From Clostridium sp. (GTDB lineage: Bacteria > Bacteroidota > Bacteroidia > Bacteroidales > Muribaculaceae), in the NCBI GenBank assembly GCA_023666615.1, contig JAMPBQ010000012.1:1-42979 (forward strand): 42,979 bases of DNA. The letters run 5' to 3'. Below are positions 1 to 42,979 of this stretch, in pieces (within the stretch, counting starts at the first letter, position 1; each line of letters opens with the position of its first letter). The position numbers and the translations under genes are program-made. The notes beneath the pieces were generated by a model. That model saw only the letters and a list, made by a program, of their open reading frames with translations, made no database searches and was not told where the DNA came from.

Positions 1-52
1 AACGACCCTCTGATTAACAGTCAGATGCTCTAACCGACTGAGCTATTGAAGC
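1..52 (-). tRNA. tRNA-Asn (GUU), 3' part cut off by window edge
   Basis: Read on the minus strand, the segment starts with a 7-base acceptor strand at 52-46, then TAGCTCAG (D arm), and an anticodon stem-loop with loop CTGTTAA. This gives anticodon GTT, asparagine. The T arm and 3' acceptor strand lie beyond position 1, so only about the first 52 bases are present. A well-formed promoter lies 32 bases upstream (84-115). Confidence 0.93.
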
Positions 53-83
53 GAATTGCGTACTCTCCTCTGAGATTGCGGTG

Positions 84-115
84 CAAATTTACCGCTTTTT
101 TCTGAATCTACCAAA
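84..115 (-). promoter_or_regulatory. Bacteroidetes-type promoter of tRNA-Asn
   Basis: On the minus strand the -7 box TAAATTTG (84-91) lies exactly 20 bases from a TTTG -33 box (112-115). This matches the TTTG/TAnnTTTG consensus for the primary sigma factor of Bacteroidetes. Transcription would start near 77, about 25 bases before the tRNA. Confidence 0.75.
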
Positions 116-134
116 TCTTTTCGCCTAAATTTCC

Positions 135-155
135 GAAAAAATCCGCCGAAGGCGT
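135..155 (-). terminator. Probable terminator of the UDP-glucose dehydrogenase gene
   Basis: On the minus strand a short CGCC-TTC-GGCG hairpin (144-154) is followed by six T residues (136-141), about 30 bases past the stop codon at 188. The stem is only four pairs, so this is a modest call. Confidence 0.45.
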
Positions 156-187
156 GAAAAAGGGCGTTTTTGGCCTTTTCCAAGGGC

Positions 188-1510
188 TTATTTCTCGCCT
201 ATGCGGGTGTAGCGGAAGCCCAAATCCTCGAGCTCTTGGCGATTCCATATGTTGCGGCCGTCTACGATGGCGTTGCCCTTCATGGCGGCCTTGATGCGGC
301 TCCACGCCGGCATGCGGAATTGCCGCCATTCGGTAAGGAGCGCCAGGGCGTCGGCGCCTTCAGCGGCGTCGTAGATGCTGCGGCAATATGTCACCTTGTC
401 GCCCAGCCTGCGGCGGCATTCGTCCATGGCAATCGGGTCGAACACGCGCACGCTGGCGCCGGCCTTGAGCAGGAAGTCGATCACCACAAGTGATGGGGCC
501 TCGCGCATGTCGTCGGTCTCGGGCTTGAACGCCAGGCCGGCTATCGCCACGGTCTTGCCTCCCAGATTGCCTCCGAGCAGCGCGCTTATCTTGTCGAACA
601 CTATGCTCTTCTGCCTTTCATTCACGCGCTCTACGGCCTCTACCACCTCCATGCGCATGCCATGCTCGATGGCGGTGTGGGCCAGGGCCTTTACGTCCTT
701 GGGGAAGCAGCTTCCGCCATATCCGCATCCGGCATAGAGGAATTTCTGGCCGATGCGCGCGTCGGAGCCTATGCCTTGACGCACCGAATCCACGCTCGCC
801 CCCACAAGTTCACATAGGTTGGCTATGTCGTTCATAAACGATATGCGGGTGGCCAGCATTGCGTTGGCTGCGTATTTGGTCATTTCCGCCGAGGGTATGT
901 CCATAAATATTACGCGGAAATTCTGCAGCAATATGGGCTTGTAGAGCTTTGTCATCATCTGGCGTGCGCGGTCGGAGTCGGTGCCCACTACCACGCGGTC
1001 AGGGCTCAAAAAGTCCTTTATGGCGTTTCCTTCCTTTAGGAATTCGGGGTTGGAGGCCACGTCGAACGGCACGTCCTCGCCCCTTGCCTGCAGCTCGGCG
1101 CGGATGGCGGCCTTCACCTTTTCGGCGGTGCCCACGGGCACGGTGCTCTTGGTGACGAGGATTGTGTATTTCTTGATTAGGCGGCCAAATTGCTTGGCCA
1201 CATCGAGCACGTACTGCAAATCGGCGCTTCCGTCCTCGTCAGGCGGGGTGCCCACAGCGGAGAATACGATGTCCACGTCGTCAATGCAGGATGCGAGGCT
1301 GGTGGAGAACCGCAGCCTCCCGGCCTCGGAATTGCGCTTCACCAGCTCGTCGAGCCCAGGCTCGTATATGGGAATTCGTCCGGCCTGCAGCGATTCAATC
1401 TTGCTTTGGTTAACATCAATGCAGGTGACGTTGTTGCCCATTTCGGCGAAGCAAGTGCCGGAAACGAGGCCCACATATCCCGTGCCGACGATGGCTATGT
1501 TAGTGCTCAT
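188..1510 (-). CDS. ugd: UDP-glucose 6-dehydrogenase
   Basis: This 440-residue cytoplasmic enzyme should oxidise UDP-glucose (or a close UDP-sugar) to the uronate with NAD+, supplying UDP-glucuronate for surface polysaccharide. The N-terminus has a Rossmann motif (IAIVGTGYVGLVSG, residues 5-18). The catalytic-cysteine motif GGSCFPKDVKAL places the nucleophile at Cys268. A central dimerisation helix and a C-terminal UDP-binding domain (GLAFKPETDDMREAPS) follow, and the length is normal for the family. The gene stands alone, divergent from the helicase at 1675. UDP-N-acetylmannosamine dehydrogenases share the fold, but the FPKDVKAL and KPETDD motifs favour the UDP-glucose enzyme. Confidence 0.92.
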   Translation of the reverse strand: MSTNIAIVGTGYVGLVSGTCFAEMGNNVTCIDVNQSKIESLQAGRIPIYEPGLDELVKRNSEAGRLRFSTSLASCIDDVDIVFSAVGTPPDEDGSADLQYVLDVAKQFGRLIKKYTILVTKSTVPVGTAEKVKAAIRAELQARGEDVPFDVASNPEFLKEGNAIKDFLSPDRVVVGTDSDRARQMMTKLYKPILLQNFRVIFMDIPSAEMTKYAANAMLATRISFMNDIANLCELVGASVDSVRQGIGSDARIGQKFLYAGCGYGGSCFPKDVKALAHTAIEHGMRMEVVEAVERVNERQKSIVFDKISALLGGNLGGKTVAIAGLAFKPETDDMREAPSLVVIDFLLKAGASVRVFDPIAMDECRRRLGDKVTYCRSIYDAAEGADALALLTEWRQFRMPAWSRIKAAMKGNAIVDGRNIWNRQELEDLGFRYTRIGEK

Positions 1511-1544
1511 GCTTTTGAAAATTAGTATTAATGAAAAACCTGCG

Positions 1545-1552
1545 CAAAGTTA
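1545..1552 (-). promoter_or_regulatory. -7 box upstream of ugd
   Basis: On the minus strand this reads TAACTTTG, matching TAnnTTTG, 35 bases upstream of the ugd start. The -33 position has only a weak TTGG at 1574-1577. Confidence 0.5.
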
Positions 1553-1623
1553 GCGATTATTTCCGAAATATCGCCAATAATGGCTAGAGGAAATGGATTG
1601 GAGGGCTTTTGGCGGTGGCGGGG

Positions 1624-1655
1624 TTTGGTGGTGCGGAGTTTATTCGCTAATTTTG
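1624..1655 (+). promoter_or_regulatory. Bacteroidetes-type promoter of the DEAD-box helicase
   Basis: A TTTG -33 box (1624-1627) and a TAATTTTG -7 box (1648-1655) are separated by exactly 20 bases. Transcription should begin near 1662, giving a leader of about a dozen bases before the ATG at 1675. Confidence 0.7.
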
Positions 1656-1674
1656 CGCTATAATTGCATTGAAA

Positions 1675-3006
1675 ATGAGATTTGAAGACATACTGACAAA
1701 TGACGACGTGCTTGACGGGCTTTGGGACATGCATTTCGACGAATGCACGCCCATCCAGGAGCAGGCCATGCCCGTGATTATGCAGGGGCGCGACCTTATG
1801 GCGTGCGCGCAGACCGGCACCGGCAAGACGGCCGCCTACCTTCTGCCCGTAATCAACATGCTGGCCGACGGCAACTATCCCGACCATGCCGTAAATTGCC
1901 TGGTCATGGCCCCCACCCGCGAGCTGGCCCAGCAAATCGACCGCCAGTTGCAGGGATTCGCCTATTTTATGCCGGTGAGCGGAATGGCCATCTACGGCGG
2001 CACCGACGGCGAGACCTACGCCCGCGAGCGCCGCAGCCTGAAGATGGGCGCCGACGTGGTGATCGCCACCCCGGGGCGCCTGATCGCCCACCTGCAGATG
2101 GGAGGGGTGGACCTCTCGAAGGTGTCATTCTTCATCCTTGACGAGGCCGACCGCATGCTCGACATGGGATTCCACGACGACATCATGCAGATTGTGTCGC
2201 ATCTTCCGAAGCAAAGGCAGACCCTTCTGTTCTCCGCTACGATGCCGCCGAAGATCCAGCAGCTTGCCGCCAAGCTTCTGAATGACCCGGCAGAAGTGAA
2301 GATTGCCGTATCAAAGCCGGCCGAAAAGATACAGCAGCAGGCCTACGTATGCTATGAGGCGCAGAAATTGCCCATCCTGAAGCATATTTTCAAGGAGAAC
2401 AAGCCTGAGAGGGTGATTGTGTTCTCGTCATCCAAGCAGAAGGTGAAGGAGCTCACGCGGCAGCTAAGGGGAAATTCCTGGAAGGTGGCTGAAATGCACT
2501 CCGACCTTGAACAGGAGAAGCGCGACGAGACGATGCTCGACTTCAAGGCGGGGAAGGTGCAGGTGATTGTGGCCACTGATATTTTGGCCCGCGGCATCGA
2601 CGTGGACGATATTGAAATGGTGGTGAATTATGACGTGCCGCGTGAGGCAGAGGATTATGTGCATCGCATTGGCCGCACGGCCAGGGCCAACCGCGACGGG
2701 CGCGCCATAACTTTCGTATCGCCCGACGAGGGATTCCGCCTGCGTCGCATCGAGAAATTGCTGGAGAAGGAAGTGCCAAAGCAGCCACTCCCCGAGGGCA
2801 TAGGCCAGGCTCCAGAGCTTGGCGAGGGCAAAGGAAAGGGCCGCCGCCCGCAGCGCCGCAATGGCAAAGACGCCGGCCAGCCCAAGGCCGCCGGCGAGCA
2901 TAAAGGCAATGCCGAGGGTGCGGACAAAAAGAAAAAATCGTCGGGCTATTGGCACAAGAAGCGCAAGCCAAAGACGCCAGGGGCGGAAACGCCGCCACAG
3001 GCCTAA
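1675..3006 (+). CDS. DEAD-box ATP-dependent RNA helicase, RhlE-like
   Basis: This 443-residue RNA helicase has the full set of superfamily 2 motifs: Q motif (CTPIQEQA), Walker A AQTGTGKT, PTRELAQQ, DEAD (DEADRMLDMGF), SAT, the RNA-contacting ATDILARGID segment, and HRIGRTAR. After residue 370 comes a low-complexity tail rich in Lys, Arg, Gly and Ala. Such tails usually bind RNA non-specifically, and RhlE-type helicases act in ribosome assembly or RNA turnover. I start at ATG 1675; an in-frame TTG two codons upstream (1669) is less likely. The gene converges on der and shares a terminator with it. The exact subfamily cannot be settled by eye. Confidence 0.9.
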   Translation: MRFEDILTNDDVLDGLWDMHFDECTPIQEQAMPVIMQGRDLMACAQTGTGKTAAYLLPVINMLADGNYPDHAVNCLVMAPTRELAQQIDRQLQGFAYFMPVSGMAIYGGTDGETYARERRSLKMGADVVIATPGRLIAHLQMGGVDLSKVSFFILDEADRMLDMGFHDDIMQIVSHLPKQRQTLLFSATMPPKIQQLAAKLLNDPAEVKIAVSKPAEKIQQQAYVCYEAQKLPILKHIFKENKPERVIVFSSSKQKVKELTRQLRGNSWKVAEMHSDLEQEKRDETMLDFKAGKVQVIVATDILARGIDVDDIEMVVNYDVPREAEDYVHRIGRTARANRDGRAITFVSPDEGFRLRRIEKLLEKEVPKQPLPEGIGQAPELGEGKGKGRRPQRRNGKDAGQPKAAGEHKGNAEGADKKKKSSGYWHKKRKPKTPGAETPPQA

Positions 3007-3021
3007 GGCATAGAATAAAAC

Positions 3022-3063
3022 AACGGATTCTGCTGAAACTTCAGAGGAATCCGTTATTTTTTT
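3022..3063. terminator. Bidirectional terminator between the helicase and der
   Basis: A 9-base-pair stem (AACGGATTC with GAATCCGTT, 3022-3030 and 3047-3055) is followed by a run of T on the plus strand (3057-3063). On the minus strand it is followed by GTTTTATT. It can therefore end both convergent genes. Confidence 0.8.
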
Positions 3064-3079
3064 ACGCATTTGTCCGAGC

Positions 3080-4396
3080 TTATTTCTCTCGCATGTAGAC
3101 GTTGATGGGGGTGCCGGTGAAGTCCCAGTGCTCGCGTATCTTGTTCTCCAGATAGCGGCGGTAGGGCTCCTTCACCCATTGCGGCAGATTGCAGAAGAAG
3201 ATGAATGTAGGCACCTGCGCGCCCTTTAGCATCGTTACGTACTTAATCTTCACGTACTTGCCCTTGTTTGCTGGCGGCGGGTACGCTGCGATGTCCTCAA
3301 GCATCAGGCGGTTCACCTCCGATGTGGGTATGATGCGCTTGCGGTTCTTGTAGACCTCCTCTGCAGTCTCGATCACCTTGTAGATGCGCTGTTTTGTCAC
3401 AGCCGAGGCGAAGATGATCGGGAAGTCGGTGAATGGGGCGAAACGGTTGCGTATGGCGGCTTCATAGTGCTTGATGGCATCCCGCGACTTCTCTTCGGCG
3501 ATGTCCCACTTGTTCACCACCACCACCAGGCCCTTGCGGTTCTTCTGGATGAGAGAGAAGATGTTCACGTCCTGCGCCTCTATGCCGCGCGTGGCGTCAA
3601 TCATGAGTATGCATACATCGCTGGCCTCGATGGCGCGTATGGAGCGAATCACTGAGTAATATTCAATGTCTTCGGTGACCTTCGTCTTTTTGCGGATGCC
3701 GGCCGTGTCTACGAGATAAAATTCAAATCCGAATTTGTCGTATTTCGTGTAGATGGAATCGCGCGTGGTGCCGGCTATGTCGGTGACGATATGGCGGTCT
3801 TCGCCTATGAAGGCGTTGATTAGCGAGGATTTGCCGGCGTTTGGCCGGCCTACGATCGCAAACTTTGGGATATCGTCAAGGGCGGCTTCCTCTTCGTTGT
3901 CTTCTGGAAGCTTCTTCACGATTTCGTCAAGGAGGTCGCCTGTGCCAGAACCGCTTATGGCCGAAATGTCGATTGGGTCGCCAAGCCCGAGGCTGTAGAA
4001 CTCAGCCACGTTGTAGCGCCACTCGTTTGAATCGGTCTTGTTGGCCACAAGAATCACCGGCTTGCGGCTCTTGCGCAGGATTTCGGCCACGTGGTCGTCA
4101 AGGTCGGTGACGCCGTTCATGGCGTCTACGACAAACAGTATGAGGTCGGCCTGCTCGATGGCCAGATGCACTTGCTTGTTGATTTCGCTTTCAAAGACGT
4201 CCTCCGAGTTTACCACCCAGCCGCCGGTGTCGACTATGGAGAACTCTCGGCCGTTCCAATCCACCTTGCCGTACTGGCGGTCGCGCGTAGTGCCGGCGGT
4301 CTCGTCCACGATGGCTTGGCGGCTCTGGGTGAGGCGGTTGAAAAGCGTTGATTTTCCCACGTTGGGGCGTCCTACTATTGCAACTAATTGGCTCAT
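3080..4396 (-). CDS. der: Ribosome-assembly GTPase Der (EngA)
   Basis: This 438-residue GTPase has two tandem G domains, which is diagnostic of Der. The first has GRPNVGKST (about residues 8-16), DTGG and NKTD; the second has GRPNAGKSS (about 184), DTAG and NKWD. The C-terminal KH-like domain ends the protein. Der acts in maturation of the 50S ribosomal subunit and is normally essential. The gene lies 89 bases downstream of era on the same strand, so both are probably read as one unit, pairing a 30S and a 50S assembly GTPase. Confidence 0.96.
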
Positions 4397-4399
4397 ATT

Positions 4400-4453
4400 T
4401 TAGTCTTTAGTTATTAGTCTTTAGTTTTTTTGCGGGTGTTAGTCTGTAGCTGG
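4400..4453. repeat. Short degenerate tandem repeat between era and der
   Basis: Three imperfect copies of TTAGTCTTTAGTTA lie at 4400-4413, 4414-4427 and 4439-4453; the third is diverged. They occupy much of the 89-base era-der gap. I see no hairpin or promoter in them. Confidence 0.5.
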
Positions 4454-4485
4454 TATTCAAGGGCTAACAACTAACTTCTAAAGGC

Positions 4486-5376
4486 TTATTCTACATATCC
4501 GAATTGGCGAAGCTTGTTTTCGCGGTTTCGCCAGTTGGCCTCTACCTTGACGAAGAGCTCAAGGTAAACCTTCTTGCCGAAGAACGCCTCAATGTCCTTG
4601 CGGGCCTCGGTGCCCACCTTTTTCAGCATAGAGCCTCCTTTGCCTATGAGGATGCCCTTCTGCGAATCGCGCTCCACATATATCACCGCCATGATGTGGA
4701 TTGAATTTTCCTTTTCCTCGAATTTCTCCACGATGACCTCCACGCTGTATGGCACTTCCTTCTCGTAATTTGTGAGAATCTTCTCGCGGATGATTTCCGT
4801 CACGAAGAACCTTGCCGGCTTGTCGGTGAGCGCGTCGGTGCCGAAATAGGGCTGGCCCTCGGGCAATAGCTCTACGATGCGCTTCATCAGATTGTCGACA
4901 TTGAAATGCTCTTTGGCCGAGGTGGGGAACACTTCGGCGTTTGGCAATATGCCTTTCCATTTCTCAATGATCGCCACGAGCTCATCCTGCCCTTTTACGA
5001 GGTCAATCTTGTTGATCACCAAAAGCACGGGCGCCTTTTCTTTAGCCACCCGCTCCAGGAAGTCGGCGTTCTTCGTGGGATCTTCCACCACGTCGGTCAC
5101 ATAAATCAGGATATCGGCGTCGGTGAGGGCGCCTTCGCTGAAATTCAGCATGCTTTCCTGCAGCTTATATTTTGGCTTCAGCACGCCGGGAGTGTCGGAA
5201 AACACTATTTGATACCCCGGGGCGTTTACGATGCCCATTATGCGGTGGCGCGTGGTCTGTGCTTTTGACGTAATTATGCTAATTCTCTCGCCGACGAGGT
5301 CGTTCATCAGCGTGGATTTGCCTACATTGGGGTTGCCCACGATATTGACGAATCCGGATTTGAATCCATTTTCCAT
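4486..5376 (-). CDS. era: Ribosome-assembly GTPase Era
   Basis: This 296-residue protein has an N-terminal G domain (GNPNVGKST near residue 14, switch II DTPG, NKID specificity motif) and a C-terminal KH RNA-binding domain with the GxxG-type loop GILIGKGGSMLKKVG. This is the standard architecture of Era, which binds the 3' end of 16S rRNA and checks 30S maturation. Length is typical. It lies upstream of der, and a terminator after fabH separates it from the fatty-acid operon, so it should have its own promoter within 5377-5464. I found no exact TAnnTTTG match there. Confidence 0.96.
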   Translation of the reverse strand: MENGFKSGFVNIVGNPNVGKSTLMNDLVGERISIITSKAQTTRHRIMGIVNAPGYQIVFSDTPGVLKPKYKLQESMLNFSEGALTDADILIYVTDVVEDPTKNADFLERVAKEKAPVLLVINKIDLVKGQDELVAIIEKWKGILPNAEVFPTSAKEHFNVDNLMKRIVELLPEGQPYFGTDALTDKPARFFVTEIIREKILTNYEKEVPYSVEVIVEKFEEKENSIHIMAVIYVERDSQKGILIGKGGSMLKKVGTEARKDIEAFFGKKVYLELFVKVEANWRNRENKLRQFGYVE

Positions 5377-5464
5377 ATATGCTTGATTTTAAATATTCCT
5401 ACTGATACAAACAAATGGCAAAGCGCTAAAGGCCAAATGTTAACGGATTTTAGCGGTATTTGTT

Positions 5465-5498
5465 GAAAAAGAGGCGCGGCCACAAGGCTGCGCCTCTC
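5465..5498 (-). terminator. Terminator of the DUF177-rpmF-fabH operon
   Basis: On the minus strand a GC-rich hairpin of about 12 base pairs (5471-5497, stem beginning AGAGGCGC) is followed by TTTTTC. It lies 26-59 bases past the fabH stop codon. Confidence 0.85.
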
Positions 5499-5523
5499 TA
5501 TAGCAGGAGTAAGGATTTCCGAA

Positions 5524-6510
5524 TCAAATGTCCCAGACAATATACATGGCTCCCCATGTGAATCCGGCGCCGAAGGCTGTTAGGATAAGCTTGTCGCCCT
5601 TCTTCAGCTTGCCCTTGTTTTCGTCAAGGCATAGGGGAATGGAGGCGGCGGAGGTGTTGCCGGTGTGCTCGATGTTCACGAGCACCTTGTCCATAGGCAC
5701 GCCTGCCTTCTGAGCCACAGCTTCGATGATGCGCAGGTTGGCCTGATGGGGGATTAGGTAGTCAATGTCGTTTACGGTCAGGCCGTTGCGCTTCATCACG
5801 TCAAGCGAGGACGTGAGCATGTCGGTAACAGCGTTCTTATAGACCGCGCGACCCTCTTGGTACACGTAATGCTCGTCATTGTCCACCGTCTCGTGGGAGG
5901 CGGGGCGGGCTGATCCGCCGGCCTTCATCAGCAGGTAGGGGAGGCCTGAGCCGTCGACGTGGAATACGCCGTCGATTATGCCCACGCCTTCTTCCTCGGT
6001 GGGCTCTACCAGCACGGCTGCGGCGCCGTCGCCGAAGAGCGGGCATGTGGAGCGATCCTTATAGTTGGTCATTGACGACATCTTCTCAGCGGCGACAACG
6101 ATCACTTTCTTGTAGAGGCCTGAGCGCACGTATGCGTTGGCCTCCTGAAGGCAAACCAGGAAGCCCGCGCAGGCGGCCTCTACGTCGTAAGAGTAGGCAT
6201 TCTTCAGCGCGCAGTTATGCACGATGATCGAGCCGGTGGAGGGGAAGCGGTAGTCGGGGTTGGATGTGGCGCAAATCACCAAATCTATCTCCTCGGGCTT
6301 TGCTCCGGTGCTCTGCAGAAGGCGGTTCACAGCCTCGATGCCCATAAAGGATGAGCCCTTTTCGGGGTCTTCGAGGATGTGGCGCGTCTTAATGCCTACG
6401 CGTGAGGTGATCCATTCGTCGTTGGTGTCGACAATCTTCGACAGCATTTCGTTGTCGAGGATGCCATCAGGAACGTACGAAGCGATGCCTGTTATTTTCG
6501 CGTGCAGCAT
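5524..6510 (-). CDS. fabH: Beta-ketoacyl-ACP synthase III
   Basis: This 328-residue thiolase-fold enzyme condenses an acyl-CoA primer with malonyl-ACP to start type II fatty-acid synthesis. The Cys-His-Asn triad is visible: Cys114 in AACAGFLV, His in IPHQANLRI, and Asn in NTSAASIP near the C-terminus. I chose ATG 6510. An upstream in-frame TTG at 6519 would overlap the rpmF stop and is less likely. The gene follows rpmF almost without a gap, in the widespread yceD-rpmF-(plsX)-fabH arrangement; plsX is absent here. FabH often selects the branched or straight primers that set membrane composition, but specificity cannot be read from this sequence. Confidence 0.95.
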   Translation of the reverse strand: MLHAKITGIASYVPDGILDNEMLSKIVDTNDEWITSRVGIKTRHILEDPEKGSSFMGIEAVNRLLQSTGAKPEEIDLVICATSNPDYRFPSTGSIIVHNCALKNAYSYDVEAACAGFLVCLQEANAYVRSGLYKKVIVVAAEKMSSMTNYKDRSTCPLFGDGAAAVLVEPTEEEGVGIIDGVFHVDGSGLPYLLMKAGGSARPASHETVDNDEHYVYQEGRAVYKNAVTDMLTSSLDVMKRNGLTVNDIDYLIPHQANLRIIEAVAQKAGVPMDKVLVNIEHTGNTSAASIPLCLDENKGKLKKGDKLILTAFGAGFTWGAMYIVWDI

Positions 6511-6515
6511 GTCTG

Positions 6516-6698
6516 TCAAGCTTCAGCCTTTTCAATAGCGATGCGTCCGCGGTAGAATCCGCATTCGCCGCATACTGTATGATATACGTGCCATGCGCCG
6601 CAGTTGGGGCAGATGGCCAGGGTGGGCATGACAGCTTTGTCGTGGGTGCGGCGCTTTGCCGTACGGGTCTTCGATTGTTTGCGTTTAGGATGTGCCAT
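6516..6698 (-). CDS. rpmF: 50S ribosomal protein L32
   Basis: This 60-residue basic protein begins MAHPKRKQSKTRTAKRR, the typical L32 N-terminus. It carries two cysteine pairs (CPNC and CGEC) forming the zinc ribbon of the Cys-containing L32 variant. It lies between the DUF177 gene and fabH, its usual position in bacteria, where expression of ribosome and lipid genes is linked. The four cysteines mean it should depend on zinc, unlike the zinc-free paralogues that some bacteria use under starvation. Confidence 0.96.
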   Translation of the reverse strand: MAHPKRKQSKTRTAKRRTHDKAVMPTLAICPNCGAWHVYHTVCGECGFYRGRIAIEKAEA

Positions 6699-6763
6699 GA
6701 TTCTTTATGTTTTTATATTTATTTTTTATCGTAAAAGTCGCTCTTGCGCGGCGGTCGCGCGTT

Positions 6764-7342
6764 TTAGTCTTCGTCCTTCGACCCCAGGCCTTTCAAGGCG
6801 TTCCATCTCGGATCCGCGGGGGCGCTGTCGTCGGAGTCGTCTATTCCGTCCATCAATTCTTCTTCCAGGGCGGCGTCTTCGTCCGACGCCTTTGCGCGGT
6901 GCTTGCGCAGCAGCGCGCTCATTTGCCTGTTGCATTTTCCCATAGGATGCACATGCTTCACAGGTATGGCCAAGGCCACGGTGTCGTAAATCATGTATGC
7001 GACGTTTAGCGAAGACTCGCTCTTGGGGATGATCAGGAGCGTATCGCTGTCGTCGTTGTATCCCTCCCCGTATTCCACCATTATGCGGTAGGACGCGTCG
7101 ATGGGCAAATGCAGGTCGTCAAGGCAGCGGTCGCAAAGCGTCACGACTTCGCCCTTGCATGCGAAATCAAGGTCATAGCGCCCAGCCTTCACCTTGATGG
7201 TGAGGGTCACTTCCACGTTGGCGTCGCGAATGTCCTCGTTCTCCATATTTGCGAAGAACTCACGACCGAGCTTGAATGTCTGCGTGTAGACACCATCACC
7301 CAGCCCCTTAAGCGACACATTGTATTCTGTAAACTTACCCAT
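6764..7342 (-). CDS. DUF177/YceD family protein
   Basis: This 192-residue cytoplasmic protein has the CxxC pair (LCDRCL) and the surrounding pattern of the YceD/DUF177 family, which nearly always precedes rpmF. In other bacteria and plastids the family is linked to 23S rRNA processing or accumulation; that role is inferred here from family and position. The C-terminal 50 residues are rich in Asp and Glu. I start at ATG 7342 (MGKFTEY) rather than at an upstream in-frame codon, because the promoter at 7371-7401 would place transcription start near 7364, inside the longer version. Confidence 0.85.
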   Translation of the reverse strand: MGKFTEYNVSLKGLGDGVYTQTFKLGREFFANMENEDIRDANVEVTLTIKVKAGRYDLDFACKGEVVTLCDRCLDDLHLPIDASYRIMVEYGEGYNDDSDTLLIIPKSESSLNVAYMIYDTVALAIPVKHVHPMGKCNRQMSALLRKHRAKASDEDAALEEELMDGIDDSDDSAPADPRWNALKGLGSKDED

Positions 7343-7370
7343 TGTGCTTTTGGAGAGTAGAAAAATCACG

Positions 7371-7401
7371 CAAAGGTAGTGATTTTAAATTACACCACAA
7401 A
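7371..7401 (-). promoter_or_regulatory. Promoter of the DUF177-rpmF-fabH operon
   Basis: On the minus strand the -7 box TACCTTTG (7371-7378) is 19 bases from a TTTG -33 box (7398-7401). Predicted transcription start is about 22 bases before ATG 7342, which supports that start codon. Confidence 0.7.
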
Positions 7402-7441
7402 ATATTTGCCCATAAAATTGTGATTTTGCTCACGGGAAAGT

Positions 7442-7492
7442 TTCCAATAAGAAGTGCAACGGCAGTTTCAACGCGTCAGCCCCAACATTTTT
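7442..7492. repeat. Direct repeat, copy 1 (51 bases)
   Basis: The first 28 bases and last 17 bases match copy 2 at 11000-11050 exactly, and the middle 6 bases have 3 differences (48/51 identical, same orientation). Weaker similarity extends about ten bases to the left. The copies bracket the BspA-like gene and its leader. The rest of the 7343-7760 gap holds the 7371-7401 promoter and the 7544-7569 terminator. Confidence 0.9.
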
Positions 7493-7543
7493 TGAACCCG
7501 AAGGGGTTGAGGGCAACTTTTAACACAGATTCTTATTGCGACA

Positions 7544-7569
7544 CAAAAAAAGGAGACCGAAGTCTCCTT
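7544..7569 (-). terminator. Strong terminator downstream of the BspA-like gene
   Basis: On the minus strand an 8-base-pair stem with a TTCG tetraloop (AAGGAGAC-TTCG-GTCTCCTT, 7550-7569) runs into a T tract (7544-7551). It sits about 190 bases after the stop at 7761, leaving a long 3' untranslated region. Confidence 0.85.
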
Positions 7570-7760
7570 AAAATTATCTAACATTGTGTTGCAAATGAAA
7601 AATTATTTTTCTTTATGGGGGAAATGACGTATTGAATGTCATAACAAGCTTATTTATTCAACCACACATCCTCAAAAGGAACTGGTGCAGGTATAATCTG
7701 TACAACTAGTCGCGGACACAATTAGAAGTACGGTGAAACCGTGTTTCCATTTTGGACGTT

Positions 7761-10673
7761 CTACCTAATCACTATCTTTTTGCTTGTACCATCATTATAT
7801 AAGACAATATTAACCCCTTTTTGAGGTTCATCAAATCTTGTCCCATTTATATTATAAAATCCTACAATATTTTTTGTTTCTAAATCACGTTGGACGCTAT
7901 CAGCCACCGATGTTTCTATTGAGAAACAATACTCGTCACCATAATAGAATCCGTGTAACGTTTCTACATAAGCTCTATAAGAATAGTTGCCATTAGGATG
8001 ATCGCTTAAGGAAGCCTGCATTAATTGTCCACTGGCATGTACAGTCATTACATTGCCTACGCTCCGACTGATATCTTGATTATTCCAATATTGAAAGCCT
8101 TGAGATAAGATTTCATCCGAACCGCCTAATGCATAACCATGCAAGATCACACTATTTTGAATTATATCCGGTTTGTCAAAACTGTATACCGTAGGGTCAA
8201 AATAGCTAAAATCGCTTGGATCAAAAGTAATCCAGTCGCCATAATAATATGTACCGTCAGCTGATTTATAAAAGGCTCTAACATTGTAATATGATGTGGA
8301 TTGAAGATTCTTTATTTGCCCTTCGAGAACCCCCTTGCGTGCAAATCCGTATCCTTCATTGGGAGGCAGGGAACTTGGCGCATCATATTTTTTCCATTGA
8401 AATCCTGCGCCTGATTCAGGATAAACAATATTAGTTTCCGCTCTTACATTTGCTGTACTGCTATTAACGCAATTTGGAGTGAGCGTTGTGAGCAACAGTT
8501 CTTTTGTGGTGAAATCTCGTGTAGCGGAATATGTTTTTCTGGATGTAGAGCCATCATTCTCAAATATCATCAATACAGACATTGACACTGAATAAGTCGT
8601 ATTTGGTTTTAATCCGGTCAATTCAACTGTGTTCTCATAGTTGTTATTCAAAATGGTAAAGTTTATACTCTTAATGTATTCTACAGCATTTCCGTTGCTA
8701 TAGCTGGCATCTATTTTGGCCGTTGTGGGAGTGATATTAGAGAACTCGACATTAAAATTCATTGGTGCGGTTTTCACCCATATTCCGCTGATGAATTTTA
8801 CCCTATCCTTTTCAAAATAAAGAGGTATATAATATTCCGTTCCAGGATAAAGATAATTTTTTCCATACCCCTCAATGGGAACAAGTTCTCCGTTATCATC
8901 GTTAGTTTTAATTAGCCAATCTGCACAATTTAACAACCCCGAATTACTGATAGAGGAGATTTTGAATGAAAGTTGTGTTAACTCAGAAAAACTTACTGAT
9001 AAATTGAGTGGGGCTGTGCGGCAAGAACTCGCATGATGATTGTACCTCACCTGATCATTGTTATTTGCTATGATAGGAGTAAATTCATGGATAATATCGG
9101 GGGTTAAACCTTTTATCTCAATTGTCATTACACCTTGATTATTATTATAATTTATAATATTATTTTCATCAAGTTCTGTGACAGTAATTATTGATTCGTT
9201 GTCATCTTCCTCATTCGGAATGTTGCTAGGATTTGTCGTGCAGACTCCTCCCTTGAGACCAAGATTTAAAATATCTTTAGGCACATAAAGTTTACAAATA
9301 GCAGATGTTTGGGTAGTGGACAGGATTTCCATTTTGTACTTTGCACTCACAGATTGTGTTTCAATAGAATCTATTATAACCGCCTCATTTCCATCTGTGT
9401 CAAGATAATGTATTTCTATATTATATGATGAATCAGGAATTAGGCCGTTAATTTCATATTTACCATTATTAGGACTTATTTGTAAGCCTTTAAAATACAC
9501 TTTGGCATTCTCTAATATTGATTCATTATCAGAGTCTAAAGAAAATAACACAGAGGCATATCCTGCTTCACGTTCTTTTATCCAACATGGAGTTGTAGAT
9601 ACTATATTGCCATTCCAATATTTACGTATTAAATCAATATATTTACCCTCACAAGATATTGTCGCGTCATCATTGAGTTCGCTTAAATGGGATGCAAGTC
9701 CTTGTGACACTTCTCCTTCAAGAATAAGATTACCACAAAATTCCGTAAAATAACAGGGGCCGTCTAGATAGGTCACATTAGATTCTTTAGTTAATGAGGA
9801 TAGACCGCTTAAGTGAAGATTGCCTGAAAAATTAGAGAATGCGGCTGGGTATATAGTGAACGATTTATCATCAAGATACAAATTATCTATATGGCATGAC
9901 TCAAAAGAACTATTGCCTATGGTGGTTGTTTCCGCAAGAGGCTTATATTCATCCCGCGGCCTGCCTGGCATAGCCTTAAGAGTTTTCTTATCTTTTGTAT
10001 ATAAGACACCATCAGAAGAAATATATTTAACGCTTGACGATGCATTGAAGCTTTCGAAATTCGGAAACTGACCCCAACCACCGGAAATTGAAGCATTATA
10101 ACTTAAATTAATTTTTTTTAGATTGTTTGTTGAGACAAAGCTTCTTGAATTTATAATAACACCGTCAGTAGAAAAATATACATCCAAAGTTGTTATCGCT
10201 GGAGGACAGATGGCTAGGGCGTAATTGGAATTTTGTAATTTCTCGTATAATGCACCACCATATGTGACATATTCACTGTAATCCCGGGTAAATAGTTTAA
10301 GATTTTCCAACTTTGTACACCCTTCAAATTCCGAAGGACTAGGTGCATTCCCATGAGTTATGGGGCATGTGAGGCTTACCATTTCATCTTGGTCCATAAA
10401 GGCACCACTCTCAAAACCTCTCACCTCGTAGCTTATGCTGCCGATTTTTATATCTGTGTCGACAGTTATGTCTCCTGCGTATTTTACGCCATTAGGTGGA
10501 GCTATAACCATGGCGACATTATCGCTATACGAATAGTAATAGAGCTTGAAATATACGCCATTGAGATTGCCAGTTCTCACATAGTCAGCATAAGCGTTTA
10601 TTTGTATTATGATGCTTAATACAAATAAAGTTGCCAACTTTTTTAAAAAAGTTGATAGGGAACTTCTCATCAT
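7761..10673 (-). CDS. Large secreted BspA-like / Fn3-like surface protein with T9SS-like tail
   Basis: This 970-residue protein starts with a signal peptide (hydrophobic LATLFVLSIIIQINAYA, ending near residue 29). Residues about 60-350 look like degenerate BspA-type leucine-rich repeats (phrases such as FEGCTKLENLKL and IGNSSFESCHIDNLYLD). Residues about 370-900 are beta-rich with repeating phrases such as ITPTTAKIDASY and LTGLKPNTTYSVSM, as in fibronectin type III-like domains. The last 35 residues (NIVGFYNINGTRFDEP then KGVNIVLYNDG) resemble the C-terminal sorting tails of type IX secretion substrates. I infer a cell-surface adhesin or binding protein. The DNA is clearly more AT-rich than the housekeeping genes, and direct repeats flank the gene, which suggests acquisition or exchange. 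It has its own promoter, a structured leader and a terminator. Confidence 0.72.
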   Translation of the reverse strand: MMRSSLSTFLKKLATLFVLSIIIQINAYADYVRTGNLNGVYFKLYYYSYSDNVAMVIAPPNGVKYAGDITVDTDIKIGSISYEVRGFESGAFMDQDEMVSLTCPITHGNAPSPSEFEGCTKLENLKLFTRDYSEYVTYGGALYEKLQNSNYALAICPPAITTLDVYFSTDGVIINSRSFVSTNNLKKINLSYNASISGGWGQFPNFESFNASSSVKYISSDGVLYTKDKKTLKAMPGRPRDEYKPLAETTTIGNSSFESCHIDNLYLDDKSFTIYPAAFSNFSGNLHLSGLSSLTKESNVTYLDGPCYFTEFCGNLILEGEVSQGLASHLSELNDDATISCEGKYIDLIRKYWNGNIVSTTPCWIKEREAGYASVLFSLDSDNESILENAKVYFKGLQISPNNGKYEINGLIPDSSYNIEIHYLDTDGNEAVIIDSIETQSVSAKYKMEILSTTQTSAICKLYVPKDILNLGLKGGVCTTNPSNIPNEEDDNESIITVTELDENNIINYNNNQGVMTIEIKGLTPDIIHEFTPIIANNNDQVRYNHHASSCRTAPLNLSVSFSELTQLSFKISSISNSGLLNCADWLIKTNDDNGELVPIEGYGKNYLYPGTEYYIPLYFEKDRVKFISGIWVKTAPMNFNVEFSNITPTTAKIDASYSNGNAVEYIKSINFTILNNNYENTVELTGLKPNTTYSVSMSVLMIFENDGSTSRKTYSATRDFTTKELLLTTLTPNCVNSSTANVRAETNIVYPESGAGFQWKKYDAPSSLPPNEGYGFARKGVLEGQIKNLQSTSYYNVRAFYKSADGTYYYGDWITFDPSDFSYFDPTVYSFDKPDIIQNSVILHGYALGGSDEILSQGFQYWNNQDISRSVGNVMTVHASGQLMQASLSDHPNGNYSYRAYVETLHGFYYGDEYCFSIETSVADSVQRDLETKNIVGFYNINGTRFDEPQKGVNIVLYNDGTSKKIVIR

Positions 10674-10744
10674 TTTATTACAATAGCCAGTCAGTCCAAC
10701 TAACTAATTAAGTAACAGAAACGTGGACTGATTTTACACATCTC

Positions 10745-10863
10745 CTGTTGATGGTCGTAGGAAACCTTGTATGCGAGATATGAAATTATCAGCCCACGCT
10801 ATAGCGTGAGAACCGCCTTGACTATCTCTTGCATACAGTGAAAATTTCCTACGTCTTCAACAG
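10745..10863 (-). ncRNA. Structured RNA: long rod-like hairpin, leader of the BspA-like gene or separate sRNA
   Basis: On the minus strand the two halves fold into a 119-base rod of four stacked helices: CTGTTGA with TCAACAG; CGTAGGAAA with TTTCCTACG; TGTATGC with GCATACA; and GAGATA with TATCTC. Internal loops separate them, and an apical hairpin CACGC-TATA-GCGTG caps the structure. A promoter with exact 20-base spacing lies upstream (10929-10960), so an RNA starting near 10922 would include the whole rod. It is either the 249-base 5' leader of the gene starting at 10673 or an independent small RNA. A second weak hairpin (CAGTCCA with TGGACTG, about 10692-10728) lies closer to the gene. No known riboswitch, tmRNA, SRP or RNase P motif was recognised. 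Confidence 0.6.
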
Positions 10864-10928
10864 CAAGATAAGCAAAACGTTTCTTCGATTAGTTTATTAT
10901 GTCTTAGCCATTCCTCTGAATGACATCG

Positions 10929-10960
10929 CAAATTTAGTCAATTTCGGTGGCATGCACAAA
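10929..10960 (-). promoter_or_regulatory. Promoter of the structured leader and BspA-like gene
   Basis: On the minus strand the -7 box TAAATTTG (10929-10936) and the -33 box TTTG (10957-10960) are exactly 20 bases apart, as in the tRNA-Asn and aminotransferase promoters of this window. Confidence 0.75.
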
Positions 10961-10999
10961 CTTTTAGTAAAAATATTTAGTAGAAAGAATACGGAAGGC

Positions 11000-11050
11000 T
11001 TCCAATAAGAAGTGCAACGGCAGTTTCGATGAGTCAGCCCCAACATTTTT
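11000..11050. repeat. Direct repeat, copy 2 (51 bases)
   Basis: This is the partner of copy 1 at 7442-7492 in the same orientation (48/51 identical), 3558 bases away. It lies just outside the BspA-like promoter, between it and the KilA-N gene. On the minus strand both copies keep an open frame for about 20 codons (reading KNVGAD..KLPLHFLLE), so the repeat may derive from coding sequence. No known element was recognised. Confidence 0.9.
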
Positions 11051-11117
11051 CAACCCCGGTCAAAGGTATTCAGGGATCTTTATTTTGCCGGTGTAAAAAA
11101 TCTCGGATTTTTTTCCG

Positions 11118-11125
11118 TATTTTTG
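11118..11125 (+). promoter_or_regulatory. -7 box upstream of the KilA-N gene
   Basis: TATTTTTG matches TAnnTTTG and lies 27 bases before ATG 11153. No TTTG is found at the -33 position. Confidence 0.45.
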
Positions 11126-11152
11126 CATTTGAATATTATAGACTTCAATCAG

Positions 11153-11956
11153 ATGGCAAAGATAATAGTTCAAAACACCAATATAACCGTGCTTGGCATT
11201 GAGGGGGAAGATTACATTTCTCTTACAGACATGGCGAAAAGTCAGTTGCAAGAACATATTATATTTCGATGGCTAAGCCTGAAGGGAACCATTGAATATC
11301 TTGGTGAATGGGAGATGCTTTATAATCCCGATTTTAATTGCACCGAATTCGGTATAATTAAAAATGCCGCTGGAAGCAATAATTTTGTTCTTTCAACAAA
11401 AGCTTGGATTGAACGTACCAATGCAAAAGGAATTGTAGCAAAGGCTGGGCGTTATGGAGGCACATATGCTCATCGGGATATTGCATATCATTTTGGCATG
11501 TGGCTAAGCCCGAAATTCCAATTGCTGCTTATAAAAGAATATCAGCGGCTTAAAGAGGAGGAACAAAGGCTAATTGGTTGGTCGGCAAAGCGCGAACTTT
11601 CCAAAATCAATTATCGCATACACACAGATGCAATAAAAACACATCTTCTCCCGACAGAAATTACGCGTGAGCAAGCCTCACGCGTTTACGCAGATGAAGC
11701 CGATGTCCTGAACGTGGCAATGTTCGGTAAGACGGCTCGCCAATGGAGAGAAGAAAATCCAGACTTGAAAGGCAACATCCGTGATTATGCCTCAATCAAC
11801 GAGTTGATTTGTCTTTCCAATATGGAGAGTCTTAACGCTGTGTTTATCGAGCAAGGGTTGTCCCAGTCAAAGCGACTTGTAAAACTTAACCAAATAGCCA
11901 TTCACCAGATGCAAATTTTGGAAAGCGGCGACAATGACCGTAAACTACTGAAATGA
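11153..11956 (+). CDS. KilA-N domain protein
   Basis: This 267-residue protein has an N-terminal KilA-N-type fold: the segment from EGEDYISLTDMAK through WLSLKGTIEYLGEWE and TKAWIERTNAKGIVAKAGRYGGTYAHRDIAYHFGMWLSPKFQLLLIKEYQRLK. KilA-N domains bind DNA and are common in phages, and also occur as single chromosomal genes in Bacteroidales. The C-terminal half (from about residue 150) is mainly helical with no catalytic motif that I recognise. I chose ATG 11153 (MAKIIVQN) over one ten codons upstream, because the -7 box at 11118-11125 overlaps that upstream codon. The gene is AT-rich and converges on the ten-gene operon. A regulatory role is possible but not shown. Confidence 0.75.
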   Translation: MAKIIVQNTNITVLGIEGEDYISLTDMAKSQLQEHIIFRWLSLKGTIEYLGEWEMLYNPDFNCTEFGIIKNAAGSNNFVLSTKAWIERTNAKGIVAKAGRYGGTYAHRDIAYHFGMWLSPKFQLLLIKEYQRLKEEEQRLIGWSAKRELSKINYRIHTDAIKTHLLPTEITREQASRVYADEADVLNVAMFGKTARQWREENPDLKGNIRDYASINELICLSNMESLNAVFIEQGLSQSKRLVKLNQIAIHQMQILESGDNDRKLLK

Positions 11957-12054
11957 ATGTTATAGGAAGGGTTTGCATATTGGGCAAGAAATAGAGTACA
12001 GCTCCGAGGGGGAATTGCCCCGTGGAAGCCACGACCCTTAATCGTAGATTTTCA

Positions 12055-12654
12055 TCACGCCAGGCCATTTTCTTCTAGGGTGGCTACGGCTTGGCGGTAG
12101 GCGGCCAGGAGGGTTTGGTAGGATTTTTCTTTCTTTTGGAGCTCTTCCTGCAGCTGGCTGTAGCGCTCAATCCATTCGCCGGCATCGGACGACGCTTGCG
12201 CAGAGGCCGGCTTCCCCGCGGTCGTACGCACGCTTTGCGATTCTTCTTTCAGGGCCTTCAGGAGGTCGTCGATTCGCGCGCGGCCGGATTCCAGGGTGAC
12301 AAACCGGAGGGGATTGGGGGATGCGTTGGTAGGCGGCTTCAGGTAGGCGTTGATGCATTCAATCATCGTCCAAGGCGAGATGATGTATTCCCGGCATGTG
12401 TCCTTTATGAATCCGTCGAGCGAGCCCTGCATGCTAAGGGAGTTGACGCTTTGGGCAATGCCTGCGGTCTGGCGAAGAAAATCCGCGCCCAATTCGGGCG
12501 TGCAGGACTTCGCGTCATCTTGCTTTTCTGTTTTGAAGGCCTTTAGATAGTCGGAAAATCCGCACTTCGAGCATTTTATGGGCGCGGCGTCGGAAAGCTG
12601 CGGGCGGCATAGGGCCGGCGCTCCGCAGTTTGGGCATTTGTAAATGTTCAGCAT
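12055..12654 (-). CDS. Zinc-ribbon and coiled-coil protein, last gene of the ten-gene operon
   Basis: The 199 residues begin with a zinc-ribbon motif (CPNC at 7-10, CSKC at 28-31). They continue through a helical middle part and end in a Gln/Glu-rich segment (about 160-195) that should form a coiled coil. I recognise no family. The gene overlaps the preceding 293-residue gene by 7 bases, so its translation is probably coupled. Two cysteine pairs and a coiled coil suggest a binding or adaptor protein rather than an enzyme. There is no signal peptide, so it should be cytoplasmic, like the ATPases of the operon. No convincing terminator follows: the 98 bases up to the KilA-N gene hold only weak GC hairpins without a T tract. 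Confidence 0.8.
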   Translation of the reverse strand: MLNIYKCPNCGAPALCRPQLSDAAPIKCSKCGFSDYLKAFKTEKQDDAKSCTPELGADFLRQTAGIAQSVNSLSMQGSLDGFIKDTCREYIISPWTMIECINAYLKPPTNASPNPLRFVTLESGRARIDDLLKALKEESQSVRTTAGKPASAQASSDAGEWIERYSQLQEELQKKEKSYQTLLAAYRQAVATLEENGLA

Positions 12655-13529
12655 AGGCTAATGATCGCTTGTTGGTCGCATGTCAGCAGGCAATAGCCCT
12701 CGCGCTGTGATAGGCGCAAGGTGCCGTCTTCAATCATTTTTATCGATGTTGGCGCTTCGGCCTCCTCTTCAATCATGAAGCCCGCGGCGAGTTCTTGCCG
12801 CAGGGATTGAATGCCGGACTCGATTTTAAACACTGGATTTACCTTGTATGTAAGATTCATCAAGTCAATTTCATACAGCTTTCCTGCGGGATCGGCGTCA
12901 AGCATTGGGCCGGCGAAGCCTCCGAATTTGAGGTCGAAATTGTCGGCATAGGCTTTTGTCAAAGTCGGTTCGGACGAGCTTAGTCCCGAATTTGACTTGA
13001 GATAGCCTTGATAGAGCGCCGTGTCGCTGTGCAGCCATTTGATAGTCTTAACTTTCCCTATGCGGTAAGCCTTATCCTTCGAAGGCAGGATTGCCGGGCC
13101 GCGGCGCAGCTGCATAAGCGCGGGCATTTCTTGCTTTATGGCGAATTGCAGCATTGTCATCACGTCGCCCGGGCGAGCATCTAGAGTATCGTCGTCAAGC
13201 ACGAAAAAATCATTGGCCTGCAGCTTCATCAGCCGCAAAGTCTCGCCTTGCTCCCCGCCTATTTCCACAATGTCGCCATTCCCGATATGCGGGATTGGGA
13301 GTTCGCTTATCGAGGAGGTGTTCGCATCCCTGTTGTTCATCACATTTTGGCAGAACTGATAAAATTCGTTCTGCGAAAAGCCGAATTGTGAAGACGCTAT
13401 TTCCTCCAGCTCCTGGTTTTCGTAGCCGAGGAGCCGGTATTTGGGCATAAGCCGATGGCTCATCTGGTCAAGCGTAACTTCCTTAAAAGCTTTGCCAACG
13501 ATCAAGTCGCGCAGTCTGTCGCTTTCCAT
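12648..13529 (-). CDS. Uncharacterised 293-residue protein of the ten-gene operon
   Basis: No family is recognised. There is no signal peptide or membrane helix, so it is predicted cytoplasmic. The first 90 residues look helical (RLRDLIVGKAFKEVTLDQMSHRL). The remainder alternates short beta-like stretches (GDIVEIGG, TLRLMKLQANDFFVLDDD, RIGKVKTIKWL) with acidic loops, and the C-terminus (GTLRLSQREGYCLLTCDQQ) is beta-like. It is translated just before the zinc-ribbon protein, with a 7-base overlap. The hairpin at 13549-13580 separates it from the upstream gene. Function is inferred only from membership in the operon. Confidence 0.8.
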   Translation of the reverse strand: MESDRLRDLIVGKAFKEVTLDQMSHRLMPKYRLLGYENQELEEIASSQFGFSQNEFYQFCQNVMNNRDANTSSISELPIPHIGNGDIVEIGGEQGETLRLMKLQANDFFVLDDDTLDARPGDVMTMLQFAIKQEMPALMQLRRGPAILPSKDKAYRIGKVKTIKWLHSDTALYQGYLKSNSGLSSSEPTLTKAYADNFDLKFGGFAGPMLDADPAGKLYEIDLMNLTYKVNPVFKIESGIQSLRQELAAGFMIEEEAEAPTSIKMIEDGTLRLSQREGYCLLTCDQQAIISLC

Positions 13530-13548
13530 AGCGCATAGTCATTTTAAG

Positions 13549-13580
13549 GCGCGGCCACCGGCATTGGCTGGTGGCCGCGC
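13549..13580 (-). other. Intercistronic hairpin between the 193- and 293-residue genes
   Basis: A perfect 11-base-pair stem, GCGCGGCCACC with GGTGGCCGCGC, has a 10-base loop. It has no T tract on the minus strand (CTTAAAATG follows), so it looks like an RNA-stability or processing element rather than a full terminator. Confidence 0.75.
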
Positions 13581-13599
13581 GCATTGATGTTGTTGCTTG

Positions 13600-14181
13600 T
13601 CAAGAAATTTCAGCGGGGTCCGTCACCACCCATATGCCATCTATGTACTTGGCTTGGCCCGGGGTGTCGGTGATGGGCTCATTGCTTACGAAGGGGTTGA
13701 AGGGGCCTTCGGCCACCATGCCAACTCCAATGGTCTCCCAATCTTCAATTTCCATGTCGGAGAGGGGAGATTTGATCGTAAACGTTGCCTTTCCGCCGGA
13801 AATGGTGATTTGGAAGATGCCGTTGCTGACGAACTTTTTCGGGTCGAAGCCGGTGTTTCCGTTCTTCTGCACCAAGGCGTCCGCTGAATATTTTCCGTCG
13901 GGGGTAGGAGCATCCGCAGGCGCAGCGGGCTCTTGTTTTGGCTCCTGCTCTATCGGCTTTATGTTGATAGGCTCAGGAGTCACACCCGCCGGCTCGGAGG
14001 GGGAGATGGGCATAGGCGGAACGCCCGCGGGAGCATTGCTTGCCGAGGCATATGCCTTGTCAATGAGCGCCTGGGCGTCAATGGGCGGGAGGCCCAGGTA
14101 TTGGCGTGTCTCGTTCAGGGCTGCAGTGAGGTCTTTCACCATTTGCAGCAGAGGCGCCACTATAGGGGGAATAAATGCCAT
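13600..14181 (-). CDS. Uncharacterised protein: helix, Pro-rich linker, beta-rich C-terminal domain
   Basis: These 193 residues comprise a short helical N-terminus (about 8-48), a Pro/Ala/Glu-rich linker (51-95) and a compact beta-rich domain (97-193). The last part, AKYIDGIWVV (177-186), matches AHFANGAWLI at the end of the neighbouring 197-residue protein. I infer that the two are diverged paralogues serving as adaptors or subunits of one complex. There is no signal peptide, so it is predicted cytoplasmic. Strong hairpins lie on both sides (13549-13580 and 14206-14233), which may set its level separately from the giant ATPase upstream. No database family is recognised. Confidence 0.8.
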   Translation of the reverse strand: MAFIPPIVAPLLQMVKDLTAALNETRQYLGLPPIDAQALIDKAYASASNAPAGVPPMPISPSEPAGVTPEPINIKPIEQEPKQEPAAPADAPTPDGKYSADALVQKNGNTGFDPKKFVSNGIFQITISGGKATFTIKSPLSDMEIEDWETIGVGMVAEGPFNPFVSNEPITDTPGQAKYIDGIWVVTDPAEIS

Positions 14182-14205
14182 TTGGTTTAGTCTGTTAAGG
14201 TTGAT

Positions 14206-14233
14206 GGATGCGGGACTGTGAAGCCCCGCATCC
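14206..14233 (-). other. Intercistronic hairpin between the 197- and 193-residue genes
   Basis: A 9-base-pair stem, GGATGCGGG with CCCGCATCC, begins two bases past the stop codon of the 197-residue gene. No T tract follows on the minus strand. Together with the hairpins at 13549 and 20016, it fills one of the three widest gaps in the operon. Confidence 0.75.
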
Positions 14234-14235
14234 TT

Positions 14236-14829
14236 TTAAATGATCTTCAGGGATATTTTGCCGTCTATTAACCATGCGCCATTGGCGAAATGGGCCGTAG
14301 TGGTCGACAGCGGCACGATGTTCTTCACATCCTTGTTTTGGATGTCGCAGTCGAAAGAATTCATCAGGCTTCGCGGGTCTGACCCCACAAAGTTTGGGAT
14401 GCAGAGGGTGTTGAATTCCACGTTGGCCTGTGTTTGGCTTGTGGGGGTCACAATAAGCATGGCGTTGTCCTTGTACCGCTCGCCCACGGTAAGGAGCACC
14501 GGGCCTTCAAGGTTGGCGTAGAATGAGGCTGGCGCTGCGGGGCTCTGCGTCTTGGCGGGGCTTTTGGGAGTGGCGGGGCTGTCGATATTAAAGACAGGAT
14601 ATTCCTCGCTGTGGCTTGCCGCAGAGGCTTGAGCGCCTTTTGCCGGCATGCTTGCGCACCTTTCCTCCAACGCCTCAAGCTTTTCGCCTATGGCCTCGAT
14701 TTCCGACAAGATCTTATTCTGGCAGGCTGCCAGATTCTTGAGTTTCTTTTCCAGAAGCTCAAGAATCTCCAGCTTGGCCTTTTCTATGTCTTGCTTGGTG
14801 GATCCGCCCAGAAAGTCTTGGATAGCCAT
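14236..14829 (-). CDS. Uncharacterised protein: coiled coil, Ser/Pro/Ala linker, beta-rich C-terminal domain
   Basis: These 197 residues contain an N-terminal coiled coil (about 12-58, with EILELLEKKLKNL heptads), a low-complexity linker (61-102) and a beta-rich domain (103-197). The end, AHFANGAWLI (179-188), parallels the 193-residue neighbour. The gene starts three bases after the stop of the 1193-residue ATPase, so the two products are probably made together and may bind each other. It is predicted cytoplasmic. No known family is recognised; the layout suggests a scaffold or adaptor. The segment MAIQDFLGGSTKQDIEKA at the start could be a short docking helix, but that is speculation. Confidence 0.82.
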   Translation of the reverse strand: MAIQDFLGGSTKQDIEKAKLEILELLEKKLKNLAACQNKILSEIEAIGEKLEALEERCASMPAKGAQASAASHSEEYPVFNIDSPATPKSPAKTQSPAAPASFYANLEGPVLLTVGERYKDNAMLIVTPTSQTQANVEFNTLCIPNFVGSDPRSLMNSFDCDIQNKDVKNIVPLSTTTAHFANGAWLIDGKISLKII

Positions 14830-14832
14830 GGC

Positions 14833-17800
14833 TTAAGCTTGGTCAAGGTCAAACAATGAGCCCTTAAGCATCCAGAAGAACAGCGAGTCCTTGATTTGGC
14901 TTTGGTTCGCGCCGTCGCCGATGGGCCTATTGATGTTGCTCATTTCCTGGAATGAATCCCTTGCGTGGCTCTTCAGCCTCTTGGAGAGGGTTGCGGGCAG
15001 CGGATGGCTGGTTTCCACTTTCTGGAATTTATCCACAAAGTCGTCGAAGTATTTGAACACCTTCTCCTCAAACTCCTTGTCGCCAAGGTCTTCCCATGTG
15101 ATTCTGTTGCCCGAGGCGTAGCCGTCGAATCCAAGATGGCGCAGCTGCTTGGGGTAGTCGTCGCGCTTGATTTTCTCAATGGAGTATAGCGCGGCTCCCT
15201 CAGCGGTGACATCCTTCGGATTTTCAGAAAATTCCACGGAGAATCCTTCAGGAATATTGTCAATGCCAAAAGCCTTGAAGAGGTTGGCGGTGTACTCGGT
15301 GAGCTTGCGGTTGCCGTCTAGGCCGAACAGGATTGGGATATACATTGAGCCGAAGCCCGTGAAGTTGATCTTGCGCGGGAATTTCTCGGCCATGCCGCCC
15401 TGGTCAGCCTTGATCCAGTTGGCTATATGGTAGATCAGCGCGGCATAGTGGAGCTGAAGCACCTTGAACGCCTCGCTGTCCTTGTCGGCGTTAAGGGCGT
15501 CAAACAGCGCGTGGCCCGAATCCTTGAGCAGGAAGTTGATTTTTTCCTTGCCCGTGTAGTCAATGTTCCCGTATTGGGTGATTTCTCCTTCGTTGAGCTT
15601 AATTATGGTCTGATTTGAGAATTTGCTGTCGGCAAAGCGGGTGAATACGTTGTTGTCCTGCGGCACTTGGCCCAGGCCTGTGCGCTTGACGTTCTCATAT
15701 CCGCCGCCCCAAAGGTCGTCGCCGGCAAACCTCACGGAATCATATCGTGACACAATCTTTCCGCCATAATTGGCGTAATACTGCAGGTCGGTGGTGCCGC
15801 CGCCGATGTCGACATTGAGAATGCCGGCCGACTGCCTTGCGCCGTCCTTTATCATCTTGTATGCCGGAGCCAGGGATTCAGCCACCGTGTCGAAGGTATC
15901 CCTTTCGGCTTCCTGGTCAAACACAGTCTTGAAGGCCTCCTTCCATACGTTGATCATGCCCGTTACGTTAGACATGGCCAGCGGGTAGGTGATGATGAAC
16001 TTTGGCGGGGTCTTGAGGTTCACGTCTTCCTGCTGTATCCAGTGGTTGCGCACCATCATCAGGATTTGGGTGAAGAACAGGCGCGCCGTAGTCTTGGCCG
16101 GGCCTGCGCCGACGCTCTCCTCAAATTGCCATTTCAGCTCATCGTTGTAGTTGTACTTCCCGCTCTCAGCCTTGGAATACTCCTTAGAGAAGTGGAATCC
16201 AATGGAAAGATTGTCAAATACCTTGGCCGACTCCTTGATTTCGTCGAAAGACCTCGACACCACTGTGCGTATCGGGAAGGAATATTCCTTGTCTACGAAG
16301 GTGGGGTAGAATAGGCGGGCTTGGTCGTTGAGCGTCTTTCGGCCTTCAACGTTTGTGCCGCAGCCGTAGATGTGGTCCATGAACTTGGAGAGGTCAACCA
16401 TCGCCTTGTTAAGCTGGTTGGTCGACGAATGGCCCGGCTTCAGGGCTTGCACGGGAGTGGCGGCCAGGTATTGCGCCTGCGCCTTCAGCTCTTCGGTCTT
16501 GAAGCTTTGTTCGGTTTTGGGATCAATCACCTTGTTGTCGGAGGATACGTACGACACGAATGCCACATGGGTGTTTGTTGTGCCGAAGTCGATGCTGTAC
16601 TTAAAGCTGCGCGAGCCAGACTTGGGGCCTTTCTCCCAGATGGGGAAAATCATGGCTCCGCCCACTTGGCGGCCATTGTCCATCACTCGCACCTGCAAGC
16701 CTTCAAAGCCCTTCATCACATCATAGAAATATGCCTTGTGGCGAAGGCTGCCCTTGTTTTCGGTGAATCTCTCTACGCCATTTGCGTCAAGTCCGGTGAG
16801 CTCTCCATTGCCCACGGTGTAGAATCCGAGGGTAATGTCTTGCGACTGGTCATCGAGGTTGGATGCCTGCAGAAGCACGTTGTACTTGTCGCTGATGGGC
16901 GCCGGCGCGGTGTTTCCATTTCCATTTAGTCCTTGGTTTGCTTCGGCGAAGCGAACGAATGGGCTGATGCCCACTGAAATGGCGTCTTTTTTTCCTGACT
17001 CGGGAGCCGCGGTGTCGTAAAGCGATGTGTAAGGATTGTACAGTTTGCGGAAGATTACGTCGCCCGTGGAGTCTCCATTAAGGTTCTTTATGGGGATGCG
17101 CAGGGTGATCTCAATCATGCCTTTGTTCTCATCCTTGTCAACAATCCGGAATTGGATCAGCTCCTTAAGCCTGTCAACGGTGAAGAAGCGCAGAAGCAGC
17201 GGCTTGATGGGCAGAAGGTAGCTTACGCTCGGGCCGTCGGGCGTGGTGGAGGGCACGTTTATTGCTCCGTAGAACTTTGTGGTGTCTACGATATATGGCA
17301 GCTGTATCAGCTTGTCCTCAAGGAAATCGATTTCAGTAATCCATGGATGGCGGATGCCTGAATTGTCGGGAAGCTCACGCTTTTTATCGTAAGGAATGCC
17401 CTCAATTTGCGGAATCTGCATGGATTCGTTGAGCCTTACCTCGTCATGTAGGTATTTCACCTTGTAGCTGTTGGCGGTTAGAGGAAGGACCAGCGGGGTG
17501 TCAATGGCATTGAGGTCCTGCACATTGGAGTTGATGTAGAAATCGGAGACGAGTTCGCCTTCCTTGCGCATGAACAGGTACAGCTCTATATCCTTAAGCG
17601 TGGCAATCGATATTTCTTCTTTGTTTACCGTGAGCTTGGTGTAAGAGTTTAAGAAGCTTTGGTAAGAATATTCCGGGCTGATGCTTAGCGATTGAGGATT
17701 GAATCGGTTCTTTACCCTATTCAACACGGCCTCCATATATGTTCTTAGTCCGCTGAATTGATCCTTGGTTTTTGGATCTTTGATGACGCCTGCTCTCTTT

Positions 17801-18414
17801 AGCGCCACATAAAGGCGGATCATGAAATTCTGAAAGTCTTCCTTGCGCTCAAGAAGCGACAGCACAGGCTGCCCGCTGTTGTAGTTCGGAGCTGTGTAAA
17901 CGAAGGTGAAAGGCGAAGTGCCGCCCATAAGCTGGCCATTCTCATCGAAAATCAGATAGATGTTGTCTGTTCCCTGGAGATAAGTGTCCATATGCACCTT
18001 CAGGGCTTCGGCCAGGTGCGCAAGCCTGGGATTGCCATTGCGGTTTGACTTTAGCTTTTCCGTCTGCGTGTCGACATTCCATTTTACGTATTTCAGCCGG
18101 TCGCCTTTGCGGAATATCATCTCAAGGAGGTCAAGCCATTGTGATACTGACTTGCTGTAGGTAGTAATCTTCCTTGAGTCTATGTTTATGATATTCAAGA
18201 GCGCTGAGTTGAAGAAGAGGGCTCGAGCGAATATGGTTGGAATCGACGATGCGGGCTTGTTGGCGAATTGCTGCGCATTGTTAAGAGGGTCATTGTCAAG
18301 CATTTTCCCCTCTTTGTCCTTGCAGTAGTTCTCTGAACCAACGCCTTCGCTCAAATCCACGATGCCGGGCGCCTGCTGCGGATCATCGATATTTGTTTGT
18401 TTTGTGAGAATCAT
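14833..18414 (-). CDS. Giant protein with C-terminal Hsp70/actin-like ATPase domain (1193 residues)
   Basis: This is the largest protein of the operon. Residues 1-600 form a region of no recognised family, with helical and beta segments and no transmembrane helix. From residue 605 an Hsp70/actin/sugar-kinase ATPase is evident: phosphate 1 motif SIDFGTTNTHVAFV (Asp609), phosphate 2 motif NVDIGGGTTDLQYY (Asp869), and adenosine-type motif FTGFGSMYIPILF (about 1017-1029). All three motifs are intact, so ATP binding is likely. The long N-terminal extension differs from chaperone Hsp70, which has its ATPase first. The SrfB family (Pfam PF07520) consists of similarly large actin-fold proteins and is the first comparison to make; I cannot confirm it. 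The start overlaps the stop of the tubulin-like gene (ATGA), which means tight translational coupling. Confidence 0.85.
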   Translation of the reverse strand: MILTKQTNIDDPQQAPGIVDLSEGVGSENYCKDKEGKMLDNDPLNNAQQFANKPASSIPTIFARALFFNSALLNIINIDSRKITTYSKSVSQWLDLLEMIFRKGDRLKYVKWNVDTQTEKLKSNRNGNPRLAHLAEALKVHMDTYLQGTDNIYLIFDENGQLMGGTSPFTFVYTAPNYNSGQPVLSLLERKEDFQNFMIRLYVALKRAGVIKDPKTKDQFSGLRTYMEAVLNRVKNRFNPQSLSISPEYSYQSFLNSYTKLTVNKEEISIATLKDIELYLFMRKEGELVSDFYINSNVQDLNAIDTPLVLPLTANSYKVKYLHDEVRLNESMQIPQIEGIPYDKKRELPDNSGIRHPWITEIDFLEDKLIQLPYIVDTTKFYGAINVPSTTPDGPSVSYLLPIKPLLLRFFTVDRLKELIQFRIVDKDENKGMIEITLRIPIKNLNGDSTGDVIFRKLYNPYTSLYDTAAPESGKKDAISVGISPFVRFAEANQGLNGNGNTAPAPISDKYNVLLQASNLDDQSQDITLGFYTVGNGELTGLDANGVERFTENKGSLRHKAYFYDVMKGFEGLQVRVMDNGRQVGGAMIFPIWEKGPKSGSRSFKYSIDFGTTNTHVAFVSYVSSDNKVIDPKTEQSFKTEELKAQAQYLAATPVQALKPGHSSTNQLNKAMVDLSKFMDHIYGCGTNVEGRKTLNDQARLFYPTFVDKEYSFPIRTVVSRSFDEIKESAKVFDNLSIGFHFSKEYSKAESGKYNYNDELKWQFEESVGAGPAKTTARLFFTQILMMVRNHWIQQEDVNLKTPPKFIITYPLAMSNVTGMINVWKEAFKTVFDQEAERDTFDTVAESLAPAYKMIKDGARQSAGILNVDIGGGTTDLQYYANYGGKIVSRYDSVRFAGDDLWGGGYENVKRTGLGQVPQDNNVFTRFADSKFSNQTIIKLNEGEITQYGNIDYTGKEKINFLLKDSGHALFDALNADKDSEAFKVLQLHYAALIYHIANWIKADQGGMAEKFPRKINFTGFGSMYIPILFGLDGNRKLTEYTANLFKAFGIDNIPEGFSVEFSENPKDVTAEGAALYSIEKIKRDDYPKQLRHLGFDGYASGNRITWEDLGDKEFEEKVFKYFDDFVDKFQKVETSHPLPATLSKRLKSHARDSFQEMSNINRPIGDGANQSQIKDSLFFWMLKGSLFDLDQA

Positions 18415-19994
18415 CTTGGATTGGTTCTATTGGTGACTTCAAGCACGCGGTCCAGCATCTGCTGCGTCGCCTCGCCGGCATACTTGAAAAACATTAGTTT
18501 GTTTTGGCCCTTCAGGTGCTCCTTGTTCTTGTAATTGTTATAGATCTTATTCAGCACCGCGTTGATGCTGACGTCTGAATCATTGTCAATTACGTTGGCA
18601 AGGCCTCCAAAAAGCCCGGCTTTCCTTTTGTTGGTGAGGTCTACGAAGAGCTTGCCGTACCCTTCGGAGAAGTCGAACAGGCGCAGGGGATGCATTGGGT
18701 TCTCCAATTCTTTGGCCCATCTTTTGAATTCATCGAGGAATGAGAAGAGCCTGTTCATGAATTCGGTCTCATCGCAGAAATCAGACTGCGTGGGCGCGGC
18801 CCACACTACACTCTTGCCCCATTTCTTCTCGGTGCGCAGGAACGTGTCGCAGTAGGTGGTGAGAATGGCCAGGCGGCAAAGCGGGTCGATGTAATCATTG
18901 CGCAGGGTCTTTTCCGGGAATGAGTCGTAGTTGAAGGGCTCGGCCATTTCCTCGCCTCCGGCGGATTCCGACACGCCTCCCTTGTCGGTAAGCTTCACCA
19001 CATGGAATTTGTGCTCGGGAAATTCATTCTCAAATCGGCTGAAGTCCATGATGCACATTGCGGCCAAAAGCTCGGCGATGTGGGCGTCGTTCTTTTGGCT
19101 CTTTCCGCCCTCGCTGTTTTCGTAGGCCTGCGATGCCAGGCGGTCGCCCACATAATAGATTGCGTCGGCAAGGCTGTTCACGCTCTTGTCTCCGCCCTGC
19201 TTGTAAGCGTCGAATGCCGCTTTTGTCTTTGATAGGAAGGTGCTTGAGCTGATGGCGCTCTTCTTGTCCTTCTGCACTTCGAAATAGGGCTCCATGGCCA
19301 GGATGCCCACCTTGGTCGTGGGGCTGCCTTTCTTTATGGCTTCAAGGATAACCGGAATGCCCGATGCGCCTGTGCCGCCGAACACTGAGCCTACGATCAT
19401 CACGCGGGCGTTGTCCGACATGTTGATGATGTGGGATATCTCCTTGCTGTCCTGAAGGTCGCGCATCACGATGCAGCCGATGTTGGGGCAGCCCTTGAAT
19501 CCTACCTTAAGGTTGAGGTTGAGCTCAGCCAAGTTGGAGTCGGAATCGCTTGTGTCATAGAGGCTCTGCAGAAGGAGGCTTGTCGCCTCGGTGCCATTGT
19601 CGGCGTTTATCGACTCATATCCGACATAGTCGGCGAAGGTGGCCTTTGTGTCCACCGGGTTGAGGTACACTTCAAAGCGGGTGGGGTAGCCCGAATCAAT
19701 GCGGTTCACTTCAGTGCCAAAGAAGAAGTTGCGGATGTCCTCTTCCTTGTTCTTGCATCCGTAGGCCTGGTCATGGATCCACTTGTAGCGCATGAGGAGG
19801 TCTTGCGTGCGGTTGGTGTCGCCGTTGTCTATGTCATAGTCTATTATCACCGGCACCACCTCATTTACTGAGTCGGAATCCCTCTCGCCATTCTCATTAG
19901 GCTTGTTTACGCCGGCGCCGGCGGCCATGAGCATGGTGAGCGAGCGGAGCACGCGGGCTCCGGTGCCGCCGATTGCTAATACGTATGTCTTCAT
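18411..19994 (-). CDS. Tubulin/FtsZ-like GTPase (527 residues)
   Basis: The protein opens with YVLAIGGTGARVL (residues 4-16), like the first nucleotide-binding loop of the tubulin/FtsZ fold. It contains VGSVFGGTGASG, with GGTGASG at 206-212, the equivalent of the tubulin signature GGGTGTG. Length and motifs fit the Tubulin_2 group (Pfam PF13809) and the FtsZ-like families that have been proposed to act in membrane remodelling. The usual catalytic T7 motif NxDxxD of FtsZ is not obvious, so polymerisation-driven GTP hydrolysis is uncertain. It shares a 4-base ATGA overlap with the 1193-residue actin-fold ATPase, so the two are probably made in fixed ratio and may interact. It is predicted cytoplasmic; the membrane link would come from the three-helix protein encoded upstream. 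Confidence 0.82.
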   Translation of the reverse strand: MKTYVLAIGGTGARVLRSLTMLMAAGAGVNKPNENGERDSDSVNEVVPVIIDYDIDNGDTNRTQDLLMRYKWIHDQAYGCKNKEEDIRNFFFGTEVNRIDSGYPTRFEVYLNPVDTKATFADYVGYESINADNGTEATSLLLQSLYDTSDSDSNLAELNLNLKVGFKGCPNIGCIVMRDLQDSKEISHIINMSDNARVMIVGSVFGGTGASGIPVILEAIKKGSPTTKVGILAMEPYFEVQKDKKSAISSSTFLSKTKAAFDAYKQGGDKSVNSLADAIYYVGDRLASQAYENSEGGKSQKNDAHIAELLAAMCIMDFSRFENEFPEHKFHVVKLTDKGGVSESAGGEEMAEPFNYDSFPEKTLRNDYIDPLCRLAILTTYCDTFLRTEKKWGKSVVWAAPTQSDFCDETEFMNRLFSFLDEFKRWAKELENPMHPLRLFDFSEGYGKLFVDLTNKRKAGLFGGLANVIDNDSDVSINAVLNKIYNNYKNKEHLKGQNKLMFFKYAGEATQQMLDRVLEVTNRTNPR

Positions 19995-20015
19995 TTAGTT
20001 GTTTCCTTAATGTGG

Positions 20016-20043
20016 CGGATTGGCCCGTTCAAGGGCCAATCCG
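20016..20043 (-). other. Intercistronic hairpin upstream of the tubulin-like gene
   Basis: A perfect 11-base-pair stem, CGGATTGGCCC with GGGCCAATCCG, has loop GTTCAA. It lies between the membrane protein gene (stop at 20059) and the tubulin-like start at 19994. No T tract follows on the minus strand. Confidence 0.78.
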
Positions 20044-20058
20044 TTATGGTAATGTTTC

Positions 20059-20598
20059 TTACGGGCGGTAGACGCCGGGGTGCGGTATGTTCACGCCATG
20101 CACGGAGAATCCGTTGAACAGCAGTGAGAAGATGTAGAAGAGGATGAGCGTGAGCACGAAGTTGGTGATGCACAGGCGGAAGATTACGGGGCTTGTGAAC
20201 ATGCCCTTGTCAAGGCCCTTGTGGATGTTTGCGCGGGCGCTGTCAAGCTCAGTGATGTCCATGGCCTGGGTCTCAACCTTTTCCTGGTATTTCAGCTCGA
20301 TGGCGTGGCGGATGCCGGCCTTGGCGGTCTTTTTCTGGTACATGCCTGTGGCGTAGCCTGTTACGGCGAACGATACGCAGGATGCCACCACCATGGTGCA
20401 GAGCCATGTGCCAATCTTGGCCCATGAGTATGAGTTGCGGCAGAAGAGGTAGTAGATTACGGCGAACACGAACGCTACGCCAAGAGCCACGAGGAATGCG
20501 GCGGTGAATCCTCCTTCTTTGTCGAAGTAGAATTTGAAGGCGTCCAGCTTGTCGCTATAGGCCTTGCAGTCAGTCACTAAGAAATACAGAAATTTCAT
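20059..20598 (-). CDS. Small membrane protein with three predicted transmembrane helices
   Basis: These 179 residues have hydrophobic helices at about 30-52 (FTAAFLVALGVAFVFAVIYY), 61-84 and 139-162. A charged segment of about 55 residues (85-138), with helix-forming phrases such as IELKYQEKVETQ, lies between helices 2 and 3. No family is recognised. It is the only clear integral membrane protein of the operon. It sits between the vWA lipoprotein and the tubulin-like GTPase genes, so I infer that it anchors the cytoplasmic NTPases to the inner membrane. Topology is uncertain, but the basic residues after helix 2 favour the middle loop being cytoplasmic. Confidence 0.82.
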   Translation of the reverse strand: MKFLYFLVTDCKAYSDKLDAFKFYFDKEGGFTAAFLVALGVAFVFAVIYYLFCRNSYSWAKIGTWLCTMVVASCVSFAVTGYATGMYQKKTAKAGIRHAIELKYQEKVETQAMDITELDSARANIHKGLDKGMFTSPVIFRLCITNFVLTLILFYIFSLLFNGFSVHGVNIPHPGVYRP

Positions 20599-20637
20599 GA
20601 TTCAAAGGTTATTTGGTTATTATTTTTTGTTTGTTCT

Positions 20638-21933
20638 TCATTCGTCGATTTCGCCGGCGCTCCAGTCAATGGTGTAGGTTTCGGGGCCGAATACGAGGCT
20701 TGTCGATGCTCCGGTCACGCCCTGGCGAAGGCCTTCCACCAGGTTGGCGAGGTTGAATGTCTGGGCCGATGTGGCGGCGATGCTCTTGTCATTGTCGCAA
20801 TTCGACTCCATCACCCATCCCGGCAGGGCGTCGTTGACGCGCAGGGTGAATTTGGGCGAGGTCAGCTCCTTCACTTCCACGGGAATAACCACGCGCCCGT
20901 TGCTGACTCTTATGGTGGAGGGGTCCACGGGCTGGCCGTCCATATCTACGGCCACAGCCTTGCGCACGGCCTCCTCATCCCTAAGGTAGGTGGGAAGAGC
21001 TGCGGTGGGGAAGGTGATGCGCATGCGTGCGTACCTTGTTCCGTTCTTCTCAATCACGTCGTCCTCTGAGGGCTTGGCCTCAAACCTGTGGCCTGAGCGC
21101 TGGCTGCCGCTTACGCTGGGCACCACTTGCGCCCCGGATTTGGTGATTTGCAGCGAATGGGCCGGGGTGAATCCCGAAAGGCTGTTGGAGTCGGCCTGCT
21201 TCACCAGCTCGGCTATGTCGTATTCGGGGCCTATGGCTATTGCGTATAGTGGCCGCTTTCCCGAGAATTGCGACTGTCCGTTGCTGTAGTTGTAATATGT
21301 CCCATTGAAGTCCACGGGGAATTGGAATAGCGCCACTCCATACCCTCTCTTTGCCAGGGGAATAAGGGCCTGGTCGATGCGGTTGCGCAAAAGCGGCGCG
21401 TTCACGCGGTTGAATTCGCTGTTTGCCCTGATTTCAGCGTCGCTTCCGCTCAGAATTCCGTCGGTGATGAAGAAGCTGAGGGTGCGGTGCAGGGTGTCGG
21501 CCGTGGCCTGCTTGTCGATGGCCTTGATGAATTGGTCGAGCTGGTATGCGTCGGTGTAGCCCAAATTCTTTGTGGCCAGCTGTGTGGAAAGGGTGTTGAA
21601 GTCATATTCCTTCACCTCAGTGCCGCGGGGCCCCTTCTGCGTATAGAAGGCGCGCAGCGGAGCTTCGCGGTATTTTGTCTGGATGGCGGCCAAAATGTTG
21701 GTGAGCTCAGCCGCGCTGCCCGTTTTGGGCGCGTAATATCCCCTCATGCTTGAGGAGTTGTCAAGGTATACCGATACCGAAAGGGGTTCGGCCGGCTTGG
21801 CTGGAGCGGCGATTCCTGAGGCTATGCCATCTTCTTCGTTTTCATTGTCGTCGTCTCCTCCGCCGCAGGACATGAATGCTCCTGCCGCGGCGCAAAGGCC
21901 GACAATCGCTGAGATTAAAAATTTGCGGTTCAT
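20638..21933 (-). CDS. vWA-domain lipoprotein with intact MIDAS
   Basis: This 431-residue exported protein has a lipoprotein signal with the lipidated cysteine at Cys23 (AFMSC). Directly after it, GGGDDDNENEED is an acidic run of the kind that sends Bacteroidetes lipoproteins to the cell surface. A von Willebrand factor A domain follows: VYLDNSSSMRGYY supplies the MIDAS DxSxS (Asp58, Ser60, Ser62) and FFITDG supplies the later Asp158. Metal-dependent ligand binding is therefore likely. The region after about 270 is beta-rich (GRVVIPVEVKELTSPKFTLRV). It is the only exported soluble part of the operon and may carry the ligand-sensing or surface end of the machine. The D-rich stretch could also leave it in the periplasm. 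Confidence 0.85.
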   Translation of the reverse strand: MNRKFLISAIVGLCAAAGAFMSCGGGDDDNENEEDGIASGIAAPAKPAEPLSVSVYLDNSSSMRGYYAPKTGSAAELTNILAAIQTKYREAPLRAFYTQKGPRGTEVKEYDFNTLSTQLATKNLGYTDAYQLDQFIKAIDKQATADTLHRTLSFFITDGILSGSDAEIRANSEFNRVNAPLLRNRIDQALIPLAKRGYGVALFQFPVDFNGTYYNYSNGQSQFSGKRPLYAIAIGPEYDIAELVKQADSNSLSGFTPAHSLQITKSGAQVVPSVSGSQRSGHRFEAKPSEDDVIEKNGTRYARMRITFPTAALPTYLRDEEAVRKAVAVDMDGQPVDPSTIRVSNGRVVIPVEVKELTSPKFTLRVNDALPGWVMESNCDNDKSIAATSAQTFNLANLVEGLRQGVTGASTSLVFGPETYTIDWSAGEIDE

Positions 21934-21976
21934 ATTATAGGTTTTATTTTTTTGTTTGCGTCAAATGGTTGGGGGG

Positions 21977-23029
21977 TTACGCGAATTTTGATACTACGGG
22001 CTTGCGCTGCGTTTCGCCGTCGTCGTAGCCTACGAGGTACAGGTCTACTATTGTGTCAGGCCCTGCGTGCGAGGCTATGTCGCTTACGAATGTGTCGATG
22101 TTCCGCACTGGCTGGCTGCTGTGGCATTCGGGGTTGAAGTCCTCTTCGAAAAGCCTGGGGCGGCAAAGGTCGATTCCGGCATAGGCCAGGATGTCCTCAA
22201 GGCTGATGAACGCCCTGTCGATCAGAGGCATGTCAAGGCCGGCATCCTCAAGGGCCTTGCGGCAGAACGGCACTTGTCCGTAGGCATAAAAGCGCGCGAG
22301 CACATTGAGCCAGTTGGCGCTTGATGACTGCAGGCATTCGAGGAACGCCGCCCTCACCTTTGCGCGCAATGACGTGGGATCGGCGCTTGAGGCCTCCATC
22401 GACGCCCGCAGGTCTACGATGAAGTCGTCCAGCCCATATGAGTCGTTGGCCATGATTTTGTCTGATATGGCCCTTGCCACAGGGCTGTCGGGGTCTGCGC
22501 CGATGTAGGCGTCGCGCACGGCCATCACCCTCTCCATGAAAGCGTCGAACATTTCGGCGAATGCGCCATAATATTGCTTCAAGGCATTGTCTCTTTCTTC
22601 AAGGTCGTCGCTGTGCTCGTTGGCCATGGACAAAAGCTCGCTTTTTTCTGCTTTCCAGGCCTCGGCCAGCGCCTCTTTTTCGGCCATTGCACGGTCGAGG
22701 TCCTTCTCCATTTCAAGGTGCATGTTTTCGATGCGCGTCTCATATTCGGCAATCAAATTCCGCATTTCTTCTTTATGCTCGGCCTGAAGGCGGTCAATCT
22801 GCGCTTCATATTCGGCGGCTTCGTCGGGCCTTTCGTTGAATCCGTCAATGTCTATTTCGAATGATTCGGATTGCGGAACCTGCTCCACGCTCTTTTGTTG
22901 GCATTCGCTAAGCTTTTTCGCCAAAGTGTCCAGGCGGCGCGCGCTGTCTGGAAACAGTAGTTTGAGAAGAACTGGAGTCTGATGCTGCTCCTGATCATCA
23001 TAGGTGTTGGTTGATAGGTCGTAGTCCAT
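21977..23029 (-). CDS. Coiled-coil protein of the ten-gene operon (350 residues)
   Basis: There is no signal peptide or recognised family. Residues about 68-155 are a long Glu/Lys/Arg-rich coiled coil (EYEAQIDRLQAEHKEEMRNL). This is followed by a helical domain (about 155-290) and a C-terminal part with DFNPECHSSQPVRNIDTFV. The gene starts 14 bases after the stop of the 1141-residue ATPase and precedes the vWA lipoprotein. It is probably a cytoplasmic scaffold or a partner of the ATPase; grpE-like and other coiled-coil cochaperones are neighbours of Hsp70 elsewhere, but I see no GrpE signature here. Confidence 0.82.
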   Translation of the reverse strand: MDYDLSTNTYDDQEQHQTPVLLKLLFPDSARRLDTLAKKLSECQQKSVEQVPQSESFEIDIDGFNERPDEAAEYEAQIDRLQAEHKEEMRNLIAEYETRIENMHLEMEKDLDRAMAEKEALAEAWKAEKSELLSMANEHSDDLEERDNALKQYYGAFAEMFDAFMERVMAVRDAYIGADPDSPVARAISDKIMANDSYGLDDFIVDLRASMEASSADPTSLRAKVRAAFLECLQSSSANWLNVLARFYAYGQVPFCRKALEDAGLDMPLIDRAFISLEDILAYAGIDLCRPRLFEEDFNPECHSSQPVRNIDTFVSDIASHAGPDTIVDLYLVGYDDGETQRKPVVSKFA

Positions 23030-23043
23030 TGCTGTGAAGGTAT

Positions 23044-26000
23044 TTATGGCTTGGCCTTGGTCGACATCATGGGCCAGAGGCTCATAATGTTGCTTTCGCT
23101 GTTAATGTCAATCTTTGTATGCACCGTGGGCTCGCTTTCCAGCCCGTTGACGCGGAGAATCAGCTCGTTGCGGTCGTTCACCATGATGCTGATGTGGGTT
23201 TCCTCGGGGTTGGGGAATGACGATGTGCTGAATTCCGACATCACGGTTATGTATTCGCGGTTGCCTTTGTTCCATTCCCGCTCGGTGTACGAAAGGGTGC
23301 GGTTGGGGTCCGTGGGTGAGGGGATGTTGGCCAAATAGGTCTGCACCAGGGTTATGGTCGAGGAATTCTTCAGATTCACCACTTTTTCCGGCGTGGAATA
23401 GGCCTTGACTGTCATGCCCTTGTATCTTTTTTGCCCGATGGGGGCGCATTCGTATGGATTGAATATTTCGAGGTATTTCTCCTGTCCGGCCGTGTTTCGG
23501 TAGATTATGCCGTAGCAGGCGGTTATTGTGTCGCTCTCGAAGGCCTCATCGTTGTCGCGTGCGTATTTTGTCACATAGTCCAGCGCCCCTTCGACCACTA
23601 CGGTCTTGGCCTTGTCGAAAGCATCGCCCTGGTCGGCCGCGCTGCCTATCTCCACAATTTTCATATCCGCCGCCTGGTATTTTCTCAGGGCCTGGGCCAA
23701 GGCCAGCCGCAGGGGCTTGAGCTTTGTGCTGCGCCCCGATAGGAGCACAGTGTCTATCTTCATGTCTTCTTCCCCGATGTTCTTCGCCTTCTTGCCGTAG
23801 AATCGGAAAAAGTTGACAATCAATTCCTCTGTGCAAGAATTGATGTAGGCTTTGAAATCAGGGTCTTCAAGGATATCCTTTATTATGTCGAACTCCATCT
23901 TCTCCCGCAGGCCCCAATTAAGGTTGCGTTCAAGGGTGAACTGGCTTTCGCCGTCGCTAAGCAGGGGCTTCACCTTGTTCTTTACAAATTCCTTCAGTTC
24001 AAACGCGCGAATGAGGCGGTCGGCGTCGTTGCCTATTTTTTCTGGGTCGGTGAATGCCGCCAGCGATGGCGCCTTTTTGCTCAGGATTCTCGCCAGCAGG
24101 CAGTCAAGGTAATTTCCGGCCTTGGCGATGCCCATCTTGCCGAATACGTTCACATGCGGCGTGTCGTTTTCAACGGTGCGCGTGAACAGCGTGAGGTCCA
24201 GCGTGCCGGCCCCCATGTCGTACACCAGCACGCGCTCCTTGTAGTGGAGGTCTTTGCCCCGTTGCCTCTGCAGCGGGGCATTGATTTTCGCCCAATTTGA
24301 CTGGTAGAAGCATGCCACGGCGTCGCTCTCGCTCACGAAGCGCACGTTGCGAAGGTGGGTGTGGCTGAAGGCCTCGCGCACTATTTTCTCTATGCGTTTG
24401 ATGTGCTCGGGGGTGTAAGTGTTGGGTATCGTGAGCACGATTTGGTTCAGCCGGTCGGTGGCTTGCCGGTCGTTGAGGGCGGCGGTGATGTAGTACCTGA
24501 AAAGCTGACGATACACCTCCTCGAAGATTTTGTCCACGCGTGCCAATGGCGTTGGCTCGGCTTCGCCTCCATTTATGCTTTCCTGCAGCGGCATGCGCCG
24601 CGGCTGGCCGCTTTCGGGGTCGATCGCGGTGTAGGAATATCCGGCATAGTTTTGGATGTTGGGCAGCAGGTCATAGCCCACGATCAGCTTGAGGTAGGGG
24701 AGGGCGGTGCGTATGTTGGCGCGCTCGGTGTCGGAGGTGGGCGATAAGCACAGCGCCATTTGGTCGAAAGCCTCGGCGTTGGGATTGTCGCTGCAGAGCT
24801 GTGACAGCTCTTGCCGCCCCGCGCTTTGCCGAAGGGTGAGGTTGGACGACAGGAACGGCGTACCCTTTTCGTACGTGTCGGTGGCGTAGTCGGAGAAGAG
24901 CGAACGCTTCACCTTGTGCAGGTCTATCAGCTTGCCGTCGTATTCGCTGACTATCGCCGATGTGCCGAAGTCGATGGCCAGCCATTCTTTAGGGGGCATT
25001 TGGTGGGTCGCCACCCTCAGGGTGCATTCAAAATGCCGCGAGTTGGCCTCAAATATCCCCGGCACATCGTGGTCGCCGGCGGTGTCTATGTAATAGTCAA
25101 ACCTCAGCTTCACGGGAATAGTGGCGTTGTAATTGCGCTCCCCCGAGCCGGTCTTCACATATAGCTCGTTGATTTTTGAGAATGACAGCTCCAGCTTCAA
25201 GTCATGCGAATTGTTAGGCGCGCTGGGCAGGAATATTTCGCGCTCGGCTCCGCTGAGGCTGATGAAGCCCGTATCGCCCTCGGAGTATTCCGCATGGCAA
25301 TTCTTGGGCATCACTGTCTCGATGGAAACGTTGCGCACGCTGATTCCCGCCTTTGGCTTGTCGCTCTTCGTGGCGGTGTTTGACAGCCCTATGTAGAATA
25401 TCTTTTTAAATGCGGCGCCGGGCTGGAAGTCAACGCGGGGCAGCGGCACGATGCCCCCGCTTGCGTTGGCCGACCATGCGTCGCCGTCAAAGTTGTCGCG
25501 CACTTTCACCCTCAAGTCCGCCTCGGTGGCGTTTGGGACGATGGCGATTTCAGACGAGTCGGACTTTACCTGCTTTTTGCCTGGCTGGTCCGGATTGTAG
25601 GCCTCTACTGTGGCAGAGATTTCAAAGTCGATATGGCCGCCGGGGCAGTCTACGGGATTGGGCATCTTGGAAAAATCGGCGTAAATAGGCACCTCGGCGC
25701 GCCATGTGCCCTGGTCTCCGCGCTGCATCGTCTGCAACCCCTTGATAAGGGTTTTGCCCGTGGGCAGGGCTTGCGCCATGCTGCCAAGCGCCCCGCCGAA
25801 GTCGGCGAATATTGCTCCCGGCTGTATGCCCGGCGCGGCGGATTTGGCCTCGAACGCGCATGCGCAGTCGATGGCGGGCTCAAAGAGCGACGACCCTATA
25901 TTGCTGATGATGATGCGGCCAATGTTTTTGGGGCCGGAGTCCATGGTGTAGGGGGCGCTCGCCACGCTCTCAACCAGGACATAAGGCTTGCGCAGCTCCC

Positions 26001-26469
26001 TTATCATGGTGAACGGCACCGTGATCGCGCGGGTCGCCGATTCCTTGCCTCGCTTCAGCTCCAGCGTAATCTCAACAGGAAAGTCAGCTCCAAAGGCGCC
26101 CTGCCGGTCGCAGTCGGTGATGGCACCGGGGAATATCAGCAGCCTCGCGGGCGTCTCTTTCGCGCTCAGCCGCGCCTTCACGCATTTTCCCGGCGCCAGG
26201 GGCGTCGGCTCGCCATCGCCTATGGCCACGGCCAAAAGCTTGTCGGGCGAGAATTTCAGCGCCTGTGAGGGGTCAGAGATGGATACGGCTTTTAGCTCTA
26301 TGTCGCTTGAGTAGGAAAACGAAAAGAACCCCTTGTCGATTGTGATCGCGAGATTGATGGGCACAGGCATGATTCCCCTCGGATAATTTGTGACGTGGGC
26401 GGCCGTGGGCTTTAGGTCTACAAATATGCGAGGGTGAGCGCTGGTGCTCGTTTCTTTTATCGCAATCAT
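23044..26469 (-). CDS. Giant protein with Hsp70/actin-like ATPase domain (1141 residues), first gene of the operon
   Basis: Residues 1-490 are beta-rich, with repeated phrases such as PVEITLELKRGKESATRAITVPF, suggesting tandem beta-sandwich domains. An Hsp70/actin-fold ATPase starts at about 495: phosphate 1 WLAIDFGTSAIVSEYDGK (Asp500), phosphate 2 RVLVYDMGAGTLDLTLF (Asp751), and adenosine motif VLLSGRSTKLKPLR (Gly912). A further beta-rich tail of about 140 residues follows the ATPase. The overall plan, a large N-terminal region with a C-terminal actin-fold ATPase, parallels the 1193-residue protein of the same operon, though the N-terminal regions look different. There is no signal peptide, so it is cytoplasmic. 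As the promoter-proximal gene it is likely made in the greatest amount. Substrate and partners are unknown. Confidence 0.85.
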   Translation of the reverse strand: MIAIKETSTSAHPRIFVDLKPTAAHVTNYPRGIMPVPINLAITIDKGFFSFSYSSDIELKAVSISDPSQALKFSPDKLLAVAIGDGEPTPLAPGKCVKARLSAKETPARLLIFPGAITDCDRQGAFGADFPVEITLELKRGKESATRAITVPFTMIRELRKPYVLVESVASAPYTMDSGPKNIGRIIISNIGSSLFEPAIDCACAFEAKSAAPGIQPGAIFADFGGALGSMAQALPTGKTLIKGLQTMQRGDQGTWRAEVPIYADFSKMPNPVDCPGGHIDFEISATVEAYNPDQPGKKQVKSDSSEIAIVPNATEADLRVKVRDNFDGDAWSANASGGIVPLPRVDFQPGAAFKKIFYIGLSNTATKSDKPKAGISVRNVSIETVMPKNCHAEYSEGDTGFISLSGAEREIFLPSAPNNSHDLKLELSFSKINELYVKTGSGERNYNATIPVKLRFDYYIDTAGDHDVPGIFEANSRHFECTLRVATHQMPPKEWLAIDFGTSAIVSEYDGKLIDLHKVKRSLFSDYATDTYEKGTPFLSSNLTLRQSAGRQELSQLCSDNPNAEAFDQMALCLSPTSDTERANIRTALPYLKLIVGYDLLPNIQNYAGYSYTAIDPESGQPRRMPLQESINGGEAEPTPLARVDKIFEEVYRQLFRYYITAALNDRQATDRLNQIVLTIPNTYTPEHIKRIEKIVREAFSHTHLRNVRFVSESDAVACFYQSNWAKINAPLQRQRGKDLHYKERVLVYDMGAGTLDLTLFTRTVENDTPHVNVFGKMGIAKAGNYLDCLLARILSKKAPSLAAFTDPEKIGNDADRLIRAFELKEFVKNKVKPLLSDGESQFTLERNLNWGLREKMEFDIIKDILEDPDFKAYINSCTEELIVNFFRFYGKKAKNIGEEDMKIDTVLLSGRSTKLKPLRLALAQALRKYQAADMKIVEIGSAADQGDAFDKAKTVVVEGALDYVTKYARDNDEAFESDTITACYGIIYRNTAGQEKYLEIFNPYECAPIGQKRYKGMTVKAYSTPEKVVNLKNSSTITLVQTYLANIPSPTDPNRTLSYTEREWNKGNREYITVMSEFSTSSFPNPEETHISIMVNDRNELILRVNGLESEPTVHTKIDINSESNIMSLWPMMSTKAKP

Positions 26470-26513
26470 CGTCTATGCAAGCTGCAAGCTTTTAATGGCA
26501 GGTTTTGTTTTGT

Positions 26514-26541
26514 CGGCAAGCATCCCTGCAAGTGTTTGCCG
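26514..26541 (-). other. Possible hairpin in the leader of the ten-gene operon
   Basis: A CGGCAA/TTGCCG stem encloses a 16-base loop, between the predicted transcription start (about 26559) and the first start codon (26469). The 90-base leader also contains a tandem GCTTGCA. A regulatory role is only a possibility. Confidence 0.35.
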
Positions 26542-26565
26542 GGCGCTTAAAACGCAATATATTCG

Positions 26566-26573
26566 CAAAGATA
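26566..26573 (-). promoter_or_regulatory. -7 box of the ten-gene operon
   Basis: On the minus strand this reads TATCTTTG, an exact TAnnTTTG. At -33 there is only ATTG (26593-26596), a one-base mismatch. It is the only good candidate upstream of the first gene and implies one transcript of more than 14 kb. Confidence 0.55.
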
Positions 26574-26616
26574 GCAATTTGTCGCGAAATATCAATGTTT
26601 TTTGGCGAAATATGCT

Positions 26617-26624
26617 TACCTTTG
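26617..26624 (+). promoter_or_regulatory. -7 box of the GH25 gene
   Basis: TACCTTTG matches TAnnTTTG. Its predicted transcription start, about 7 bases downstream, coincides with the ATG at 26631, so the transcript may be leaderless. No correctly spaced -33 TTTG is present. Confidence 0.45.
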
Positions 26625-26630
26625 CCCTGA

Positions 26631-27335
26631 ATGAGGATTTTCCGCATGGCATTGTTCATCCTCGCATCCCTTGCCATGGCATGTTGCCAAAGGGGCGGCG
26701 TTAGGCCTGACGCGTCGGTTTTCCCGGTGCGCGGCATCGACATATCCGCCCACAACGGCGACGTTGACTTCGCGTCGGTGGCCGCCGACAGCATAAGGTT
26801 TGTTTACATCAAGGCCACGGAAGGAGCCGACTTCTGCGACGCACTGTTTGAGCGCAATTGCCAGCGGGCCTTGAGCGCCGGCATGGACGTCGGAGCCTAC
26901 CATTTCTTCCGCTTCGACACCCCGGGCCATATCCAGGCCTACAATTTCATGAATGCCATTGAGGGCAAAAGGCTTGTCCTCCCTGCGGCCATTGACGTGG
27001 AGGACTGGAACAATGCCGAAGACGTGCCCGTGAAGGACGTCGTGGACCAGCTGGCGTCAATGGTGGGCGTCCTAAAGAGCGCCGGCCGCAAGGTGGTGAT
27101 ATACACCAACAAAAAAGGATACGAATCATACATAAAGGAGCGGTTTGATTCCGTGCAGGTGTGGATGTGCTCGCTCGACGCCGAGCCATCCGACAGCGTC
27201 AACTGGAAATTCTGGCAATACAGCCATTCAGGACGGCTGCACGGCCTGGCCGGCAACGTAGACCTTGACGTATTCCGAGGCTCCCGCGCCGACTACGACG
27301 CTTACCTCGCCCCCGATTCCACGTTCTCCGACTGA
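26631..27335 (+). CDS. GH25 muramidase-like lipoprotein
   Basis: This 234-residue protein has a lipoprotein signal (LAMAC, Cys18) and a glycoside hydrolase family 25 domain. Diagnostic stretches are RGIDISAHNGDVDF, FVYIKATEGADF, VGAYHFFRF and the catalytic AIDVEDW, in which the Asp and Glu of DVE are the expected active-site acids. GH25 enzymes cleave the N-acetylmuramic acid-N-acetylglucosamine bond of peptidoglycan. It should be membrane-anchored in the envelope. It is divergent from the ten-gene operon across a 161-base region, which hints at shared control but does not prove it. The downstream in-frame ATG at 26646 would remove the two arginines of the signal peptide, so I prefer 26631. 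Confidence 0.88.
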   Translation: MRIFRMALFILASLAMACCQRGGVRPDASVFPVRGIDISAHNGDVDFASVAADSIRFVYIKATEGADFCDALFERNCQRALSAGMDVGAYHFFRFDTPGHIQAYNFMNAIEGKRLVLPAAIDVEDWNNAEDVPVKDVVDQLASMVGVLKSAGRKVVIYTNKKGYESYIKERFDSVQVWMCSLDAEPSDSVNWKFWQYSHSGRLHGLAGNVDLDVFRGSRADYDAYLAPDSTFSD

Positions 27336-27360
27336 CCATCCATGTATTCAGGATAAAGCG

Positions 27361-27398
27361 CGAATGCCCCGCCCCTGACTTGCGGGGCGAGGCATTCG
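27361..27398. terminator. Hairpin between convergent GH25 and LEA-like genes
   Basis: CGAATGCC pairs with GGCATTCG, and an inner CGCCCC pairs with GGGGCG, with one mismatch between the helices. No good T tract follows on either strand, so termination is likely but not certain. Confidence 0.55.
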
Positions 27399-27432
27399 TG
27401 GAGTTGTATTGAGCTCTATCTTGGTGAGGGGT

Positions 27433-27849
27433 TTACCTCAGCTTTTTTGCCATGTCTTTGGCCTTGTCGGCGCCGGCGTCGAGCCAGTCGGCAATCTTCT
27501 CGGAGGCGGCCTCTTTGAAGGAGCTTGTCTTTTCGGCTACAGTGTCCTTAAGCTGCTGAGCCTTTTCAGTGGCCGCGTCTTTGAATTGCTGCGCCTTCTC
27601 TGAAGCGGTATCCTTCAGCTGCTGCGCTTTTTCGGTGGCTGTGTCCTTCAGCTGCTGTGCCTTTTCTGTTGCGTCCGCTTTCATCTGCTGTGCCCTCTGC
27701 GTGGCAGTGTCTTTTGCGCACGTGGCCTTTTCTGAGGCCACGTCGCCAAGGTCGGCCATAGTGGCCTTGATGTCCTGCGCGGTTTCTTGCGCTTGCTGCT
27801 TAAGCTCGGCGGCGCTTGTGCCGCATGTTTTGCATGTGTTTGTGCTCAT
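27433..27849 (-). CDS. LEA-like amphipathic 11-residue-repeat protein
   Basis: This is 138 residues. After a short head with CKTCGTS, residues about 45-125 consist of tandem 11-residue repeats of the type EKAQQLKDTAT, rich in Lys, Ala, Gln, Glu and Thr. They should form one long amphipathic helix, as in group 3 LEA proteins and some stress proteins. I chose ATG 27849, which has a clear AAAGGAG ribosome-binding sequence about 7 bases upstream; an upstream in-frame extension lacks it. There is no signal peptide. It follows the rubrerythrin gene after 56 bases on the same strand, which suggests co-expression and a role in oxidative or desiccation-type stress. That role is inference only. Confidence 0.8.
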   Translation of the reverse strand: MSTNTCKTCGTSAAELKQQAQETAQDIKATMADLGDVASEKATCAKDTATQRAQQMKADATEKAQQLKDTATEKAQQLKDTASEKAQQFKDAATEKAQQLKDTVAEKTSSFKEAASEKIADWLDAGADKAKDMAKKLR

Positions 27850-27905
27850 AGTATTTTCTCCTTTCTTTTTTTGTTTGCCAATGCCATTTGTTATAGGGCG
27901 TCGGC

Positions 27906-28490
27906 TTAAATGTCGTCGCCAAGGGCGATGTAGTGCTGATAGGGATGGTCGCATGCGGGGCAGACCTTAGGCGGCTCTGTGCCTACGTACTGGTATCCGC
28001 ATACCAGGCATTCCCACGTCACTGGCTTTTCGCGCTTCCAAAGGGTGCCGTCCTCAATCATGCGCAGATAGCGCCCGAAGCGGTCGCGGTGATGCTTCTC
28101 AACGGCGGCGATTGAGCGGAAATGCTCCGCTATTTCGGGGAATCCTTCCTCATCGGCCACCTTGGCGGCGGCGGTGTACTGCTCCACGCCCTCGCTCTCT
28201 TCTTCAGCCATGGCGGTGGCGAGGTTTGACTTGGTGTCGCCAATCACTCCAGAATCGATGTCCATAGGCACGCCTACTTTCCCGCCCTGCAGGAATTTGA
28301 AGAACACCTTTGCGTGGTGAAGCTCATTGTCGGCCGTGGCCTGGAAAATCTGCTCTACGGGATAGAACATCTCCTTGTTGGCCTGCTTGGCGTAGAATAC
28401 ATAGCGGCTGTATGCTGCCGATTCGCTCAGATAGGCAGACACCAAATTCTTCTCAGTGCGAGTGCCCTTTATTGATTTTGTAGTTGCCAT
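27906..28490 (-). CDS. Rubrerythrin
   Basis: This 194-residue non-haem iron protein should reduce hydrogen peroxide in an anaerobe. The N-terminal ferritin-like four-helix domain has the diiron Glu/His ligands (ESAAYSRYVFYAKQANKE, ADNELHHAKVFF, AEEESEGVEQY, AVEKHHRDRF). The C-terminal rubredoxin-type domain has CxxC pairs (CLVC and CPAC) for one Fe-Cys4 centre. Length and order are standard. It lies 77 bases after the queC stop and upstream of the LEA-like gene. No TAnnTTTG box was found directly upstream, so read-through from queC is possible. Confidence 0.95.
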   Translation of the reverse strand: MATTKSIKGTRTEKNLVSAYLSESAAYSRYVFYAKQANKEMFYPVEQIFQATADNELHHAKVFFKFLQGGKVGVPMDIDSGVIGDTKSNLATAMAEEESEGVEQYTAAAKVADEEGFPEIAEHFRSIAAVEKHHRDRFGRYLRMIEDGTLWKREKPVTWECLVCGYQYVGTEPPKVCPACDHPYQHYIALGDDI

Positions 28491-28567
28491 GATTGTGTGT
28501 ATTATAGTTCTTTTCAGTTTTCTGTATAATACAACAATGATGGCCGCGCCATTGTTCGCGCCGGGGC

Positions 28568-29224
28568 TTATTCCTCGTATTCCGTGGGGTCGTCTATGCC
28601 GGCCTGGGCCAAGGCTTGCCGCCGCTCAATGCATGTGCCGCACTTGCCGCAGTGCTTCTCGCGGCCCTTGTAGCAAGAATACGTCTTGCCGTAGTCCACG
28701 CCGTAGACCTTGCCCCGCTCGGCTATCTGCGCTTTTGTCAATAGAGTGTAGGGGGCGAAGAGCTGGATGTTCTCGTAGGTGCCCTCGGAAATGGCCTTTC
28801 CCATGGCGTCGATGAATCCCTTGCGGCAATCAGGGTACAGCGCGTGGTCGCCGGCGTGGTTGGCGATCATCACCCGCTTCAATCCCCGGCTTTCAGCGAG
28901 GCCGGCCGCGGCGGAGAGCATGATGCCGTTGCGGAAGGGCACCACAGTGGACTTCATGCTGTCGAAGTCGTATTCCCCGTCGGGCACGGCGTCGGCTCCC
29001 TCAAGAAGGGAGCTGTAGAAATACTCGCCAATGAAGGAAAGGTCGATCTCCACCAGCTCTATCCCGAGATTTTGGCAATGCCAGCGCGCGCATTCCAGCT
29101 CGCGGGCATTGTGGTTGGAGCCATAGGAGAAATTGACCGCCAGCTCAATGCTGCCGGCGTATTCGTAAAGCATGGTCACGGAGTCCATTCCTCCAGAGAG
29201 CACCATCAAAGTATCTTTTGCCAT
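28568..29224 (-). CDS. queC: 7-cyano-7-deazaguanine synthase
   Basis: This 218-residue enzyme converts 7-carboxy-7-deazaguanine to preQ0 with ATP and ammonia, in the pathway to queuosine in tRNA. The PP-loop SGGMDSVTMLYEY lies near the N-terminus, and the C-terminal zinc site HCGKCGTCIERRQAL supplies the cysteines with the preceding CYKGRE. I start at ATG 29224 (MAKDTLMVLSGG); upstream in-frame codons would precede the promoter's predicted start. It is divergent from the GlmU-like operon. Other preQ0 genes (queD, queE, folE) are not in this window. Confidence 0.94.
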   Translation of the reverse strand: MAKDTLMVLSGGMDSVTMLYEYAGSIELAVNFSYGSNHNARELECARWHCQNLGIELVEIDLSFIGEYFYSSLLEGADAVPDGEYDFDSMKSTVVPFRNGIMLSAAAGLAESRGLKRVMIANHAGDHALYPDCRKGFIDAMGKAISEGTYENIQLFAPYTLLTKAQIAERGKVYGVDYGKTYSCYKGREKHCGKCGTCIERRQALAQAGIDDPTEYEE

Positions 29225-29245
29225 AAGCGCTTGCAATTTTATGCG

Positions 29246-29253
29246 CAAAGTTA
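29246..29253 (-). promoter_or_regulatory. -7 box of queC
   Basis: On the minus strand this reads TAACTTTG, 22 bases upstream of ATG 29224. A -33 TTTG at the correct distance was not found. Confidence 0.5.
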
Positions 29254-29331
29254 CGACAAAATATTGAATATTTTTTAGTTTCGGCCGTTAGTTTTTTTTG
29301 AATTTAAGCGATTTCTTTCCCCGCAATTTTG

Positions 29332-29339
29332 TAATTTTG
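29332..29339 (+). promoter_or_regulatory. -7 box of the GlmU-like operon
   Basis: TAATTTTG matches TAnnTTTG, 24 bases before ATG 29363. The nearest upstream TTTG is 31 bases away, too far for a good -33 box. Confidence 0.5.
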
Positions 29340-29362
29340 CGCATAATAAACCATTTCAGATT

Positions 29363-30409
29363 ATGAAAACCTATGTTCTCGTTGACAATGAGGAGACGGT
29401 GGGCAATCTCCGTCCGCTGACTTATTGCCGCCCCATTTCTGAGCTCCGCGTCGGCATAACCACAATACGCGAAAAGTGGGAGCGCAAGCTCGGCGCCAAA
29501 TGCACGTGGCGCACAGTGGACTATCTTCAGGAGAAGTATCCTTGCGAGGCCCAGGGCGAGGCTGAGCTTCTGCCCTCGAATGAGATTCCCGATGTAGGCG
29601 CGGTGGAGCATCTTTGGGATATATTCCAGCTCAACGGCAAGGCCATCGTGGAGGATTTTAGGCATATCACGGCCGGACGCAAGTCAGCGCCCATCAGCGA
29701 GAGCTGCACTGTGATTGGCGATCCATCGCTGATTTTCATTGAGGATAGCGCCTCTGTGCAGGGGGCTTACCTCAACACGGCGAAGGGCCCGATATATGTG
29801 GGCGAGCATGCCGAGGTGATGGAGGGCACATGCCTGCGCGGCCCGCTCGCCGTTTGCGAGCATGCCGTGGTGAACATGGGCGCGAAAATCTACGGCGACA
29901 CTACCATTGGCCCTTGGTGCAAGGTGGGAGGCGAGCTCAACAATGTAGTGATGCAGGCCTACAGCAACAAGGCTCACGATGGATTCCTCGGCAATGCGGT
30001 GATCGGGGAGTGGTGCAATCTTGGAGCCGGCTGCGTGGCTTCAAATCTGAAAAACGACTACACGCCTATTAAGCTTTGGAATTATCCCGCGCAGCGTTTC
30101 CTGCCCACAGGGCTGCAATTTTGCGGCGTGATAATGGGCGACCACACGAAGTGCGGCATCAATACGATGCTCAATACCGCCACGGTGCTTGGCGTGGGCT
30201 GCAATATCCACGGCAGCGGATTCCCGCGGCCGTTCGTGCCGTCGTTCAGCGAGCGAGGCGGCGCCGGCTCGGGATATTCTGACGTATCCATGACTAAGTT
30301 TTTTGAAATCGCCGCCCGCATGATGGCGCGCCGGCACGTGGAGCTCACCGAGGCCGACAAGCGCATCTTCTATGCCATACGTGAAATCGCTGAAAACTAT
30401 AGGGGATGA
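29363..30409 (+). CDS. GlmU-like sugar nucleotidyltransferase / left-handed beta-helix acyltransferase
   Basis: This 348-residue protein has an N-terminal nucleotidyltransferase-like part (YVLVDNEETVGNLRPLTYCRPISELR) and a C-terminal left-handed beta-helix with hexapeptide-like repeats (VVNMGAKIYGDTTIGPWCKVGGELNN, given in pieces: VVNMGAKIYGDTT, IGPWCKVGGELNN). This matches the Bacteroidetes alternative GlmU family, proposed to make UDP-N-acetylglucosamine for peptidoglycan and lipid A. The usual pyrophosphorylase signature LAAGxGTRM is absent, as expected in this family. It begins an operon with the B3/B4 and HD genes and overlaps the next start by four bases (ATGA). Confidence 0.82.
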   Translation: MKTYVLVDNEETVGNLRPLTYCRPISELRVGITTIREKWERKLGAKCTWRTVDYLQEKYPCEAQGEAELLPSNEIPDVGAVEHLWDIFQLNGKAIVEDFRHITAGRKSAPISESCTVIGDPSLIFIEDSASVQGAYLNTAKGPIYVGEHAEVMEGTCLRGPLAVCEHAVVNMGAKIYGDTTIGPWCKVGGELNNVVMQAYSNKAHDGFLGNAVIGEWCNLGAGCVASNLKNDYTPIKLWNYPAQRFLPTGLQFCGVIMGDHTKCGINTMLNTATVLGVGCNIHGSGFPRPFVPSFSERGGAGSGYSDVSMTKFFEIAARMMARRHVELTEADKRIFYAIREIAENYRG

Positions 30410-31083
30410 TTGAAATTGGCTTTTCTCCGGAAATAGTGCAGGCTGCCCCGGGGCTGCGCGTTATCGCCATTGAGGCGGACATTGACAACGGGCCGACATC
30501 CGATGCCCTTTGGCATGCCCTGTGCGGTAAATGCGCAGAGCTGCGGCAAAGCATCGCCATCGACCAGGTGAACAAGCTGCCCGGCATACAGCCTACCCGC
30601 GTTGCCTACAAGGCTTGCGGCAAGGAGCCCAACCGCTATCGCCCTTCGGCCGAGGCGCTTGCGCGCAGGGCGGTGAAAGGAATGGAGCTTTACCGCACGC
30701 TGGCGGCGATCGACCTGATAAACCTAATATCTTTGTCCACTGGGCATTCGATTGGCGGCTTTGATGCCGACAAGGCGCAAGGGCCTAGGCTTGAGCTGGG
30801 CGTGGGCCGAGAGGGCGAGCCCTTTGAGGCGATTGGCCGCGGGCCGCTGAATATAGCCGGGCTGCCGGCGTATCGCGACGCTCTCGGAGCAATCGGCACC
30901 CCCACCAGCGACTGCGAGCGCACAAAGCTCACGCCGCAGACCAAGCGCCTGCTTATGCTGGTCAATGTCTATGACGCGGCGTCAGACATTGATGAGCTTG
31001 AGCGATATTGCGTCGGACTGCTGGAAAAGCATGCGGGCGCCAAAAACATAAATTCGAAAAAGTTATTCGCAAATGAAATCTGA
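30406..31083 (+). CDS. B3/B4 tRNA-binding domain protein
   Basis: This 225-residue protein matches stand-alone B3/B4 domains related to the editing region of the phenylalanyl-tRNA synthetase beta subunit. Typical phrases are KLPGIQPTRVAYKACGKEPNRYRPSAEAL and NLISLSTGHSIGGFDADK. Some relatives remove mischarged amino acids from tRNA; whether this one does is not shown by the sequence. It overlaps the GlmU-like gene by 4 bases upstream and the HD gene by 11 bases downstream, so all three are translationally coupled. Confidence 0.8.
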   Translation: MIEIGFSPEIVQAAPGLRVIAIEADIDNGPTSDALWHALCGKCAELRQSIAIDQVNKLPGIQPTRVAYKACGKEPNRYRPSAEALARRAVKGMELYRTLAAIDLINLISLSTGHSIGGFDADKAQGPRLELGVGREGEPFEAIGRGPLNIAGLPAYRDALGAIGTPTSDCERTKLTPQTKRLLMLVNVYDAASDIDELERYCVGLLEKHAGAKNINSKKLFANEI

Positions 31084-31690
31084 AATAGACAAAAAGGCAA
31101 ACAAAGAGGAATTTGCCGAGCTGCTGAAATCAACCGGACGCGACGGAGTGGAGGAAACGATAGAGTATCTTGAGGAAGTAGGGTTCTTCAGCGCGCCGGC
31201 CTCAGCGGCGCACCATCTGGCAGTGGAGGGCGGCCTGGCGCAGCATTCGCTCAACACCTGCCATGCCGCGCTCTCGATTTGGGAAGGGATGAAGGCCCTG
31301 GATTCGGGCTTGGAGTATGCCGTAAAAAGGGAAAATATCATAATAGCCAGCCTTCTGCATGATGTGTGCAAGAGCAACAGCTACCAAAAATCGCCCCGAA
31401 AGCGCAAAAATGACCTTGGGCAGGATGAAGTGTATATGGGGTTCAAGGCCGTAGATTCTCCGCTGCCGATAGGGCATGGCGAAAAGTCGCTGATTATGCT
31501 CCTCTACAACACCCCTCTTGACCTCACCGACGAGGAAATGCTGGCCATACGCTGGCACATGGGCCCATGGGGCCTCAACTTCAACAGCGGCGAGGAATGC
31601 CGCCTCTATGACGGCGCCAACAACCGCCCCCTCGTCCCCATCATCTACGCCGCCGACCTCCTGGCCAGCCGCATCATCGAAAACAATTGA
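31073..31690 (+). CDS. HD-domain hydrolase
   Basis: This 205-residue protein has the HD-superfamily metal ligands: His in GGLAQHSLNT, His-Asp in ASLLHDVCKSN, and further His in GHGEKS and IRWHMGPW. Metal-dependent phosphohydrolases of this type act on nucleotides or nucleic acids; the substrate here is unknown. It overlaps the B3/B4 gene by 11 bases and ends the operon. Only 3 bases separate its stop from that of the convergent DUF1573 gene, with no terminator between them, so the transcripts must overlap. Confidence 0.85.
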   Translation: MKSEIDKKANKEEFAELLKSTGRDGVEETIEYLEEVGFFSAPASAAHHLAVEGGLAQHSLNTCHAALSIWEGMKALDSGLEYAVKRENIIIASLLHDVCKSNSYQKSPRKRKNDLGQDEVYMGFKAVDSPLPIGHGEKSLIMLLYNTPLDLTDEEMLAIRWHMGPWGLNFNSGEECRLYDGANNRPLVPIIYAADLLASRIIENN

Positions 31691-31693
31691 GGC

Positions 31694-32770
31694 CTAGCGG
31701 CGGGGGGCTAGGATGCGGACGGTGCGGGTGGGGACGGCCGGGTCGTTGCTGATTATTGCCATTTTGGTGTTGATTAGGCCTGTGGGCTGGCAGGAGGGGT
31801 CGTACGTGACGGTGATTTCGGCGCTCTTACCGCCTTTGATTTTGTCGGAGGGAGCCTGCACGGTCACGGCCGGGTCCTGCGAGTAGGCTCGGCGTATGAT
31901 CAAGGGATCTTTTCCTGTGTTGGTGATTTTCAGCTTATAGGTTATGGGGGTGGTGGAGTTCAGGGGCACCTCGGGGAGGTCAATGTGGTCGGAGGGCAGG
32001 GACAGCGCCGGGGCGTCGGCGCGCTGCTTGTCGGTGAGCGCGCTGAAGTCCTCTTCGATTATCGCCACCACCGGCAGCCAGTGCGTTTCCTCGCCTGGAT
32101 TGGCTGAAATTTTTATTGAGTCGGATACGATGCCCCATTGGCCGCACTTTGTGGCGTTGAAGTAAAATTCAATTGTCGCCATGTCTCCCGGGCCTACGGC
32201 CTCGGGACTGCATTTTACTGAAAGATAAGCCGGAAGATAGTCGAATGCCGGTCGGATGGTGTCGGCCGATTGGTTGTATCCCGTCAGGAATTCCGTCTTT
32301 GAATGGCCGGCGGGCACGCGGCCGAGCATCGCCAGGCCATTGCGCAGCTTCAGCTTGCCGGCGTCCACCGGGTAATAATGGCCCACGGTCCTGTCGTTGC
32401 CGATGACAACGCCCTTTATCGTCAGCTTTTGGCGCTCGCGGGAGGCTGTGGTGCGCACATACACTTGTTTTTCAAACCTTCCGGGGCGGCCTTCAGGATT
32501 GTACACGACCCTTACCTGGGCGGTGTCGCCCGGGGCGATTGCCTCCGTGTCGTAATGTGGCACGGTGCAGCCGCACGTGGCGGCGGCGCTTATGATGGCC
32601 AGGGAGTCGGGGCTGTCGTTGACCAGCTTGAAAATTGCCTCAACCTTGTCGCCGTCCTCTCGGAAGGCGCCGAAATCGTATGTGGTCTGCAGCCAATGCG
32701 CCTGGTCTTCGGCTAGGGCGCAGAGAGATGCCATGATGAGCATTGCGGCGCTGATTATCAAATTTTTCAT
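31694..32770 (-). CDS. DUF1573 domain secreted protein
   Basis: This 358-residue protein has a signal peptide (MKNLIISAAMLIMASLCALAED) and a DUF1573 domain with the hallmark cysteine phrase AATCGCTVPHYDTEAIAPGD. Three or more immunoglobulin-like beta-sandwich segments follow (VPLNSTTPITYKLKITNTGKD in the last third). DUF1573 proteins are abundant in Bacteroidetes periplasm; their role is unknown. I start at ATG 32770, where the signal peptide begins. The upstream extension would precede it with a charged segment and is unlikely. Confidence 0.82.
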   Translation of the reverse strand: MKNLIISAAMLIMASLCALAEDQAHWLQTTYDFGAFREDGDKVEAIFKLVNDSPDSLAIISAAATCGCTVPHYDTEAIAPGDTAQVRVVYNPEGRPGRFEKQVYVRTTASRERQKLTIKGVVIGNDRTVGHYYPVDAGKLKLRNGLAMLGRVPAGHSKTEFLTGYNQSADTIRPAFDYLPAYLSVKCSPEAVGPGDMATIEFYFNATKCGQWGIVSDSIKISANPGEETHWLPVVAIIEEDFSALTDKQRADAPALSLPSDHIDLPEVPLNSTTPITYKLKITNTGKDPLIIRRAYSQDPAVTVQAPSDKIKGGKSAEITVTYDPSCQPTGLINTKMAIISNDPAVPTRTVRILAPRR

Positions 32771-32839
32771 TCTGTCTAATTTTAAGTCGCGCCAAAATGG
32801 CGCTGATTCATGCCGGAATGGCATTTTTGAAATTCATCG

Positions 32840-32847
32840 CAAATATA
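32840..32847 (-). promoter_or_regulatory. -7 box of the DUF1573 gene
   Basis: On the minus strand this reads TATATTTG, matching TAnnTTTG, 70 bases upstream of ATG 32770. TTTG motifs upstream are at 12 and 16 bases, closer than the usual 19-20. Confidence 0.45.
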
Positions 32848-32930
32848 CAAACAATATTCCAAACAAATGGTTTTAATTATGAGGCTCCGGCATGCGGAGC
32901 GCGTTTCAACAACATTAATAATTGCAAATT

Positions 32931-34229
32931 ATGGCACCCGCAGATTCAATCATTCCCGCCCATTCGCTTGCTGTATGGCTTTTGCGCAATATTGACCGCT
33001 TTCTTGACATGGTAGGGCTTGACCGCTACCACAGCGTGGAGCAATTGATATATTTCGCCATCATCGTGGCGGCGTCTTATTTCATAGGATGGATAATAAG
33101 GTGGCTGATACTATGGGTGAGTCAGCGATTCGTGAAGATCAAGAGCACGGAAGGGGGCAACGAGCTGCTGCGCGAGCATACGCTGACGCGGTGCTCCCAC
33201 ATCATTCCCCCCATTGTGTTCCTTAGCCTGGCGCCATTCGCCTTTGATTCCCGCTCGGCCACCCTCACGTGGATCACGAGGGCTTCGCTCGTGTACCTGT
33301 CGTTTGCCATAGCTGTGGCCATCAACGCGATATTCACCTTCGTCTTCACGAGATACGACAAGAAGGTGAATCGCCGCAATCTTCCAATCAAGGGCGTGCT
33401 GAACGTGATCCACGGCATTGTATGGATCATAGCCATCATTGTGTCGGTGTCGATAATCGTAGACAAGTCGCCGGCGACGCTTTTGGGAGGCCTTACGGCT
33501 TTCGCGGCGGTGCTTATGCTCATATTCAAGGACAGCATCCTTGGCCTGGTGGCCGGCGTGCAGATGACGCAGAACGACATGCTGCATGTGGGCGACTGGA
33601 TCGTGGTGCCGTCCACGCCGGCCAATGGCATAGTGGAGGATGTGTCGCTTACAACGGTGAAGGTGCGGAATTTTGACAATACTCTTGTGACGGTGCCGCC
33701 CTATACCCTCGTTTCCTCTTCGTTCCAGAATTGGAAGGGAATGAGCGACAGCGGAGTTCGGAGGATTGAGGGCGCCATCTACATCAACCCCGACACGGTG
33801 ATAAGGCCAACGGCCGACCAGCTTAAAGCCTACGGCGATGCGCACCCGCAGGTTAAGGATTTCATTGAATCCTTGCAGTCAAAGGGGCAGACTGTGGCAT
33901 GGAACGCCGGGGTGGCCCCGGCCAACGGCACAATTGAGACCAACCTTGGAGTGTTCAGATATTTTCTGGTGAGATACCTTCTGGACAGCCCGATGATCAA
34001 CAAGGACAACGACCTGATGGTGCGCGTGCTGCAGATGAGCCCCGAGGGCATCCCGCTGGAGATTTATTGCTTCGCCGTGACTACGCAGTGGGAAAGCTAC
34101 GAGGGAGTGCAGAGCGCGGTGTTTGAATACGCCATCTCGCATGCGGCAGACTTTGGGCTGCAGATACTCAGCGGAGACTTCTTAAAGGTGGAGACGGGAG
34201 AGGCCAAAAGCACTGAGGGCAAGGCATAA
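32931..34229 (+). CDS. Mechanosensitive ion channel (MscS family)
   Basis: This 432-residue inner-membrane protein has four or five predicted transmembrane helices in the first 180 residues (including LIYFAIIVAASYFIGWIIRW). The pore-lining and beta-domain phrases TAFAAVLMLIFKDSILGLVAGVQ and GDWIVVP...GIVEDVSLTTVKVRNFDNTLVTVPP are typical of MscS. It should release solutes on hypo-osmotic shock. Length and the extra N-terminal helices resemble the YbdG/MscM subgroup. I start at ATG 32931; an in-frame TTG at 32922 is less likely. A strong terminator follows. Confidence 0.92.
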   Translation: MAPADSIIPAHSLAVWLLRNIDRFLDMVGLDRYHSVEQLIYFAIIVAASYFIGWIIRWLILWVSQRFVKIKSTEGGNELLREHTLTRCSHIIPPIVFLSLAPFAFDSRSATLTWITRASLVYLSFAIAVAINAIFTFVFTRYDKKVNRRNLPIKGVLNVIHGIVWIIAIIVSVSIIVDKSPATLLGGLTAFAAVLMLIFKDSILGLVAGVQMTQNDMLHVGDWIVVPSTPANGIVEDVSLTTVKVRNFDNTLVTVPPYTLVSSSFQNWKGMSDSGVRRIEGAIYINPDTVIRPTADQLKAYGDAHPQVKDFIESLQSKGQTVAWNAGVAPANGTIETNLGVFRYFLVRYLLDSPMINKDNDLMVRVLQMSPEGIPLEIYCFAVTTQWESYEGVQSAVFEYAISHAADFGLQILSGDFLKVETGEAKSTEGKA

Positions 34230-34230
34230 A

Positions 34231-34277
34231 AAATCGTGACAACGCAGAATCGGCCCGGCGTTGTCACGATTTTTTTA
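34231..34277. terminator. Bidirectional terminator between MscS and serpin genes
   Basis: A perfect 14-base-pair stem, AAATCGTGACAACG with CGTTGTCACGATTT (34231-34244 and 34259-34272), is followed by a run of T. It lies between two convergent genes. Confidence 0.88.
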
Positions 34278-34291
34278 TTTTAGCTTATGGG

Positions 34292-35521
34292 TTAGAATCG
34301 CTCGATTTTGCCTGCGAAGAGAATGCATCTTGTGGAAGCTTCGTAGATGGTGAAGATGAAAGGACGGTCCACCACCATTGGTTCGGGCGCTAAGGTTAGC
34401 GTGGCTGTTAGCTCACCGCCAATGACGGTGACGGCTGCCGCAGTGGCGCCCTTTTCATCCACTTTGAAGCTGTAGCCTTGGTTAACGTCTTTTATAAAGG
34501 TTTTTAAGGGGGAAATGCCGGATAATTCCGCAAGTTTGGCATCAAAGGCTCTCTGAATGCCAAGACTTTGTAAGAGAGATTTCAATTCAAGCTTATTTTT
34601 AATCTCAAACTTCGGCATTGTAAGCGTAAGGTCGGCATTTCCGACGCGTTCAAAAGTCGCCCTATCCTTGAGTTCAGCTATGCACTCTGTCAAAGAAGCG
34701 TCTTCCTTGGGCAGTGTTATGGACATGCGATACGCGCCATTGCCGAAGTTGAGATGCGCATGTCGGGCCTTATCGGTCTCGCCATATGAGCACGAGATTT
34801 CTTCTCCTTTCATAAACGGCATTTTGGTTACGGTGTTGTCGCAGTTTGTAAAATCTCTCTCTCCTGCGGATTTGAACTTAACGCAACTGCTCCATATATT
34901 TTGGAAATATAGAGCATTTATTATGGTGTAATCATAGCTTTGGCCCTCGTCGATTATGTCATCGATAAGGCCTTCAGTGTGTTCTTTGCACCAAGCGTTC
35001 ACGTCTTTGGCAAAATTCTGTGGAGTGGTGTTTGATGCCGTTGCGTTGAAGTTTTCCGCCAATATGGATTTATATTCATCCCGTATTGGCATATTTTCGT
35101 CAATCCAGAGTGAATTGGCAACTAACAGTTTGCAATTCTTATCGCGTGAAGTCAAGTCGTCGACAAGAAATCTAGTGCTCTCGTTGATCTGTGCCACGCT
35201 CATCCCGTCAAGGCCGAGAGTGCGGATAATCTCGTCGCGGGTTTCGCCCTCGGCGCCGTTCAGAAGCATTGTAAGGGCTATTTGTGCGCTTGTGGGTGAC
35301 AGGCAAATGTTCTTTCCAACATGACTTTCATTGGTTTTAGCAAAGAGATTCCACGTAAAATCATAGCTGGAATAGGCTACCTCCGCCTCGCCGCGCGAAA
35401 GTATTATCCTCTCATACGGATTGTCATTTGTGTTATTACCTCCAGCGCTTGGTTCATCGGATGAGCAGCCCACAGCAACAAGGGCCAGCAGACCGCAAAA
35501 AATAAAATTAAGCTTTTTCAT
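34292..35521 (-). CDS. Serpin (serine/cysteine protease inhibitor) lipoprotein
   Basis: This 409-residue exported serpin has lipid-bearing Cys19 (AVGCSSDEP; the acidic residues after it favour surface exposure). Serpin landmarks include NICLSPTSAQIALTMLLNGAEGET and the C-terminal DRPFIFTIYEASTRCILFAGKI. The reactive-centre-loop hinge VDEKGATAAAVT is of the inhibitory type; counting from Gly358 as P15 places P1 near Thr372 and P1' at Ala373. That would suit elastase-like or papain-like proteases rather than trypsin. It starts 6 bases after the stop of the C10 cysteine peptidase gene, so the two are co-transcribed. It may restrain that peptidase or block host proteases. Confidence 0.9.
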   Translation of the reverse strand: MKKLNFIFCGLLALVAVGCSSDEPSAGGNNTNDNPYERIILSRGEAEVAYSSYDFTWNLFAKTNESHVGKNICLSPTSAQIALTMLLNGAEGETRDEIIRTLGLDGMSVAQINESTRFLVDDLTSRDKNCKLLVANSLWIDENMPIRDEYKSILAENFNATASNTTPQNFAKDVNAWCKEHTEGLIDDIIDEGQSYDYTIINALYFQNIWSSCVKFKSAGERDFTNCDNTVTKMPFMKGEEISCSYGETDKARHAHLNFGNGAYRMSITLPKEDASLTECIAELKDRATFERVGNADLTLTMPKFEIKNKLELKSLLQSLGIQRAFDAKLAELSGISPLKTFIKDVNQGYSFKVDEKGATAAAVTVIGGELTATLTLAPEPMVVDRPFIFTIYEASTRCILFAGKIERF

Positions 35522-35527
35522 AAAAAT

Positions 35528-36862
35528 TTACTTAAACATTGTGAAATAACGGATATAGTATTTGAAATCTTGTGATACGCTATAATTATACGCAGTGTCG
35601 TATTCCTTGCATTTTGCAGGGTCATAAACGTTTACGTCATAATAGCCATTGTTGCTGCCGTCCCATCCCCAATTTATGTGAGAAAGTTGGTATACCGGAC
35701 TGTCGTACACACTGACGGGGTCTCCTGCGGGAATGAAATTGCCGTTTTCATCGTATAACGGGTGATCTACAGCATATACCTTTACATGGTCAATCTTTTC
35801 CTTGTATCCATCGAGAATCCAGGCGTGACCATTCGCTTTTTCATTTTCGCTTAAAGAACCTCTCATAATGATTAGGTCCCATCGTTTCAGATTTGGAACA
35901 TCGGGAGATTTATCATATATTTGAGAAATCTCTAATTCTGGTGTAATATTTAAAAATACTTTTCTCAAATCTACAATAGAAGCGGCTGTTCCGTATGGTG
36001 AGTCATAGTTGGCGTTGATTCTATGGCCAATCTCTCTGGATATGCGAGCAAGAGCAAGGTAATCTTCCAGATGAGATACATTGCTAAAATTGGATGGGGA
36101 AGAGTAGCTTGATGCAACATTCTCCTTTAAGGAAGCCCAATTAAAAGACTGATAATTTTGGTCTCGCTCGGGATAAGTCAAGTTGATGGAAGTTGGCAAT
36201 TCAAAATAGCTAAGTGCCTGAACACCTGCTGTAACTACACAGCCACTGATTTTATTTGTGCAAAAATAGCCAGTTGGCCAGTCTTGTCCCCACATCACTT
36301 TGACTGCAGGCTTATGGTCACGAGTTGTAGTTGTGACCACTCTTTCCATACATAAGATAGGGTCAGGGTTTATTATTAAGCTGCCACCAGGTTTGGGTTT
36401 GTCGGGGGCACCTGGCGTTATTGCGTAGAGGATGGAGGCGTCCATAAAGGCCTTTAGGCCGGGAATCTCGATATCGTCAATGTTGGTGATTTCACCATTG
36501 TCGGTCAGGGCGAGGAGAGGGGTGCATTCTTTGTTTGCCGCAACTACGGCATAGCCATTGTTGTCGCCGAAATTCACGACGTAGATTGCGGTGTCAGAAG
36601 CGGCGGAGCGGGAGGCTTTGTTTGAGCCAAAGACAACAACATCCTTAGGCGTAAGGCTCATAGCGCGGCTGTTATGACCTTGAAAGATAGCGCCATAATT
36701 TTCTGACACTATTTCAAGAACTTCTTCCACAGAGCGGATATTTGAGGCGTCGGGGTCAACGGCTTTTTGCTCGTCGGCGATGTTGACGAAGGGTTCGTCA
36801 TTAGTGCATGACCATAGGCCGACACTAAAGGCAAGCAAGGTTAAAAAAGAAAGTTTTTTCAT
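35528..36862 (-). CDS. C10 family cysteine peptidase lipoprotein (streptopain-like)
   Basis: This is a 444-residue secreted protease. A lipoprotein signal (GLWSCTNDEP, Cys19) is followed by a streptopain-type propeptide (about 40-150, ending near YVVNFGDNNGYAVVAANKE). The mature domain has the catalytic Cys208 in KISGCVVTAGVQALSYF, His346 in GHAWILDGY, and the later NWGWDGSNNGYY. I start at ATG 36862 (MKKLSFLTLL) because the signal peptide begins there. It lies between the small secreted protein and the serpin on one transcript. C10 peptidases of gut Bacteroides are secreted and can cleave host proteins; the target here is unknown. Confidence 0.9.
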   Translation of the reverse strand: MKKLSFLTLLAFSVGLWSCTNDEPFVNIADEQKAVDPDASNIRSVEEVLEIVSENYGAIFQGHNSRAMSLTPKDVVVFGSNKASRSAASDTAIYVVNFGDNNGYAVVAANKECTPLLALTDNGEITNIDDIEIPGLKAFMDASILYAITPGAPDKPKPGGSLIINPDPILCMERVVTTTTRDHKPAVKVMWGQDWPTGYFCTNKISGCVVTAGVQALSYFELPTSINLTYPERDQNYQSFNWASLKENVASSYSSPSNFSNVSHLEDYLALARISREIGHRINANYDSPYGTAASIVDLRKVFLNITPELEISQIYDKSPDVPNLKRWDLIIMRGSLSENEKANGHAWILDGYKEKIDHVKVYAVDHPLYDENGNFIPAGDPVSVYDSPVYQLSHINWGWDGSNNGYYDVNVYDPAKCKEYDTAYNYSVSQDFKYYIRYFTMFK

Positions 36863-36889
36863 AATGGTTTGTTTAATTAAGTTATGCAT

Positions 36890-37282
36890 TTATCTTTCGT
36901 CGTTGTTATATATGCCAATATATTTGTGATTTTCTGTGAATACGATTAATTCAACGAAAGTGTTTTCGTAAAGAGAGATGTATTCAACGACCTCTTTGTT
37001 ATCACTTGTGGATAAACAACATATGCCATCTATCCATACTTCATACAAATCTATATTCTCATATGTATTTGAGAAAAAGAGTGTCTTGTTTGTCCAATCG
37101 ATATAACCCACAATGGGTGGAGTTGGCATTCTATGCCCATGATTTATGGGGATGTCATTATAAGGAGGTTTATCAGGGCCTTTATTCTCTTTGAATAAAA
37201 TTGTCGTTTGGGCATAGGTGATAATCGACGAGAATAAACAAGCGAGTCCAATGATGAGTTTAATTTTATTAAAGTGCTTCAT
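36890..37282 (-). CDS. Small secreted DUF3244-like protein
   Basis: This 130-residue protein has a signal peptide (LIIGLACLFSSIITYAQ). The pattern MPTPPIVGYIDWTNKTLFFSN resembles the DUF3244 family of small secreted Bacteroidales proteins; family assignment is tentative. It is the first gene of the C10/serpin operon, 27 bases before the C10 start. Small proteins encoded beside C10 peptidases in Bacteroides are often their inhibitors, so an inhibitory role is possible. There is no motif to confirm it. Confidence 0.65.
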   Translation of the reverse strand: MKHFNKIKLIIGLACLFSSIITYAQTTILFKENKGPDKPPYNDIPINHGHRMPTPPIVGYIDWTNKTLFFSNTYENIDLYEVWIDGICCLSTSDNKEVVEYISLYENTFVELIVFTENHKYIGIYNNDER

Positions 37283-37317
37283 AATGAAAAATTATTGAAT
37301 AGTGTAATTATTTTTGG

Positions 37318-37325
37318 CAAATTTA
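37318..37325 (-). promoter_or_regulatory. -7 box of the protease-serpin operon
   Basis: On the minus strand this reads TAAATTTG. A degenerate -33 (CTTG, 37348-37351) is 22 bases away and touches the large inverted repeat at 37352-37407, so that repeat could act as an operator as well as a terminator. Confidence 0.5.
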
Positions 37326-37351
37326 AGTACAATGAATTGAATTCACACAAG

Positions 37352-37407
37352 AAAATAGTACGGAAAAAGTACGGAAATTGATTTCCGTACTTTTTCCGTA
37401 CTATTTT
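37352..37407. terminator. Perfect 26-base-pair inverted repeat with internal tandem GTACGGAAA
   Basis: The two 26-base arms (37352-37377 and 37382-37407) match perfectly around a 4-base loop, TTGA. Each arm contains GTACGGAAA twice. It lies between the stop of the TPR-HTH regulator gene (37415) and the promoter of the protease operon. It can terminate the regulator transcript (CTATTTTC follows on the minus strand). The direct repeats inside the arms also look like paired protein-binding sites. Confidence 0.75.
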
Positions 37408-37414
37408 AACTATG

Positions 37415-39085
37415 CTAAAGCATCCTAATTAAGATTTCTAAAGCTTTGTGATTGTTGTTATCGCCAATTATCTTTTTGCTTAACTCTTTTTTCCTTGATG
37501 AAATAGTTGTTTTAGTTTTGCCAAGCAAAGAGGATATTTGTGAGGTGCCAAAACCGCATTTAATTAAAATCAATGTTTGTTTCTCGTGCAGTTTAAGTTC
37601 ATTGCCAATTAAAGTTTTCAGTTTTTCAAAGAAGTGAGGACTTGATTTAACTACTATGTTTTGAATTTGATCCCAAAATGGGTCGGAGTCTTTAATGCAT
37701 TTGCCATCCTTGATTAGGTTTTGTAAGATTTTGTACTCAAGGGACTGTAATATATAAGGATTAACTTTTGATTTTTCGCCTTTTGATTCTATGTCAGATA
37801 CTTTCTTTTCTATCCAATTTCTAAGTTCGTTATAATTGGATGACAAATAACATTGTGGACTGGATTTTTGAATTTTTTCAGTTAGATCGTTAAACAACAA
37901 TAGTGTTTTGTTGAGTTTAAATAAAATTCTTTTTTCTTTTAATTTTAAAATTAGAATTACGATTGCCGATATTAAAATCAAGATAATGGACAATATAAGC
38001 CAACTAAAGGTTTGTATGTATTTGCGTTCGGCCTCAATTTTTGATTTCTCATGGGTTTTATAATTGTAGGCAGAGGCTTCAAAAACAGCTAATTGAGATT
38101 CATTTTTGTTGTAAAAGTCCTCCAATAAATTATAGTATTTGAAAAAATAAACATTTAAAGAGTCGGGATTTGAATAAGTCAATAATTTTTGTGATAAAAT
38201 ATTCCGATATCCTTTCCTCTTATTGTTGTCATCTTGGCTGGTAATGAGTTCATAGGAATACTTATAGGCGGAGTCAAGCAATCCTGCATAAAGATAAATG
38301 TCAGCGCCATTGCTTAATGCATAGTTCCTTAAGGATGGAGATACTGAATCGGGAAGATTTCGGGTCAAATTTAAGGCAATGTCTATATTGCCTGACCTAA
38401 ATTCAATTTCTGAAGCAAAAACTTTATTATCAGTAACAAACTCTTTAGATATTTTGGATCCTAATTCATTAGATTTTTTGATGTGGCGTTTGGCTAGGTC
38501 ATATTTTTTATCATAAAGATAGGACAGGGCTATGAGCTGATGGTCATAGGCAAGGTTGATTGTATCTAATAGAATTGAATCAATGGAGATTGCTTGTTGT
38601 ATGTATGATTGTGCATCGGCATACATACGCAGCTGGTGCATCAACCGGCCGCTTTGGGCTAGTACGCTGCCTTTTAGTTTTAGGTTGTCGGTGTTTTTTA
38701 GTTGGGCGAGGGCTTGTTGGAAGAATTTTAGGGCGGTAGGGTAGTCGCCGAGGTCGGAGCAGACGCGGCCGCCGTAGTATAGGGCTTCGGGGTATGCTTC
38801 GAGGGAGGGATGGGATGAGTAGTAGTCGATTGCATCGAGGATTAGGCTGTCGGAGGCATGCGGCATGTAGGCCTTGTCGGAGGCTTTGATTTTTAGGAGG
38901 TCGAAGTAGTGGCGGTTTGGGGCGGATAGGGATGCGTAATCGATTTTGCCCAGTGAGTCAAGTGCTAGGAGGGGTTGGTCGGCGGCCAGCGAGGCCACTG
39001 TGTCGAGGCGCGGGTCGGTGTGCCGGCCTGAGCAGCAAGCCAGCATGGCGGATATTATGATGGATAGTATTAGACGAGCAAGCAT
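37415..39085 (-). CDS. Membrane-tethered TPR sensor with C-terminal HTH regulator
   Basis: This is 556 residues. The N-terminus is a lipoprotein-type signal (MLACCSG, Cys16 or Cys17). Residues about 40-330 are helical TPR-like repeats (YPTALKFFQQALAQL, YADAQSYIQQAISID). One transmembrane helix lies at about 360-382 (FSWLILSIILILISAIVILI). The cytoplasmic end has a LuxR-like HTH (KQTLILIKCGFGTSQISSLLGKTKTTISSRKKELSKKI). This layout, extracytoplasmic TPRs joined to a cytoplasmic HTH, is typical of Bacteroidales. It probably senses an envelope signal and controls the adjacent protease operon. The likely target is the region around 37318-37407. Confidence 0.85.
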   Translation of the reverse strand: MLARLILSIIISAMLACCSGRHTDPRLDTVASLAADQPLLALDSLGKIDYASLSAPNRHYFDLLKIKASDKAYMPHASDSLILDAIDYYSSHPSLEAYPEALYYGGRVCSDLGDYPTALKFFQQALAQLKNTDNLKLKGSVLAQSGRLMHQLRMYADAQSYIQQAISIDSILLDTINLAYDHQLIALSYLYDKKYDLAKRHIKKSNELGSKISKEFVTDNKVFASEIEFRSGNIDIALNLTRNLPDSVSPSLRNYALSNGADIYLYAGLLDSAYKYSYELITSQDDNNKRKGYRNILSQKLLTYSNPDSLNVYFFKYYNLLEDFYNKNESQLAVFEASAYNYKTHEKSKIEAERKYIQTFSWLILSIILILISAIVILILKLKEKRILFKLNKTLLLFNDLTEKIQKSSPQCYLSSNYNELRNWIEKKVSDIESKGEKSKVNPYILQSLEYKILQNLIKDGKCIKDSDPFWDQIQNIVVKSSPHFFEKLKTLIGNELKLHEKQTLILIKCGFGTSQISSLLGKTKTTISSRKKELSKKIIGDNNNHKALEILIRML

Positions 39086-39110
39086 TGGAAATAATCTTTT
39101 TCTGTTGTGG

Positions 39111-39118
39111 CAAAGATA
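39111..39118 (-). promoter_or_regulatory. -7 box of the TPR-HTH regulator gene
   Basis: On the minus strand this reads TATCTTTG (TAnnTTTG), 25 bases upstream of the start codon at 39085. No TTTG is seen at the -33 position. Confidence 0.45.
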
Positions 39119-39258
39119 GGGAAATAATTTGAATTTATAGCTATGAATGGATGATTTGGCTGAAATTTGTTGATTTTTTGGCGAGAGGGGGAGGAATAAC
39201 CACGGATTTCACGGATTTGATTTGGCGGCATAACGATATGGCGAGGGGGGCGAGCAGA

Positions 39259-39333
39259 GCTCGCAAACGCAACGAAACAAGTTGGGTTTTGGCCGCTTTG
39301 CTCGCGAAGGCAACGAAACCAACTTGGGGATGG
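39259..39333. repeat. Two-copy 41-base direct repeat
   Basis: GCTCGC(A/G)AA(C/G)GCAACGAAAC occurs at 39259 and again at 39300, followed in both by an AAnTTGGG-type sequence. Part of the 585-base gene-free stretch 39086-39670, which also holds the 39406-39585 palindrome array and no convincing gene. Confidence 0.7.
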
Positions 39334-39405
39334 AAGCTGGGCTTTGCTATGGTTTCTTGAGGGGGTATGGCAAAAAGGATGGATAATTGCAGTAACCACA
39401 ACGAC

Positions 39406-39585
39406 GCCTCTACGAGGCTTACCTTTTTGATTATCAGAAACCCCAGGCTTTCGCCTGGGGTTAATCACAAATAGCCTCTACGAGGCTTTGGCTTGTTTTT
39501 CAACATCTCCTTTTGGAAGATAGTCTCTACGAGGCTTTGGCTTGTTTTTCAACATCTCCGTTTTGGAAGATAGCCTCTACGAGGC
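39406..39585. repeat. REP-like array of palindromic units
   Basis: The unit GCCTC-TAC-GAGGC occurs at 39406-39418, 39474-39486, 39523-39535 (one mismatch) and 39573-39585. A larger perfect palindrome, AACCCCAGGC-TTTC-GCCTGGGGTT, lies at 39439-39462. The last three units sit on a 49-50-base tandem repeat that includes GGCTTGTTTTTCAACATCTC. This resembles REP-type interspersed elements. No associated transposase is present in the window. Confidence 0.82.
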
Positions 39586-39670
39586 ATTGAGTTGTTTTTT
39601 TCAGAAGTCCTTCCTTGCGTTTTTTCAACGTTTATATGCCCGAGGGGCGTGACGCTGTGGATGAAAGGGG

Positions 39671-41617
39671 TTATAGGGCGGGGGCGGTGATCAGGAAGGC
39701 GCCGTTGGTGGGGATTTCGACGTCTTGCGTTTTCTTTTTGTTGACTTTCACGGTTTTGAGGGTGCCGTTCAGGTTTTTGTCGTCGGAATACAGGGAGATT
39801 TCCTTGGCGTCGGTGAAGGGCGTTAGGTCAATTTTTGCCTTCACGGGCTCGGCCTGGGCGTTGATGCCAGCGATGTACCATGTGTCGCCGCTTCGGCGCG
39901 CCATTATCATGTAGCGGCCGGGGTAGCCGTCGATGAATTTAACGTCGTCCCAAAGGGTGGGGACGTCCTTCATGAACTGCAGGGCCCACTCGGGGGCGTT
40001 TGTTAGGTTTTGGGGGGTGACGGCGAAGTGCTGGACAGGGCTGTGGAACATAACGGCGGTGGCGAGCTGGAAGACGTCGCTGGTGCGACGAACGTTGCCG
40101 CGGCCGGGCTTGTCTTCTTCGTTCCAGTACTTGTTGAGGGTTGATCCGCCGAAGTCCATCGTGGCTACTGTGTTGCGGCATACGGGGTGGAAAGTGGCGG
40201 AGAAAGCCTCAATGTCGTTCTGATACTGAGTGAAATAGAGGTTTTCGCTGGCGCGCACGGCCTCGGCGGCGGCGAAGTTGGGGTACATGCGTTCCCATCC
40301 GCGTGGGAGAGTGCATCCGTGGAAAATCACCTCCAGGCCATAGTCGTTGGCGTCCTTGAGGATGTCCTCATAAAGCTGAATCATGGGCTGCTTGTCGCTG
40401 CCGAAGAAATCCACCTTGATGCCGCGTATGCCTGTTTTTTGCATCCATTCCATTTCTTGGCGGCGGCTCTGCTCGCGGTTCATCACTTGGCGCGGCGTCT
40501 GGGGAGCGTCGTTCCAATAGCCATTTGAGTTGTACCACAGGAAGATGTCTACGCCCTTTTCGCGGGCAATGTTGGCGAGCTCTTCAATCTTTTGCTTACC
40601 GATGTTCACGTCCCAGCAAGCGTCGATTAGGATTGAGGAGTAGCCCAAGTCCTGTGCGAGGTTGATGAACTCCAGATTCTCGGCATAGTCGCCGCTGTCG
40701 CGCTGGCGGGTGATCCAGCTCCAGGTGCCTTTTCCGTACTTGTACTCCTTGGAGGGTTCGTAATAGGGCTTCACGACGTCATATGCGATTGTGGTCTCCA
40801 TAATTGGGGTTAGGGACTGTCCGAGTGTTATAGTGCGCCAGGGGGTGCGTGCGGGGAATGCAATGCCGACGCCTTCGCCTCCCAGGCCGTTCATTTCAGC
40901 GGGATTGGGGAATGCGATGGCGTACTTGTTTTCGGCGACATTCTTCAGGTGGGAGCCGCAGTATGAGCCGTCGAGGCCAGTTTCGGAGAGGAGCATCCAG
41001 CCGTTGTCGCCCACCTTGAAGAGAGCGGGGAACACGTAGCCGTCGCCGCCGCCGTTCTCGCCCATTGGGGCGTCGGCCACGTAGTCGGTCTCATAGCTGG
41101 GGCCAGTGCGCTTCCAGCCGCTCATTGGCAGCATCTGCGGGCAAAGGAAGGTTGTTGTTTCCTCGGGGAGGACGTATCCTGTGGCTTCATCTTCCACGAC
41201 TGCGCAGAGAGGATCGCCTGAGTGGTTGAAGATATAGCGGAAGGCCACATTGTTGTCGCTCACCTGGAACTCAACGAGGAGTCTTTCCTCGCCCTTTGAG
41301 AATTTGGCCATTGCGGAATTGGCTTTGTAGCTTACATTCTGCTTTTTGATTGTGGGCACGGAGTAGGTGTCGGCCACTTCCTTTTTTTGGAGCAGGCCTT
41401 CGAAGGCAAGGCCGTTGGTGAAATCGCCGGTGTTGAGCACATATCCCAGAGGGGATTCCTTTATGAATTCAACGCCGTCGTATTTCACGGTGTAGACTGG
41501 TACGCCGGCCTTTTCGTAGACATCGACCACAGTGCGTCCGTCGGGGCTGGAGATTTCTTCGGCCAGGATGGGGAGGGCGCAAGCGCCGGCGGCCAGGGCA
41601 AGAATGAATTTTTTCAT
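39671..41617 (-). CDS. GH97 family glycoside hydrolase (probable retaining alpha-glycosidase)
   Basis: This 648-residue secreted enzyme has a signal peptide (ILALAAGACALPILAEE), a beta-rich N-terminal domain, and a (beta/alpha)8 barrel with GH97 phrases WSWITRQRDSGDYAENLEFI, GIKVDFFGSDKQPMIQLYED and the later RGWERMYPNFAAAEAVRASE. The Asp of KVDFFGSDKQ aligns with the nucleophile described for the retaining GH97 alpha-galactosidase BtGH97b, whereas the inverting SusB type lacks it, so I infer a retaining enzyme. Likely substrates are alpha-galactosides or alpha-glucosides. It starts 19 bases after the aminotransferase stop, an unusual operon partner. No SusC/SusD genes are visible in the window. 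Confidence 0.9.
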   Translation of the reverse strand: MKKFILALAAGACALPILAEEISSPDGRTVVDVYEKAGVPVYTVKYDGVEFIKESPLGYVLNTGDFTNGLAFEGLLQKKEVADTYSVPTIKKQNVSYKANSAMAKFSKGEERLLVEFQVSDNNVAFRYIFNHSGDPLCAVVEDEATGYVLPEETTTFLCPQMLPMSGWKRTGPSYETDYVADAPMGENGGGDGYVFPALFKVGDNGWMLLSETGLDGSYCGSHLKNVAENKYAIAFPNPAEMNGLGGEGVGIAFPARTPWRTITLGQSLTPIMETTIAYDVVKPYYEPSKEYKYGKGTWSWITRQRDSGDYAENLEFINLAQDLGYSSILIDACWDVNIGKQKIEELANIAREKGVDIFLWYNSNGYWNDAPQTPRQVMNREQSRRQEMEWMQKTGIRGIKVDFFGSDKQPMIQLYEDILKDANDYGLEVIFHGCTLPRGWERMYPNFAAAEAVRASENLYFTQYQNDIEAFSATFHPVCRNTVATMDFGGSTLNKYWNEEDKPGRGNVRRTSDVFQLATAVMFHSPVQHFAVTPQNLTNAPEWALQFMKDVPTLWDDVKFIDGYPGRYMIMARRSGDTWYIAGINAQAEPVKAKIDLTPFTDAKEISLYSDDKNLNGTLKTVKVNKKKTQDVEIPTNGAFLITAPAL

Positions 41618-41636
41618 GATATGGTTTTATTGAGAA

Positions 41637-42827
41637 TTAGCAATTGGCGAGGGCGGATTGGATGCGGTCGAATGCTTGGCGGATTTTGTCGTCGCTTGTG
41701 GCGTAGCTGAGGCGGATGTATCCGGGCATGCAGAATGCGGAGCCGGCGACTGTGGCAACGTGGGCGTTTTCGAGGAGGTACATTGCGAAGTCGCTGTCGC
41801 TTTCAATCTTTTTTCCGCGGAGAGTCTTGCCTATGTAATGGCTTATGTCGGGGAAAAGGTAGAAGGCGCCTTGCGGCTTGTTGACTTTCCATCCGGGGAC
41901 TTTTGACGCGAGGTCGACGATGAGGTCGCGCCGGCGCTCGAAGGCTTGGCGCATTTCCTCGACGCAGCCCTGCGGGCCGGAGTAGGCGGCCTCGGCGGCC
42001 TTTTGGGCTATGGACGAGGCGCCTGAGGTGTATTGGCTTTGAAGCTTTGTGACGGCCTTTGCGAGCCAAAGGGGAGCGGCGCAGAATCCGATGCGCCAGC
42101 CAGTCATGGCGTATGCCTTTGAGACGCCGTTGATTATGACTGTGCGGCCGGCTATTTCGGGGAATGAGGCCAAGGATGTGAATGAGCCGGTGAAATTGAT
42201 GTGCTCATAAATTTCATCGGCCATAATGATGATGTCGGGGTAATCCTTGAGGACGTCGACCAGGGCCTGGAGCTCGGATTTGGAGTAGACGCTGCCTGTG
42301 GGGTTGCTTGGGGAGCAAAGGAGGAGCATGCGTGTGCGGTCGGAGATTGCTTGGCGCAGCTGGTCAGGCGTGATTTTGAAGTCTTGGTCGATGGCGGCGG
42401 GAACGAGGACGCTGGTGCCCTGGGCCAGCTTTACCATTTCGACGTAGCTAACCCAAGCCGGGACGGGGATTATGACTTCGTCGCCGGGGTTAATGGCGGC
42501 GAGGATGACATTGCATAGGGCTTGCTTTGCGCCGCCAGAGACAACTATTTGCTCCGGGGCGAAATCGACGCCGTTCTCCGCCTTTAGCTTTTGGGAGATT
42601 GCTTTTCGCAGGGGCATGAATCCGGGGACGGGGGAGTAGTAGGTGAAGTTATCGTCGATGGCCCTTTTGGCGGCGTCCTTTATGTGAGAGGGGGTGTTGA
42701 AGTCGGGCTCTCCGATAGAGAGGTTTATCATGTCGGCGCCTTGCGCCTTGAGCTCGGCGCTTTTTTGCGACATTGCCAGGGTGGCGGAGGGGGCAAGGGA
42801 CTGCACCCGAAGGCTTATATGTTCCAT
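41637..42827 (-). CDS. Class I PLP-dependent aminotransferase (aspartate-type)
   Basis: This 396-residue cytoplasmic enzyme is of the aspartate aminotransferase Ib type. The landmarks are YSPVPGFMPLRKAI, SGGAKQALCNVILA, PVPAWVSYVEM (PLP-stacking region), LCSPSNPTGSVY (NPTG), the active-site lysine in NGVSKAYAMTGWRIGF, and the C-terminal substrate-binding Arg in MPGYIRLSYA. It should exchange amino groups between aspartate or another amino acid and 2-oxoglutarate. It leads a two-gene transcript with the GH97 gene from the promoter at 42853-42884. The remaining sequence to 42979 is G-rich and shows nothing else. Confidence 0.92.
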   Translation of the reverse strand: MEHISLRVQSLAPSATLAMSQKSAELKAQGADMINLSIGEPDFNTPSHIKDAAKRAIDDNFTYYSPVPGFMPLRKAISQKLKAENGVDFAPEQIVVSGGAKQALCNVILAAINPGDEVIIPVPAWVSYVEMVKLAQGTSVLVPAAIDQDFKITPDQLRQAISDRTRMLLLCSPSNPTGSVYSKSELQALVDVLKDYPDIIIMADEIYEHINFTGSFTSLASFPEIAGRTVIINGVSKAYAMTGWRIGFCAAPLWLAKAVTKLQSQYTSGASSIAQKAAEAAYSGPQGCVEEMRQAFERRRDLIVDLASKVPGWKVNKPQGAFYLFPDISHYIGKTLRGKKIESDSDFAMYLLENAHVATVAGSAFCMPGYIRLSYATSDDKIRQAFDRIQSALANC

Positions 42828-42852
42828 AATTTTGGGAAATAAAATGATAAGG

Positions 42853-42884
42853 CAAATTTACGTTTTTTTTCCCATATGGACAAA
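42853..42884 (-). promoter_or_regulatory. Promoter of the aminotransferase-GH97 operon
   Basis: On the minus strand the -7 box TAAATTTG (42853-42860) and the -33 box TTTG (42881-42884) are exactly 20 bases apart. This is the same spacing as at tRNA-Asn, the helicase and the BspA-like leader. Confidence 0.78.
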
Positions 42885-42979
42885 TATTATGGGGCGGATG
42901 GGATTTTTTTGGAGTGGGGGGAGGGATTTGGCGGGGGGGGTGGCGCGGTGGCGTTTTTTCGTGCTATCGATATTTCGAT

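Follow-up and report, generated by a model that had tools for sequence, protein, structure and literature searches.

Our findings suggest that an operon combining a tubulin-fold GTPase, an actin-fold ATPase, a membrane protein and an exported vWA lipoprotein encodes an undescribed machine at the cell envelope, possibly acting in defence. The GTPase and the ATPase are a near-obligate gene pair, and the conserved unit, which is smaller than the ten genes of the operon, runs in the order vWA lipoprotein, three-transmembrane (three-TM) protein, tubulin-fold GTPase and actin-fold ATPase. We tentatively propose, with somewhat less than even confidence, that the operon product is an envelope-anchored NTPase machine whose likeliest role would be horizontally spread envelope surveillance (defence or conflict), not housekeeping.

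Operon layout and the conserved core

The window, by which we mean the whole stretch of DNA that was analysed (42,979 nucleotides), contains ten open reading frames (ORFs) in succession on the minus strand between positions 12055 and 26469, spaced by no more than 70 bases in the ORF listing:

g10, 23044-26469, minus strand: 1141 aa, Hsp70-like ATPase, accessory
g9, 21977-23029, minus strand: 350 aa, coiled-coil protein, partner of g10
g8, 20638-21933, minus strand: 431 aa, vWA lipoprotein, predicted to be exported, core gene
g7, 20059-20598, minus strand: 179 aa, three-TM protein, core gene
g6, 18411-19994, minus strand: 527 aa, tubulin-fold GTPase, divergent relative of Tubulin_2/FtsZl1, core gene
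g5, 14833-18414, minus strand: 1193 aa, giant actin-fold ATPase, core gene
g4, 14236-14829, minus strand: 197 aa, coiled coil plus shared C-terminal domain
g3, 13600-14181, minus strand: 193 aa, Pro-rich linker plus shared C-terminal domain
g2, 12648-13529, minus strand: 293 aa, C terminus probably a diverged copy of the shared domain
g1, 12055-12654, minus strand: 199 aa, zinc-ribbon-like N terminus, then coiled coil, accessory

The spacing computed from these coordinates ranges from a 7-base overlap at g2/g1 to 70 bases at g3/g2, just as the first-pass annotation had described it, and the first 4 bases of g5 are also the last 4 of g6. The single promoter noted at first is a candidate only: a consensus scan found 17 promoter-like sites where 9.6 were expected, and the sigma-70 consensus used there differs from the Bacteroidota promoter type. 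The host of the operon is a gut bacterium. PF07520 (SrfB), which had been suggested as a check, was listed for none of the ten proteins at E 1, and an SrfB/SrfABC identity was dropped; a genome-wide search for it carries no weight, since the controls gave no match either.

Across 43 loci from Bacteroidota and Cyanobacteria, which are not 43 independent events because near duplicates (L030/L031) and close strains (L015/L016/L018) are included, the ATPase gene lies directly downstream of the tubulin gene and on the same strand in 42. Five of the loci come from IMG/VR and six from plasmid records; L001-L011 are short duplicates of other loci and stand outside the counts. One tubulin locus, L052, is solitary. 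When the search was started from the ATPase, matches appeared in 12 of 395 genomes (our own included), 8 already known from the tubulin search and 4 new, and a tubulin gene adjoins in all 12. Over 40 loci, the tubulin tree agrees with the ATPase tree (Mantel r 0.94, 0 of 2000 permutations). Homologues that are scattered and rarely adjacent, the outcome named beforehand as damaging to the idea of a joint system, are thus not what is seen for the core; the g5-type ATPase co-occurs with the tubulin gene in 42/43 loci, and the Hsp70-like g10 does so in few. The view that all ten genes form one unit did not survive, as the g10-g9 pair is found in 5 loci and g2-g1 homologues in three (the window, L012 and L019).

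The order of the core recurs in both phyla. Five cyanobacterial plasmid records carry the three-TM gene, the tubulin gene and the ATPase gene in the same order, with a vWA homologue 5' of the TM gene (on the divergent strand in Gloeothece). Distribution is sporadic, with tubulin-positive genomes numbering 10 among 80 relatives and 22 among the 395 of the class, our own included in both. Twenty of the 22 were taken into the loci, the exceptions being our own genome and G442 (contig edge), and G064, also positive at a contig edge, is outside the locus set. The core is carried on plasmids in Cyanobacteria, for example in Picosynechococcus sp. PCC 7003 and PCC 73109; L032 has a relaxase and an integrase directly upstream, and L033 has a terminase and a resolvase upstream. 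Viral contigs scanned with the L041 tubulin and g10 yielded no relative, and phage records gave no match to the tubulin of the window or of L033.

The core proteins

The tubulin-like character first assigned to g6 is backed by PF00091 (E 7.2e-6, under the curated cut-off) and, with weak scores, by Foldseek, where the 50 matches listed of 1433 (E <=10) are all tubulin, FtsZ, CetZ or microtubule entries, the best at E 1.1e-3 and none of those listed reaching 0.001. Tubulin_2 (PF13809) gives E 0.031 and 14 bits against a cut-off of 27, which g6 does not reach and which members of its family exceed in 2 of 12 genomes or records. Residues G9, G10 and G12 and the motif S203-x-FGGTG are invariant in g6 and its relatives (16 homologues), and g6 thus has the GTP-binding core with T1 and T4 glycine loops of the FtsZ/tubulin superfamily. 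About 200 aa are left downstream of the GTPase part according to a weak structure model. The catalytic T7 loop, with the motif NxDxxD/E, is required for hydrolysis on polymerisation; by eye, on the alignment and the weak model, no such loop was recognised after the H7-like helix of g6, and polymerisation is therefore doubtful.

In g5, a 600-aa N-terminal extension precedes the actin-fold ATPase. Profile matches in the PDB are to MreB (3.7e-5) and Hsp70 (7.8e-5), and the best Foldseek matches are MreB, ParM and Hsp70 (top E 2.5e-6, from a low-confidence model with pLDDT 44.8). Since the structure predictions of g5 and g6 are weak, they were taken as evidence of fold class only. Residues D609, G611, D869, G871, G872, D876, G1020 and G1022 are invariant in 16 homologues. 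Together with the conservation of the g10 motifs in 4 homologues, this agrees with the initial reading that the ATPase motifs are intact in both proteins of more than 1100 residues. The tubulin and ATPase alignments have 16 rows each, chosen by us among the loci; the L012 row is the portion of the tubulin gene past a stop, and the ATPases of L027 and L038 are cut at contig ends (852 and 332 aa).

The putative export of g8 and its intact MIDAS, both proposed in the first-pass annotation, are consistent with a lipobox cysteine at C23 and with a DxSxS motif and later Asp, the arrangement of metal-dependent vWA domains. Its Pfam match is weak (vWA-TerF-like, E 0.038), and PDB sequences gave no match. 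Both in Cyanobacteria and in other Bacteroidota, the gene two places 5' of the tubulin gene is a homologue of g8 (hhalign 98.1%, E 1e-13). Among 17 aligned homologues, chosen by us among the loci, the lipobox cysteine and the later Asp are present in 17/17 and the strict DxSx[ST] in 8/17, the strict MIDAS being lost in the other 9. The operon survey places the vWA gene upstream in 33/43 loci, an undercount owing to contig ends, a divergent gene (L014) and an operon caller stop (L012).

A simple hydropathy scan of g7 gave three TM segments, with peaks near residues 28, 62 and 135, as expected of the three-helix membrane protein that had been described. Its cluster has 22 members, 21 of them at position -1 relative to the tubulin gene. 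Two other clusters at this position (6 members, and 5 cyanobacterial members) share the location and the TM character and have no detectable homology to g7, so that the count of a TM gene upstream of tubulin in 32/43 loci pools three clusters whose common homology was undetectable.

Accessory modules and the question of defence

Three proteins had been recorded as having no known family, which holds for Pfam, but a C-terminal domain is common to g3 and g4 and, with weaker scores, to g2. With a profile made without the window and L012 rows, it lies at residues 90-195 of g4 (i-E 6e-7) and 87-193 of g3 (i-E 1.1e-6); with those rows included, the values become 9.5e-18 and 8.6e-17. Residues 187-274 of g2 match at i-E 6.6e-4 when the ten window proteins are searched, and hhalign gives 67% and E 5.2e-5; under the profile with the window and L012 rows, g2 was unlisted and its homologue in L019 scored 0.3. 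Judging from these alignments, the C terminus of g2 probably carries a diverged version of the g3/g4 domain, upgraded from possible because of the retest with the profile lacking those rows. Proteins with the shared domain follow the ATPase gene in 22/43 loci, and in L049 a ZorA-like protein terminates in it. For g1, whose homologues are in L012 and L019, matches to the zinc ribbon noted earlier exist but are weak and below cut-offs (E 8e-5 to 6e-3).

The g10-g9 pair, upstream of the core, is a local accessory, found in the window, L012, L021, L022 and G032 (where contigs break). In g10, an N-terminal region of about 490 aa is followed by an actin/Hsp70-type nucleotide-binding domain and a tail; D500-x-G502-x-S-A and DMGAGTLDLT are invariant in 4 homologues. 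It matches PADLOC PDC-M61B (E 3.1e-10), and PDC-M61 appeared in no paper of a literature that we searched mostly in PMC. PF00012 is unlisted for g10 at E 1, its homologues reaching only E 0.026 and 0.035. Relatives of g10 occur in 5 of the 80 genomes searched (our own included), with a partial match in G057, and all five are tubulin-positive. The g9 homologue of L012 was verified by tblastn, and those of L021, L022 and L096 are longer (773-836 aa). A weak g9 match to GrpE (E 6.6e-4) runs across the coiled coil and is not diagnostic.

Other lineages carry other parts. Eight of the 43 loci, and L102 of a distant lineage, encode a MotAB/ZorAB-type motor in the operon. It consists of a long-tailed MotA/ExbB-like protein and a MotB/OmpA-like one, and PADLOC matches them best to its ZorA and ZorB models. 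The intramembrane Asp is present in 8/8 members of the ZorB-like cluster, and 240 kb of control regions gave 0 matches to either motor HMM at E 1e-3; of six ZorA-like candidates, two have no ZorA match at E 0.01, and some matches fall within coiled coil. The window itself lacks the ZorA/ZorB pair, for which PADLOC gives only coiled-coil matches of g9, and ZorB-model matches in our own genome sit on other contigs. No ZorC, ZorD or ZorE match was returned by PADLOC among the ten window proteins or 20 accessory proteins scanned. In L028, a same-genus relative, the ATPase is followed by a pair of DO-GTPase genes and a weak match to GAP1, with one unassigned gene between; this link is a single adjacent case with weak GAP1 scores. 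Pfam found neither DO-GTPase nor GAP1 among the ten window proteins, and the DO-GTPase family PF19993 had 0 matches in our own genome at 1e-5.

The absence of nucleases, toxins or other effectors had been held to argue against defence. None was recognised in the window by profile searches including Pfam and PADLOC, and that part stands; in PADLOC, the core proteins have no convincing match. The argument itself is weakened by the motors, the one DO-GTPase/GAP1 module of a relative and the mobile carriage, and it is too strong because FtsZl1/vWA operons and GAP1-N2 conflict systems are already published. We compared 90 flank proteins (random from 157 ORFs) with 90 controls (from 143 ORFs) in the same 10 genomes, and 15 PADLOC models in the flanks and 9 in the controls were matched at E 1e-15, overlapping models included. 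Because the flanks thus show no clear excess of defence genes, island context was dropped as support. Sporadic spread and mobile carriage nonetheless favour a role in surveillance or defence.

Proposed machine, alternatives and known systems

The idea of an envelope machine is supported because the gene order recurs across phyla, the lipobox cysteine is conserved in all 17 homologues and some relatives add motors. The earlier proposal persists in its combination of NTPases in the cytoplasm with a membrane protein and an exported lipoprotein of vWA type, now without the ten-gene unit. We propose that the lipoprotein would sense or clamp something on the envelope's outer side, that the three-TM protein would relay its signal inward (assuming contact through g7) and that the tubulin-fold GTPase might be a switch or polymer at the inner face that controls the actin-fold ATPase. 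The shared-domain proteins, with coiled-coil or Pro-rich stalks, may dock onto this complex; in relatives, stalks in the membrane or a ZorA-like motor's tail could do the docking. In the window, the Hsp70-like/coiled-coil pair would take the place that a proton motor or DO-GTPase/GAP1 proteins have in some relatives. A bolder version, which we put forward with correspondingly greater caution, is an undescribed, envelope-spanning surveillance machine of near-obligate tubulin/actin-ATPase core, three-TM protein and vWA protein into which lineages plug modules via one docking domain, the modules being ZorAB-type proton motors, Hsp70 pairs and DO-GTPase/GAP1 proteins that supply force or signalling.

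The strongest competitor, though unlikely in our estimation, is a system for membrane remodelling or vesicles, the role that Makarova and Koonin (PMC2875224) proposed for FtsZl1/vWA operons; the tubulin- and actin-fold proteins would form polymers on the inner membrane and change its shape. The kinship with Tubulin_2 and the vWA, membrane and, in relatives, OmpA-type partners are as in the accessible text of that paper; the sporadic, mobile distribution is unlike a basic cell function, and the unrecognised T7 loop makes polymerisation doubtful. It seems more improbable still that the proteins form an envelope stress or secretion chaperone complex, with g10 and the ATPases folding or moving an exported substrate and g8 as its receptor. 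The Hsp70-like g10 does stand with a coiled-coil protein in 5 loci, L033 has a different HSP70 (PF00012, E 2e-30) at +5, and SH3_3 and L,D-transpeptidase genes lie downstream in L099, but g10 is present in few tubulin loci (5/80 genomes) and no recurring transporter or substrate gene was seen across the mapped operons. An inheritance system of a mobile element, resembling TubZ/ParM partition, is very unlikely: tubulin and actin folds, cyanobacterial plasmid location and a KGGVGRT protein near L023/L097 (N terminus seen), which we take to be ParA-like, are set against recurring exported lipoprotein and membrane genes and a Gloeothece plasmid that already carries its own ParA and ParB genes. Of the two stretches searched for repeats, the one upstream of g10 held a single pair (15 bases each) and the one downstream of g1 held none. 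A chance neighbourhood of unrelated genes, suggested by accessory genes that differ among loci, has next to no probability and is already refuted for the core by the adjacency (42/43 and 12/12) and the congruent trees.

Bacterial tubulins and actins are normally studied separately; in this gene set their relatives are genetic partners that are hardly ever parted in two phyla, beside an exported lipoprotein. Both g5 and g10 have the fold and nucleotide motifs of MreB, ParM and Hsp70; g5 differs in its 600-aa extension and probably has too little tail to hold an Hsp70 substrate domain. We found no report of the tubulin, actin-ATPase, TM and vWA core in a search that covered subscription papers and non-PMC preprints little, but the first-pass statement that no described system is known has to be revised, as the parent kinds are in print: FtsZ-like/vWA operons with OmpA-type proteins (Makarova & Koonin 2010, PMC2875224) and GTPase-centred conflict systems with tubulin, membrane vWA proteins and HSP70 (Kaur et al. 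2020, PMC7159879). As far as the accessible text goes, the former resemble ours in an FtsZ-like protein beside a vWA protein in the same operon, some exported or membrane-bound, in membrane and sometimes OmpA-type proteins and in a patchy spread over many phyla. In most FtsZl1 proteins, of which the type protein is 1051 aa long, an extended coiled coil and a C-terminal domain of helices are present; ours have roughly 500 aa, and g6 (527 aa) lacks these parts according to a weak model. P-loop GTPases and kinases, and no actin-fold ATPase, are named in the accessible text. A reviewer of that paper asked in 2010 how a cytoplasmic FtsZ-like protein would work with an exported vWA protein, a question that this gene set makes testable and to which the three-TM gene in between is perhaps the answer.

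The GAP1-N2 systems, in the portions of PMC7159879 available, share with ours tubulin, membrane vWA proteins and HSP70 (with GrpE) and are likewise predicted to act near the membrane; in contrast to them, the window and its own genome have no DO-GTPase2 at E 1e-5. Zorya (PMC11890865, likewise from its accessible text) shares the ZorA/ZorB-type motor with the relatives (8/43 loci and L102) and not with the window; ZorC/D/E are lacking in the relatives among the proteins scanned, and the tubulin and actin-ATPase core is added. A common core connects Zorya motors and DO-GTPase/GAP1 systems, which are known or predicted conflict systems; if the modular version is true, a single larger modular class would take in both Zorya-type motors and the tubulin/GTPase conflict systems.

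Conservation and folds of the core unit

The ten open reading frames claimed by the first-pass annotation were all present as described in an ORF listing, and family searches gave almost no match above curated cut-offs for their products. The tubulin-fold GTPase g6 (the tubulin) matched PF00091 at E 7.2e-6, under the curated cut-off, and weak matches were found to the actin family for the giant ATPase g5 (the ATPase) and the Hsp70-like g10, and to zinc ribbons for g1. The single notable PADLOC match among the window proteins was that of g10 to PDC-M61B (E 3.1e-10), and ARAGORN found no tRNA in the window. The genes flanking the operon encode a KilA-N domain protein and a member of the GH25 family (11123-11956 and 26631-27335). 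A pair of 15-base direct repeats, 21 bases apart, lies upstream of g10 (26578-26613) and may serve a regulator or have arisen by chance.

The core is a real, conserved system found across phyla. In 42 of 43 loci (42 fetched and the window, not all independent), the ATPase gene directly follows the tubulin gene on the same strand, two of these 42 ATPase genes being cut by contig ends; the sole exception is a tubulin gene without an adjoining ATPase (L052:1076-2602, genome G197). A gene of the family of the exported vWA lipoprotein g8 lies just upstream in 33/43 loci, and a small transmembrane-protein gene directly precedes the tubulin in 32/43 when three clusters are pooled. Profile comparison found the Bacteroidota and cyanobacterial vWA clusters to be homologous (91.5% and 98.1%) and detected no homology among the transmembrane-protein clusters, which have common position and hydropathy alone. 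To choose loci otherwise than via the tubulin, we ran an ATPase profile against 395 genomes from the phylum. Twelve matched, the window's own included: eight already known to have an adjoining tubulin gene and four new ones that also have it. Tubulin and ATPase trees correlated at 0.94 over 40 loci, a value reached in 0 of 2000 permutations.

Tubulin relatives were found in 9 of 80 related genomes by single-sequence search, in 10 of 80 by profile search and, at class level, in 22 of 395 genomes (own genome included each time), with more in one Muribaculaceae MAG, one oral Prevotella record, five cyanobacterial plasmid records and IMG/VR contigs. In the closest relative, an in-frame stop interrupts the tubulin gene (L012:10001-11587), reflecting either a real loss or a MAG error.

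A profile of 16 g5 homologues had PDB matches to MreB at E 3.7e-5 and to Hsp70 at E 7.8e-5. AlphaFold models of g5 and g6, built from alignments of 7 and 6 rows, were of poor quality (mean pLDDT 44.8 and 52.6). Foldseek placed MreB, ParM and Hsp70 at the top for g5 (best E 2.5e-6), and all 50 matches listed for g6 were tubulin, FtsZ, CetZ or microtubule entries (best E 1.1e-3). The fold classes of both proteins therefore stand, and finer detail does not. T7 loops carry a motif of the NxDxxD/E type, and none was recognised by eye in g6, so its polymerisation is doubtful.

Mobility and accessory genes

A relaxase and an integrase lie directly upstream of one cassette (L032, 4935-7949) and terminase and resolvase genes upstream of another (L033, 53-7688), five cyanobacterial loci are on plasmids, the tubulins of the window's genus split among several separate branches, and one genome, G022, has two divergent tubulin copies, all of which fits horizontal spread. 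The GC content of the window operon, 54.4% vs 48.3% and 51.3% on its sides, is weak evidence of mobility. PADLOC matched 15 models in the flanks vs 9 in controls (90 proteins each), no clear excess.

In 8/43 loci the operon includes a MotA/ExbB-like protein, with transmembrane segments and a long tail, followed by a MotB/OmpA-like protein. PADLOC ZorB models matched 4/4 scanned proteins (best E 2.9e-18) and ZorA models 4/6 (best E 7.5e-10, some matches lying over coiled coil); PF01618 was above cut-off in one ZorA-like protein (L045), and the intramembrane Asp is kept in 8/8 ZorB-like proteins. The ATPase-first search also reached a distant lineage within the phylum (L102:2828-14197, genome G729), where a ZorB-like gene (ZorB3, E 1.8e-27) precedes the vWA gene and a ZorA-like gene follows the ATPase. 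In 240 kb of control sequence (20 regions from tubulin-positive genomes), there was no match at E 1e-3 for either motor HMM or for the tubulin, ATPase and shared-domain HMMs, and one weak match for the vWA HMM (2.2e-4). Since genomes of E. coli and B. subtilis also give ZorB1 matches, we call these proteins ZorAB-type stators and not Zorya.

The Hsp70-like g10 and its coiled-coil partner g9 were seen together in the window, L012, L021 (where g10 is split into two ORFs), L022 and genome G032, which has the order g10-g9-g8 at the end of another contig (L096). Five of 80 genomes (own included) have g10, one by a partial match, and all five are tubulin-positive. A different HSP70 lies at +5 in L033. 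A 2217-residue ORF with an Hsp70-like stretch (L097:4103-10756) lies on the contig of G057's tubulin locus, L023.

After the ATPase in one locus of the window's genus (L028:7415-12919, G029) come one unassigned gene, a DO-GTPase2 (PF19993, E 8.4e-9), a GAP1-like gene whose match is weak (E 0.002-0.009, under cut-offs) and a second DO-GTPase2 (E 1.9e-5), an arrangement that links the core to GAP1-N2 systems. DO-GTPase2 occurs in 5/80 genomes, three of them tubulin-positive, and on the tubulin contig in this case only. Elsewhere, a four-member cluster of retropepsin-like aspartyl proteases (L042:16205-16777, in the operon, PF13975 E 1.8e-17, plus L041, L043 and L046) and a DUF4357 protein (L030) accompany the core, and an SH3_3 protein and an L,D-transpeptidase after a shared-domain gene (L099:10209-12112) suggest a peptidoglycan link.

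A putative envelope surveillance machine

Two downstream proteins, g4 and g3, share a C-terminal domain of about 100 residues. When a profile of 25 such domains, with window and L012 rows left out, was searched against the ten window proteins, it matched g4 (i-E 6e-7), g3 (1.1e-6) and g2 (6.6e-4), the other seven being at 2.2 or worse or unlisted. In a profile search, the domain was listed downstream of the ATPase in 22/43 loci; the match to the cyanobacterial paralogues downstream is weak (86.9%, E 4.2e-6), and the ZorA-like protein of L049 carries the domain at its own end. In relatives, the proteins that bear it often also have a transmembrane segment and coiled coil, an architecture suggestive of a stalk with a docking end.

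The lipobox Cys is kept in 17/17 aligned vWA homologues and the strict MIDAS in 8/17, with the first Asp replaced by Glu in six of the other nine; g7 has three hydropathy peaks, and the nucleotide motifs are conserved in sequence alignments. The core is best read as a putative envelope surveillance machine, in which g8 would sense at the envelope, g7 may relay the signal, the tubulin GTPase would switch, the actin-fold ATPase would perform work and the shared domain would dock.

Relation to known systems

Operons of FtsZl1 and vWA genes with OmpA-type proteins were described by Makarova and Koonin (2010, PMC2875224), who proposed membrane remodelling; a reviewer of that paper asked how components in the cytoplasm would come into contact with exported ones. 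The window tubulin is a diverged relative of FtsZl1 (PF13809) and falls under that model's cut-off, which family members exceed in 2 of 12 genomes or records. For GAP1-N2 systems, which include tubulin, vWA, HSP70 and GrpE components, Kaur et al. (2020, PMC7159879) proposed conflict functions; these systems differ in their defining GTPase and GAP1, both absent from the window. Zorya (PMC11890865) is the comparison for the motor proteins in relatives. The core is not described in the accessible parts of PMC9871819, PMC11090510, PMC5898192, PMC12839542 and PMC12505986, and our literature search found no report of a cassette that combines a tubulin and an actin-fold ATPase with a vWA lipoprotein. 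The parent kinds of the core, FtsZl1/vWA operons and GAP1-N2 systems, are already in print.
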